Below, in pieces: positions 1 through 64,000 of a stretch of 64,000 nucleotides of DNA. The first letter of the stretch is position 1, and every line of letters starts with the position of its first letter. The DNA lies in contig JAKCPI010003083.1 of NCBI GenBank assembly GCA_023213315.1, positions 149,028 through 213,027 of the forward strand, read 5' to 3'. The translations under genes were made by a program, and so were the position numbers. The notes under the pieces are model-generated. The model saw nothing but the letters and a program-made list of their open reading frames with translations, did not search any database and had not been told where the DNA came from. This DNA is from Euborellia annulipes. Lineage: Eukaryota > Arthropoda > Insecta > Dermaptera > Anisolabididae.

Positions 1-2325
1 ACCAAATAAAATAATAATTTACCGTATTTTATAAATTATAAATTTAACATCCCTGTCTTTTTAATATCCACCCAAGAAAATTTTTGGTAATATATTCCCC
101 TTTTCCCTTTCACTCACTTTAAATTATCTATAGAAAAGTTTTTAAAAGTTAATAAAAAAAAAAAAAAATAAACAAGACTTGCTTTGCTTTGGAAACAATA
201 TCAATTAATCAATTTTTAGTGGCATTTTTGGTGTGAGTGGAGATTAATAATAATATACAGTCTTTGTTGTTGTTGTCGTTGGCCTGATTCAATTAATTTT
301 CTCCCATTCATTCTGCTTAAAATAAAAATACAATTAATAATTAATTACAACCATCCCCTCTTTGGGATGGATTCATTTTCTGCTTATTAAATAAACAAAT
401 ATTTGAAGGTTTATACTGCCAACAATAATACGATATTTTTTAAAAACAAATATGTAATGCAATTTTATTATTAATAATAGGGAGGTGAACTTGAAATTTT
501 CACCCTCAATATAATCAATTTCATTTCATTACATCCCATTCCACTCATATTCATTTTGTAAATTTGAATTTAAGGTTTTATGTATTAAGCTGTAGACAAA
601 TTGAATAAATATAAGCTTATTTCAATACAAAAATACATTATTGAAATGTTTATATGAATTTTTATCAAAAAAGTGCATAATAAATAGATAAATGTTTATA
701 TCCAATATTAGCCCTTCTAGACTTGAAAAAAATATGACAATAAACAATGACTTAACATCCGAAATTTTTAAAGGAGAGCTTAATTATGTGGAACGTCACC
801 CGGTAGCCATCGGTACTATGTATTTTTAAAAATCTCGACATCGAATTTTTGACATGACCGCAATATTTTCTCACTATTATTTATTACATACATAGGTAAA
901 TATATAATTTTATACTTAAAATATTTTATAAACAATTTTAGTTTGAATTTAAGGGCACTCTCTATTTGTGTTTCAATACTAACTTATAGTAAACATCTTT
1001 AGTTTACCAGTGGGTTTAACTTTATTTGACTATGTTGATGACCAAAGCATTAAACAACATTGTATTTGTTGAAACTTTACTCTAACAAGATCATATGGTG
1101 ACCTCAATATAATAATTTTTGCTAAGTTAGTTATCTATAATAGACAAAGGATTAAATAATATTATGGGTCATAAAAGGGAGTATAATGCATTTAATTTTT
1201 TACTTTCTTTCACCTATACATAAAAAGTATTGGAAGAATAATTCAATTATTTAAGAAAAAAAGATAATTTTTAGTTATATCTTATTTTTTGGTCCCCATA
1301 CCCCTCTAAATGCTTGAATTAGAAAAACTTTCTAAAGTTCATGAGAAATATGTAGCAAAATATACCAATTCAAATATAAATTTATTACGCAAATATTTCA
1401 AGCAATAAATTAGTGTAAACATGAATAAAGATAGGAGCAGGTTTTATCCCCCCCCCCTCCCTCCCAAAAAACCATATTTCATTTATTATAGATCAATAGA
1501 GTTCGTATACTAATCACTATCCCTTTTTTTTTTTCAAATATAAATTACAGACATGACCTTTTCTTTATGATTGGTTAAATTTTATAACTCACCTCAATAA
1601 AAAATAATTGAAATGCATTTGACCTTTTATAATAAAATTTCCTTAGGTTTGTTTAACGCTCGTCTCTTTTAAAGTCTATTTACACTATTTTAAGTATGAT
1701 ATCTCTCTCTCTTTTTTTTTAAATGCAATTTTTAAATTAAACTAAGCTAAGGGAATAGTAATAATTCATAAAGATTTAATATTTACTATTTTCTCATATA
1801 ATGAAAAAAAAATTCTTTTTTTTTCTTTTAGTGTGTGACATAAAACGTGAATCACCCGGTTCTATAAAATTTAATTCAGTTTAATTATCCGTAAGCAATT
1901 AATAATGAGCGTAAAGTAAAGAAGCATGAGGCAGAGCTTAAATGGACGGTCATAATTCAAAAAAGACGACGCGTCGCCGACGAGAAAAATAATGGGGCGG
2001 CGGGTTAGAAAAAAAAAAATAATAATAAAAAGAAAAAAAAAAAAGAAAGAATTAATTTAATTTAACAATACCTCTACGGATATTCACCTAGATTTCATAT
2101 TTTTAATCAGAGCTTTTCAATCTTTTCAACGAGATAAAATAATCTCGATTTTGATTCGGGGAAAAAAATTTTCATATAAAAATTATAATCCAAAATAAAC
2201 CAGAGAGAGAAAATTAATATCTCGTGTGGTTTATTTTCAATTAAATGAAAATTTTTGAATACACTTGCAGTTGATATTAGGTAGAGGGCTCGCTAGGCTC
2301 TAACAGTTGTAATTATAGGTAGGAT

Positions 2326-2617
2326 CATGGGCGTACCCAGGATCAAATCTAGGGGGGGGGCATGGTCAGATCATGGTCGTCCAGGGGGGGGGGCAGATCA
2401 TGGTCGTCCAGATTGGGACATAGCTATTTTTAATATAGAGGGGAAAAGCCTTCGAATTAAAGGCCTAAAAACCCTCGAGTCCTAACAAAAATAATCATTC
2501 GCCGCCGCTATCCACCAATTTTGTTTCGTTTCACCACTTTATAAACGTTTAATTTTTTTTTTTGCTTCTGAGGGGGGGGCAGCTGCCCCCCCCTGCCCCT
2601 CGCTGGGTACGCCCATG
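2326..2617. mobile_element. hAT-like MITE, GGGCGTACCCAG subfamily
   Basis: Terminal inverted repeats CATGGGCGTACCCAG and CTGGGTACGCCCATG bound a 292-bp non-coding element. Flanks GGTAGGAT (2318-2325) and GATAGGAT (2618-2625) match at 7 of 8 bases, the target-duplication length of hAT transposons. It contains G-runs and an internal duplication of the block around AGATCATGGTCGTCCAG. The interior is the reverse complement of the copy at 47770-48014. Confidence 0.85.
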
Positions 2618-2738
2618 GATAGGATAAATAAAAAATTTTATATAACTCTAAAATCAATTTTTTTCTCGAAAAACGTCATTTTTTAAGTAAAAAATTATCG
2701 AAAAATTGCCCTTTTAGCGCAATGCATAACTACTTGAC

Positions 2739-2983
2739 CATTGGCGTAGCCAGAAATTTTTTATGGGGGAGGGGGATCAAGAAATTTTTTTCAAAAATTT
2801 AAGATTATTTTAGAGTATTTATAAATTATTTTGGCTTGTTTTTTTTTAGCTAGAGTAAATTATTATATTTTCCTTTCTCTTACCCTATATGAAATATAAT
2901 TTGTATTAAATATCTAGTCATGGCTTGGGTCCCATGGGGGGGAGGTTTGAACCCCAAACCCCCCCCCCCTGGCTACGCCTATG
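2739..2983. mobile_element. hAT-like MITE, GGCGTAGCCAGA subfamily
   Basis: The 245-bp element starts CATTGGCGTAGCCAGA and ends GGCTACGCCTATG. It is flanked by perfect 8-bp duplications TACTTGAC at 2731-2738 and 2984-2991. The interior is AT-rich with G/C homopolymer runs next to the ends and no coding capacity. Confidence 0.88.
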
Positions 2984-3164
2984 TACTTGACTATAAAAGC
3001 TACATTAAATCTAAATATATTTTTAGAATGATTGGTTTAATACCCCCCGGACCTTTTTTTTTGATGTGTCGTTATTTTACCGCATGAGAGCATTCGGCGG
3101 GAAATTCATATTTGAAATATAATAGGTAAATAAAAGAATAGCAGCTAAAATTATTTCATTTATT

Positions 3165-4002
3165 ATAATTTCGTGGCTGTATATAAAATTGTTCGTAATA
3201 GGAAGAGGTTAGCACCAAATAAAAAGAGCCTCTATTATTAAATAAACTCTTTAATCGGACGTTTCGGCATAGTTCTCTGCCATCATCAGCCTTCAAGCTA
3301 GAAGTCATCAAACATTACATAACATTTCATTATTATAACATGGCAATTACATTAATATTTACAGTATAAAAGTGTTACATATATTACTTACAGTGCATAA
3401 GTCTTAAATAGACATATATTGAACATTAATAATAGAGTTGTCTGGAGTAAATAATACAATTGATTGATATTACCAATGTATTAGTCAGTGAATATTGGAC
3501 AACGTTAAATACCATCAAGTGGCGGACAAGAGAGAAACGAGCTCAATGAATTAGATTTTTAAATAACGTCTTTATATATAATTAATTTTTCTTGAAATAA
3601 TTTAATTATATATAAAGACGTTATTTAAAAAATCTAATTCATTGAGCTCGTTTCTCTCTTGTCCGCCACTTGATGGTATTTAACGTTGTCCAATATTCAC
3701 TGACTAAATACATTGGTAATATCAATCAATTGTATTATTTACTCCAGACAACTCTATTATTAATGTTCAATATATGTCTATTTAAGACTTATGACTGTAA
3801 GTAATATATGTAACACTTTTATACTGTAAATATTAATGTAATTGCCATGTTATAATAATGAAATGTTATGTGAATGTTTGATGACTTCTAGCTTGGAAGG
3901 TGATGATGGCAGAGTGAACCTATGCGAAACGTCCGGATTAAAGAGTTTATTTAATAATAGAGGCTCTTTTTATTTGGCTGCTAACCTCTTCCTATTACGA
4001 AC
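3165..4002. mobile_element. Near-perfect ~820-bp palindrome with hammerhead-like core, inserted with 16-bp duplication
   Basis: Arms 3187-3585 and 3602-4006 are near-identical reverse complements separated by about 16 nt. AATTATTTCATTTATT occurs at both 3149-3164 and 4003-4018, so the insertion made a 16-bp target duplication, a length typical of target-primed retrotransposition. On the - strand, 3289 to 3258 carries CTGATGA, then GGCA-loop-TGCC, then GAAACGTC, a full hammerhead catalytic core with stem II. The matching + strand core in the right arm (near 3898-3938) has lost the first C and part of the stem. No protein is encoded. Confidence 0.75.
3258..3289 (-). ncRNA. Hammerhead-ribozyme-like core (best copy)
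   Basis: Read on the - strand: CTGATGA (3289-3283), T, stem II GGCA / TGCC with an 8-nt loop, then GAAACGTC. In hammerhead numbering this gives C3-U4-G5-A6-N7-G8-A9 and G12-A13-A14. The A15.1/C15.2 and G16.2/U16.1 pairs have no loop between them, and C17 is the cleavage base. A minimal stem III like this matches hammerheads described in Penelope-like elements, which are thought to act as dimers. Stem I pairing here is weak, so activity is uncertain. Confidence 0.55.
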
Positions 4003-4499
4003 AATTATTTCATTTATTTTCCCGCTAGGCTGACGTTCAGAGATCTTCAGAACTTGCTGAATCAGTGGCGTCATTTGTGATCAAGACCATCTTCAGAGCT
4101 TGCTAAAGATAGTCTTGATCAAGACCGAAACGTCAGCCTAGCGGGTCAATAAATGAAATAATTTTAGCTGCTATTCTTTTATTTACCTATTAACGATTAT
4201 CCAGCTATAAAATCCACATTTGTATCATATTTGAAAGTTTAAACCACTGTAGATTCCGAACAGGTAATCAGATCAGACTAAATGTGATGTCAATTTGTGC
4301 AGAAAGAAAACCTCTAATAGAATAAATAAAAAAATCTCGAGCAATTAATACTAAAATCAATTTTTTTTTCAAAAAACCTAATTTTTAGGCAAAGATTGCC
4401 CTTAATGGATAAAAGTCCGGCCACACTTGTCCTATCTTGTTACTATGAAAATGTATGAACATGTTTGTTAATGGGAACTAAGTAAAAAAAAACAAACAA

Positions 4500-4539
4500 T
4501 ACTTTCTCTGTATATATTCATATAGGTAAGAGAAAGTAA
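4500..4539 (+). repeat. Solo right-end hairpin of family A
   Basis: TACTTTCTCT...AGAGAAAGTA with an AT-rich core is identical in form to the 3' terminal hairpin of full family A copies, but nothing else of the element adjoins it. A 39-nt poly-A run follows at about 4553-4591. Confidence 0.6.
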
Positions 4540-4552
4540 AAATAGTTTGGAG

Positions 4553-4593
<41 letters not shown>

Positions 4594-4737
4594 CCTCTTC
4601 TTTTTTTTTAAAAATAGTTTGAAGTCAGGCAAAAGACGTTGTCACGTTAAAAGGCCACCGGGTGTGTAGTAGACTCAGCCAACACTAAATATTTTTATAA
4701 TTAGTCTGGGTAGGTATGCTTATTTCTTTGGTAGGAT

Positions 4738-4828
4738 AGTAACCATATGGCCTCCGGGAGTCGAACAAGGGATCTCTAACCTCTCCGGGAGACACGAGTG
4801 ACTCGGCCCACCAGCAAAAAAATAAGTT
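4738..4828 (-). repeat. tRNA-derived SINE head (relic)
   Basis: On the - strand a tRNA-like block ends with TTGTTCGACTCCCGG (B-box like) after GGGCCGAGTCACTCG. Acceptor-like ends GGCC / GGCC are present, but the cloverleaf is imperfect, so I call a SINE or tRNA relic rather than a gene. Confidence 0.4.
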
Positions 4829-5227
4829 TATAAGGTAAAGCCAGATGTCTCCAGAAATTAATTTCACTTCTACAGGATTAGAGAAAATGACTTCTCTTTG
4901 CTCCATACTATGAATGAATTTTCTGTAATGTTGTTAATGTTTTATACCCATAAACTAAACACAATATATAATTTATTCAGGAAAAAAGGTGTATTTAATA
5001 TTTTTATAGCTGTTGCGTGGTGATAATCAGATAATGATATACTGATAAGTATGTAGTAGATTTTAATTTTTATTTGCTTTTTTTTGTATCGAGAAAATTA
5101 AAATTTTATTACTACAGTAGATTATATTTTGATTTTATAAGAATGAGTTTGAAAAAGAAGTGAAATTTGTGGAATTTAAATTCAAAAAAAGTTCAAAATA
5201 AATAATAAAAGTGTAGTTAAAAATGGT

Positions 5228-5442
5228 AATCGCCCTCCTGGCCGAGAGGTTAGATAAAGTGATAATAATGTTAATAAGCCACGGGGTGTGGGTTCGGATC
5301 CCAGTCCGATGAATATTTATTTAAATAAATTTTAACCCTCAGATTGAGAAGCAGGGAATCTTAAATCAGTAATCAATCTCTGTACTTTATTGTAAAAATT
5401 TAAAGTCTTTACGGCCTCAGATGCCGTAGACTTAAAAAAACA
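5228..5442 (+). mobile_element. tRNA-derived SINE, head type 2
   Basis: An A-box-like GGCCGAGAGGTTAG and a B box GGGTTCGGATCCC are spaced as in a tRNA with a long variable arm (Leu/Ser-like). An AT-rich body containing TTATTTAAATAAAT follows. The 3' end has the stem-loop AAGTCT...TACGGC / GCCGTA..GACTT and then a poly-A tract. This terminal stem-loop is shared with SINEs that have quite different heads elsewhere in the window. It ends about 70 nt before the cadherin acceptor. Confidence 0.7.
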
Positions 5443-5511
5443 AATTAGAGAATAAAATTAATCATTAAAATCACTTAAATTATAAATATTAATTGTTGCA
5501 CTTTATTGCAG

Positions 5512-5719
5512 GTGTACGTGTCAGTTGCAAATGAAAACGACAACGCACCGCTGACACAATTACCGGTGTATTATCCACACGTACCAGAAAACTCACCAGC
5601 AGGAATTTTCGTCGTTCAGTTGCACGCCGAAGACCACGATCTGGATCCACGACAACGGCTTACATATAGAATTACAGCAGGAAATCCCGAGAGCTTCTTC
5701 GCCATCGAGCCTGAAACAG
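5512..5719 (+). CDS. Fat-like cadherin, internal exon (cadherin-repeat junction)
   Basis: Exon of a giant Fat-type protocadherin, a single-pass adhesion and planar-polarity receptor (family knowledge). The acceptor is ...TTTATTGCAG at 5510-5511 and the donor is CAG/GTAAGC at 5719/5720. The 208 nt give 69 codons plus one base (phase 0 in, phase 1 out). Residues 7-13 read NENDNAP, the calcium-binding linker closing one cadherin repeat. The next repeat begins PVYYPHVPENSPAG, with the PEN motif at 25-27. AEDHDLD at 39-45 supplies the D-x-D motif, followed by LTYRITAGNPESFFAIEPET. The NAPL...VYY..VPENSP and TYRI.(A/S)GNP..FFAI signature is, from memory, closest to FAT1-3/kugelei-type cadherins rather than Dachsous or classical cadherins. 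GC and codon use are clearly higher than in the flanks. The open frame continues 50 nt past the donor into intron, so the splice motif and the match of the next exon set the end. Confidence 0.93.
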
Positions 5720-5981
5720 GTAAGCCAAAAAAAATTTTTAGGGGTGTCAAAAGTAGCAAGTTCTTATGAAATAGGGGTTGCAAAAGGTAATAGTCATCAA
5801 ACAGCTAGAGAATACAAATCTAAACGTATTTTGTTGATGATTGTTTTTTTTTTCAGATAATATATATATTATAAAATCTATTTTTTATTATTTCTCTCTC
5901 CTCCTTGAGAGGGGAGAGATGATGTGTGAGTGTAGATTAGTTTTGAGGTGAATCAAAAGTGGTTTTGGATTGTTGTTGTGT

Positions 5982-6297
5982 TGGTGTGTGTGTGTGTGTG
6001 TTGAAAATATCTCAAGAAAAAAAGAGTAGGAGGTTGAAATTGTATAAAGTTAGACTCATGGGACGCTCAAAGTTTTGAAAAATCGGAAAGAGTACTATAT
6101 TTATGATTTTTAGTTTTTTCGATTTTTCTAAATTTGTCCAAGATTTTTTTAATTCAAAAATCAATTATTTTTTAGATTCTCAATAAAATGTATATTCTCA
6201 TTTTGTGATTGAAATCTTCTGAAGACCATTTATTTGTACTCCATAGAAAGATAGGAGAAATGGTTGATGGTAACAAAATATAAATATTTCCTATATT
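5982..6297 (-). mobile_element. Family A element, central fragment
   Basis: Read on the - strand it matches the family A interior: the conserved block around ATGGTTGCCATGG and TCTTCAGAAG, the AATTGATTTTTGAATT block, the TACTTTTTCAG-type block and the GT-rich microsatellite (5983-6001). Both terminal hairpins are missing. Confidence 0.7.
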
Positions 6298-7230
6298 AAA
6301 ATTTTAATTAAATGAATATATGTAGTCGGAAATAAATAATTGAAAAATTGGGGAAAGAAGTAAAATTTGATTATCGAAGGTAAGAGAAAGGGGGGAAGTA
6401 CACAGATTATTTTATTAATAATATAGTTTCCCAGGGAAAATGAAAATTTTCTAAATTTTCGGCATACTAAATAAACAAAAAAATAAATTGAAAATTTTAA
6501 TATATATAAAATAATGTCTTTTTTTTTTAAATAAAAAAAAAAAAAAACGCTCAGCCCCATTGCTTTTATACTATGGCGTTTTTTATAGAAAAAAAGGATA
6601 AGAGGCTTATAACAAACATCACTAAAAAAAGGTGATTCGTTTAAGGAGCTCATGTTTAAATTAGAATTAGAAAATTTAACTAATCCCTACATGTTCCGAA
6701 ATGCTTCTAAAATTAAACTTATTCTTGCTGTTAGTAAAACTAATTTAAAGGCATTTTATTTTTAGTATATTGGTTATCTATTCATCGGTACAAAAAGTAG
6801 TTGTTGTTGTTGTGCATGTTATAGAGCCAAAATATTATAAAATTTGAAGATAAGGAAATTCACGAAGTAAGTTAATTAATTAAGTAATTTTTTTTTTTCT
6901 TTTTTGGATTCCTCAAAAAGAGTATATCCATCAACATCTCGACATCGAATTTTTGACATTATTAATGTCTAACTTTATATATATGTACAATTTACATTGT
7001 ACATGTACATGTAAAATTGAAAATGGGACTCAATTTGTGATAGAGCGTATTTTTACTGTTTTTTCCCTTCATTGAGTATATTTGGTCATTTTATAGTCTG
7101 AATTGACTAAACCTAGAAACCTCACTTACTGTATTTGTTAAAAATAATTTTATATAATCTAACTGAAAAATATGATGAAAAAATAATTATGAAATGAAAA
7201 AGAAAAATGAACAGATTTATGCTGAGGAAT

Positions 7231-7396
7231 CAAGGGCGGATCCAGAGGTTTTTCTCGGGGGGGGGGGGTGATCTGGTGTGACTGGTCGCACAGCACACTA
7301 TTTTTTCTTAATTTCTGAAATTTAAAGGCGCATTCTATACTTGTTTGCCAGAATATAAATACAAATCAAATTTTTTATTAATTTTTAAAATTTTAC
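7231..7396 (+). mobile_element. Family B hAT-like MITE, 3'-truncated
   Basis: Starts with the family B end CAAGGGCGGATCCAG and G-runs, then has the TCTGGTGTGACTGGTCGCAC hairpin arm and its diverged partner GTTTGCCAGAAT. It breaks off at about 7396, where the tail of a family A copy begins. Confidence 0.65.
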
Positions 7397-7511
7397 TCAA
7401 AACGTGTATATCCATCACAATCTGGACATCCGGTTTTTGACATGAACCCAATAATTCCTCTCTCTATATATATTAACATATAGACTATAGAGTTAAGAGA
7501 AAGTAAAATAA
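7397..7511 (+). mobile_element. Family A 3' end fused to family B
   Basis: Begins CTCAAAACGTGTATATCC and runs through the TTTTTGACATGA block to the terminal AT-rich hairpin ending AGAGAAAGT. It abuts the family B fragment without a visible boundary, so it is either a chimera or a deletion product. Confidence 0.6.
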
Positions 7512-8603
7512 AAAAAAAAATTAGTAAAAGGTTTTATTGATAACATGATTAGTGTTTTAACAGGGGGCAATATTATTACATCTTTTCAATTTTTATAATG
7601 TTCGAGAATATTAAATTTTATCTTTTTTAACAAAGATGGACTTTGTTCAAACAAAAATAAATGTCAGTATGAGATCTATTCTAATTAAAATTCTTTATAC
7701 CCCGCTACTTAATGAGAAACCTTGGATTTTTTATTAAATGAATTAATCAGAATGAATAACAATTAACATGTAATGTTTAAAAAAATAATTATGTTAAAAC
7801 TTAATACTTTTTTTTTTTAAATATTGACCCAACTTCTCACTTTAATAGCCAGTAGATATGCATCTTTACGAAAGATAAAACCTTAATAGAGAACCTTTTC
7901 ATTCTTTTTTTTTAAATTAAATTAATATTTTTAGGCCTCGAGTGAAGGAGAAAATATCCATATTTATGAAAAGATTTATATACATAGATAGTAATATTAA
8001 TAATTAAAAAAAAGCAAATGTAAAGTATATTATTTTTGTTAATTAAAAAAAAAAGAACAAAAAAAGAGAGGATATTGACATACAAACAAAAGTAAAAAAA
8101 AAAGAATGAGAATATCTTGAATTTTCATAATCATATTTTTTAATATTAAATTTTTTTGTTCTATATACGTACACGCTTTTGCTGGGTTTATTCCGTTCCC
8201 TTATCCTTTTCTTTCTTTATTAAAAGTATGGTTATTCTTTTTTAATTTAATCTAAAATTTTTTTCAAAGACGAATAAGAAAAGGTCGTAACTTGTATGTA
8301 CTCAACCACTCAGGGATAAAATCAAATTAATACTATTGTTTTGTTATAATAACTTTTTTTTTTTTTAGAAAGAGAGAATTTTTATAAATAATCTTGTTAG
8401 GGAATGAAATTAAAGCTTCTCAAAGTCAAGGACCACGTAAAAATAAAGCTCACATTTTAATTAATAAAAATTGATATTTAGAAGGTAAACTCCTGAGATC
8501 TGAAATCTCGTCATCGAATTTTCAGTAGAACAAAACAAAAAAGAGAAAGTAAAAAATTTAAGAAAGATAAAAAGTAATTTTATAAAAGTTGTGAAAATAA
8601 TTT

Positions 8604-9361
8604 AAAAAATCTGGTGTGATCACAGCACATAACTCTCTCTTATCTTTGGTAAAAGAAAGTTGTGTACTGTGCTTGTCACACCAGATTTTTTGTGTCGAGA
8701 TATATTTAGTTTCCGCCAATATATTAGAATTCAAGATTTTTTTTTAGGCCATTTTTATTTAAGCAATTTGGATACCAACTGCCGGACTGCCTGGGATCCG
8801 AACCCCTGACCCTTGGTATACAAGGGAGATGCGCTACCATACGCCAAACCCGGGCCTATAATTCAAGATATAAAATTTATAAACATGGAAAAATATTTAT
8901 ATTTTGTTACCATAGCAACCATTTCTCCTATCATTCCTATGAAGTGCAAGAGTAAAGTGGCCTTCAAACAATTTTGATGGGAAAAAGAGAAAATAAATTT
9001 TAAAGAGCATCTAAAAAATAATTGATTTTTGAATTTTAATCAAAAGTGAATTTTGAAAAAAATCGAAAAAAAAAACTGAAAAAGTACATCAGTAAAGTAC
9101 TAGTATTTTTTGGCCGATTTTGATCAAAAGTTTATTTTCTCGCTCCAGGAAGGTGTCTAATTTGAATATAAAATTTCAGGCTTATAGCCCTCATGCTTAA
9201 AATTCAACACAGACACACAGACAGACAATGTCACGAAAACCACTTTTATGGATTCAGGGACCTCAAAACGTGAAGATCCATCAAAATCTCGACATCGAAT
9301 TTTTGACATGAATCCAATACATTCTCTATATATTAAACATATATAGAGGTAAGAGAAAGTA
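8604..9361 (+). mobile_element. Family A element, full-length with SINE insertion
   Basis: Left hairpin (AATCTGGTGTGA ... TCACACCAGATT) occupies 8604-8691, followed by TTTAGTTTCCGCC, the ATGTAAAATTTATAAACATGG-type body, a short CACAGACAGAC tract, and the right-end hairpin finishing AGAGAAAGTA at 9361. A SINE fragment (8738-8859) interrupts it. There is no open reading frame of note. Confidence 0.8.
8738..8859 (-). mobile_element. tRNA-derived SINE (type 1) fragment inside family A
   Basis: On the - strand: a head with an A-box region, B-box GGGTTCGGATCCC and CAGGCAGTCCG, then a shortened ATTTAAG palindrome. Flanked by the 10-bp duplication AATTCAAGAT at 8728-8737 and 8860-8869, which also reconstitutes the host family A sequence. 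Confidence 0.8.
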
Positions 9362-9974
9362 AAAGAAATAATGATTGATTTTTTATCCCAACACCATCAA
9401 TCGACATCCGAGAACATAGTAAATAAATAATTTTAATTAACTATAATTGGCCTTCTTATAAGTTTGGAGAACACTTCATTGAACAAGCAAGAAATTCTAC
9501 TGACGTGAGTGGCAACTTCAATTGGAATCAATTAAGGAGAGAACTTTGTGAATAAAAGTATACTATAACAATTATCCAATTTCTTAAATAAAACGAATTT
9601 ATTGAATAATATAATCAACAGGCAGAGGTGAAGAGGGTTGAATTTGAAATAGGATAAAATAAAGTAAACAACAAACACAAAGATATTTTTTAAGTTTCTG
9701 TACAAGTTAGAATACAAGGACAATCCAATAAATGTTCTTTTTTAAATTCCTTTTTTTTCCTTTAAAATAAATTTTGATTTCTTGTCCCTTAATAGAAAAA
9801 GCCTCCCCTCAGGGACATCATTTGAAGGGAATTTGCTCACTCCCAAGAATTTGAAAAAAATAAAATAAAATAAAATTCTACAAAACATATTGTAACTTAT
9901 ATTTTTACAATTAATATTTAATTAATTATAGCCTAAAATGATTATGGATAGCGTTTGAATTTTTCTTTTTAAAT

Positions 9975-10133
9975 TTATTTAAAGTCTTTTTCGGCATCGG
10001 AGGCAATTAAGATCCCGTCTCTATTTATTTCAATTGATTGGTAGCCAATTCAATTGAAATAAATATTTTTCACATGAGACGGGTTGCGATATCTTGACCC
10101 ATAGCACAAGAGGCTTCGACGAATTTTCCTAAA
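9975..10133 (-). mobile_element. tRNA-derived SINE, head type 3
   Basis: On the - strand: a tRNA-like head with TATCGCAACCCGTCTCA as a decayed B box, then a palindromic ATTTCAATTGA / TCAATTGAAAT body. The 3' stem-loop TGCCTCCGATGCCGAAAAAGAC is the same tail module as the other SINEs. Confidence 0.55.
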
Positions 10134-10428
10134 TATTTATAAAATTTATTCAAATTGATTAGTTTTTTCAATTATTTCATTAAAAAATTTGGTTTGAAAT
10201 CCTATAATATAAAATAAAAAATATATAAAAATTTTCAACAACCTTTTTAGGTAAATTTACTTTTATTTACTATAATTAATATAAATATATATATATAGAT
10301 ATATACAATATTTTATTTTGCCCACCACTCCCCTTCTAAATTGAAATAACTAACTAACCTCCCCCGTCCTGACTTTATTGAAAAGGAGTTTTTAACTTGT
10401 TTTTTTTTTTTTTTTTTTTTATTTATAT

Positions 10429-10548
10429 AAGGTTTTTTCGGCATCAGTAAACCCAGTCTCTATTTATCCAATTCAATTGAAATAAATTTTTTCGCCAGTG
10501 AGATCCGAAACCTCGACCTCTCTATCCCCATGCTCAACCTCGAGGTAT
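10429..10548 (-). mobile_element. tRNA-derived SINE, head type 3, second copy
   Basis: On the - strand: ACCTCGAGGTTGAGC..., B-box-like GGTTTCGGATCTCA, then TTTCAATTGAATTGG and the tail TGATGCCGAAAAAACC. A poly-T run precedes it on the + strand, i.e. its poly-A tail. Confidence 0.55.
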
Positions 10549-10849
10549 GTTATTGGTATTTTAATTTTCTAAGGAATTTAATTTTTAACTTTATCCAATG
10601 ATCTTTATAAAAAATTCTATTGCATTAAAGGGAAAACTCTTAAAGGATATTGGTTTGGAAATAATTAAAATCCCATTGGAAATCCGCTGTCAAATGTAAC
10701 TTTGATAGGGTTTAGGGACTTTCTCTTGAACTGCTAGTGTTATTTATGGTTCCTTTTTTGCTATCCTATATCACCCTTTGAGCCACTCTTAAATTTATTG
10801 GAAAACTATATAAATTATAAAAATACTCTTCGCAAAAGGAGACCATTGT

Positions 10850-10851
10850 TT

Positions 10852-10882
<31 letters not shown>
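10850..10882. repeat. (ATTT)n microsatellite
   Basis: Eight uninterrupted TTTA units. Confidence 0.9.
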
Positions 10883-11359
10883 CTATCAAATTATTCTCTA
10901 ATAAATTCAAGTTGTTGTTTTAAAGGTTATGTTTACTAAAAAGAAATATTTCACAATGGATAAGAGCTTTAAGAGTATTTTTTTTTTTTTTAGACAAAAA
11001 GCCTTAACCTATATGACGTAAAATCCCTTCAGGGAATTTTCATCTTCAGCAAAAAAGAAAGCTTTAGGTCTATAAAGTGAGTGTGAAAGGGTGTCTTTTT
11101 ATTTATATCCCTTTTGTTTTCGTTCTGAAGCAGAATATATATCTACTCAACTACTAAAAAATCTTTTATAGAACGGGAATGTAGTACATTAGCGTAAAAA
11201 TAATATTTTCATGCAATAATAATAACAAAATAAATGAGAATTCGAATTTTTTTTTTTATCCATAAATATATGAGTACAAATATTTTAAAGATGGAATGCT
11301 AAACAAAGGAGTAAGTATGGAAGGAATTTGTTATCATGAAAGGAAGCGAGAGCTCTGGG

Positions 11360-11471
11360 AAAAAAATCTGGTGTGACTGGTCGCACAGCACACAACTTTC
11401 TCTTACCTTCGGTAATCGAAAGTTGTGTTCTGTGCTTGCCACACCAGATTTTTTGTGTCCAGATATATTTA
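11360..11471 (+). mobile_element. Family A left-end hairpin, solo
   Basis: The complete ~95-nt left hairpin (ATCTGGTGTGACTGG...CACACCAGATTTTTT) plus TGTCCAGATATATTT. It then stops abruptly at AAAATATTTAAT, which belongs to a family E element. The hairpin carries ACTTTCTCTTACC in its top arm. Confidence 0.75.
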
Positions 11472-11971
11472 AAATATTTAATAGTATGGCGCCCCCCCGC
11501 CTCCCACTCCCCTTTCCGAATTATATAAAATAATACAAACAAAAATTTTTATCGCAAAAAAATGTAGCAATGCAAATAATTATATGCCCTCGGGCTTGGT
11601 GTAGTTAGTAGCGCGCCTGCCTTGTATACCAAGGGTCGAGGGTTCGGATCCCAGGCAGTCCGATGATTTTATTTAACCCATTTGGATACCAAATGGCTTA
11701 AATAAGAATGCCTGGGCCCTAAATATATATATTATTAATATAACGGGTATCGTCAAAGCTTTATATGGCCTAAGATGCCGAAAAGACTGTGTGTATGTGA
11801 GTGTGAGGGAAAATATATAAAAAAGTGTGAGTGTTAAAAAAAAAACAATTATTATTATTATTATTATTTATTATTTTATTTATAAAACTTTAGTAATCAT
11901 TTAGAAAATTGCTCGCTGTGGCTAATATTCGCGTCTCCCCTTAAGCTAGTCGGCGTCTTTGGAAAATGCTG
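11472..11971 (+). mobile_element. Family E hAT-like MITE, 5'-truncated, with SINE inside
   Basis: Shares AAAATATTTAAT.(A/G)(T/C)GGCGCC, the AATAATACAAACAAAAATTT block and the ATATTCGCGTCTCCCCTTA block with 22285-22718. The right end TTTGGAAAATGCTG corresponds to that element's terminal repeat. A SINE (11586-11846) splits it. Confidence 0.65.
11586..11846 (+). mobile_element. tRNA-derived SINE, head type 1, full-length
   Basis: Head with A box TTGGTGTAGTTAGTAGCG and B box GGGTTCGGATCCC, then CAGGCAGTCCGATG. A palindrome follows around CCATTTGGATACCAAATGG with ATTTAAG-like arms, then TGCCTGGGCCC, an AT spacer, the tail stem-loop TATGGCCTAAGATGCCGAAAAGAC, a GTGTG..GAGTG tract and poly-A. It lies inside family E. 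Confidence 0.82.
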
Positions 11972-12144
11972 GGCTAGAGGAAGTTAAAATAAGTCAGAAA
12001 CAGATTTTTTTTTTTTTAAGTAAATATTTGAAAAAAAAACCCTGATACTTTATCTTTTTTAAATATTTAACTTTGAATTTTTGATAGCATATCCCTAACA
12101 ACCAGAGAAACGTGTTAAATTTGTTGTATTGGTTTTATAATATA

Positions 12145-12600
12145 ACAGGTCATTCAATAAGTCCGTAGGATGACATATAGTTGGCGTTACTAGAATTTTT
12201 TCCATATGATTTTTATTTAGTACTAATCTTCAAACGACAAGTGTATAAATTTGACAGCAATCTAACTATTGATTCGTGAGTTATAGAATTTTATGTGAAG
12301 CAACTTTTGTTATTGGAAAAAAAAATGGAAAAAGTGAATTTCGAGTTTTAATAAAGCATTGCTTCGAATTGCTTACCCACCCACCATATTCTCCAGATTT
12401 AGCCCCCAGTGACTTTTTCCTGTTTTCAGATCTCAAGAGAATGAATGCTTGCTGGGAATTAATTTAAATCCAATGATGAAGTAATCGCTGAAACTGATGC
12501 CTATTTTGACGAGAAAGATAAATCGTACTATAAAAGTGGTATCAATATAAAACTCGAAGAAAAAGATTGCAATCTGTTATTAGTCATTTACAAATGAATT
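12145..12600 (+). pseudogene. Mariner (Tc1/mariner) transposase fossil with large internal deletion
   Basis: The upstream end ACAGGTCATTCAATAAGTCC resembles mariner inverted repeats and lies next to TATA. The translation of 12324-12364 gives GKSEFRVLIKHCF, the mariner transposase N-terminus. It jumps directly to LLTHPPYSPDLAPSDFFLF (12371-12427), the conserved block around the third catalytic aspartate (the D in PDLAPSD). After a stop near 12467 and a frame change come SNDEVIAETDAYF and KSYYKSGI, the C-terminal end. About 250 residues of a ~340-residue enzyme, including the first two catalytic aspartates, are therefore missing. No 3' inverted repeat is visible. It cannot encode active transposase. 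Confidence 0.85.
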
Positions 12601-14582
12601 ATCAAAGGAAAAAAAAAGTCTAAAATTATTTTCCAATTAATTTGAAGACATCAAAAACGAAAAAAACAATCGACACCAGTGCGGTATCTGATGATGAAAT
12701 CATCTCAGTGCGCCTTCTTATGGAAGGGATATAAAAAAGGTTCAATTAATAGGCTAATAAAAGGTTAAAAGGCATGTTGATATTTACAGGATATTATTTT
12801 AAAAATCTGTAAATAGAAGTAAAAGAAGAATTTAAAAAGTTTTATTTTTTAATTTTCTGCCAAATTTAAGTAACGAATTAAAAATTTTAATAATAAGAAG
12901 ATTAACAGTAGAAGTTTATTGGTATTGGCTGCTTTTGATTTTTTTATAGGCCAATTATAAAAAAAAATCCAACCAAATATATATTCATTAAGTGAGTGAG
13001 ATCGGAAAGGTCACCGAAGTGGAAATCGAAGGGAAAAAGGTTTTCTTTCAACTAATCGTTCTCTAATCCTCTTTACTAATTCAATAAAAAAAATGTCGAT
13101 TTTTTTATATAAAATTTTTTTATATATTTATTAAAAGAAGTGAAATAAAGTGTAATTTGTGAAGTGAATTTAAAATAGGTAGGCCTTATCATTTAAAACA
13201 AATTCTTTCTCTCTCTATTTGTTTTGGAAGTTTTTTAATGGAGTGATGTAGAATGAAGTAGCTGATGAAGCTTTGTGATTTGTTTGAATAGTAGACTATG
13301 TAAACACCCTTTAGCTTTAACAGTTTTAGAATTTGGGGTCGATTAAAGTAAAAGCATGGCAAAAGTAATTTTTTATCTCACGGAGGCCATTTAGACATTA
13401 AATGAAGTGAATAAAATATGACGAAATTTTTAAGTGTACTAATAAATAAATTAATTGATCAACAACAAAGGTGAAATTTTTTATCCTAACTTGATTTTGA
13501 AACCTTAAACAAATTAAATAAAAAAAAACTTGATTTTGATCTCACCCATTCAAAATCTATAGATAAATGAATCGTTTCTCTAATAATATTATTAATAATA
13601 TTTAGTTAAATAAAATGACTAGAATAATTAAATTGTATTTTAATAATTGAAATATTGTATTCAAATAAGAGATATAGTCTATACAATAATAAAGATGAAA
13701 TTATCATTAATGAATTTATTCTCTCTATAGATGAATAAAAGGATTAGCAATTAACTTCATTCAAATGAAGTTTTATATAAAACAGACTCGAAAATGGTAA
13801 AAAAAAAAAGTGCGGAAGTAACTCGTGGGAAGCCAATCTCAGAAAGCCATAAAATTATACAACAAAATAATTTAATTTCAATGAGGGTTGTAATTAATTT
13901 ATGTTCTTTTTTATTACTTTATTGCCTCAGAATGACTTTCATTTTGGGGTAAATATTTTGGTTCATTGACCTATTGACCTAATTTTCGATTAAAACACGA
14001 GTTCAATGATAATAAATAAATTTTGTTCATTTATTGTAATATTTTTATTATGCAAAGTGGATTAAGAAGGAGGTTTGTGAGTATTATTTTAGTTTTTGCT
14101 GAATACTTAAGTTTAATTAAAGAGAGTATAATAAACTCATTCTTGAATATATCTGAATTTTTTTTTTCTTTCTAGACTTGAGAGCATAATAAATTTTAAA
14201 TATGTAAATGCATTCATTCTGCCGATCTGTGGATTTATTCAACAATTCGAAGTATTGATATTGATTTAAAAAAAAAGTATTTCCTACTGGTTTCATTACT
14301 AACTAAAAAAAATACTTTTTAAAAATGTAATCGAAATTTCAGTTTCATTTTAAATTTATAAGTATTTTAAGCAAAAGGGAGTACGTAATACTTAAGTTTA
14401 CTAGTTCTTTTGGTATTGAGCAGTTTTATTCGTAATCATATTCATTGATACCATTACAATCTTGAGTATTAGAAGTACTTTTGGAAAAGTAATACCAATA
14501 CTAATATTGAGAGTAAAAAAATATACTAATTATAGGTACTCAAAATATTTGCGACAACTCTAATTTGAATTTTGTTGAGCAT

Positions 14583-15130
14583 TTTTTATCGAGATATATT
14601 TAGTTTTCGAAAGTACAGTACATTTGAATTCAAGATGTAAAATTTATAAACATGGGAGAATATTTTTATTTTGTTACGTGGGCAACCATTTCTCCTATCT
14701 TTCCCATGAAGTATAAGAGTGGCCATCAGAAGATTCCAATGGCAAAATGAGAATATACATTTTAAAGAGCATCTAAAAAAATAATTGATTTTTGAATTTT
14801 AATCAAAATCGAAGGAGCGAATTTTGATAAAATCCAAAAAAACTGAAAAAGTACATTAGTAAAGTACTAGTACTTTTTGGCCGATTTTAGTTAAAACCTT
14901 ATTTTCACGCCCTGAGGGAGTGCCTAACTTAAATATAAAATTTCAACCTACTCAATCCTTCATGCTTTAAATGGATACAGACACACAGACAGACCAGTGC
15001 GAAAACCACTTGATTCAGGGGACCTCAAAACGTGTATATCCTTCAAAATCTCGACGAATCGAATTTTTGACATGAATCCAATACTTTATCTCTATATATA
15101 TTAACATATATATAGAGGTAAGAGAAAGCA
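14583..15130 (+). mobile_element. Family A element, left hairpin missing
   Basis: Starts at TCGAGATATATTTAGTTTTCG, just inside the position of the left hairpin. It has the full body, a short CACACAGACAGACC tract and the right-end hairpin ending AGAGAAAGCA. Confidence 0.78.
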
Positions 15131-16280
15131 AAAAAGAAAGATAAGATGCCGAAAAAACTAATAAAAAAGTAAAAAAGTTTTCATTTTTGGGTTATGACAC
15201 CACAATATCGGCACCCAAGCTACGCCACTGAATTATTATTAACCTTAATATCAGTCTCTCACAGAATCTGATTTAAAACAGAAGGGACAGAGAATATAAA
15301 AAAATTCTTTTCTCAAAAATTTCCTCATATAAAAGAGTAAAAAAAATTTAAATAGGAAATAAAATAAAGTTTACTTTTTGATTTGTATTATTATATTAGT
15401 CCTGGCTCTATGCATTCCATACAAGTTTTCCTGTTTTTTTTTTCTACCTTCTCCCATTTTTATATTTAACTTGAGAAGAAATATGCACGATTTGTTTTTG
15501 CTATATATATTCCCTCATCTTCTCTACCATCATCATCTTGCATCCTGTTTTTTTTTTTCTTCAGATTGGTTGAAATAAACGTAAAGCATTATTCCCGTTC
15601 CCTTTTCCGTTACCAAACCATTCATCCGAGACTCCTATATCCAAGGGATCATCTTTTTTTTCTTTTATATATATAAATTCTATGATGTTTATCAAATATA
15701 CAAATAACAAAAAAAAGGGGGGAAACAAGATTGGAAAATATAAATCCATTTAACTTTTAAAAAAATATACATAGATTATTTATACTACATAGTAGAGGGC
15801 TTTTAGAGTAATTAAAAACAATTCATTTTCGATTAATCTGTTGAATGGATATATTTTTAAGGGGGGGGGGGGTGAAGAAAGTGGTGAATTGTATAATCAC
15901 ATCGTATTTTTAATATCTTTTTTGACGTTTTGAGAATATTAAATATAAGGATAACAATCTCTTTTATGATATGAGATAAAAAGAAATTAAAAATGCCGAT
16001 TAACATACAATTAAATATATTTTTTATAAAATATGAATATGGCCCTATATATACTTGTATAAACTTCAAGGCGAAATTAATCTGTTGGTAATAATGTCAG
16101 AATTTTTCAAACAATACAATAATAGCAATAGCATTCAAAAACATACAATATCAAAATATATACAAAAACAATACAATAATGTTAGTTAAATACAAAAACA
16201 ATACAATCTCAGCAATAGCATTCAAGTTTATAAAAGTTAATATTATAAATTTTTGAAAATGAAAAATTATAATTTCAAGG

Positions 16281-16554
16281 CAAGGCGGATACAGGGGAGG
16301 GGGTAAAAGGGGTTATTACCCCCTCCCCCTGAGATTTGAGAAAAATATTTTTTTTTTGAATAAAATTTTATTTTTAATATAAAATTTTAAAAATTAATAC
16401 TTAAAAATTTGATTTATATATATGTATTCTGGTAAACAAATACAGAATGCGCCTTTAAATTACCGAAAGTAAGAAAAAATTGTGTGCTGTGCGACCAGTC
16501 ACACCAGATTCATTCACCCCCCCCCCCCCCGAAAACTCCCTGGATCCCATCTTG
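16281..16554 (-). mobile_element. Family B hAT-like MITE carrying the family A hairpin module
   Basis: Ends CAAGGCGGATACAGGG and CCCTGGATCCCATCTTG form an imperfect inverted repeat. Flanks TTTCAAGG (16273-16280) and TTTCAAGA (16555-16562) match 7 of 8. Inside, on the - strand, lies TCTGGTGTGACTGGTCGCAC...TTTGTTTACCAGAAT, clearly homologous to the left hairpin of family A but with a diverged second arm. A run of 14 C's (G on the - strand) sits next to it. Confidence 0.8.
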
Positions 16555-18211
16555 TTTCAAGATGGATTGAATTTAATTATAACTCATAGAAATAAAAAAA
16601 AATGAAAGTACCTTTCAATTAATAACTAACAATATTAACGAATAAAATTAATTTATCTTTAATATATACCATGTATATATTCATGTAGGCTTTTAAGCCT
16701 TTAAAGATCAAGATATCATGGTGACCACACATCTACTTTTTGATCATTCTCCACTCTGAATTTTTAATGGCCGTTTTGTCCCTGAAGACAGCTTCTAATT
16801 CGGGTCTCTGAAAGTGATATCTCCCTTTGAACCTCTTGGGAAGGGATCCCAAGCAGACCCGTGCCCAGGATTTCAAATTGGGCGGTTTTGACCTAAAAAG
16901 ATCTTATCTGCCTGCTCTAAAAGGGAATTCTTTTTTTTAGAAATTAAATATAAACATTAAATATGAATAAGAATGTTTTAAAGAAGTAAATTGAATTGTC
17001 CAAGAGTAAAATTAATTATTAAAAAAATTAATTCAATTATTTTGTTTGCTTTGCAATTCGCCCCCCCCCCCCCCTCCCTCTCCTTTTTTTTTTCTTTAGA
17101 ATTGTGGTAATCGTAATTAATTTCAACTTTTCCTAGATAGGCGTTGGAAAATGAATTTTCTGTCTGGCGAAAAGTTCCTACATAGATATATTAGCAAGTA
17201 TTAAACATGTCTATGTGTGTGTGTGAATTTGGAAAGAAGGTTATGTTGATTAAAATATCCTCCACCTCTCGCTTCCTTTACTTTTCTTCTTCAATAGGGA
17301 ACAAAGAAAAGAAAGAGAACAAAACATAAAGTTTCCATATTGATTTGGGGCCAAGTGAAAAGGCTTTCTAACAGGGTAAAAAAAAAAAAGTCGAAACTGA
17401 TAAATTACTGTACTTTCGATTAAAAACAATAAATCTCGAAATAAAAGAGGATTTAATTCATAACTGAATAAAACATTCATTATCCGACAACACAAATCAA
17501 CCAAATCGTTCAGGGATAAATCATAATTAAGCCCGTTTCCCTTCTTTTTCATATTTAATTCCATGACAAGATTCCATTAAATATAAAGATTCTATTAATT
17601 AACACTGTTTTATATATATAGATGTATATACAGTTTGTGTTTTTGCTGGAGTTAATCCGCAAATCTCTTGAAGAGAATTAAAATGTTTAAATAAAAAACC
17701 CTTTTGCTTAAATTCTTTTTAATCATTCATGTGTTTTTTTTTAATATATAAATTTATTATTTTACTAATGTATATTTAAAATTTTTTAAACTTTAAATCC
17801 TAATAAATATTTAAAGGGCTTTAAAAAATAAAATAAGACTGTTAAAAAGGAAAACACAAAAAAAAGGGCTTTTTTATTATTCTTGAAAAATGTTAACCAA
17901 TTTAATATAAAGAAAAACTCTCTGCTCAAAGATTAAGGATCACAAACAGAACTAATTATACTGAATTTCCTGCTCTTTCGAACGGTCATCTATATTAAAA
18001 AATATTTTTGTTAAAGAGGTAAAGAAGGAAATGAAATTTACTAACCCTTCATCACCGCAAAGTTTCCATTAAATGTGGAGGAAAGTCTTAGAACATCAAT
18101 AAGTAATTTTAGTAAATTTGTGAAGGTGAGATTAGAAACACCAAATTTTAGACAAATAATAATTAGGAGATGGTTATGGAGTGTTTTCTTGTCTTAAATT
18201 ATTTTTGTTAA

Positions 18212-18608
18212 GGTGCGCGTCTCGAAAAGCCGTTAGAAGACGATTCACTACCGAGTTACTCTAGGCGGCAAGAGATGGCGTTAGTTTTTCCCATTGGAAA
18301 ACAAGGGATTTATTCCATTTCATTTGAAATATTCCAGCTAATTAATTAAGGGTAAAAAATTAATTATTTTTTAACACAATGATTACTAATTTAATTATCA
18401 TAAGATATAGAACGAATTTTTTTAAAATATCTTTTATTTAATGCGATTAATCTAAAAAAAAAAATTTATTTTTTCGAAAATCAAAAAAAGGGCTTCTATA
18501 AGTTGTCGATATTTTAAATAGCTTTAATTTAAAAAAAAATTTGAGGTCGATAGCTTCAAAATTGTGGCCGCTGGAATCTCCCAAAATTAGCACCCCGAGA
18601 CGCGCACC
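18212..18608. mobile_element. piggyBac-like MITE
   Basis: GGTGCGCGTCTCG and CGAGACGCGCACC bound 397 bp, with TTAA immediately outside both ends (18208-18211 and 18609-18612), the piggyBac target site. The interior is AT-rich with no open frame. Confidence 0.75.
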
Positions 18609-19591
18609 TTAAACGATTATATTCCGAAAAATGAATTAAACATATCCGTTATTTTAATTAAAAATTGACGAATTTAGATTTAAAAAAAAAAATTAAGTTT
18701 TTATGCAACGATTATGCATGTGTGTGTTTTATGTCGTCTGGGGGATGAAATCGGAGATGAGGTTAGTAAATTTAGTCAATAAATTAAATTGAAACGCGAT
18801 CTCTCACACACAATGCAAATAAACATTTCAATTCCATTTATTAGACTCTCTCTTTCCCTTGGCTCAATCATTTCCTCTTCAAAAAAAAAAATCAATTTAT
18901 TTAATTTTATATACTTTTCCAATCGCTTCAATAGTAGATGGTAAATATTGATCTGAAAATATTTATCAAGGCTAATTAATTTTTTTGATGTTTGAAAAAA
19001 TATATATTTTTGATATAAATACAGACTTTATATCAATATACAGTATTAAAGTCAAATATACTTAAGTTTTAATTTATTCCATATTTTGCCTTTTATTTCT
19101 CTTTTTAAATTTGAAAAAAAAAGATTTCACGAATTTTTGTTTTTATAAATTACTACGGTATTTTCAATATGAAAAATAGGGAAAAGCAAGAGAAATGAAT
19201 TTTATTGTGATTAAAACGCAGAAATTTTAAAATTACTATACTGATAAAGTTAAACATTATTAAGCTTACTGGTGAAGATAGGGATACAATTTATTTATTT
19301 TTGATTATTGATAGCTTTTATGAGAGATATGATTGTTCAAGAGACAATATGTTTCCCATTGTTTCGCTGTTTTCCAAAATAATAATGGAATAAATATGGT
19401 TTTTTTGTAAACAAAGCAAAAAGATAAATCGGATATTATATTTCATAACCTTATTTCATGTATTTTCTAAAAGATTAAATTAAGGATTAATCGTATTTAT
19501 GAAAGGAATATTAAAAAATAAGGTTATAAAAATTTTAATTAAAAGATTTTATTTGTTTTGCATGAGTCTATTTTGTAATAAATAATTAATG

Positions 19592-20607
19592 AAAAAAATC
19601 TGGTGTGACTGGTCGCCCACTTTCTAAGGTTGTGTTCTGTGCTTGTCACACCAGATTTTTTCTGTCGACATATATTTAGTTTCCGCCGATATATTAGCAT
19701 TCAAGTTCTAATTTTTTTTTTTTTAACACACACATTCACACAGTCTTTTCGGCAACTCAGGCCATATAAGACTTTGACGATAGCAGTTATTAGTTAATTT
19801 ACATATTGGGGGTCGAGGCATTTTTATTTAAGCCATTTGGTATCCAAGTGGCTTAAATAAAATTATCGGACTGACTGGGGTCCGAACTCGCGACTTTTTG
19901 GTATACGAGGCTTGCACACTAAACCCTACACCAAGCCCGCACGAAGACTTGTAAAATTTGTTACCATTTCTCCTTTCCTATGAAGTACAAGACTAAAGTG
20001 GTCTTCAAACAATTTTGAGAGCAAAATAAGAATATACATTTTAAAGACCATCTATAAAAAATAATTGATTTTTGAATTTTAATCAAAATCTTTAGAGCGA
20101 ATTTTGAGAAAATCGAAAAAAATAAAAAAAAAAAAATTGAAAAAGTACATCAGTAAAGTGCTAGCACTCTTTGACGGATTTTGTTAAAAAGCTGGGTATC
20201 CCGTGCCAGAGAGGTGCCTAACTTAAATATAAAATTTCAACCTCCTAGCTCTTTTCATTCTTGAGATATTTTGTTCACAGACACACACACAGACAGACAG
20301 ACCATGTCGCGAAAACTACTCTTTTGCCAGTACCCCACGGATCTAAGATTATCTAATATTCACATCTGTCAACACCTCTAACCTTTCGTGCCTCAGGGAG
20401 GTACTGTACCTAACTTAAATTTAAAATTTCAACCTCCTAGTTCATTTCATATATGATTTATTTTGAACACAAACAAACATACCATTTTGCGGGACATACT
20501 TTTTTGGGGGTCTCAAAACGTTTTTCATTAAAATCTCTACATCAAATTTTTGACATGAATCTAATACTTTCTCTCTATTTATTAACATTATATAGGCAAG
20601 AGAAAGA
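19592..20607 (+). mobile_element. Family A element with SINE insertion and internal duplication
   Basis: A shortened left hairpin at 19592-19665, the body, then ACAGACACACACACAGACAGACAG. From about 20340 to 20500 it repeats the block CCTAACTTAAAT..AAATTTCAACCTCCTAG already present at 20217-20255, so part of the element is duplicated. The right-end hairpin finishes at about 20607. Confidence 0.75.
19707..19940 (-). mobile_element. tRNA-derived SINE, head type 1
   Basis: Antisense copy: poly-T, the ACACTCACAC-type tract, GTCTTTTCGGCAACTCAGGCC tail stem-loop, then the palindrome, B box and A box ending in CCAAGCCCG. It lies inside a family A copy; I could not define a clean target duplication. 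Confidence 0.75.
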
Positions 20608-21090
20608 AAAAAATTAATTTAATTAATTGTTATAGATAGATGTAATTATAGGTATTGGATATAATATTTTATAAATTTTATTTAATAAATCCCTAAAAAA
20701 GATTTATTTTTTTTTTGGTTCATTTTGTAAAAACAAAAAAGTTTAAATTATAAATAACTCTCTACATAAACAAATTAAAAAAAAAAAAATTATTACCATA
20801 TAAAATGTATTTGTGATAAAACAACATATCTGACAAAAAATTTGTTTATATCAAAACAAATGTATTAGCATAATAATTTTTGATAAATAATAGTATTTAT
20901 TAATTTTTTTCCCAAAAATCTATTATGTGAATAGGCCTAATTAAAAAAAAAATTGATTTTTCATGAAGAGAGGATTTAAACATACAGACAGCCTGGGTGA
21001 TGAAATAATTTTAATATACTGTATTAGCTTTATAGCAAAAATTCATGCCTCCAAAGATATGATCTATTATTTTGATTTTAAAATAGAGCC

Positions 21091-21500
21091 TTTAGATCGC
21101 AAACTTTATGTTACCACGCCTCCCTTAAAAATATTTAATCTTATGACGCCGCCCTCCTCCATTTTATAAAATAATACAAAATAAAAATTTTTAATGCCAA
21201 AAAATATAATTTTATATTAAAGCGGAGTCAAAAAAAAAAAATTCCTAGTTATTGAATGAAAATTTTGAATAAAAAATTACAATTATAATTTTGAAATTAA
21301 AATTTTCTTTTATTCTCGCCTCCGGCTCTTAAGAAGGCCGAAACGTCACAATAATTTTGGCTGCATATGACTAGGAATTTTTTTTTACTCCGCGAGAATA
21401 AATAAAAAAATCTTTTTTTTTTTTTATATATTCTTATTTATATTAAAACTAGCAATTGGTCCTGGTGGCCAATATTCGCCCCTCCCCTTAGGCTAGTTAT
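21091..21500 (+). mobile_element. Family E hAT-like MITE, interrupted by a foldback
   Basis: GCAAACTTTATGTTACCACG..CTCCCTTAAAAATATTTAAT at the left and GGTGGCCAATATTCGC..CTCCCCTTAGGCTAGT at the right match the family E copy at 22285-22718. The centre is replaced by the foldback at 21222-21393. Confidence 0.6.
21222..21393. mobile_element. Foldback with decayed hammerhead-like core
   Basis: Outer inverted repeat GCGGAGTCAAAAAAAAAA..TTCCTAGT / ACTAGGAATTTTT..ACTCCGC. At 21330-21347 the + strand reads TAAGAAGGCCGAAACGTC, which has the GAAACGTC half of the core but a degraded CTGANGA side and almost no stem II. Confidence 0.5.
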
Positions 21501-22284
21501 TTTATTTTGAAACAAGTCGTGAAAGGCGCGGCTTCGCCCTTTCAACAGCTTATATTCTCCCTCTACCCTTAGTGAAATGCAAAATATTTAATTTCATAAA
21601 CAAAAGAATCGTTTTTCGCAGTCAAATTATTTGTTTCTATCATTTTTTTTTTCAACGATAAAATGCATAATAATTACCTTTAATAAGACTCTCGAGAGGG
21701 TGTGCTGGCTGACGGTGAGGTCAGGGTGGGTTACACTATATTAATTATTCACTTTGATTCACTTTAAACACAAAAAAGATAGCAGCGCCTGCCAGCAGGC
21801 CACGCGCTCGACTGAACGAGATAAACTTGTCTCTTCTCTCTTATTATAGGAATAAATAGATGAAAATAACAATTCCCTTTTTATTAAAAGTAAAAAAAAT
21901 ACCTTTTGCTCTAATCTAACTTTATTTAGAGATGGAAAAGAATGTCAACAAGTGATTTGGAATATTCCATGGCCTTTCTTAAATAATAATTATTATTATT
22001 ATTATAATCAACCCTTCATCCCCCCTAATCAAAATAATAATCAACGCTATTTTTTGAATGTTTTCTATTTATTCGATTTAGCTAAAATAAATTTAAAAAA
22101 CATTTTTTTCAATTTCTCAACCCTTTATCCAATCCTAATAAATAAAATAATTAACAATGCTATCTCCTTCCGCGAGCTTCGTGTCTGGTCAGAAAAAAAA
22201 TTAAAACCCTGAGAAACTTCCCTGGATCCGCGCCTTTGGGTTTTACACATAGTATAATTTTCTAGAATAAGTCTTACTTCAAAT

Positions 22285-22718
22285 CAGTGGTTTCCAAACT
22301 TTATGTTACAACGCCTCCCTTAAAAATATTTAATGACGCCCCCTCCCCTACTCATTTAATAAAATAATACAAAAACAAAAATTTTTAATACTAAAAAATT
22401 TAAATTTATATAAAAATAATTTATTTATTTATTCATATTTATTATTATTATTTATTTTTTTTTTTATTTGTCTCTTGGCCTATTTATTATTTTAATTAAA
22501 AACTCGCGTATGGCCCTTGTTGTCGAAGCGCCTTACACCATTAATAATAATAATAATAAAATTTAATTAAAAACTCCGTCCCAGAATCATCAAAATTATT
22601 TTATTTATAAAACTAGCAATCATTTGGAAAATTGATCGTGGTGGCCAATATTCGCGCCTCCCCTTAGACTAGTCCGCGCCTCCCTAGGGAGGCGCGCCTC
22701 ACAGTTTGGAAAACGCTG
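22285..22718 (+). mobile_element. Family E hAT-like MITE, complete
   Basis: TIRs CAGTGGTTTCCAAACTT and CAGTTTGGAAAACGCTG. Flanks CTTCAAAT (22277-22284) and CTTTAGAT (22719-22726) match 6 of 8, suggesting an old 8-bp duplication. A GGGAGGCGCG-rich block precedes the right end. No coding capacity. Confidence 0.72.
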
Positions 22719-22807
22719 CTTTAGATTGTAGATTGCTGTAGATTCTTTCAAATTGAACTTGCATATCAAATTTAATAAACAATAAATAAAATTAACTCAT
22801 ATACAGG

Positions 22808-23120
22808 CAGGGCCGTGCCTAGGTTATTTAGCGCCCGGGGCAAGTTAGTCCTTTAGCGCCCTTTGTATATATTTTTTACATTGTCACAATAATGTTTCCC
22901 GTCCGAAAAAATATTTTACCTTTTTTTTTAGAGACGCTAATTTTTTCCGCCCCCCGGGACCGAAATTTTTTCCCGTTTGGCGCCCCCGGAACCAAAATTT
23001 TTTCCCCGTCCGAAAAAATATTTTACCTTTTTTTTAGAGACGCTAATTTTTGCGCCCCTTCAAAATTTGCGCCCTGGGCAAAGGCCCCGGTCGCCCCCCC
23101 CCCCCCCAAGCACGGCCCTG
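22808..23120 (+). mobile_element. Family C hAT-like MITE (CAGGGCCGTGCC ends)
   Basis: CAGGGCCGTGCCTAGG at the left and CACGGCCCTG at the right, with a perfect 8-bp duplication TATACAGG at 22800-22807 and 23121-23128. The interior has tandem ~70-80-nt units containing TTTTACC..TTTTTAGAGACGCTAA. The long open frame through it is a by-product of the repeats. Confidence 0.9.
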
Positions 23121-23125
23121 TATAC

Positions 23126-23940
23126 AGGTCTCTTCTCTAAAAATAGACGTTAAAATTTAACTAAATATTTTTCGAAATCTATATATTTGAATAAGATAAT
23201 AGTATTCAAAATACCCCGATTGGGAGTCATCATAGATATATTTAACAAGAGAGTGTTTTTTATTGGTGAGGCCAGGTGAGATGCAGGTCGAGGGTCCGGT
23301 GGCCTGGTGCAATGGATAGCACGTCTATGCCCCGGAAAGGCGGAGATCCTGGGTTCGATTCCCGGAGGTCATAGGTTGTTTGGCCTCACCATTAAAAAAG
23401 ACTCACAGCCTTGTTAAAATTTAACATCATAAATTGGGTGTTAAAAAATGCTATTCGATAAACCAGGTTTTAACAGCGACGTTAAAATCTTATTTTTTAG
23501 CACCAGGTTTTAACGATTAATATGAAGATAGCTAGCTATGTTTTCAGCTTATTTATTATAGCGTTTTTAGGCCCCTCGATAATTTCTCGGGCATGTGCAT
23601 TATTAACTTAATTTATTATTTTCAATCTAGTAGGCCTATCTGACACTCCAGCGTTATAAATGCTATTCTCTAAACAAAGTCTTAACATGTTGCTTTTATT
23701 TCAAAGCTCTCAAAATCAAACTTTTTATTTTTAAGACGCTATTTTTATGCATTAAATACGACTTTAAAATATCACCCCCTAAACATGACATTAATTTTTA
23801 ATACTATTGACTAAATGTAAACGCTTTGGTGTTAAAGTTTTTGCTTACAGAATAGCAATTTGAGACAAGGAAGTGTTAAAATGAATTAACTCTGTTTACA
23901 GATGTTAAAAGTTAACGTTTTTGCTTAGAGAATAGACCTG
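23126..23940. mobile_element. Family F MITE, larger and diverged copy
   Basis: Starts AGGTCTCTTCTCTAAAAATAG and ends GCTTAGAGAATAGACCT. Between 23640 and 23940 it matches the copy at 41653-42072 block by block (GCTATTCTCTAAAC, TTAACATGTTGC, ACCCCCTAAACATG, ACGCTTTGGTGTTAAA). A tRNA-like block (23298-23375) lies inside. Confidence 0.6.
23298..23375 (+). repeat. tRNA-Arg-like pseudogene or SINE head
   Basis: GGTGCAATGGATAGCAC (A box) and CCTGGGTTCGATTCCCGG (T arm and B box) lie between acceptor-like TGGCCT and AGGTCA. The D- and T-arms resemble arthropod or vertebrate tRNA-Arg. However, the anticodon loop has C rather than T at position 33 and the seventh acceptor pair fails, so a working tRNA is unlikely. 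GGTGAGGCCA / TGGCCTCACC flank it as an inverted repeat. Confidence 0.5.
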
Positions 23941-24644
23941 ATAGAGAGAGATAAAAATTTTATGAGATGCACAAGATTGATAGGCATCCGGAAATGAGAG
24001 AAAAATATCCTCCATGAATGACTAACAATTATCAGAAAAGATCATGAAGTCCTTAAAATCTTGATTTTTTTTTTTTAATAAAAAGGTACTTGAACATCGT
24101 TGGTTTTTTTTTCTAATTTTCATTTCATTGATAATTTTTCTATTATTTATTTTTTTCTTCGATCTCAGAGCCTTATTAAGCTTTTGAGTGCCGTCAAGTC
24201 AAGGGTTCTTTCCCTCCCTTCAATTTCCTTCTTTCTTCAATCTTAGGACTAATTGCGAAAAAAATATATAAATTTATTCAAGCGAACAACAACTTAAAAA
24301 GCGGAATATAAATAAAAAAAAAAATTAGATTAAAACTCAAAGATTAAGACTTTGAATGAACATCAAGTTTGGCAAAGGGCCGTCTTCCTTCCCTTCTTTC
24401 TCCCCATTTGGAATCTTTTTTTTTTTACTCATTGAAAAAAAAGCCAATCAAGTTTTCGATTGATCTTCTTTTTTTTATTTATACACATAATTAGAATTTC
24501 AGTTAAGAAAATAAATTATAAATCTTGGAAAAACATAATTTAAAATATTTTTTTTATAAAATTTAAGAAACATTACCAATATTATTATCATTAGGTAATT
24601 ACAATGAAAATTATAATAATCTATTCGATTTTATTTAGAAAATA

Positions 24645-24748
24645 GCCGCGCCGCCCGCCGAAGGCGGGCGGCGCGTCTAGCCAGGGTGGCGTCGCCCCAC
24701 TGGACCCCCCACCAGCTGGCTCGGGCCCGGCTGCTTCGGACCCTCGCC
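24645..24748. repeat. GC-rich island with a perfect 13-bp hairpin
   Basis: CGCGCCGCCCGCC (24647-24659) and its exact reverse complement (24663-24675) are separated by GAA. About 75 nt of GC-rich sequence with CCAGCTGG and CGGGCCCG palindromes follow. It is isolated in strongly AT-rich intron; origin unknown. Confidence 0.6.
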
Positions 24749-24839
24749 TTTTCTTAATTATGAGAAGAAAATTATTACTACGTATTCCAATTCAGTGCCT
24801 TCTTGGGGATTTGTTTATATTCATGCAACTTTAGGAATT

Positions 24840-25097
24840 GCCCTCGGGGCTTGGTGTAGAGGTTAGCGTGCTAACCTCGTATACCAAACGTCGCGGGTTC
24901 GGACCCCAGGCAGTCCGATGATTTTATTTAAAACAATTAGATACCAAATGGCTTAAATAAGAATGCCTGGACCCCATATATGTATATTTAATCAATAATG
25001 GTTATCGTAAATGTCTTACATGGCCTGAGTTGCCGAAAAGACAGTGTGAATGTGAGTGTGAATGAGAAAAAAGTGTGAATGTTTAAAAAAAAAAAAA
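24840..25097 (+). mobile_element. tRNA-derived SINE, head type 1, full-length
   Basis: Type 1 head with A box GGTGTAGAGGTTAGCG and B box GGGTTCGGACCCC, body palindrome, TGCCTGGACCCC, tail stem-loop TGGCCTGAGTTGCCGAAAAGAC and poly-A. Target duplication TAGGAATT at 24832-24839 and 25099-25106. Confidence 0.87.
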
Positions 25098-25289
25098 CTA
25101 GGAATTAATAACTCAAAAAGTTATAGGAATTTCGGGACCCGAGTATTTTTCCTGGACTCTCTGTAAAGTCTTTATATATTTATATTGGAAAAAATGTCTT
25201 TCATTTGTAAAATTAAAAAATTAATTAGCGAACATATTTTTGCGTAAAAGAATAAGGCCCTGGTGCAATTATCAATATCTTTTAAATTT

Positions 25290-25571
25290 TATTTATTACT
25301 CCAACACTTTCCAAGATAATTAATAATCATAATTTAATTATATAACAGTTTTATGTTGATTTGATTTAAACATATAAAAGATTTAAGAATTCAAATACTT
25401 AAGGTTTCTATAATTTTTATCTCTACATTTTGTAAATAAGAATGCTTCCAACTGGGAACGCCTGCAAGTAGGCAACCAGAAGGGATCGTCCGAAGCAACA
25501 GCCCCTCCACCCACACACACACACACATGAAGAAAGAGGCGCACATGTGAGAGCCACAATTAACTCCCCAC
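25290..25571 (+). repeat. Family D repeat, copy 1
   Basis: Homologous along its length to 31215-31888. The shared text includes TTCAAATACTTAAG and a 47-nt block (25450-25496) differing by one base from 31727-31773. That block begins AACTGGGAACGCCTGCAAG and contains the small hairpin GCCTGCAAGTAGGC. Class unknown. Confidence 0.6.
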
Positions 25572-25572
25572 C

Positions 25573-25852
25573 GGCCCACGGGGCTTGGAGTAGTTGGTAG
25601 CGTGTCTACCTTCTATACCGAACGTCGCGGGTTCGGACCCCAGGCAGTCCGATAATTTTATTTAAGGCATTTGGATACCAAATGACTTGAATAAAAATGC
25701 CTGGACCCCACAATAGATATATTCTCTACAACGGTTATCGTCAAAGTCTTATATGGCCTAAGTTGCCGAAAAGACTGTGTGAATGTGTGTGTGAATGTGA
25801 GTGTGAATGAGAAAAAAGTGTGAATGTTTTTTATAAAAAAAAAAAAAAAAAA
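25573..25852 (+). mobile_element. tRNA-derived SINE, head type 1, full-length
   Basis: Type 1 head (GGAGTAGTTGGTAGCG, GGGTTCGGACCCC), palindrome, tail stem-loop and a ~20-nt poly-A. Perfect 11-bp target duplication AACTCCCCACC at 25562-25572 and 25853-25863. It inserted at the 3' edge of family D. Confidence 0.9.
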
Positions 25853-26391
25853 AACTCCCCACCTGATAGCTAGAGCCTTAAGAATATGGTATAGTATATA
25901 GTTTATGGTGAAATAATTTTAAATTTGAAAAGGTAAAATAAATTCATCTGCACCAGATTTTACGTTTTACCTTTTCGGTCATTAAAAATATTTCACTATA
26001 CTAAGTATTAAATAAGCTGCTTTAGAAGAATCCCAACACATTTACTTATTCGAAAAGGGTAACTCTTATTCAAGTACTTTTAGTAATAAGTACAGCAGCA
26101 ACAGAATTTGAGTATATACCTGTATAAAGTGCTATGATTGATGATGAATATATGAGCTAGAATTTAGATGACAGTTTAATTTTTATTTTCTTTGGTGAAA
26201 TTTAATAATTTACTACTTTTTAATATTTAAAGAAAGATAAAATTAGTTGGATCTTCTTTATTCCTTCCAGAGTTTCATCGAAAGGGTTATGATTAGAGAG
26301 CGATGGGAAGACATAAAACACGAGACGCGTATTATGATTTCCACATTAATTAATTAAGATGCCTTATAAAACCAAGCTGGGAAAGAGAGCG

Positions 26392-26419
<28 letters not shown>
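26392..26419. repeat. (GA)n microsatellite
   Basis: Fourteen uninterrupted AG units. Confidence 0.9.
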
Positions 26420-26423
<4 letters not shown>

Positions 26424-26801
26424 AAGTTTTCAACTGCAAATGACACAGAGCAAAAATTATTAAATTATGAATTTCTGGTTTTATCAAATAAAAAAAAAAA
26501 AAAACTTTTTGGATGTTTCGTTATCTGGTTATGAACAATCTATTATATAGGCCTATAAATAATTAAATATATAATATTAGAGCCTTTTGTTTAAAAATTT
26601 TTCAATTTTTTTTATTCAGAAGTTCATTTTGTATTTTAGTAATTATTAAATAAATATAAGCCTACGTGGATAATTTGTATTGTAGACTATTGAATAATTG
26701 TAATAATATAAAGTCCTTAAATAAAGAAAAAGAGTTTAAAAAAAAATTATTTAGTTAGCTCCTGAAAATAAAGGCCCAAATAATTCAATTATTTAATTTA
26801 A

Positions 26802-27110
26802 CTCTCGAGGTCTCAATTTGGGGGTGCAGACATTTGCCCCTCTCCCCTCGGTCCAAGAGCTTTATAGGCCTATTATTCTAAATAAAATATTTCAAAATGA
26901 CATCTATGGCTATATAAACTGTAAAAAACGTATAGTGTCTTTATCTCGCAAAAGAATTTTTGACATGATCGCAATACTTTCTCACTAATATTACATATAT
27001 AAGTAAAGCAAAGTATAAATTAAAACTATTTGTAAGTAAATTATAGAAAAAAAAAAGTTTGCCCCTCTCCCCTCAAGAAAAAGTTGAAATGACGCCTCTA
27101 GTAGCCAAAA
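26802..27110. mobile_element. Probable decayed MITE containing family A relic
   Basis: Ends CGAGGTCTCAATTTGG and TTGAAATGACGCCTCTAG are weakly inverted. TTTGCCCCTCTCCCCTC occurs twice in direct orientation (26831, 27059). The centre holds a decayed family A 3' end (TTTTTGACATGATCGCAATAC..., 26945-27015). Confidence 0.35.
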
Positions 27111-28236
27111 AATAATATTCCCACATGAACGCAAAAAGATGTGCCACTATAATTCTAAGGGCAAGAGGGAGAAAAGCATCGAATCTTTCTGTAGCTCTAT
27201 CTTAGCACGAGCAGTATAATAACAACATACTACATGCTGTAGGCCCTGCCCTATATTTCAGCTGATGTATTTTAAAAATAAACGCGAAATAAAAAAGATT
27301 TTTATATAGGCCTAGAGTCTATAGGAGGTTTACTAACAATGGATTTATATTTCCATTAATTAAGTATTCATTTATTTTTCACTTGTTGATAAATTTTCTT
27401 TGTAATTTTAACAAATTAAGAGAAAATATTTTGATTCTAAATCATCTTTGTTTCTAGAATGAAATAAAAACAATTTGTATACCCCAGTACATGAAGTTGA
27501 AGAAAGAAGATCTTAAAATAAAAAAAAGAGGGGGCAAATCTCATCAAATAAAAAAGTGTTTTTGAGTAATTTAATTTTATATCTTAGATAAAAAAAAATA
27601 AAGAAATAAATAAAATGAACTCATTTGCCATAAAAAGAAAAATATCGTTTTAAATTTATTCCATCTCATTTGAAATTAGTTTTTCCTCAAGAGATCATAG
27701 ATATACCTGAATAAACACGAGTGAACCAGAAGAGGAGGTCAGAAGGGGAAAAAAAATTAGGGGCGACGATCACCTAGGGCTTCACATTGTTAGAACGAAT
27801 GAACTTAAGTGGATTTGTATAGGCTAGTTTACTCAAAAAGCTCATTGTTTTAATATATAATCAATAGATGAATAAATAAATAATAATGACTATTAACTGT
27901 TCCAGGAGGGGGGGGGGAGTAGGGGGCCTCGGCTCTTTCCTTTGGACAGAAAAACATATTAATATTATCATATATGTTTTTTATTAATGCTAATTTGAAT
28001 CCGGAACAAATATATAATAAATCATTATTACTCCATTAACCTAGGAGCTTCCTTGATTGCGCCATGCCTCTTCGCCTCAACCCGCTCGCCATATTGAATA
28101 GTTTCCCCTTAAATAAATTCTGACCGCCATTGACAAAATAAAATATGAATTTTTATATAGAAAATTTGATTAGTTCGAATATTAAATGAAATTTAATAAA
28201 AATTATCAGTTCAAAAAGAGAAAGAATATAGGCTAT

Positions 28237-28488
28237 CATGGGCGTAACCAGACATCTTGTTAGGGGGGGGGGGGCATTCAGTTAGGACGAGAGGAAGGGT
28301 TTACAATTAAAATAAACATAGATTATTAATTATTTATTAAACATAATTATAATTAATTATTTTCCTTGTATAAGCTCATTAAAAAATTGGAAAAGTGTAC
28401 AAGCATATTTGTTTTTAATAGATAAAAAATTTTCAGGACAGGCCGCCCTGGCTTTGGCCCCTCCTACCCACCTCTGGCTACGCCCATG
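28237..28488. mobile_element. hAT-like MITE, GGGCGTAACCAGA subfamily
   Basis: CATGGGCGTAACCAGA / TCTGGCTACGCCCATG ends. Flanks TAGGCTAT (28229-28236) and TAGGTTAT (28489-28496) match 7 of 8. A run of 12 G's lies near the left end; non-coding. Confidence 0.85.
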
Positions 28489-28810
28489 TAGGTTATAGCT
28501 ACATTTTTGCATTATATAGAAAAAAAAAGAACATAACAAAGAGAACATTTTCAAGTGGAAAGAAATTCTAAAATTAAAAAAAAAAGAAGCTATTATATAC
28601 ATTTATAAAAGCATGGGTGACAGGCCGAGTAAAAATGATTAAAAATGATCGAGGAATCCACACGCCCGCAGCAGGTCAGCATAGTGAACCTTTAGAGACA
28701 GACATGGATCCACACGCCCGCACCAGGGACGCGCATTTTTCTTCTGGCCACTTTCGATCTACTTTGTGTGTCCTTAGTGCGGGCGAGTATGTCCCTTTAT
28801 GGAGAGGGAG

Positions 28811-28996
28811 GTAATCTGGTGTGACTGGCCACACAATTTTCTCTTACTTTCGGTAATTTAAAGTTACATTCTGTACTTGTTTACCAGAATATATACACAA
28901 ATCAAAGTATTTATATTAAAAATAATATTTAATTTACAAGAAAAATATTTTTCAGGTGGGGTAATTACCCCCTTTACTCCCTTTGTATCCGCCCTT
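28811..28996 (+). mobile_element. Family B hAT-like MITE, 5'-truncated
   Basis: Starts at TAATCTGGTGTGACTGG, has the diverged hairpin arm TACTTGTTTACCAGAAT, the GTAATTACCCCC block and the terminal GTATCCGCCCTTA. The left end is replaced by 28617-28810, a block with repeated CACACGCCCGCA that I do not recognise. Confidence 0.6.
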
Positions 28997-29002
28997 ACAT
29001 CC

Positions 29003-29078
29003 CAATGAATGACTACCAATCAATTGAAATAAATAAGAGAAGGATCTAAATGCCCTCGGATGCCGAAAAAAATCTCAA
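29003..29078 (+). mobile_element. SINE 3' fragment (type 3 body)
   Basis: CTACCAATCAATTGAAATAAAT followed by the tail module ATGCCCTCGGATGCCGAAAAAAATC and an A-rich end. No head. Confidence 0.5.
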
Positions 29079-29213
29079 AAAATAAAATTAAAAAAAAACC
29101 TCTAAATGGGAAAATATTGTTTTTATTAAATTTATTTTATTATTTAATAGTTTGGAATTTTCAAATTAAAACTATACTTGAGTTTTATGTTAGTTTATAT
29201 ATAATGTCTCTTT

Positions 29214-29249
<36 letters not shown>
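29214..29249. repeat. (CT)n(AT)n compound microsatellite
   Basis: CTCTCT... then ATATAT..., directly read. Confidence 0.85.
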
Positions 29250-30484
29250 CTGTATATATAGAAGAGAAGCTTAATGCATTTGTCAATTTAGGTTTATTTC
29301 GTCCGATGGAGAAGGTGCTGGGATTTTAGAATGATTTCGTTTTAGGATCTAAAACGTAAAACCGTTTGAGTGTATATGTATGTCTGAAGGTAAAGTTCAC
29401 ACACAGAGACATGTTTGTCGTTTTAACACCCGCAAAAGATGCTATATAGCCTGATTTCCAACTCCCTTTCTCCTTCCAACCTCTTAGTTTAACTTTACCA
29501 AAAGAGAGAAAGAAGAAGTGTGCAGTTCACTATACATCAACACATTTACACACCCCACATGTCTCTTTATGGTACAATCGTTTTGTTCACTGATAGTGTC
29601 AAGAGAGTTCAAAATAAATACACACACCATCTTTTAAATATTTAAAACTTGAACTTTTTATTGCGATTTACGCTCTAGAAGTCAATTTAATTACATTTAA
29701 TTAAAATAAAATAAAAAGAGAAGTCTAGAAGAATTGGACGGTTCATTAACATTCATTTCCATTAAAGAATGGTATTATTTTTAAATTACATTTCGATAAA
29801 TGTTAAAATTGATACCCTATGACATCGATGCCTTTTATAAACACATACAACGTACCTAAGTATGATTTTATGATTTATAAATTCATTTATTTAAACTTGA
29901 AATAAATTAATTTTAACATTGTATAGATAGAACGAATAATTTAATTACAAGTGTTATAATATTTGTTGAGAAATATAATTAAAATCTATTTGAAATCCAT
30001 TTGTTATAACATAATAATATCATCATTTTTAATTTTAAAAATTAATGAGATACGTTAATCTCTTGAACTTAAAATTGTATAAGCTTTTCGCTCGTATATT
30101 TTAATTAATTCCATAATTTGGAGGAAAATAAACTTATTTCATTAAAAAAGGCATTTTTTACTCTTAAAATAATATATATATTTTTTTTTAATATAATGAA
30201 AAATATAAATTTATTTCCTAATGAAAATACTAATTATAACAAGCGTATTCACGCACCTTGTTGAATGAAATTTTTCCGTTTAATAAAAGTTTGAAAATGG
30301 AATTTTTTTTTCTTGATTTTAATAAAAATCTCTAAATAATAAGATTTTAACCTCTTTCCCATTTAATTTTGTCATTTCCCTAATTTAATCATAAATAATC
30401 ATCTTGATATCTCACTTGAAAAAAAATTTATGTGTAAAAAAATAAGTCTTTTATTTGAATTTCCATAAAATTGAATGTAAAATT

Positions 30485-31161
30485 AAAAAATCTGGTGTGA
30501 CTGGCGCACAGCACACAACTTTCTCTTACCTTCGGTAATCGAAAGTTGTGTACTGTGCTTGTCACACCAGATTTTTTGTGTCGACATGTATTTAGTTTCC
30601 GACAGTAGGGTACAATTGAATTCAAGATGTAAAATTTATAAGTATGGGAAAATATTTATATTTTGATACCATGGCAACCATTTCTCCTATCTTTTCTATG
30701 GAGTACAAGAGTAAAGTGGTCTTCAGAAGATTTCAATCACAAAATGAGAATATACATTTTATAGAGAATCTAAAAAATAATTGATTTTTGAATTTTAAAA
30801 AAAATCGTTGGAGCAAATTTAGAGAAATTAGAAAAAAACTGAAAAAGTGCATCAGTAAAGTACTAGTACTCTTTGGTCCATTTTGTTCAAAAGCTTCGTG
30901 TCACGTCCCATGGGGGTGCCTAACTTAAATATAAAATTTCAACTTCCTAGCTCTTTTCGTTCTTGAGATATTTTGTTCACAGACACACAGACAGACACAC
31001 ACACAGACACACAGACAGACCATGTCGCGAAAACCACTTTTTTGGATTCAGGGGACCTCAAAACGTGAAGATCCATCAAAATCTCGACATCGAATTTTTG
31101 ACATGAATCCAATACTTTCTCTCTCTATATATTAACATATATATAGAGGTACGAGAAAGTA
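30485..31161 (+). mobile_element. Family A element, reference full-length copy
   Basis: Best complete + copy, about 677 bp. The left hairpin occupies 30485-30578, containing ACTTTCTCTTACCT in its upper arm. Then come TTTAGTTTCCGACAG, the ATACCATGGCAACCATTTC block, AGTACTAGTACTC and the CACAGACAGAC microsatellite (30979-31020). AAAACGTGAAGATCC and TTTTTGACATGAATCC precede a 48-nt AT-rich terminal hairpin ending AGGTACGAGAAAGTA. The 14-bp sequence in the left hairpin recurs inverted (one mismatch) at the right end. No protein is encoded. Helentron-derived HINE elements combine subterminal inverted repeats, an internal microsatellite and a 3' hairpin (family knowledge); assignment is inferred. 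Confidence 0.85.
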
Positions 31162-31214
31162 AAAATGATTTTTGAGCAAAGAAAATTGATTGTTGTCTAT
31201 TGAAAAAAAAAGGT

Positions 31215-31888
31215 CTTATTTATTACTAAATCCTTTCCAAATTAATAGTCATAATTAAAATATATTGATTTGATCTATTTCATATAAAAGAAAGATCTAA
31301 TAAGGGGTCGTCGACATATTAAGTAACTCGTTTGGGGGGAGGTAGGGGTCTGGACAAAACGTTACTAATTGTGACATGAGAGACCCGGGGGTTTCTCTAA
31401 CAATTAAGTGTGACATCACAATTCAAAGTTGAATTCATAAATTTTTTTTTATTATTATTTATCAATATAATAACTCATTAATTGATTGTATAATACAGCT
31501 GGCAGATTGGTCGAAAGAGGAGAGAGGGGGGGAGTAGTTCTATGTTGTGACATAATATTTGTAGGGGGGGGTTTGTTTGTATATGTCTAACTGTGACGGG
31601 GGGGGCGAGTGTCTAGAATATGGTCAAAAAAGGCGTGACGTAATATGTGGACGACCCCTAATTCAAATACTTAAGCTTCCTATAATTTTGTTTTAAATTT
31701 CCCTTGCGCACCTTAAGAAAACTTCTAACTGGGAACGCCTGCAAGTAGGCAACCAGAAGGGATCGCCCGAAGCCACACCCTAAAGCTCCACCCCTATCCC
31801 TACTAGAGCTCCCCACCACTCACACACGCATGCGGAGAGAGGCACACATACATTCCGCTTGTTATTTTCCAATGGGCTTGGAGTTAGT
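31215..31888 (+). repeat. Family D repeat, copy 2, split by a MITE
   Basis: 31215-31303 and 31659-31888 together match 25290-25571, including the 47-nt near-identical block at 31727-31773. A PIF/Harbinger-like MITE (31304-31658) interrupts it. Near its end it has GGGCTTGGAGTTAGTTGG, a truncated type 1 SINE head. Confidence 0.6.
31304..31658. mobile_element. PIF/Harbinger-like MITE
   Basis: GGGGTCGTCGACATATTA and TAATATGTGGACGACCCC form an 18-bp inverted repeat with one mismatch. TAA flanks both ends (31301-31303, 31659-31661), the 3-bp target typical of PIF/Harbinger. The interior is G-rich with repeated TGTGAC words. Confidence 0.7.
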
Positions 31889-32065
31889 TGGCTCTGAACT
31901 AGAAGGAGCGTTTTAACCCCTCCGCTCTCCCTCCATTCACACTTGTCTTTTCAACAAACTCTTCGTTAAGGGGGAGAAGGGCTATAGGTCGCATTATAAT
32001 TTTTTTAATTAACCACCGTGTCTGGATGTCATCTGGTTATAGTGGTTTGCGGCAGAAAAAATTAA

Positions 32066-32856
32066 AGAAAATATGGTGTGATTAGTCGCACAGCACTCTA
32101 CTTTCTCTTACTTTTGGTAATTAAGAGTTGTGTTATGTGGTGGTAATACTGGATTTTTTTGTGTGGACATATATTTAGTTTCCGGTAGTACTTTAATATT
32201 CAAGATGTAAAATTAAAAAAAAAAATTTATTTTTTCATATCATTGCAACTATTTCTTCTTTCTTTCCTAAGAAGTACAATTGTAAAGTGTGCTTTAAACA
32301 TTATTGGGGACAAAATAAGAATATAAATTTTAAAAAGCGTATAAAAAATAATTGATTTATGCATTTTAATTAAAATTGATAGAACTAATTTTAAAAAAAT
32401 CTAAAAATACTGAAAAAGTATATCATACTAGTAACTGTAACTCTTTTGCCGGGTTGCAAGAACGTATTTAACGGATCGTTAAACGCTTTTGTTGGTTTAA
32501 ACCTTCCGCTAAATAATTTTGGGTTGAAAGTTTACTAACAGACTTTTAAATATTTACTATATTTACAGAACTGTTTTCTGGCAACCCGGCATTTGTCTGA
32601 TTGTATTTAAAAGCTTATTTTCGCTCTTTAGGAAATATAAAATTTATACTTGCTCTCTCATTTCCTTCTTGCTTTATTTTGAACAGACATAGACAGACAT
32701 TTAAACAGAGAGGCAGACTATTTTGTAAGATCCACTTTTTTAGATCCAAGGACCCCAAAACGAAACAAATCGTGAATTTCCATCAAAATCTCGAGATCGA
32801 ATTTTTGAATGAATGGAATACTTTCTCTTTATTTATTAACATATATGTAAGAGAAA
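32066..32856 (+). mobile_element. Family A element, strongly diverged, with small insertion
   Basis: A decayed left hairpin (ATGGTGTGATTAGTCGCAC), TTTAGTTTCCGG, the body blocks, an AGACATAGACAGACAT tract and a shortened terminal hairpin. It is older than the other copies, judged by mismatches. A 145-bp inverted-repeat insert lies at 32447-32591. Confidence 0.7.
32447..32591. mobile_element. 145-bp MITE with TGCCGGGTTGC ends
   Basis: TGCCGGGTTGC / GCAACCCGGCA form an exact 11-bp inverted repeat. The segment is absent from the same position in other family A copies, so it is an insertion. The target duplication is ambiguous (TTT). Confidence 0.6.
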
Positions 32857-33689
32857 AATTAAACTACATTGGACAAAAACAACCTAAAATAAATAAATAT
32901 TTTTCAAAGGTTTACGGATATAATTTGTAGAGTTAAATAGGCCTACGTAGTAATGAAAAATTGATTTCAATTAATTTTTAAAATACTGTTATTTCTCTGT
33001 AAACCGAAAAAAATCTGCCGGCTAGAACACACAAATATTTTTTATTTTTATTTAATAAAAAAAATTGGACACAAAAAAAATTATAATTAAATTAATAACT
33101 TATTTAATATGTGTTAAAATTTCCTATAAAAAATTAGGTCTATATGAGGAGCAAGAGGGTGGAAAGAACATGTCTAGTTTGGTCGGAAAGTTGGCAACAG
33201 CTGTTGTGCGGCAGCAGGGCTTCCAACTTATTATATCGCCCTCCCCCTCCGACTTCCACCATCCTATAACCAAAGTATAACACTAATACAAGAGAGGCCT
33301 CAGCCGTAGTGTGGTATATCATTCCTTAATATAGAATAACTATAAAAGGTAAATGAAGCTTTAAAATAGGATAAAATAAAATAAAAAAAATAGTAAAAGA
33401 AAATGAGGGAGAACAAAATTATAATAAAATTTCAACCTCAAATTACAAGGGGACATAGAAAAAAAAAAGGATTTAGTAAAAAACTATAAAGAGGTTGAAT
33501 TTAAATAATCGATTTTTTTATGAAAAAGATATAATTTACTTTTGAGGTTTGCTCTAAATGAGTTAAACTTTTTTATTATGATATATAAGGGATATATGAT
33601 AAAAAAATATTTTGCTACTATCAAATAATAGTTTTTAGTGTGGATTTTTTTATACTCTTTGTTGAATCCCAGAAAGCAACAATATTGCA

Positions 33690-33935
33690 AATCTTGCAAA
33701 TATCGTCAATATTGAAGCATTGTCGCAAATCTTGCACAATATTGACAATAATGCAGCAACATTGTTGCTATTCCAGCGACAATATTCCAAGCTAACCTTT
33801 CAGTGAATATTGCAGCAATATTCCTATGTCCACCTCTTTGTAAATTGCAGGAATATGTGACAATGTTGTTTTTTGAGCTGCAATATTGTCAATATTACTG
33901 CAATATTCCAAGCTGTCTGGAATATGGAAAAATTC
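33690..33935. repeat. AATATTGC-rich degenerate repeat cluster 1
   Basis: Many irregularly spaced copies of GCAATATTG, GAATATTCC, CAATATTG and relatives on both strands across about 250 bp. The core word AATATT is self-complementary. No fixed period. Confidence 0.6.
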
Positions 33936-34382
33936 AGACATGAAACAATGAAATTGCTAATTAAACATCCCAAGTTTTCATACCAATTTCTGATAAATTA
34001 TTTAATATAACTAAAGACAAGAAGAGCGTCGACTAAGCGCTCTGGATAAAATTTTCACAAAATTCTGTTCTTCTTAATGCATCAAAATATATTCTCCGAA
34101 GTAATATTTTTTCCTACAAGTCATCTTTTAATAATCAAGTTAGCTCAGCATCCTCCATTAAATATTCAAACATTTAGCTATCTGTCAGGAGAAAAAATAA
34201 ATGAAATCTTTAAAAAAAAGAAGTCAAGTTACATGGCTGATTTCAAAAGAAAAAGAAAAAGAAGAAATTGAAAGAAAAATTTATATAAAGAAAGATATTT
34301 TTTAAAATCCTTTGAGAATACGATTTTTCGGTTTTCGAAAATATCAAAATAATTAATAAGATATATTAAAATGATTATTGAG

Positions 34383-34620
34383 GGGATGAGCTGAGGGGTT
34401 TCAAGAAGTTATAATCCTGAGTTAAAGACAACTTGAGTTCAAATTCACCTCATGGTAAAAAATTATCCAACTCTATTTAAGATGTCTCCTTCTGAGAAAG
34501 GAAACGGGAACCCAACTCAGTATTATTCCCATGAAATTTACTCTCCAGAGTTAGTCAGTCAGTTCCGCTAATGAATGTGATTAGAATTACTTATGTAGTT
34601 TTTGTTATCGGATCAAAAAA
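34383..34620 (+). mobile_element. Probable tRNA-derived SINE, head type 4
   Basis: A-box-like TGAGCTGAGGGGTTTCAAG and B-box-like GAGTTCAAATTCACC with tRNA-like spacing, then a non-tRNA body with CTTCTGAGAAAGGAAACGGG. A second head-like segment (TAGCTAAGCCGAGGGG) lies at 34728-34743. Confidence 0.4.
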
Positions 34621-34848
34621 TCTAAATACTTAATTAAATAATAAGACCTTCTATTTATAAAAAAAAAACCCTTATATAAGGAATAACATATATTAAAATT
34701 ATTGAAAAAAAAAAATTATTGAGGAGGTAGCTAAGCCGAGGGGTAAAGAAATTAAAACTTTAAACTTTTTATTTTAAATCTTGAATTAACGGATTTCTTA
34801 TAGATATTTTATGTTTCCAATAAACTTAATATAACTATATAATAATGA

Positions 34849-35034
34849 AATATTTATTAATTTATATATCGAAAAAATAAGGGTGCCGCCGGGAGTCGAA
34901 CCACGGATCCTCCGATTTGTACTCAGCAGAGTGCTGGTCCAGTGGTAGGGCACTCTGAGTACAAATCGGAAGATCCCTGGTTCGACTCCCGGCGGCACAC
35001 CCTTATTTTTTCGGATATATTAATTAATAAATAT
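34849..35034. repeat. Palindrome made of two inverted tRNA-like sequences
   Basis: Arms of ~90 nt meet near 34945. On the + strand the right arm holds GGTCCAGTGGTAGGGCAC (A-box-like) and CTGGTTCGACTCCCGGC (B box) with acceptor-like GTGCTG / CGGCAC; the left arm is the reverse complement of its 3' two thirds. AT-rich AAAAAATAAGGGTG sequences extend the palindrome on both sides. Confidence 0.7.
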
Positions 35035-35152
35035 TTAATTGTATAAATTTCGCGGGTGATATACGTGATATATATAATATATTAAATATTATATATAATT
35101 TCTTATTTATTATATAATAATGTTGTAAAAATTGATGAATCAGGTGATAATT

Positions 35153-35320
35153 GCAGGGGGCAATGAAACAAAGAATTATTTTTTCAAATCAACGTATCGG
35201 TCACAAATCGTGACCTAATGTAACAATGATAATTTTCAAGTTCTGAAGAGAGTCACGATTTGTGACCAAAATGTCAACATGTGAAAATAATTTTTTTATT
35301 GACAGGCCACCATTGCCTGC
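35153..35320. mobile_element. Foldback MITE
   Basis: GGTCACAAATCGTGAC / GTCACGATTTGTGACC is an exact 16-bp inner inverted repeat. GCAGG..GCAATG / CATTGCCTGC and AATTATTTTTTCA / TGAAAATAATT extend the arms to the ends. It sits 210 bp before the second cadherin exon. Confidence 0.6.
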
Positions 35321-35533
35321 GTCATCTGAATCCCAAAGTCATCACTAGAAGCTAACAAAACAAGATTAAACATTCATCAACAAAATACTAGAAAAATATT
35401 CAAAAAACGAATATATTTTTGAGTATGTTTACAAAATTGTTATTGCTAAGGCAAATTCAGTAATCAGTCTAAACTTCCTATTATTATTATACACGACAAA
35501 TTATATAATCGTCTTTCATTTTTTTTTTTTCAG

Positions 35534-35595
35534 GACTCATCAAAACAACTTCACGAAAATTGGATCGCGAGAATCAACCCGAGCATATATTAGAG
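35534..35595 (+). CDS. Fat-like cadherin, next internal exon (62 nt micro-exon)
   Basis: Preceded by a strong polypyrimidine tract and TTTTTCAG (AG at 35532-35533), followed by a consensus donor GAG/GTAAGT at 35595/35596. The 62 nt enter in phase 1, so the leftover G of the previous exon plus GA makes Gly. They encode LIKTTSRKLDRENQPEHILE and leave in phase 0. The join ...EPET-G-LIKTTSRKLDRE completes the cadherin strand containing the LDRE calcium-binding motif (joined residues 79-82), exactly where cadherin repeats carry it. This makes assignment to the same gene as 5512-5719 very likely despite the ~29.8 kb gap. FAT-family proteins have a closely similar TGLI.TTSRKLDRE..EH.LEV stretch (memory of the family). 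The next exon should begin in phase 0, near VTV; I could not find it before the window end. Confidence 0.92.
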
Positions 35596-37495
35596 GTAAG
35601 TTTCCTTTGAGTTCAAGAGGGGATTATTTTATTGGGTCATGTAGCACATATACAGAAGCAGTCAGAGTCTATCATCTCTTCTCTTGTATGCAAATTCCAC
35701 CTCTAAGTGGACATGGACCAACGATGGGAGAAGGACAAGGACAACGACGACTACGACGACGAGGTCTCTTGATTAAATTCCCGGATTGACTTAGACTAGA
35801 CTTGGACCTCTCTCAGTATATGTATATAGAATCCTCAATACTAGAGGGACTATTTCGAATAGTTATTTGAATCCTCTCTGAACCTTTCAACTCACTTCTC
35901 TCTCTACAAATGAAAACTAGTAAATTGACATTTTACAAAACAAATTGATTTAAATTGATATTTGTCTTGGTTTTCTTATAATAAAAAATATATAACTATT
36001 AGAAGAGGAAATTTAATAAAACATTAAAATTAAATATCCACTCCGCACCCCTTTTTACTTATAATAGGGTGAACAAAATTCTTATAATTTGATAGAATTA
36101 TGAGATGTATGTGTATATATGTGTATATATTAAATTTATCGATTAATTTCTCCAGACCTTTTGTAAGTTGTTTTTTTCTAAAAATTAACAATTAGACATA
36201 AGAAGCTCTGGAGCAATTAATTGAAAAATCCATTAGTATGTTGGGTTGCCTACCTTCCAGCAACGAAACATGACCAATTTCTACAAAAAATTAAGTGAGA
36301 TGTTAGCTGGAATGTATTGTCAAAAAATGTATAATTTATATTGTAACTAAACTTTTAATATTTATATTTACTTTTAAAAAATAGCTATATAATGATATAA
36401 AATTTTTTTCAAAAACTTTGTATGTCGTTATATTACTTTTTTTTATTTAATGGTTTATTGATTTCTATAAACTTTTCTTTTTGAAATTTATTTGTAGTAA
36501 TGATCAAGTAAAGTAATTAAAGTGAAAAATTATTATAAAAGTGAAAAATAAAAAAAAAAGTTAACTTTAAAGGTGGTGGGGGTGACTCTCTCTCTATCTG
36601 GTAAAATGAAAATAAAAATAAATACTCTATCGCCGTTAGCATGATTTATTTTAAGGGTAGGTTTTGACATTTACGAAAGGGAAGCGGAAGGGTGAGAAAG
36701 GAATAAAATAGGGTGAAAACTTTCAAACAAGTATATGAATATATGCATTTATAAGAAAAACAAAAATAGAACAAAATACTAATAAATATGATTATTCTTT
36801 AGTTTTTTTTTTCTCCTCTCTTTCTTTTGTAATGCTTTATGCATGTGAAATTTTAGAGGAGAAAGGAAAAATAAAACGGAAGAATAAAAAAAAAAAAAAA
36901 AATATTGGCAATTTACTTTGAAATTTTTCTTAGGAAACTCTAAAGATTAGTAAATTAGCATAATAAAAAGAAACTTTCAGGGCCAGGGACAGAGCGCTTT
37001 AAATATTAATAGTCAAGATATTTTTGAAAGTATCCCAGTGATTTCCTATCTCATTTGTTGATATAAAAATTCACAAGGAAAAATTTATTTTTCTATAGGC
37101 CTATAAATAAAATTTGATGATTGTTTAGATAAATTTGATCTTAGGATAGGGCGGTTCAACCAAAATGAAAGCTGAAAGCCTTTCAACCCCGGAGGCATTC
37201 CGAGTTACCTTTATTATTTCATACTTAGGCCTTCTATAAAAATGTATTATAAAAAAAATTGAAAAAAATTATTTTATATATAGTATATATATAGCTACGT
37301 CTAATAAGCATTGTGTTTTAGATATGACTTACAGTACAATAAAATATTTGCATAAAAACTTTTCTATTTTGTTTAAAAAATATCTATGTGGTAAAATGTA
37401 AACTCACTACCTATTCTGAACCCACTACTAGACTTTAGATGAAATATATCATTCAATATGGGTTAATCTCATTAAAACTATTAAAATATCAAATA

Positions 37496-37603
37496 AATAT
37501 TGAAAAACACTAGGTTTTTGTTTTTTATTTTAAAGTAATACACTTTCGACATTAGAGTTTTCTGATGATCTTGAAACAAATCACCTAGTGTTTTTCAATA
37601 TCA
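37496..37603. mobile_element. Small foldback with hammerhead-like remnants
   Basis: ATATTGAAAAACACTAGGT and ACCTAGTGTTTTTCAATAT are exact inverted repeats. CTGATGA (37562-37568) is followed after only four bases by GAAAC (37573-37577), so stem II is missing. Confidence 0.5.
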
Positions 37604-37618
37604 TTTAATATTAGTTTT

Positions 37619-37861
37619 TTTCTTTTAAACACTCACACTTCTTTCCCACTCACACTCACATACACACAGTATTTTCGGCAACTTAGGCCATTTAAGACTT
37701 TGACGATAACCGTTAATTGTTAATATATCTATTGGGGGTCCAGGCATTTTTATTTAAGCCATTTGGTATCCAAATAAAATCCTCGGATTGCCTGGGATCC
37801 GAACCTGAGACTCTTGGTATAAAAGGCCAGCACGCTAGCCAATACACCAAGCCCGAGGGCC
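37619..37861 (-). mobile_element. tRNA-derived SINE, head type 1, full-length
   Basis: Antisense copy with poly-T, tail stem-loop TTTCGGCAACTTAGGCC, palindrome, B box and ACCAAGCCCGAGGG. Perfect 10-bp target duplication TATTAGTTTT at 37609-37618 and 37862-37871. It inserted just beyond the foldback at 37496-37603. Confidence 0.87.
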
Positions 37862-37892
37862 TATTAGTTTTAATGATATTAATCTAAATTCT

Positions 37893-37982
37893 TTTTTTTA
37901 GGTCTTTTTCGGCGATTTAGAACCCATCCCTATTTATTTCAAATGATTTGTACTCAATTCAAATGAAATCAATTTTTTCACG
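37893..37982 (-). mobile_element. SINE 3' fragment, head type 3 group
   Basis: On the - strand: a TTCAATTGA-like palindromic body, then a CGCCGAAAAAGACC tail. The head is truncated. Confidence 0.45.
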
Positions 37983-38021
37983 GTTTAATTTCCATATAAA
38001 GTATAATAATAATTTTTTTTT

Positions 38022-38718
38022 TACTTTCTCTTACCTATGTATATATGTAATATATATATAGAGAGAAAGTATTGGATTCATGTCAAAAATTCGATGTCGA
38101 GATTTTGATGGATCTTCACGTTTTGAGGTCCCCTGAATCCAAAAAAGTGGTTTTCGCGACATGGTCTGTCTGTGTGTGGGTGGGTGGGTGGGTGGGTGGG
38201 TGGGTGTGTGTGTGTGTGTGTGTTCAATTTTAAGCATGAAGGAATTGAGCTACGAGGTTGAAATTTTATATTTTAGTTAAACACCCCCGGGACCGGAAAA
38301 ATAAGCTTTTAATCAAAATCGGCCAAAGAGTACTAGTACTTTACTGATGTACTTTTTCAGTTTTTTCGATTTTCTCAAAATTTGCTCCAACGATTTTTTT
38401 TAAAATTCAAAAATCAATTATTTTTTAGATGCTCTTTCAAATGTATATTCTCATTTTGCGATTGAAATCTTCTGAAGACCACTTTACTCTTGTATTTCAT
38501 AGGGAAGATAGGAGAAATGGTTGCCATGGTAACAAAATATAAATATTTTCCCATACTTATAAATTTTACATCTGAATTCATATGTTCCGTACTGTCATGT
38601 CGGGAACTAAATATATGTCGACACAAAAAATCTGGTGTGACAAGCACAGAACACAACTTTCGATTACCGAAGGTAAGAGAAAGTTGTGTGCTGTGCGCCA
38701 GTCACACCAGATTTTTTT
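38022..38718 (-). mobile_element. Family A element, full-length
   Basis: Right-end hairpin at 38022-38068, a GTGTGTGGGTGGGTGG tract at 38168-38222, and the left hairpin 38626-38718 with AGGTAAGAGAAAGT in its arm. Open frames through the microsatellite (PTHPPTH-type) are artefacts. Confidence 0.85.
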
Positions 38719-38769
38719 AATTGAAGTGAAGTAATAAAGATACGCAAACATCTCTCGGATCGAAATTTG

Positions 38770-39035
38770 TTGAACCGAATATTGAAATTTTTTTTAAATA
38801 TTACAATAATATTTCACCAATATTATATTTGCAATATTGCAAAAAAAATATTGCTGGATTATTTCTATAATATTACAAAAAATTTTAGGAAAATTTGTTC
38901 TAAAAATTTTTTTTAAATATTGTAATAATATTCCAGCAATATTTTATTTGCAACATTCCAAAAAAAATATTGCTGCAATATTGCTACAATGTTGTAAGAT
39001 AGAAAGATTCCTGCAACATTCCAGCAATATTTTGT
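38770..39035. repeat. AATATTGC-rich degenerate repeat cluster 2
   Basis: Repeated CAATATT, GCAATATTGC, CCAGCAATATT and AATATTACAATAATATT words. A ~100-nt block around TTTTTTTTAAATATT..AATAATATT appears twice (38788, 38909). Resembles cluster 1 in word content. Confidence 0.6.
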
Positions 39036-40192
39036 GCTGTGTGGGGGGTTTCATTTCATAGCTGAATTCAAATTTATTTTTTTCATTTTTTCGTGGATTG
39101 TATTTCACAGAGGTTGGAAGATTAAAAACCAATGTCTCTTAGTGCTTTTTCATTAAGAAAATTCTATTTACTCAATGAATGGGTGTAAAGCCAGTGAGAA
39201 ACAATTCCCCGGCAGATAAATGGAGATGTTTGAACCTTACTCCATTTAATTTATATATCCAGAGTCCAACCAACCAAGTTCTAATTTTATTTCAGCTATA
39301 AAACTGTTTTTGAAAATTAAAATATCAAAAGTGTTTATCATTTCCAACTTGTTTAACCCTATCTGGAGTAATATCTTTAAATTAAGTTATTAAATTAGTA
39401 AACCTTTTTATCGATCTTTTTTTTTTCATTTAAGTTCTTAATTTAATAATCCTATAGTTTGTTTTTTATCTACAATCTTGTTTGTTTAGTTTTTTTTTTT
39501 TTTTTTTTTTTTAAACCAACAACAAATTCTATAAAATTATATTTCTATCTATAAATTCTTATCTTCTGCTCCTTCATGAAACGAGTTTCTATTAGATATA
39601 AAACAAGAAGAAAAGCGAATCACTTTTTTTTCCATCATCGGAAAAAATTTTATATTCTTAAAAAAAAAATACAGATTTTTTGTTAATAATGATATAAAAT
39701 TTTTTTTTTTTATTAAATTGATACATAGTGATTTATGATTAAATATTAAAGAATATATATATAAAACTTTTTTGTTTTAATATTTTTTAATATTTACAAA
39801 AAAGTTTTTTAATCTATTGCATAAAGGTTTTAAAACAACAACAAATAAGTATATATAACTTTTCTTTTTTACTATGAAGAATGATAATCTTAGTTCTTTT
39901 TATATGAACTGTTCTTTAAATTATATTTTAAATATAAGGAATATTAAAAAAAGGTTAATAAAAATGTCTCCTAGTTTTAAATTGCAATTGCAATATGATG
40001 ATAAAGTAGACTATATAAAAATGATATAAAATTCTTTACGAACACCATTGTTTTTAAAGTTATAATCATTTAATATGATTTAATAATATTTTTATTGTTG
40101 TTTTAATAAGAATTGTGAAGTTTTATGTAGTAGATGGATGGGGTTATATACTGGTCATCTTATAACATTTTAACTAAATTCAAGGCATGGCG

Positions 40193-40451
40193 TAGAGGTT
40201 AGCGTGCTAACCTCATATACCAAACGTCGCGGGTTCGGACCCCAGGCAGTCCGATGATTTTATTTAAGCCAATTGGATACCAAATGGCTTAAATAAGAAT
40301 GCCTGGACCCCTATATGTATATTTATTAATAACGGATATCGTAAAAAGTCTTATATGGCCTCAGTTGTCGAAAAGACTGTATGAATGTGTGTGTGAGTGT
40401 GAGTGTGAATGAGAAAAAAGTGTGAATGTTTTAAAAAAAAAAAAAAAAAAA
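40193..40451 (+). mobile_element. tRNA-derived SINE, head type 1, full-length
   Basis: GCGTAGAGGTTAGCG, GGGTTCGGACCCC, the palindrome, tail stem-loop TGGCCTCAGTTGTCGAAAAGAC and poly-A. Perfect 11-bp duplication AACTAAATTCA at 40182-40192 and 40452-40462. Confidence 0.9.
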
Positions 40452-40978
40452 AACTAAATTCATTGTTTTAATTAATATTTTTATTGTATGTATTTACCGA
40501 GGCCTCAAAGATATTAATGTTAAGCAGAGCCTGATTTCATTTATGTAAGAAGATTTTTCCATAAACAACGAAAAAAAATTTCTATTTGCTATTCCATAAC
40601 GTGAAAAAAAAATTCTATTTGAAGAGTGACAAAATTTTAGAATAATGCACTTATTGTTGTTTAATTTATTAAATTTCAAACCACTCATGATGAAACGTTC
40701 TGGTTTGAATTGACATGGAAATTACGAATATGGAATGTCAAAAAATAATACAAATAAGATGAAAATATTTTTTGAAAAAAACTTTATATAATTTATCAAA
40801 AATTACTAAAATTTTTTTTTTTAATTATTATAAAATCTGTCCCATATTTTTAGCTCCAATTATTATTTAAATCAGATTTTAAATATCGGGGCGGTTTGAA
40901 ATTTAATAAATTTGTCTATTCTATCACACAACCCTACAACAACAATTATTTTGTCAGTTGGCTTGGTCTGGTTAAGCC

Positions 40979-41229
40979 CAGGGCGGGGGGAGCGAGGGGG
41001 ACGATCGCCCCCCCCCCCCCCGAGAAGAAATACAAAACGTTATAAAAACTAGTAATCTAAAGAAATTATGACTTCTGCTCTTTAATTTCATTTGAATTTG
41101 TTACCAATCAATTTAAATAAATAAGGAAAGGGGTCTAAATGGCCATAAATGCCAACAAAGTCCTTAAATAAAAAAAAATAAAAAAAAACCGCCCCCCCCC
41201 CCCGACAAAATTGCATTAATCCGCCACTG
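40979..41229. mobile_element. hAT-like MITE carrying a SINE 3' piece
   Basis: CAGGGCGGGG at the left and CCGCCACTG at the right, with perfect 8-bp duplication GTTAAGCC at 40971-40978 and 41230-41237. Inside, 41099-41175 is a type 3 SINE body and tail (TACCAATCAATTTAAATAAAT, GGCCATAAATGCC) with an A-rich end. Confidence 0.82.
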
Positions 41230-41578
41230 GTTAAGCCCCTGTCTACGGAGAGGAAGGAGTTGTTATTGAAATAAATGTCCTCCTGATTGCCTACCACCAG
41301 GCATTTTCATAATAAAGCAAAGGAATAATTAGAAACATAAAGGGAATAAATAAAGAAATTATTAAAACTTTTATATTTGTCTTGAAAATTAATAGTATGT
41401 CAGAAAATTAATTGATTTCTCGAGAAAATGTTATGTCGGCATGAATCGAAATAAATAAAATTTACTTTAGAAAATCTATAAATAAGTATTTAAATATGTG
41501 TTTTGTCCTTTTGACAAAACAACCTTAGATAACAAAATTTTTAATTAATTTATTTATTCTGACTTTTCTTATAATTTT

Positions 41579-41634
41579 TACTTTCTCTTACCTATATGTA
41601 CGTATATGTTAATATAGATAGAGAGAAAGTATTG
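41579..41634 (-). repeat. Solo right-end hairpin of family A
   Basis: TACTTTCTCTTACCTATATG...AGAGAGAAAGTATTG only; the rest of the element is absent. Confidence 0.65.
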
Positions 41635-41652
41635 ATCACTAAACTCATATCT

Positions 41653-42072
41653 AGGTCTATTCTCTAAAAACAGGCGTTAAAATTTAAAATAAACAAATGG
41701 GTGTTAAAAAGTAATGTAGAAACAATCAGCGTTAAAAAAATGCTATTCTCTAAATAAAGTTTTAACAGCGACGTTAACATGTTGCTATTATTTCAAAGCT
41801 ATCTAAATCATAACCTTACTTTTTAGGTTAAGAACGCCATGTTTATTTTAAACACGGCGTTAAAATATTAAAGGCACCCCCTAGACATGGCATTAATTTT
41901 TAACACTACGGTATTTACTAAATGTTAACGCTTTGGCTTTAAATTTTTGTTTACAGAATAGCTATTTGAGGCAAGGAAGTGATTTTGAATAGCATTTTTT
42001 AACGCTTACATTACTTTTTAACACCTATTTGTTTATTTTAAATTTTAACAACTGTTTTTAGTGAATAGACCT
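41653..42072. mobile_element. Family F MITE, long terminal inverted repeats
   Basis: AGGTCTATTCTCTAAAAACA at the left mirrors the right end TTTTTAGTGAATAGACCT. The inverted similarity continues inward for about 65-75 nt (TTAAAATTTAAAATAAACAA and GGTGTTAAAAAGTAATGTA on both arms). GCGTTAAAA words recur inside. Target duplication not identified. Confidence 0.7.
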
Positions 42073-42811
42073 GATCAAGTGTTAATTTATATTTTGAAAC
42101 CGAGTGTATTATTTGATATTTCATAAAAAAAAAGAATGTAATATATTGAATAAAACAACGGATGGAAAATTAGTGCAAAGTATGGTGTCGAATGCAGGGT
42201 TTATTTTTTTATCTCATTATTTCTTCCCTTTTTATTTTTTTTTTTCCTAATATACCTATATAGATGAGTTGAAAAAAAGCAGAGGTTTTTTTTTTATCGA
42301 CCTATGTCTCTTTTATCTTTGCCATTTTCGTTCGTTCTTTCGTTGTTGGCCGCAATTTTATACAAGCAATTGTATCTGGTCCTGATTTCAGAACAAGTTC
42401 TCTTTTTTCTTCTCTCTCTCTCTTTTTTTATAATAATCTTGTCAATTTGCTAAATTCTCAAGAAATTTTGAGATAATTATGGAAGTCATTAAATAAAACG
42501 ATTTTTTTTTAATACCCATTTGATTTGATGAAACCAATTAACTAAAGGATTAGGTTATTATTATTATTTAATCGCCATTCATTTATTCATATTTATTTTA
42601 TTTTTTTGTTCATTTACGTCTTTTCCCTTTCTAGCTATCGAGGAGGTTTTAATTTAAAAATATTTTATTTATTATTAATATCAATGGCTACCGATGGACG
42701 TTCCACAAGCTTGGTTTTCGGATCCACCCATCAGAGGATCAAAATCTTAGATTAAATAAAATTTGAATGGGCTGTGATTTGTGGATGAGCTAATAAAATG
42801 GCTTTTAGCCA

Positions 42812-42940
42812 GCCTCGGGCTGGTGTAGTAGCTAGCGTGCTGGCCTTCTATAGCAAGGGTTGCGGGTTCGGATCCCAGGCAATCCATTGATTTTATTTAA
42901 GCCCTTTGGATACTACATGGCTTAAATAAGAATACTTTGA
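42812..42940 (+). mobile_element. tRNA-derived SINE, head type 1, 3'-truncated
   Basis: GGCTGGTGTAGTAGCTAGCG and GGGTTCGGATCCC with the palindrome. It ends at TTGACCTC and joins a family A scrap (CCGCCGACATATTAG, 42950-42978). Confidence 0.7.
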
Positions 42941-42984
42941 CCTCAAATTCCGCCGACATATTAGAATTCAAGATGTAATTTTTT

Positions 42985-44220
42985 TACTTTCTCGTACCTC
43001 TATATATATGTTAATATATAGAGAGAGAAAGTATTGGTTTCATGTCAAAAATTCGATGTCGAGATTTTGATGGATCTTCACGTTTTGAGGTCCCCTGAAT
43101 CCAAAAAAGTGGTTTTCGCGACATGGTCTGTCTGTGTGTGGGTGGGTGGGTGGGTGGGTGGGTGGGTGGGTGGGTGGGTGTGTGGGTGTGTGTGTCTGTG
43201 TTCAATTTTAAGCATGAAGGAATTGAGCTACGAGGTTGAAATTCTATATTTAACTTAAACACCCCCGGGACCGGAAAAATAAGCTTTTAATCAAAATCGG
43301 CCAAAGATTACTAGTACTTTACTGATGTACTTTTTCAGTTTTTTTCGATTTTCTCAAAATTTGCTCCAACGATTTTTTTTAAAATTCAAAAATCAATTAT
43401 TTTTTAGATGCTCTTTAAAATGTATATTCTCATTTTGCGATTGAAATCTTCTGAAGACCACTTTACTCTTGTATTTCATAGGGAAGATAGGAGAAATGGT
43501 TGCCATGGTAACAAAATATAAATATTTTCCCATACTTATAAATTTTACATCTGAATTCAAATGTTCCGTACTGTCGGGAACTAAATATATGTGACACAAA
43601 AAATCTGGTGTGACAAGCACAGAACACAACTTTCGATTACCGAAGGTAAGAGAAAGTTGTGTGCTGTGCGCCAGTCACACCAGATTTTTTTTTTTTTTTT
43701 TAAAGGGGAAACTCAACTGCGGTAATTATTATGGGAAAATATATATATATTGTTATCATGGCATCCATTTTTCTTCTATGAAGTACAAGAGTAAAGTGGT
43801 CTTCAGAAGATTTCAATAACAAATTGAGAATATACATTTTAAAGAGTATCTAAAAAATAATTGATTTATGAATTTAAAAAAAAATCATTGTAGCGAATTT
43901 TGAGAAAAAAAAAAAAAAAACTGAAAAAGTACATCAGTAAAGTACTAGTATTCTTTGACCGATTTAGATTAAAAGCTTATTTTCACGGTTCAGGAGGGTA
44001 CAAAACATAAATATAAAATTTCAACCTCCTAGCTTAATTCCTTCATGCTTAAAATTGAACACACACCCACAGACAGACCATGTGGCGAAAACCACTTTTT
44101 TGGACTCAGGGGACCTCAAAACGTATATATCCATCAAAATCTCGACATTGAATTTTTGACATGAATCCAATACGGTACTTTCTCTATATATTAAAATATT
44201 TATAGAGGTAAGAGAAAGTA
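42985..44220. mobile_element. Head-to-head family A dimer
   Basis: A full - copy (42985-43700) with terminal hairpin, (GTGGGTGG)n tract (43136-43198) and left hairpin (43603-43700). It is followed after about 22 nt by a + copy (43723-44220) that lacks its own left hairpin but has body, microsatellite and terminal hairpin ending AGAGAAAGTA. The pair forms a ~1.2-kb inverted repeat with a single left hairpin at its centre. Confidence 0.82.
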
Positions 44221-45862
44221 AAAAATAAATTGTGTTTTCTTAAAGTATCCTCTTCAAAGTATTTTTGTAGCGGTTTATTAATTTATTTTTGGTATATTCA
44301 AAGTATTATCTCTTAAACAATATCGATTTTCTTAAATTCGCCAAATTATTTACCATCTTGCTCTTCTCTTTAAGTTCGGTATGCTCTTTTACCTCTTTTT
44401 TTAATACTTTTTAGTTGGGCGCTTTATTATCGACCTGTCTGTATGTCTGTACCTCTTTCCTTTAGGACCGCGCCCCTCTTCAAGCATTTACAATACCTCC
44501 CTCTCATTCTATCTAGCACACAAAACTAGCTTGTTTCCAATTCTCTCTTTTCTTTTTCTAATGCATTTGTGGAATGTTTTAATCTTGAAAATGCACTCCG
44601 TTGACAATGATACTCAAAATAAATATACCATCTATTTTAAAGAGATTTATTTTATCTATGGAAATTAAAGAATAGCCAACTAATAATAGATCTTGCTTTG
44701 TATTCTCAGGAAACTAGTTTATAAATCATTCTATCAGATTGATCTTGACATGACCTAAGGAAACACAACTGACCTTTGGTTGTAGCCATCTATCGGCATT
44801 TTATCGAGTTATATTTTATTCAGTGCACTTCCTTCCTATTAACTCATCATTTCTAAACGCAATTCAGATACTGTTCTTTATATAAAGGCTAATTTATTTT
44901 TATTTATATCAAAGGATTTCTACGACAGGTTTTAGAATCAATGGCTTTTACAAATGATATCATAAACAAGACTGGATGTAGTGAAAAATAAATTTAGCAA
45001 CCTCCATTTTCGAATTTAAAATATTTAAAGTGTAAAATTATCAAGGTAAATAGAAACAAATTATGAATTTTTTAGATGAAAGCCCTTTTCCATTACCGTA
45101 TTTAAAAATGCAAGAGAAAGATTATTCTTAAATTATTTTTTATAAAAAATTTTTGTAAATTGCTTCTTTGATATATAAATTTAACAAAATCTTTAAAAAT
45201 TTTCAACTAATTTTGCGTATTGGAAATTCTAATAAATTGATTAACTCGAAATATTTCTGAAAGTTTTTTTTAATTACTAATTAAAAAGTAATCATTAAGC
45301 CTATAATAATAATAATAATAGTTAAAGTTTAATCAATTAGCCCAAGTCATGCATTTACATATTTGAAACTTGAAGGGTGTGTTTTAGTAAAAACAAACAG
45401 AAATCCCTCCAGGTGAAACTTAATAGATTCAAATAAAATTTAATGAAAATAAATTTTTCTCAGAATATGAAATTATCCCATTGGGTGAATTCGCCTCACA
45501 AATGAGTCTCGCTGGAGAAGGCTGGATTTAGAAAATATTTTAATTTTCAAGATATGAAGAAATGTTCAAAAACATTCTAAGCAAGACTATTAAAGTATAC
45601 TTTTTTTTTTTTTAATTAAATTTTTTAATATCTCAGAAAAGTTATTTTTCTAGATAGATTAAAATTAATCTCAAAAAAAGTTACTTCTTAATCCTGATTG
45701 ATATTTGTTTGTTCTAAAGAGTAGACTATTAATAACGAAATAAAAAGTTTAAAACAATTACTTTGACCCTCACTGAGTAAAAAGTATTTTTAAAGAGAGA
45801 GATTAGATATTTATTTATCATATTATTTAGGAAAATTTTATGAATTAAATAATAAATGGACT

Positions 45863-46111
45863 CTGTTATGCATTAGTGTGTCAAGCGCCAAAAAAAATTA
45901 AAAATTGAGTTAAGCACGGAATATTGTTTCAAATGATATAATTAATAGTATTTTTTATGAAATATGTACTAAAAAAATTTATATTTAATGTTACTTGCAC
46001 AATTGACAAAAAAAAATTATATATAATCCAATGAAAACAAAAAACTTTAATGTTAATTTTCTCAAAACTCGGTAGCTGGCGCTTGACACCCTAATGCGTA
46101 ACAGGGTCCAA
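45863..46111. mobile_element. MITE with GGACYCTGTTA ends
   Basis: TGGACTCTGTTATGCATTAG and its partner ending CTAATGCGTAACAGGGTCCA form an inverted repeat. TGTCAAGCGCCA / TGGCGCTTGACA extends it to ~33 nt with few mismatches. A second, SINE-split copy starts at 48199. Superfamily not determined. Confidence 0.7.
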
Positions 46112-46205
46112 ATATTGGCCTAAACATAAATTAAATAGGTTTATCCTTGAACAAAAGTTTTTAAGAGTTTTTTGGAGTTAAGATGTTTAAAAAATAAATA
46201 GATAT

Positions 46206-46390
46206 CGTTTTCATTTTTATATTTTCAGAGTGTTTTTTGGATGATAAATATGCGCATATACACATGTTTCGGCATGAAATGCGCCAAAATTAACTCTAAT
46301 TAACTTAGTTAATATTGACTCTAAAGACGCCATTTCATGACGAAACAAGTGTGTATGCGCGTACCGAAAAATGACTGAAAATAAAAAAAA
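46206..46390. mobile_element. Foldback MITE with GTTTCG core arms
   Basis: ATATTTTCAGAGTGTTTTTTGG / CCGAAAAATGACTGAAAATA and TATGCGCATATACACATGTT / AACAAGTGTGTATGCGCG form nested imperfect arms of ~80 nt around AACTTAGTTAA. Open frames crossing it are not supported as genes. Confidence 0.6.
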
Positions 46391-46479
46391 AAAAAAATGA
46401 AAAAGAAGATATTTATTTTTTATTGTTTTTAAAAAACATATTAACTCCATCTTAAGAAATTTTATCTTCTTCTTCTTTC

Positions 46480-46690
46480 TTAACCTTAATTCCGCGGTGT
46501 GGGGTCGGCGGTTGATGGGTTTTTGTGACTGGGAAAGAATAGAACAGGCCCGTCGCACGGTCTGACGCCTGTTGTAAATATAGAAGGGAAGAGACTGACA
46601 TGCAAAGAAAAGTACTGCCAGCCCCAGCTCGTGGTCGCCATCCACGTACCCATTTGTGTGATATGAGCACAAATTTTATCCAAGGATAAA
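46480..46690. other. Unassigned higher-GC stretch
   Basis: Stands out from the flanks in GC. Overlapping open frames on the - strand run through it in different frames, none with a motif I recognise, and the longest continues into the adjoining foldback. Could be an unknown repeat. Confidence 0.3.
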
Positions 46691-47503
46691 ATTACTTAAT
46701 TTATGATTATATAATAGTACTAGACTACATTAAAACCTGAAAATTTATAAATAATTTTTATATCTCGGTGATCCCAAAGTATGTTAGCCTCTATTCTATT
46801 TACTGGTAAATGAAACTTCAGTATTGAGATGATTCTAGGTATGGAGTGTCAATCAAAGAAAGTGAATCGAATTCACATTTATTTTCTTTCATTCCTTAAT
46901 TGGTTGTAAAAACATTCCAATTTTAACAAAAAAAAAAAAAAAAAAAAAAAAGGGAAAGAAAAAAAAATCAAAGAAATAAATGAGCAGGCTCTGTTTGAGA
47001 CACATCTTTAATTAAAGCTATAAAAGGGAGGGTAAATAGATCCTGTACAAAGTTGTTGGTGGGAAATAAAGAAGCCAAAAAAAGACAAAATGAGAGGGTG
47101 AGAGAAAGAGCGCGAGAAGAGAGTAGTGGGTTGCTGCATCACCAAAGAAATAAGGGTTTGTTTCGTTTCTGAGAATGCAAAGGGCAACTGGTGCAATCCC
47201 CAGGAGATAAGTTAATCGTAACTGCTTCGTTGAGCCAATGCCTTGCCAAATGTATAAATTAACTTGTATTCAAACAACAACAACAAGCGGGACGAATACA
47301 AATAAATATATTTATTCACCAATGTCTCAACCGCCCCTCAATTGAATTGTATGTATGTATAGCTAATACAAGTTTATTTGTTTTATTGAATTGCTTTAAA
47401 TCTTGATTTGTGAATAAAGAAAAAAAAAAATTCGTGACACAATACTTAAAAGACGAAAAACATTTAACATTTTTGGATCTCGTTGAAACATATGTGCAGT
47501 AAA

Positions 47504-47633
47504 AATATACAAATAAAAACGCTCGGTAATTTGTTATTGATTATAAATTAATATTTATTAGTAATTCGGACACTGTGTCATCCTCAGAAGTGATTTATTA
47601 GTATAATTAGCCGAGAGTTTTTATTTGTATATT
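47504..47633. mobile_element. Foldback with hammerhead-like core
   Basis: AATATACAAATAAAAACGCT..CGG / CCGAGAGTTTTTATTTGTATATT inverted ends. On the - strand: CTGAGGA (47587-47581), then a perfect GACAC-A-GTGTC stem, then CGAATTAC, i.e. an intact first half and stem II with GAAA mutated to GAAT. Confidence 0.6.
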
Positions 47634-47769
47634 TAAATTATATATTATTATTAGTATTAAAATTGCAGACAACCATAGCTAGGGGGTTCAAAGTTCCAAA
47701 AATAAATAAATAAAAAAAAAAGATAGTTTCAATTTTAAACGCCTTTAGAAATTATAAAATAAATATAGG

Positions 47770-48014
47770 CATTGGCGTACCCAGCGGGGGCAGCTGCCCC
47801 CCTCCCCTAGAAGCAAAAAAAAATTAAATATTTATAAAGTAATGAAACGAAACAAAAAAGATGGCGACGGTGAATGATTTTTTTTGTTAGGACTCGAGGG
47901 TTTTTATGTCTTTAATTCGAAGGCTTTTCCCCTCTATATAAAAAAAGCTATGTCACAATCTGGACGACCATGATCTGCCCCCCCCCCCTAGATTTGATCC
48001 TGAGTACGCCCATG
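47770..48014. mobile_element. hAT-like MITE, GGGCGTACCCAG subfamily, second copy
   Basis: CATTGGCGTACCCAGCG and GAGTACGCCCATG ends, with perfect 8-bp duplication AATATAGG at 47762-47769 and 48015-48022. The interior is the reverse complement of 2326-2617 (GCCTTCGAATTAAAGGC-type and CTCGAGTCCTAACAAAAA blocks). Confidence 0.9.
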
Positions 48015-48059
48015 AATATAGGTCTAATTAATATTATAGGTATATATTGTTTAAATTAA

Positions 48060-48150
48060 AAACAGAATTGTGTTTTCGCTTTAATGTGGTTTATTAGTAA
48101 AAATTACGTTTCGGCCACTCTGTGGCCTTCTTCATGTACGATTCAGTTAA
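48060..48150 (-). mobile_element. Hammerhead-like core fragment
   Basis: On the - strand: ATGAAGA (48135-48129), A, perfect stem II GGCCAC-AGA-GTGGCC, then GAAACGTA. Only the first core base (C to A) and the cleavage triplet (GTA) deviate. Foldback arms are not evident, so it may be a one-armed relic. Confidence 0.55.
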
Positions 48151-48198
48151 AATTACAAGGTACTTACATTTCTGACAATTTCATTTGAAGAATAATTG

Positions 48199-48460
48199 GA
48201 CCCTGTTATGCATTAGTGTGTGGCTTAAATAAGAATGTCTGGGACCCCAATAGATATATTAATAACATTATTATTATTACAATTGTTTGCAATAAGGCGC
48301 ACCAGCTATACGCGCTATAAATAACATACGAGTATCGTTAACAGTCTTAAATGACCTAAGTTGCCGAAAAGAGTGTGTGTATGTGAGTGTGAGTGGGGGA
48401 AAAAAGTGTTAAAAAAAAACAACTTAAAAATCGAGTTAGCGCCTGGCGCGTAGGCAGCCC
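48199..48460 (+). mobile_element. GGACYCTGTTA MITE split by a 5'-truncated SINE
   Basis: GGACCCTGTTATGCATTAGTG (48199) matches the MITE at 45863. 48224-48420 is the 3' half of a type 1 SINE (GGCTTAAATAAGAATG.CTGGGACCCC, AAGTTGCCGAAAAGAG tail, poly-A) with an internal insertion at about 48265-48325. After it the MITE resumes (AAAAATCGAGTTAGCGCCTGGCGC). Confidence 0.6.
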
Positions 48461-49441
48461 ACGCATCACCCACGCCATGTCTTAGCATTATACAGGCTTG
48501 AGGATGGATTGACATTCGGTGGACCACTAAAAGGAAGTCCTAAGTAGTTAGCTAAAAATTTATCTAACTCTAAGTCCCTCCTTAGTTGAGTTTAATCCCA
48601 AGAGAAACAGTATTGATTTGTGAAAGTGAAATAAACAGCTATTTAATTATTTTTTTACTCTGTGCGTCACCACATTACAAAATCATTGTTAAACCGTATT
48701 CAATTCTCCGTACTCTTTTTTTTTTTCTAAAACATGTAAATACCGCCCTGAATCGATTCTTAGATAAGCTCAATATTTGATAAACTTTTTTATGCATAAT
48801 ATTAAATTGTTAATATTATCTCTCATGAATATTTTCCTTATTATATTGCTTCTTAAATTTCTCTCTAGCCATTTTTGTTATCCAATATAAACCGAGATTG
48901 GAGGGGAATGGGAAGAATATAACCTTGTTATTTAGGCACTATTAAAATTTTTATGGAAGAATTATAAAACTATATATTTTTATTAAACTTTTTTGATGAA
49001 GCCACCACACGCAATCAAAAATATATTTTCATTAACGTAAAGATTATATTAAAATATTTTTATTTGCATTTAAAATTTTGACAATGAAATGCCTGGGAAA
49101 GATTTTTATTGAATTAACTATATAAATATATATATTCCAGCTAATGGTATAATATTATGCACATTAATTTAATAATCCAAATACGTAGCTAATGCATAAT
49201 AAGGTACGCTGGAGTAATTTGAATAGCAGAGTAATATGGAGAATGTTAAGTGTTCCTGGGAATATATTGAAAATAACAGAATAGGTAGGCTTATATATTA
49301 AAATCTAACGACCTTCAAAAATAAAGAAATCTAAAAAAAACTTCCCCTATTTGTAGGTAGAATTTTGTCATATTTTGCCTACTATCTTTTAAACAATGAT
49401 GATGAATGATAATATTAGGTACTAAAATACTAATTAATTTT

Positions 49442-50257
49442 TACTTTCTCTTACCTCTATATATGTTAATATATATAGAGAGAAAGTATTGGATTCATGT
49501 TAAAAATTCGATGTCGAGATTTTGATGGATATACACGTTTTGAGGTCCCCTGAATCAAAAAAAATGGTTTTCGTAACATGGTCTGCCTGTCTGTCTATGT
49601 GTGGGCAATTTTAAGCATGAAGAAATCGAACTATGAAACTGAAATTTTATATTTAAGTTTGACCCCTCTCTGGAACATGAAAATAAGCTTTTAAACAAAA
49701 TCGGCCAAAGAATACTACTACTTTACTGATGTACTTTTTCAGTTTTTTTCGATTTTCTCAAAATTCTCTCTATCGATTTTGTTTAAATATTCAAAAATCA
49801 ATTATTTATTAGATTCTCTTTATAATGTATATTCTCATTTTGCTCTCAAGATTGTTTGAAGCACACTTTACTCTTGTACTTCATAGGAAAGATAAGAGAA
49901 ATGATTGCCATGGTAACAAAATATAGGCTAAATATTTTCCAATGTTAATAAATTTTACATCTTAAATTCAAATTTTCTGTACTGTCGGAAACTAAATATA
50001 TCTCGACACAAAAAGAATGCCTGGACCCCAATATAGATAAATTCATAAATAACAATTATCGTCAAAGTCTTATATTGCCTAAGTTGCCGAAAAGACTGTG
50101 TGAATGTGAGTGTGAATGAGAAAAAAGTGTGAATGTTTTTTATAAAAAAAAAAGAATATCTCGATACAAAAAAATCTGGTGTGACAAGCACAGAACACAA
50201 CTTTTGATTAGGTAAGAGAATGTTGTGTGCTGTGCGACAGTCACACCAGATTTTTTT
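49442..50257 (-). mobile_element. Family A element, full-length with SINE insertion
   Basis: Terminal hairpin 49442-49488, a short CTGTCTATGTGTGG tract, body, and left hairpin 50171-50257. A 5'-truncated SINE (50017-50155) interrupts the AAATATATCTCGACAC block. Confidence 0.82.
50017..50155 (+). mobile_element. 5'-truncated type 1 SINE with long target duplication
   Basis: Starts at ATGCCTGGACCCC and continues through the tail stem-loop to poly-A. ATATCTCGACACAAAAA (from 49998) and ATATCTCGATACAAAAA (from 50156) flank it, a 17-bp duplication with one mismatch. Truncation at the 5' side plus a long duplication is the mark of LINE-type target-primed insertion. Confidence 0.8.
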
Positions 50258-50479
50258 AATTCAAATAAAATTCAATTGTATTTCTTCTTTAAAAGATAAT
50301 GAAAGAATTCATTCCAATGCAAAGTTCTCGAATTTCGAATTTTCCAATCAAATCAATATACAATTAGACTCCTATTAGATCAGTCAGACTCACTTCTAAT
50401 CGAATATCAGTTGGAAATTACTTTTTAGTAGGCTATAGAGAAAAGAGCAGATGCGGCAAAATACAGTATACTTCATCAT

Positions 50480-50690
50480 TCAAGTCAACGTTTCGAAAAA
50501 ACGTATGAGTATACAGCTAGAAAAATATTTTTTTCTTCATTCAAAATGATTGTAAAATCGCAAAAATTACATTTTTACGATCATTTGATGTTATAGTTAA
50601 CCGTCCAGTTATTTCATTAACTGTATGATGGTCACATATATAACCGAAACTTCAGCTTGAAGTGCCATAAATAAATGAAATATACTTAAC
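50480..50690. mobile_element. Probable decayed ribozyme-type element
   Basis: TCAACGTTTCG at 50508 and, on the opposite side, CTGTATGATGGTCACATATATAACCGAAAC (50621-50650, shown only in its key parts: TATGATGG, AACCGAAAC). The two halves are inverted relative to each other. The catalytic words are broken. Confidence 0.35.
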
Positions 50691-50902
50691 TGCAACTGTT
50701 TTTTTCATTTTAAAATAAATGCAGTTCAAAATTGCCACCACCACCTCTAAAAATAAATACAATCCATGACACAATATAGGTTTATACATAATTTTATTTG
50801 CTTACATGAACACTTTATCGGCGAAAAGATTTATTTCAATTGAAATAAATAACGACGGGCTTTAGATACTTAAACAAATTAAAAAAAAAAAAAATTAACA
50901 CT

Positions 50903-51809
50903 TACTTTCTCTTCCCTATAGTCTTGTATGTGTAGGTATAGTTAATATAAATAAAGGTCATGTCGAGATTTTGATGGAAATACACGATTTGAAGTTCCTG
51001 AGTTCAAAAAAGTGGAAAATAGTCTGTCTGTGTGTCTGTGAACAAAATATCTCAAAACAAAGAGCTAGTAGGTTGAAATTTGTTATTTAATTTAGATACT
51101 TTACTGACACGTAACACGTTTTAACTTTTGAACAAACTCGGTCAAATAGTACTAATACTTTGTATTTTTCATTTTTTTACGATTTTCTCAAAATTCCCTC
51201 TAATGATTTTGATTAAAATTCATAAATCACTTATTTTTTTTTAGATGCTCTTTAAAATGTATATCATCAAAAAGTATATTTTCTATTTATAAATGTTACA
51301 ATAACGCGGGTAACTAAATATATGTCGGCATAATAAATCTGGTGTGATAAGCACAGACAGGGCCGTGCCTAGGTTATTTAGCGCCCGGGGCAAGTTAGTC
51401 CTTTAGCGCCCTTTGTATATATTTTTTACATTGTCACAATAATGTTTCCCGTCTGGAAAAATGTTTTACCTTTTTTTTAGAGACGCTAATTTTTCCGCCC
51501 CCGGGGCCGAAATTTTTCCCGTGTTGCGCCCCCGGAACCAAAATTTTTTCTCGTCCGAAAAAATGTTTTACCTTTTTTTAGAGACGCTAATTTTTTCCGC
51601 CCCCGGGGCCGAAATTTTTTCCCGTCCGGAAAAATGTTTTACCTATTTTTTTAGAGACGCTAAATTTTTGTCAAAGATTCATCTGCACTTGCGCCCCTTC
51701 AAAATTTGCGCCCTGGGCAAAGGCCCCGGGCGCCCCCCCCCTAAGCACGGCCCTGAGCACAGAACACAATCTTCAAGAGAAAGTTGTGTGCTATGCGACT
51801 AATCACACA
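50903..51809 (-). mobile_element. Family A element interrupted by a family C MITE
   Basis: Decayed terminal hairpin, CTGTCTGTGTGTCTGTG tract, body and a left hairpin split at AAGCACAGA by the family C element 51358-51755. The hairpin resumes with AGCACAGAACACAA and GTTGTGTGCTATGCGAC. Confidence 0.78.
51358..51755 (+). mobile_element. Family C hAT-like MITE, second copy
   Basis: CAGGGCCGTGCCTAGG ... GCACGGCCCTG with perfect 8-bp duplication AGCACAGA at 51350-51357 and 51756-51763. The interior has three tandem units with TTTTTTTAGAGACGCTAA; the copy at 22808 has two. The long open frame is created by the repeats. Confidence 0.92.
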
Positions 51810-52682
51810 ATTAAAATTATTTCTTCAAATATTCATTTAATCTAAAATCGTTTGTTCTAATAACATACCGTATTTTCTTTAAGAGAATATTTTATATGAT
51901 TTCGAAATTTTCATTGATATACGTATATTGTAAAAAAAATCATAAAGAATAAAGAAATAAAAAAAATCTCTACTAAAAAAACCAAGTAGAAAAAATCGAG
52001 TCTTATATTAAATTAATACAAGTTAGCGGAGAGAATTTTTTTTCCTTCTTTTTTTTTTTTATTAAATTTTTTCTTCCAGCTCTTCCTTTTTCGTCCTTTT
52101 TGTACTCTTGATATTTTTTTTATTTGTGTGCGTCTGTGTGTATGTAGTTGCGTGAATGTAAGACGACATTAAAAAAAAAAAAGGGGTAGAATAATAAAAG
52201 TTCAAGCTAAAGGCGGTGAGAAATATTTTTTTTTTTTTTTTTTGCTTTCATCTTTCTCTTTTTCCCGATGAATGATAAAAAGAAGGGAATTTTTTTTCCC
52301 TTTGACATTAAAATTAGTTGAAGATAAATCGAAGTGTATCCAGCCTCTTGCATCTATTTTTATTTATTCTTTGATATAATATCAAAAAGATTTATTAGAT
52401 TTAATTTGACAAAGATGGATTAATTACATTTTATTTATATATAACTTAATTAAAGAAAAAATTTTAAATTGAAAAGTGGATTATTTATTCACCCAAAAAT
52501 AGCAGCAGGCCCATATGGAAATTTTTACTTGTTTATTCTTCTTTTTCTTTCATTTAAATGGCCTCGGTATTTTAACCATTCGGCCAGTTACTTGTTTATT
52601 ATTTATTAAACTTTTTAGACAATAGGGCCTATATCAATCGAATTTTTTTTTCTGATTTATTTATATTATTTAACTGATTTAT

Positions 52683-53347
52683 TACTTTCTCTTACCTATG
52701 TATATATGTAATATATATATAGAGAGAAAGTATTGGATTCATGTCAAAAATTCGATGTCGAGATTTTGATGGATCTTCACGTTTTGAGGTCCCCTGAATC
52801 CAAAAAAGTGGTTTTCGCGACATGGTCTGTCTGTGTGTGTGTCTGTGTGTCTGTGAACAAAATATCTCAAGAACGAAAAGAGCTAGGAAGTTGAAATTTT
52901 ATATTTAAGTTAGGCACCCCCATGGGACGTGACACGAAGCTTTTGAACAAAATCGACCAAAAAGTACTAGCACTTTACTGATTCACTTTTTCAGTTTTTT
53001 TCGATTTTCTCAAAATTTGCTCCAACGATTTTTTTAAAATTCAAAAATCAATTATTTTTTAGATTCTCTATAAAATGTATATTCTCATTTTGTGATTGAA
53101 ATCTTCTGAAGACCACTTTACTCTTGTACTCCATAGAAAAGATAGGAGAAATGGTTGCCATGGTATCAAAATATAAATATTTTCCCATACTTATAAATTT
53201 TACATCTTGAATTCAATTGTACCCTACTGTCGGAAACTAAATACATATCGACACAAAAATCTGGTGTGACAAGCACAGAACACAACTTTCGATTACCGAA
53301 GGTAAGAGAAAGTTGTGTGCTGTGCGCCAGTCACACCAGATTTTTTA
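52683..53347 (-). mobile_element. Family A element, full-length
   Basis: 665 bp and uninterrupted: terminal hairpin, CTGTCTGTGTGTGTGTCTGTG tract, body and left hairpin 53256-53347. ACTTTCTCTTACCT (52684-52697) recurs as AGGTAAGAGAAAGT (53300-53313), an exact 14-bp subterminal inverted repeat. Very similar to 30485-31161. Confidence 0.88.
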
Positions 53348-53502
53348 TATTATTTAATTTTATTTTTTATTTGCAACATATTTCAATAATAAATTTCATA
53401 GATGTAACTCTTTTAGAGGAGAAGGTAGGTAATGTGGATGCATTTTTGTAATTGACGGAGCCAACTTTAGCTTCTATAGTTTTGGAGTGAAATTTGTAGG
53501 GT

Positions 53503-54022
53503 AGTTGATGAGTAGCAGGATGAAGAAAGAAAAGCAGCTAGTATTTATTTCATTATATTTAATAAACATTAGGTTAACGTTTAGGTCTCGGTCGAGACCA
53601 TCTTCGGAGTTACAACATAGCAAAGATGAGGATAAATTTTAAAATTACAATTTTCTTACAACACTTTAGTGACTAACAATACAAAATATAAAAGATATGA
53701 AAAAATATATATACCTTATGAGCTGTCAATATGAGATAAATATCATAGACTCAATTATTTAATTCATAACCAATAAGTTTTCTCAAATTGACAGCCCATA
53801 AGGTCTATATATATTTTTTCATATCTTTTATACTGTATTTTGTATTGTTAGTCATGAATTAATAATGTGTTGTAAGTAAATTGTAATTTTAAAATTCATC
53901 CTTGCTATGTTGTAGCTCCGAAGATGGTTTCGACCGAGACCGAAACGTTAGCCTACTGAGTATTAAATAAATGAAATAAATACTAGGTGCTTTTCTTTCT
54001 TCATCCTGCTATTCATTAACAA
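53503..54022. mobile_element. 520-bp foldback with hammerhead-like cores in both arms
   Basis: Arms from AGCAGGATGAAGAAAGAAAA / TTTTCTTTCTTCATCCTGCT to the centre near 53760. + strand: CCGAAGA (53918-53924), stem GGTTTC..GAGACC, GAAACGTTA (53942-53950), with stem I GTAGCT / AGCCTAC. - strand: the same with stem GGTCTC-GACC-GAGACC, but GAAA changed to TAAA. Only one core position (T4 to C) is off on the + strand. Confidence 0.68.
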
Positions 54023-56329
54023 CTTTTATTCAGCTATAAATCTTTAAAGAATTCAGATGTTCAAAATTATTTATTTAACCAATTGGTATAAATAAATATG
54101 CCTAGATAGCAGTTAACATAATCTCACACAATTGTTGTGACATTATTCCGATTTTTGCTTATATAAAAAAAGCACACATTTTTAAAAGAAAATTAAATGT
54201 AATGTAAAAACTAACCATAAATTTGAGTCTGAGAGCCACCTCTGATCCTTTCCCTGGTCGGAGGTCATCTAAAGTCATCCAAGTGAGAATAGAGACCTAT
54301 AAATCGAAAGAAAAGCAACCGATTAGAATTAAACGGTTTGGCCAATTCTTTTAAGAAAAGAGGAAGATTCTTTATTTTTTTTGGTGCAAGTCAGGATAAA
54401 AATAAAATAAGAGAGAGGAGTTAATGCGAGATATATGTGTTTTAAAAAAAAAAAAAAGGGGGGGGGGGAAAAAAAGGAAAATTACTTTTTTATGAAGATG
54501 GGCCATCCTGGATGTAAGTTTCCTCGGAAGATCCTCCTTTCAGGCATCGCTTTAGAAAACTAACTAAACAAAAAATACTCAAACGATTAAATAAAACCCG
54601 AATTCAAAAAATTAATTCATTTTTGATGAATTAATTAAATGAAAACGAGTTGGCTACAAGGGTGGAAAGGATGAAAGGAAAAGTTTTTTTTTATTATTTA
54701 ATTATTAATACAATAATTTACAATTTTACATAAAATAATAAAATACAATAAATTCACAATCTTCATGCTGGTATCTTCTTATGAAGAAGTCGTTAACACA
54801 CTTCTGATGATCTTGTTTGAAGATCTTCTAAGTCTTCTTAGAGAAACATCATAGGTCTTCATAGGCAAAAAGAATGTGCTTCATACACCAATCTTTTTAT
54901 TCTTCGCATTAAATGCATTTAAAAAAATCACAAAAATAATAAATAGAGTATTTCAAAGAGTGTGCAAAATTGCAAAAAAAAAAAAAAGATTCATTAAGTG
55001 TGATCACTCTCCCAAATTCATATAAATCATCCAGTTTAGAGTGAAGCGAAGCTAAAGGACCTATGCTAAAATATTAATTTGCGCCCCGGGAGAGTGATCC
55101 CCATCCCCCCTCTAATAATTCCTATTCTAAGAGAAAGATGTGTACATTAAATTTTGGTCGAAAAAATTAATAATAAATTTTGTCCGAATAGAAGAAACTT
55201 GTTGTATTTTCCTTGGAGTTATCATCTTAACACAAAGATCCGAACTGAACTGAGTACTGATGAATAAATCCCTGCCTAAGACTATTAGTCATTAATCGAA
55301 GTGTTGTAATTACTCTCCACAAGAGAATCTTTATATTCACTTGCTGTTCGAAATCAATGTGATCAGAATCAAGAAACCAACGAAACATGACAAGTTTCAG
55401 TTTTTGAGTTTAAGTAGTATATGAAAAAAAAAAAAAAAAAACTCCAAGAAATCGTCTCTTTCCTCCAGTCTCTAGTGTCTATTTTTTGTACCTAACGGGG
55501 AGATAAAGAGATAGCGCATGCATTTTCTAGCGATGGAGTTCCGAGAGACATCTTGTTTACAAAAAATATTTACAGAAGAATATCACTTAAAATTATAAAA
55601 TGTTTCAAAAGCATAATAAAAATGTCTCGATGAATAGAGTTTGAGTATATTTCAACAAAAATTTAATTTATTCAGACAAATAATGAATTGTTGAAAATTT
55701 TGAAAATTCTTATAAAGAACAGATCAAAGAGATAAGCTAATAGTGAATTTGTAAAATGAATTTACTTGAAAAATAGAGAAAAATTGGAAAATATCAAATC
55801 TCGTACTGTATAATTAATCGAAAAATGTAATATTAATTTTGAATATTAATTTACTTATGAAATATGAAAAATTTAAAGTGAATATTATTATTATTATTTT
55901 TTTTTTATTATGCTTTTTGTATAGTGCGAGCGATAAGAACCAGAGTGACCTATTTAATAGACTTTTCTTCTATTTTTTGAGAAAAACAGGTTACTGGATA
56001 TTTTCAAAATCTTTATTTTGTGTGAATCAGTCCTAAATTTCTATTTAGTTAATATTCTTATTATTTAGAAATCTAAAGATTAAAAATAATGTGATTTTTT
56101 TTTTAATTTTTATAATTTAAATTAATGATAAAATTTTCAAAATTGTGGCCCATTCTGGTTTTCATCACTTCAAAATAATATTAGTCTTATATATTAGGGC
56201 GAAGGCGGATCCAAGGGAGTTGATATCAAAATTTCCCTTCAAATTTAAACGTTTAAAAATGTGTAATTAAAGCTTTCAATATAGTATTCATTAAATATGT
56301 AATAAATGATTTTTATGGAATCCGCCAAG

Positions 56330-56514
56330 CAGGGCGTAGCCAAGATAAAAGAATTTTCGAAAATATTCTTTTGCTAAAATTATTTTTTTAACTAAAAATA
56401 TGTGAAATTAAAAAGTAGTTTTGGTTAAAAGGCTTAAAAGTGATAAATTATTGGAGAAATTAGATCAAAATTTTATATTGTACTCTTTTTGATAATGTCT
56501 TGGCTTCACCCCTG
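56330..56514. mobile_element. MITE with CAGGGCGTAGCCAAGA ends
   Basis: CAGGGCGTAGCCAAGA / TCTTGGCTTCACCCCTG, 185 bp, interior AT-rich. No clear target duplication, but the ends are hAT-like. Confidence 0.55.
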
Positions 56515-58598
56515 CTGCCCATTTAAAAAAAATTAGGAGACTCAGATTAGTAAAATGAAATTTTAAAGTAAATCATTTCATTATTTATTTTGTGTTTTTT
56601 TTTTAATCATTTTCAACAAATCGTTCGTGTTTGTTATATTTGTTCAACTTCTCTTATTTATTATTTTATTGCTAATCTATCTAAACTAATCTAATAAAAG
56701 TGGGGTTGGGGTAGACAATACCTTGGTTATTCATATCCATCCATTTATCCATCCATCCATCGAAGCGCTCGAAGAATTCTGAAAGAGAGGCCCTAAAAGC
56801 TAAAACCCCCTTACCGCCCAACCCTTCATTCAATCATGCCTAATAACTAAGGCATTGCCAGTGAGGCAACCTCCTTGGATTACACACCTTGTCACAACAA
56901 ATTGAAGATGCAAACGGGCTCCACTCCAGTCCCAGTAGTCAGTGTAGGAACCTAGCCTAGAGAAAAAAATTGGGCGAATATGGGGGCCTATCATGTATTT
57001 GGGAGAAGAGGGGAGACGTATGGGTTAGTTTCCATTCAGAAACACGTAAATAAAGATTTTTTTTTCATAGACTACTAAATTTTGCGAGCTATTCAAAATT
57101 CATGGAAATTAAAATTAATAAATTTTAATTTTGATTGGAAATAAAGTAGAATAAATTATCGAAAAATGAAAATAACCCATATGTTCATGTGTTTCCCAAC
57201 CACCGTGAATTGCATTGTATCAATTGAAATTGTTTTTTTATATGAATAAAAAACACTTTTATTTATTTTTATTTATTACAATATTTTTATATTTATAAAA
57301 GATAAAATAACAAAATCACAATGTACAATGCAATTGTGAAAAAATTCGGCTTTTAAAAATTGTTAATTTTGTCGATATTAATTTTCTATCATAAATATGA
57401 ATTGAAATTCGTCAAAAGCTTTTCCATCTTCTTTTTTAGTAACATACAGTATGAAAACAATTTGCAGGCACTCAAATTAAAACTTGTTGGGAATCACTAT
57501 TCACCTACCTACATTGTTTAATAATTTCTAAAAAATATGCTGCTAAGCTAAATTCTAACTAGTGAATTTAATAAAATAGCTATATTTTTAAATTTTGTTT
57601 TTTATTTTGAATTTTGAAAGCAAATAAATTTTTAATGTTAACTGTAAATGGATTGTAATTTTTATGAATTTTTTCCTGATCGAAAAATTATATCTGAGTC
57701 TCCATGAAAATAAACGCTGGGCTTACTGCGTATAACTCCTCCAAGTGCTGCAGAAAATCCAGTAGTCCCGCGAGATGACCATCAGGTGACTGGGAGTATC
57801 CATGATGAACGTAGAAGGCAGAAGGGTGTGTCTCGAGAGTCAAACAGCGTGCGACGGAGAATTATGCTGATCCGTAAAAAAGTGAAAATGATATCCATTA
57901 TTCTTCCAAAGTTAACACTTGTATTTCCTTCTGGAAAAAATGGAAATAAAAATAAAGGATTTAATTAAATCTATTATTTAAGATATAATATACTAAACGG
58001 ATAATAAAATGGCTATTAAAAGTGAAAAGGAGCATTTAAAAAAAAAAGATCGGTAAAATATAAAAATATAAATAGGCTCAGTGTCGGAAAGAATCACCAA
58101 GGACTGGAATAAATAAAAAAGAGTTCAGTTAGTTTCAATATAAGAGCATTTTTTTTTTTTGTAAATGTTTAAAATTGTATGTCTTTTTTATTACACAAAG
58201 AAGAGGTGAATTTGTAAATTATATAAGGCAAATGAATAAATGTTAACAAGGATGGAGAATGCATTGGCGTGCCTTGAGGGGGGCATGATTCTCCCCTTTG
58301 GGTTCTCCTCGTATCACAAATAGAGATTTAAAAATAATAAAAAGTTAAAATTAATCATTTAAAGTTGCTTGATTTGTTAATCAATCTATGACCCTCTTCC
58401 TTTTTTTGTTTTATTTCGGGAGTCTATGTCCCACTGAGAGTCAAAACCCACCCACCCAAATGGATAGCAAGTGAAGCGACATCTTTATAAAAAAAAAAGA
58501 GCAAAGTGAAAGAACGAGAATAGTGGTTTCGTTTTCTATGCTCCGTGCTTCACTTTTCGTTCAAATTGATAAAATTTATTTAAAATAATATATTGATT

Positions 58599-58864
58599 GC
58601 CCCCGGGTGTGGCGTAGTAGGTAGCGTGCCTACCTCCTATACCAAACGTCGCGGGTTCGGACCCAGGCATTCCGATGATTTTATTTAAGCCATTTGGATA
58701 CCAGATGGCTTAAATAGAAATGTCTGAACCCCTAATAGATAATATATATTACAACGGTTATCGTCAAAGTCTTAAATGGCCTGAGTTGCCTAAAAGACTG
58801 TGTGAATGTATGTGTGAGTGTGAGTGTGAATGAGAAAAAAGAGTGAATGTTAAAAAAAAAAAAA
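58599..58864 (+). mobile_element. tRNA-derived SINE, head type 1, full-length
   Basis: Complete type 1 SINE (GGCGTAGTAGGTAGCG, GGGTTCGGACCC, palindrome, TGGCCTGAGTTGCC tail, poly-A). Perfect 12-bp duplication AATATATTGATT at 58587-58598 and 58865-58876. Confidence 0.92.
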
Positions 58865-59573
58865 AATATATTGATTCTTGGATTTTGTTTTTTAAATCAC
58901 CAAAGAATCAATTAAAAGATGAAATAAAATTATTTCATAAAAATAATTTGACAAAGAATATTATTCTTTGCCATTTCATAATCTCTATTTGATGCCATCG
59001 AATTAGTCCAAACAAATTAAAAATTAAATTAATTTAAAGGAATATAATCTACCTGGAGATGTGATGCCAATGACGGAATTCATATTTTGTATGATGTAAT
59101 TTGAGGAAAGATAGAAGCAGTGGTTGACATCGAGGGCGTTAGGATAACTTTTTTTTTTTTCAAAGGAGCCGAGAAGCGCAGATTGTTTTGATGACTGAGC
59201 TCCTTAAAGGCTGAGCTCTTACTGAGTGGCCAAGGTCACTCGGCGGGCGTCGTCGCCGCCTGCTAAACAATCGAATCACGTGACATCAATGCTGCAATTC
59301 TATTGGCCCAAATATTTAATAACAATCTATTGTTTAATTTAAAAATATCTTGCTAGACTAAAAGCAATAATAAAAATTATTTAAAATAAAAAAATTTAAA
59401 TATTAAAATATAAACGAAATAAATATTTAATTATTCTATCCCATGTGGAACTTTTAATTATAACAGTATTTAATTAATTTTTTTTCTCTTATATTATTCA
59501 CAATATATTATTAAATTAAATATTCTTTTTATTTTTTTTTTCTTCCTTCTTCAACTTAATAAATAAATATTGT

Positions 59574-59616
59574 TGAAGTCTATATGGCCTAGAGAAGCCG
59601 AAAATTTTTTTTTTCT
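59574..59616 (+). mobile_element. SINE tail fragment
   Basis: GAAGTCTATATGGCCTAGAG.AGCCGAAAA then poly-T; the 3' stem-loop module without body. Confidence 0.4.
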
Positions 59617-59680
59617 TATATTGTACCATCTCTTTAAATAATTTTTTTGAAGAAGATATATAGCTGAATGTTGTTATTCA

Positions 59681-60080
59681 AATAGGTAGAAAAAAATGAG
59701 CAAAGCTGCTAGTTATATTTTAATTTATTATCAAACCAGGGCCGACGTTTCGGTCGCATATGGGGCCATCTTCAGGGCCAGGTTAATGTCTGATAATATA
59801 TATAATCCTCTCCAAGTTATATTGGACATACACAATTATAAGTGGTTCAATCATGTTCATGTCCAAAAAAATTAAAATTTTTGGAAAAAATAATTAAAAT
59901 TTTTGGACATGAATATGATTGAACCACTTACAATTGTGTATGTCCAATATAACTTGGAGAGGATTATATATATATATCAGACATTAATCTGGCCCTGAAG
60001 ATGGCCCATATGCGATCGAAACGTCGGCCCTGGTTTGATAATAAATTGAAATATAACTAGCTACTTTTTTTCTGCCTATT
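59681..60080. mobile_element. 400-bp foldback with intact-looking hammerhead core words
   Basis: Arms CTAGTTATATTT..ATTTATTATCAAACCAGG / CCTGGTTTGATAATAAAT..ATATAACTAG. + strand: GGCC, CTGAAGA (59995-60001), TGGCCCATATGCGATC, GAAACGTC (60018-60025), GGCC; the two GGCC stretches give stem I. - strand: the same order at 59775 to 59744. All catalytic bases are consensus in both arms, but stem II pairs poorly. Confidence 0.68.
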
Positions 60081-60171
60081 TAAATATTTATAATTTCGAA
60101 ATGTATTACGGTATTAAATTTTTGATGCTAGACATGTTTTTAAACTATTAGGTCTAATAGTTATTTAAATA

Positions 60172-60216
60172 AATATATAGTCTATATGGCCTCAGATGCC
60201 GACAAAGACTTCAAAA
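60172..60216 (+). mobile_element. SINE tail fragment
   Basis: AGTCTATATGGCCTCAGATGCCGACAAAGAC, recognisable as the shared 3' stem-loop (GTCT..GGC / GCC..AGAC), without head. Confidence 0.5.
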
Positions 60217-60891
60217 ATTACTTATTATTTGAGAAATTAATAAATTAATTGAATATTAACAATTTTAATATTCCAATATGTCAAATAATAATTCAAAATA
60301 TAGAATATATAAAGGTTAGGCCACTCCCTTTTCATATAGTGCTTGTATGTATGGTATGGTATTTTCACACACCTTCCTTAATTCATCGTTACCGCTGTCA
60401 CTCTCATTAATGAATTAGTCTCGGGAGGGGTACAGGTTTTGGCAGGTGTTTGTTATGCATGTGTTGGCAATGAGATTTTGCACTTGTATCTGTGTAATAA
60501 GAGCGAGTGGGGTCGGCGACCCTATTGACTTTGTTCTGATCTATGATGATCACTCAATTAATTACTGTCCTTTACAAATAACCCGTGGGGTTAGAATGGA
60601 TCTTAATGGAAAGAGGTCACAATTTATTTATCGTTTTGATAATAATTAACGATGCTAATAATTAATTTATTTAGGTACATACTCCCAGTTTTATTATGAA
60701 TTTAGAGATTTATGAAGTTATTTTTACGTTCTCTTACTTCCAACCTTGAGGGAGGGGGGTTCAAATGCCCCCTCCCCAAATGACGTCCTTGTGCGAGGGC
60801 TACAATTTATAAGGTGAAGAGTAAGATACATATAATAATCCACTAAAAATATTTTTTTCGCCCATCTATCAGCATGTCGCGTTACATGTCA

Positions 60892-60951
60892 TGACGTCAG
60901 AAGCCGTGACGGCACAAGCCGAGACCACACAAGTCGTGACGTCACCAACGA
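60892..60951 (+). repeat. Four-unit 15-bp tandem repeat with TGACGTCA words
   Basis: Units TGACGTCAGAAGCCG, TGACGGCACAAGCCG, AGACCACACAAGTCG and TGACGTCACCAACGA in register. Unit 1 contains the CRE-type palindrome TGACGTCA, and unit 4 has TGACGTCAC. Confidence 0.7.
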
Positions 60952-61503
60952 CTCGCACCAGTTTTTTTTTTTTATATACAGTATATATATATTTAAATAC
61001 AGAATTTGGAGAAAATTAATTCTTTTTTTTTTAATGGATAAAAATAAGAATCTATATAAAATTGGGCCTCATACAGCCCGCAGGCCGCGGGATAGGCATG
61101 ACTTTCATCAATATGAAAAAGTTATAGTTTCATATCTCGTTTTCTAGACCACTCTATTTTAAGGACAAAACCGATTAATTATTTGACTATTTGTCAAGTT
61201 TTTTTTGCAGCGAAAGTTCTGTGATTTGTTTTTGTTTACTAGTTTAATACATTAATTAAACAGACAGATATACTTACAGAATTAAGACTTTTTTTTAATC
61301 ATAAAATAATATAAAACTTAAAAAAAAAAAAAATGAAATAAAAGTTTTTGACTGATCAAAGATTTTAAAGATTTTTATTATTTTTTAATTTCTTGATTAG
61401 GGAGAAATTTACCCTTCCACATATTAGTATATTTTACCCAGTCGATAAATAAATTATTACAAGCCTTTAATTAATTATCATATAAATTTTTTTCACTCTA
61501 AAT

Positions 61504-61945
61504 CAGTGTTCCCCAACCGGTGTGCCCCGGCACCCAAGGGCGCCGCGTGATTGGCTAAAGGGTACCGCGAGATATTGAGATAAACAAAAAAAAAAAAAAT
61601 TAAAGTTTACTATATTATGGAGTACTTATCATACTATAATATAAAGCGCTAGCTGCTGACTTCCTGTCCATGTGTGTATATGCCTATCAGGGCGCTGATT
61701 GGCCAGAATAAAAGGAAGTTGAGTCAAAGAGGGAAATTTAATACTAAGTCTGAGAGGGAAATTTAAAACTTTAAAATTATGCATTTGCTCGCTGAAGGCA
61801 AGTAAAGGGTTCCAGGGAGCGTTATATAATATTTTAATTAAACTTAATTTTTTTTTTTAATTCAAGGAAGGGTGTCCCTAGTCTGTAATGTTATTCCCAA
61901 CGCGCCTTTGGAGTGCTGTGAACTTCAAAAGGTTGGGAAACTCTG
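61504..61945. mobile_element. hAT-like MITE (CAGTGTTCCCCAACC)
   Basis: CAGTGTTCCCCAACCGG and GGTTGGGAAACTCTG ends with perfect 8-bp duplication CTCTAAAT at 61496-61503 and 61946-61953. 442 bp with no open frame of note. Confidence 0.9.
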
Positions 61946-62540
61946 CTCTAAATCAATCGCATTCTTTGTGTTTGAGTTGGAATAACAATTTTCAAAAATA
62001 TTTTGTTGGTTAAATCAAATTGATTTGAGTTTAGTTGAATTTATTTTATTTCCTAGAATGTTGATTAATTTCCTTTTGTTTCATAGGGATATTGAATCCC
62101 ACCCACATTTTCTTATTAGACTTTTCTAATATCCTGAGAAGGAATCAACAGGAATCAGTTGAACTTCCTGTATTGATTAATTAACCTTTAAATGAAATTC
62201 TATATTTAATCAATTTCAAATAAAAATCTCTCAATTTATGGGACCATCCAAAAAATAACGCGATTCAATGAAGAAGAAAAGTCTCAATTGAAATTAGGAC
62301 AAGTCAATAGTGCTGTACATATGTTCAGGACAGCAATTGGAATTGATAAAATGGCCAAATGGATTTAAACTCAAATGAAAATGTTTGTGCCCAAGTGGTT
62401 AGAAAGCCGAGTTAAAGGAGATCAATCTCGAGGAATTACTTGGGAAAATCGAAACACACTTGGGAATTTTATCGTCTCTTTACTTTATAAATAAACACTA
62501 TTAATTATTTCAAAAACTTCAATTTAATGTTACTTAAATT

Positions 62541-62988
62541 AAAAAATCTGGTGTGACTGGTCGCACCAGATTTTTTTGTGTCGAGATAAATTTAGTTTCC
62601 GCTGATATATTGGAATTCAAGATGTAAAATAAAATTTATAAACATGGGTAAATATTTATCTTTTGTTACCATGGAAACCATTTCTTCTATCTCTTCTATG
62701 AAATACAAGAGTGCTTCAGAAGATTTCAAGGGCAAAATGAGAATATATATTTTAAAAGGCATCTAAAAAAATAATTGATTTATGGATTTTTAAACAAAAT
62801 CGTTGGTGCGAATTTTGGGAAAATCGAAAAAGACTGAAAAAGTACATTAGTAAAGTACTAGTACTTTTTGACCGATTTTGTTGAAAAGCTTATTTTCACG
62901 CCCTAGATGGGTAGCTAACTTTCAGCCACCTAGCCCAATTCCTTCATGCTTTAAATTGAACACACAGCCACAGACAGACCATGTCGCC
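62541..62988 (+). mobile_element. Family A element, 3'-truncated, shortened left hairpin
   Basis: The left hairpin is reduced to AATCTGGTGTGACTGGTCGC..ACCAGATT, followed by the normal body and a CACACAGCCACAGACAGACC tract. It breaks off at CATGTCGCC. The end is lost. Confidence 0.75.
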
Positions 62989-63176
62989 TAATATATTTCG
63001 TTAATTAGAATAAAAGGCCTGGTAAGAGACAAACAACAACCACCAAGATGGTTGCTGTTAAGCAATGTAAAAGAACGGCGAAATCTCAGGTAGGTGGCCC
63101 AATGGAATCAGCGTGCGTAACGTCCACCGTTATTCAACAATAGAAAAGAAGATATTGTGAAAGCTGTAGTATACTG

Positions 63177-63411
63177 CCAAAGGTAAGAAAGAATAATTCA
63201 AAAAAGAATGCAATCAAATTTTATTTCATTTAATTTAATAAAAATTCTTAATCACTTGTTAAAGTTTCGATTCCGGTTTGAACCATCATAGCTCTGAAGA
63301 TGGTCCAAACCGGAACCAAAACGTTAGCAAGTGATTAAGAATTTTTATTAAATTAAATGAAATAAAATTTGACTGCATTCTTTTTTGAATTATTTTTTTC
63401 TTGCCTTTTGG
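63177..63411. mobile_element. 235-bp foldback with hammerhead-like core
   Basis: Arms CCAAAGG.AAGAAA / TTTCTTGCCTTTTGG and CAAATTTTATTTCATTTAAT / ATTAAATGAAATAAAATTTG. + strand: CTGAAGA (63294-63300), stem GGTCC..GGAACC, AAAACGTT (63318-63325, G12 changed to A), with GCT / AGC as stem I. - strand: GAAAC is present but CTGANGA is lost. Confidence 0.62.
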
Positions 63412-63591
63412 AATAATAATTATTTCTTTGTAAGCTGGTCTGGTGAGTAGCACAAAAGCAATGCAATATACTGTAGCTATATAAATTTAATAAAACCCTA
63501 ATAACAAAAAAAGGACTTTTTTAATATCTCTCTCCTTGCCGTGGCTAAAGATAGCGAGTGACAATGCCAATATTGATAATCTCAAAATCCA

Positions 63592-63882
63592 GCCCTCGAG
63601 CTTGGTGTAGTTGGTAGCTTGCCTATCTACTATTCCGAACGTTACGGGTTCGGACCCCAGGCAGTCCGTTGATTTTATTTAAGCCATTTGGATACCAAAT
63701 GACTTAAATAGAAATGCCTGGACCCCTAATTGATATTATAAATAACAACAGTTATACAGTTATCGTATAAAGTCTAATATTGCCTGAGTTGCCGAAAAGA
63801 CTGTGTGAAGTGTGTGTGAGTGTAGAGGGGGAATGAGAATAAAGTGTGTGTTTTTTTTAAATAAAAAAAAAAAAAAAACCTT
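63592..63882 (+). mobile_element. tRNA-derived SINE, head type 1, full-length
   Basis: GGTGTAGTTGGTAGCTTGCC, GGGTTCGGACCCC, palindrome, TGCCTGAGTTGCCGAAAAGAC tail, GTGTGTGTGAG tract and A-rich end. Duplication AAAATCCA at 63584-63591 and 63883-63890. Confidence 0.88.
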
Positions 63883-63890
63883 AAAATCCA

Positions 63891-64000
63891 AAAGGTGTGG
63901 GTTCAGATCACAGGCTAAAATTTATTTGGATATTATATTTAAATAAATATATTCAGGTGTTAAAAAATAATTTTTTTTATAACGTATGTTAACATCTTCC
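63891..64000 (+). mobile_element. SINE head type 2 fragment at window end
   Basis: GGTGTGGGTTCAGATCACAGG and TATTTAAATAAATAT match the B box and body of the type 2 SINE at 5228; it runs towards the window edge. Confidence 0.45.

What the first reader, a model, noticed from the sequence alone, without database searches (positions are those of the whole stretch)
3121..63411. A family of foldback elements with Penelope-type hammerhead ribozyme cores in opposite orientation
At least six foldbacks or fragments (3165-4002, 4019-4191, 47504-47633, 48060-48150, 53503-54022, 59681-60080, 63177-63411, weaker ones at 21222 and 37496) carry CTGANGA, a stem, then GAAACGT(C/T/A). Most have one core per strand. 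They have different arm sequences, so the ribozyme half is what they share. Penelope-like retroelements are known to contain such minimal-stem-III hammerheads and to occur with inverted ends. Short palindromic derivatives with mirror-image ribozymes and no reverse transcriptase would be a poorly described non-autonomous class.
Basis: partly seen in the sequence, partly recalled or inferred. Interest (0 to 1): 0.75.

Follow-up and report, generated by a model that had tools for sequence, protein, structure and literature searches.

The report
Inverted Penelope retrotransposon ends, ribozyme cores
Several short DNA palindromes in an animal genome look like end pieces of Penelope-type jumping genes inserted as head-to-head pairs, each half carrying a small ribozyme-like motif; the type of arrangement is already known, though very short versions lacking the enzyme gene are little described.

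Summary
Five foldbacks (A 3118-4224, interrupted by B 3165-4002; C 53501-54023; D 59681-60080; E 63179-63408) carry on each arm a hammerhead-like core of the Penelope-like element (PLE) type, whole or degenerate. Ten aligned cores covary: on three of five measures no shuffle of 500 reaches the observed value. A model of them also finds I (35235, in another foldback) and J (50615, single copy). Rfam's hammerhead models do not match. 48060 is a single copy; cores at 47504, 21222 and 37496 are at background. The copies share a downstream module ending like published PLE insertions: 3' ends outward, an extra tail on one side, target duplications in A (12 bp) and B (16 bp). Upstream arm sequence differs between B, C and D, the three with enough of it. 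Best reading: separate 5'-truncated PLE insertions made as inverted pseudo-LTR pairs, as described in Adineta vaga, probably by foldback synthesis, rather than one propagating non-autonomous family. No reverse transcriptase was found in the 10 of 61 frames scanned, and the source genome could not be searched, so autonomous partner and copy number are untested.

The parts
3118..4224 (.). Foldback A, split by B: left arm 3118-3164 plus 4019-4096, right arm 4101-4224 including a 32-nt tail (4193-4224); inner part of the left arm rearranged
   Evidence: Outer arms 45 of 45 identical; core on + at 4093-4146, degenerate core on - at 4020-4104 (E 0.0016)
3106..3117 (.). Target-site duplication of A, left copy (TCATATTTGAAA)
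   Evidence: 12-bp match to 4225-4236; 1.5% of 400 random flank pairs do as well
4225..4236 (.). Target-site duplication of A, right copy
3165..4002 (.). Foldback B inserted into A; arms 3187-3591 and 3594-4002, 2-nt apex, 22-nt tail at 3165-3186 on the left only
   Evidence: 398 matches, 0 substitutions, 13 small indels; apex
3149..3164 (.). Target-site duplication of B, left copy (AATTATTTCATTTATT)
   Evidence: 16-bp match to 4003-4018; 0 of 400 random flank pairs do as well
4003..4018 (.). Target-site duplication of B, right copy
3258..3289 (-). Hammerhead-like core of B, left arm
   Evidence: R1 53.2 bits
3886..3946 (+). Hammerhead-like core of B, right arm, disturbed by small indels
   Evidence: R1 31.3 bits
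4093..4146 (+). Hammerhead-like core of A, right arm
   Evidence: R1 52.1 bits
53501..54023 (.). Foldback C; arms 53501-53743 and 53773-54023, tail-like sequence beyond the right arm
   Evidence: 218 matches, 17 substitutions, 7 indels; palindrome
53564..53615 (-). Hammerhead-like core of C, left arm
   Evidence: R1 55.7 bits
53910..53961 (+). Hammerhead-like core of C, right arm
   Evidence: R1 59.9 bits
59681..60080 (.). Foldback D; arms 59681-59880 and 59888-60080, tail-like sequence beyond the left arm
   Evidence: 181 matches, 10 substitutions, 5 indels
59744..59775 (-). Hammerhead-like core of D, left arm, catalytic letters kept
   Evidence: R1 50.7 bits
59995..60025 (+). Hammerhead-like core of D, right arm, catalytic letters kept
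   Evidence: R1 45.3 bits
63179..63408 (.). Foldback E; arms meet near the 5' edge of the two cores, possible tail on the left
   Evidence: 101 matches, 8 substitutions, 1 indel; apex spacer 11 nt
63250..63297 (-). Hammerhead-like core of E, left arm, degenerate
   Evidence: R1 40.9 bits
63286..63336 (+). Hammerhead-like core of E, right arm
   Evidence: R1 54.5 bits
35170..35296 (.).
   Evidence: palindrome, 69%; R1 28.8 bits, E 5e-6, not in the model
48093..48146 (-). Single copy G with core, no second arm
   Evidence: R1 40.0 bits; no palindrome listed here
50615..50712 (+). Single copy J: core plus shared downstream module
   Evidence: R1 22.8 bits, E 4e-4, not in the model; aligns to the right arm of A from the core through AATAAATGAAATA
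47503..47634 (.). Foldback F; core not supported
   Evidence: arms 93% over 30 bp; no R1 hit with E up to 10

Best explanation
The foldbacks are short, 5'-truncated insertions of Penelope-like retroelements, made as head-to-head inverted pairs of the pseudo-LTR end. Shown by sequence: both arms run core -> shared AT-rich module -> outer end, so 3' ends point outward; one end runs on as a tail (32 nt in A, 22 nt in B; in C, D, E its end is not fixed, for lack of a duplication); A and B have target duplications; junctions are short in B-E (2, 29, 7, 11 nt). Inferred: a PLE reverse transcriptase/endonuclease supplied in trans copied a pseudo-LTR RNA at an AT-rich target, starting at one of the two published internal start sites; synthesis then folded back on a short palindrome and copied itself, and the hairpin was repaired into the target. 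The core rides along as part of the PLE 5' end. A transcript of a foldback would hold one sense core next to its complement, so the ribozyme is probably sequestered and the element a dead end, perhaps a source of hairpin RNA. The confidence below is for inverted truncated PLE insertions; for self-primed foldback synthesis as the route I would give 0.5.
For: Stems of ten cores: 77% of cells paired, 16 cells changed on both sides (shuffles 6.9), covariation score 0.411 (0.217), each reached by 0 of 500 shuffles; at most 46% paired when slid by 1-3 columns. Distance from the ATG-like codon to the cleavage site is 26 nt in 8 of 12 copies, 25, 25, 27, 28 in the rest (the pattern used allowed 22-28); the codon is ATG in 9 of 12. 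The Anolis PLE frame also starts at stem II with the cut 26 bp on (PMC11167929, part of main text). Arms of different elements match mainly from the core outward: A right/C right E 7e-12, C left/E right E 3e-7, C right/D left E 4e-6 over 110 nt including tail (I and J not in that call). Tail sides score in the top 5% of random pairs in 4 of 10 comparisons, other sides in 1 of 10. Duplications of 12 and 16 bp. Inverted pseudo-LTRs, junction palindromes, a tail on one inverted copy, 8-10 bp duplications and the self-priming proposal are printed for A. vaga. AT-rich target, cleavage of both strands and two start sites explaining the tail are printed for Anolis.
Against: No PLE with these ends is shown to exist: Pfam on 10 of 61 frames of 70 aa or more found no reverse transcriptase or GIY-YIG domain, and the source genome could not be searched. 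Rfam hammerhead models do not match. In one search two of five measures are unremarkable (pairs with a double change 121 of 500 shuffles; pair types 312 of 500). Folding five single cores is no better than shuffles (z -0.44 to -1.48). No exact duplication stood out for C, D, E, F. Junctions are not short everywhere: spacer 44 nt in F, 37 in I, 81 at 21222, 50 at 37496, and in A the arm alignment stops about 90 nt short of closing, with extra sequence in the left arm. The tail of E is weak.
Confidence: 0.77

Rival explanations
1. A propagating non-autonomous family of ribozyme foldbacks: each foldback is a copy of an older one, mobilised by a PLE.
For: Six foldbacks with a supported core in 64 kb share core and 3' module; B inserted as a finished unit with a 16-bp duplication.
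Against: B, C and D share no more than a weak 45-nt stretch upstream of the core (B-C, E 0.015), and their upstream arms recur nowhere else in the window beyond a 23-nt match of C. A, E and I are too short there to test. Apexes differ. One sense core per strand.
Confidence: 0.12
2. Same PLE origin, other route: two target-primed events, one from each cleaved target strand, joined in the middle.
For: The Anolis PLE protein cleaves and extends both strands (PMC11167929); one longer and one shorter end would fit two start sites; A has unequal inner arms.
Against: Independent truncation should give unequal arms and long spacers; spacers are 2, 29, 7 and 11 nt in B, C, D, E against arms of about 110-410 nt.
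Confidence: 0.3
3. Later inversion, or two solo copies inserted side by side in opposite orientation.
For: Single copies G and J exist in the window.
Against: In A and B one duplication flanks the whole pair; the two arms of B, C, D and E are each other's closest match.
Confidence: 0.03
4. DNA-transposon foldbacks (MITEs) that resemble a hammerhead by chance.
For: Inverted arms and no coding capacity seen.
Against: Covarying stems, duplications of different length, one-sided tail, no common outer terminal motif.
Confidence: 0.03
5. Assembly or sequencing artefact (hairpin chimeric reads), at least for B, whose arms differ only by small indels.
For: 398 matches, 0 substitutions, 13 indels in B.
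Against: The palindrome stops at the element's ends, with one-sided tail and 16-bp duplication; arms of C, D, E have 17, 10 and 8 substitutions. The indels alone are probably read errors (inference).
Confidence: 0.02

Closest known systems
Penelope elements with inverted pseudo-LTRs in Adineta vaga (PMC3846280; passages and Discussion seen)
   Same: Head-to-head inverted pseudo-LTRs, palindromes at the junction, tail on one inverted copy, duplications of variable length or none
   Different: Those described in the passages enclose or adjoin an ORF, an ORF remnant or captured DNA; here nothing but a short spacer lies between the arms and elements are about 230-840 bp
[quoted passage not shown] Lunse et al. 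2017; neither held, known here from passages of PMC6155905, PMC7229834, PMC7761336)
   Same: No helix III; dispersed copies in non-coding DNA and in pseudo-LTRs
   Different: Here on both arms of a palindrome; 7 of 10 aligned copies have broken catalytic letters
Poseidon PLE of Anolis (PMC11167929; parts 1-2 of 4 and passages seen)
   Same: Start codon at stem II, cut 26 nt on, two start sites explaining the tail, AT-rich targets
   Different: Tandem direct arrangement with an intact ORF
Metazoan non-LTR retrozymes (PMC7229834; passages seen)
   Same: Small non-coding elements with type I hammerheads
   Different: Retrozymes are direct tandem repeats with canonical hammerheads that give RNA circles; here the cores lie on opposite strands

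Membership tests
Penelope-like element pseudo-LTR | Minimal type I hammerhead (CUGANGA, stem II, GAAA-C-GUH, stem I) without helix III | tested here: met
   alignment and covariation; but 3 of 10 rows keep all catalytic letters, and Rfam does not match
Penelope-like element pseudo-LTR | ORF start codon at stem II, cleavage site 26 nt downstream | tested here: met
   26 nt in 8 of 12, ATG in 9 of 12 (pattern limited to 22-28); the frame ends after 10-12 codons in 9 of 12, so the ORF itself is not shown
Penelope-like element pseudo-LTR | Optional 30-40 nt tail at one of the inverted ends | tested here: met
   one side in A (32 nt) and B (22 nt); C and D by similarity, E weak; 4 of 10 tail pairs in the top 5% against 1 of 10 controls
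Penelope-like element pseudo-LTR | Variable-length target-site duplication | tested here: inconclusive
   12 bp in A, 16 bp in B; none stood out for C, D, E, F
Penelope-like element (autonomous) | Reverse transcriptase with GIY-YIG endonuclease | tested here: inconclusive
   10 of 61 frames scanned: none; genome not searchable
Retrozyme (non-LTR) | Direct tandem repeats with a hammerhead in each | tested here: not met
   in the foldbacks the cores lie on opposite strands
Rfam Hammerhead families | Match at the curated score | tested here: not met
MITE / DNA-transposon foldback | Constant duplication length and conserved terminal motif | tested here: not met
   duplications of 12 and 16 bp; no common outer end apart from the shared PLE-like module

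The most novel reading that the evidence does not exclude
The hammerhead sequence itself helps to make the foldback: its self-complementary stems act as a fold-back or annealing site for PLE cDNA, and one longer plus one shorter end is a fixed outcome of an ordered two-start process, so that PLE hammerheads would serve DNA joining as well as, or instead of, RNA cleavage. Hints: the palindrome centre of E (63293.5) and that of the inner palindrome of A (4099.5) lie 1-2 nt from an AGCT at the 5' edge of the core (read), and in A-E a tail is seen on one side only (weak for E). Against: A's arms are unequal overall, and B, C, D have their axis about 100-300 nt upstream of the core.
Probability: 0.12. 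Interest if true: 0.7.

Novelty: new member of a known kind. Interest (0 to 1): 0.36.

Why it matters
Why PLEs keep a poorly active hammerhead, and how they make inverted insertions, are both left open in the papers seen (PMC7761336 calls the role of these hammerheads a mystery; PMC3846280 leaves the template open). Short foldbacks without an enzyme gene, with readable axis, tail and duplication, and in B no substitution between arms, are clean records of single integration events. Collected genome-wide they could decide between self-priming and two-strand priming, and show whether the core sits at the axis more often than chance.

Tried and rejected
Rfam at gathering score and with E up to 10: no hammerhead; the miRNA-family hits on D, all below cut-off, reflect a long hairpin. 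Relatives by DNA pattern: CTGAAGATGGN{6,20}CGAAACGT gave 18 stretches in IMG/VR and 90 in GTDB genomes; my own rough estimate for 257 billion random bases is about 110 (no call), and the 25 of 108 printed look like unrelated prokaryotic or phage sequence, so I take them as chance. As a control, 3 of these 108 have both stems by a loose rule, against 2 of the 6 window cores that the same script listed: a modest contrast. R1 on 20 of the 108 reaches 27.4 bits at best, so I (28.8 bits) and J (22.8) would not convince in a set preselected for the motif; I rests also on its palindrome and J on its downstream module. Two further IMG/VR scans gave one match, in a 56% GC contig, and none. TTCAGCTATA alone is not enriched in the window (9 against 6.3 with one mismatch). 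AATAAATGAAATA at 1475 and TTCAGCTATA at 39291 show no core nearby. Single-sequence folding was uninformative. A swap test on six stems gave 8 of 720 permutations. The 5-of-7 overlap of core loci with palindromes (binomial 4e-4) is biased, since the loci were partly picked as foldbacks; of the two new loci, I is in a palindrome and J is not. Upstream of the core, C shares a 22-nt AT-rich stretch with single copy G (91%, E 4e-5) and 14 nt with J on the other strand; I do not read these as shared arms.
Full report
Setting. GC of the window is 27-32% in 4-kb steps, with one ORF of 130 aa or more by the ATG/GTG/TTG rule. A 96-aa frame at 5479-5766 + holds a cadherin domain (Pfam E 4e-11); its best solved relative is CELSR1 (E 4e-51). 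I take the window to be animal DNA in or near a flamingo-like gene. It is rich in dispersed repeats.

The foldbacks. A self-comparison lists local inverted pairs. Six score 200 bits or more: 3187-4006 (B), 53501-54023 (C), 59675-60086 (D), 63179-63408 (E), 34844-35040 (around a tRNA-like sequence) and 42980-44225 (another repeat). A is a further foldback whose outer arms (3120-3164 and 4148-4192, 45 of 45 identical) are separated by B. Matches/substitutions/indels between arms are B 398/0/13, C 218/17/7, D 181/10/5, E 101/8/1. If arms were identical at birth, B is very young and C and E are the most diverged; the indel-only pattern of B looks like read error.

The core. The strict pattern occurs three times against 0.04 expected. 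Ten cores, from five foldbacks and single copy G, were aligned and tested with a two-stem structure: 77% of cells paired, 16 cells changed on both sides (shuffles 6.9), covariation score 0.411 (0.217), none of 500 shuffles reaching these three. The number of pairs with a double change (6; 121 of 500 reach it) and of further pair types (12; 312 of 500) are unremarkable. Slid structures pair in at most 46% of cells. Arms of one element are related, so the ten rows are fewer independent cases. The stems have probably been under constraint in the source elements. Individual copies are often broken: by recalled rules, B left, D left and D right keep CUGANGA, GAAA and GUH. All lack helix III, which reviews describe as usual for PLE hammerheads (PMC6155905, PMC7761336; passages). 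The ten rows also have one letter (U, A in G) between CUGANGA and the GG of stem II, overlapping an ATG in most; this and the missing helix III may explain why Rfam's models do not match.

Model R1, built from these ten, was run on the window without filters. Besides the ten it gave three stretches with E up to 0.01: the left arm of A, locus I (35235-35286) and locus J (50615-50665). I lies inside a 127-bp palindrome listed before the model existed. J is a single copy that aligns with the right arm of A from the core through AATAAATGAAATA and on. The next score is 12.7 bits (E 0.44), so 37496 (E 0.71) and 21222 (E 1.6) are at background, and 47504 is not listed with E up to 10. Foldbacks with a supported core are A, B, C, D, E and I; single copies are G and J.

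What they share. Pairwise comparison of arms (A-H, without I and J) shows matches between different elements mainly from the core outward, through a module like AATAAATGAAATA...AGCTGC...ACCTATT. A separate comparison of the stretches upstream of the core finds between foldbacks B, C and D one same-strand match with E up to 0.1: B-C, 45 nt, 73%, E 0.015. Weak AT-rich matches link C with G (22 nt) and I with J (17 nt). A and E have almost no upstream part and I 55 nt, so independence is shown for three of six foldbacks. AATAAATGAAATA with one mismatch occurs 14 times against 2.4 expected; seven of the 14 lie in A, C, E, J or the duplication made by B. Beyond the symmetrical part one end runs on: right in A (32 nt to the duplication) and C, left in B (22 nt), D and E. 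The extensions of A, C and D share a TTCAGCTATA-like stretch; 4 of 10 pairs of tail sides, against 1 of 10 pairs of other sides, score in the top 5% of random pairs. This fits the PLE tail, printed as a 31-bp extension on one of the inverted pseudo-LTRs in A. vaga and explained in Anolis by two adjacent start sites of reverse transcription.

Insertion. A is flanked by TCATATTTGAAA (3106, 4225), B by AATTATTTCATTTATT (3149, 4003); 1.5% and 0% of 400 random flank pairs do as well. B therefore entered A as a finished foldback. No exact duplication stood out for C, D, E or F.

Mechanism. Three facts constrain it: 3' ends point outward; in B, C, D, E arms are nearly equal, with 2, 29, 7 and 11 nt between them; one end is longer by a tail. 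Foldback or self-primed synthesis at a short palindrome explains the first two directly and was proposed for PLEs on the same grounds. Priming from both target strands, which the Anolis protein can do in vitro, explains the third but not the equal arms. Exceptions: A's left arm holds extra sequence and its arm alignment leaves about 90 nt open; spacers are 37 nt in I, 44 in F, 81 at 21222 and 50 at 37496, old or doubtful copies. The palindrome centres of E and of A's inner palindrome lie 1-2 nt from an AGCT at the core's 5' edge (sequence); two cases are a hint only. Transcripts in either direction would hold an antisense arm followed by a sense arm with one core, so I expect a long hairpin, little cleavage and no circle (inference).

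Known or new. The parts are known: PLE hammerheads, inverted pseudo-LTRs, junction palindromes, tails. Searches of the held open papers listed none whose title, abstract start or passages seen describe short inverted pairs without an enzyme gene; most listed papers were not opened, and the primary hammerhead papers of 2014 and 2017 and a third PLE paper are not held. I file the elements as truncated members of a known kind.

Limits. The source genome could not be searched, so copy number, autonomous partner and taxon remain open. The Pfam scan covered 10 of 61 frames.

Noticed in passing
34844-35040: A 197-bp foldback (86%) around a tRNA-like sequence; ARAGORN calls tRNA-Cys (aca) at 34929-35002 +. 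It lies next to foldback I.
   Followed up: partly
5479-5766 +: Cadherin-domain frame closest to CELSR1 among solved chains; the window probably lies in or near a flamingo-like gene.
   Followed up: partly
3187-4002: Arms of B differ by 13 small indels and no substitution, which suggests read errors in the assembly at a long palindrome.
   Followed up: partly
30573-31165, 38052-38722, 42981-43552, 52713-53259: Another dispersed repeat family with copies in both orientations, up to 100% complementary over 231 bp, plus a 1.2-kb inverted pair at 42980-44225.
   Followed up: no
48216-48400: The stretch upstream of single copy G matches at least ten other places in the window at about 80-92%, so G sits beside or in another dispersed repeat.
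   Followed up: no
59741-60028: Element D gives low E-values, below the curated cut-offs, with many Rfam miRNA precursor families; foldback insertions can pass for miRNA genes.
   Followed up: no
cores of A-E and J: Reading from the ATG of the core gives similar short peptides in several copies (MAPYATETSA, MVSTETETLA, MVTYITETSA) that stop after 10-12 codons in 9 of 12 copies.
   Followed up: no
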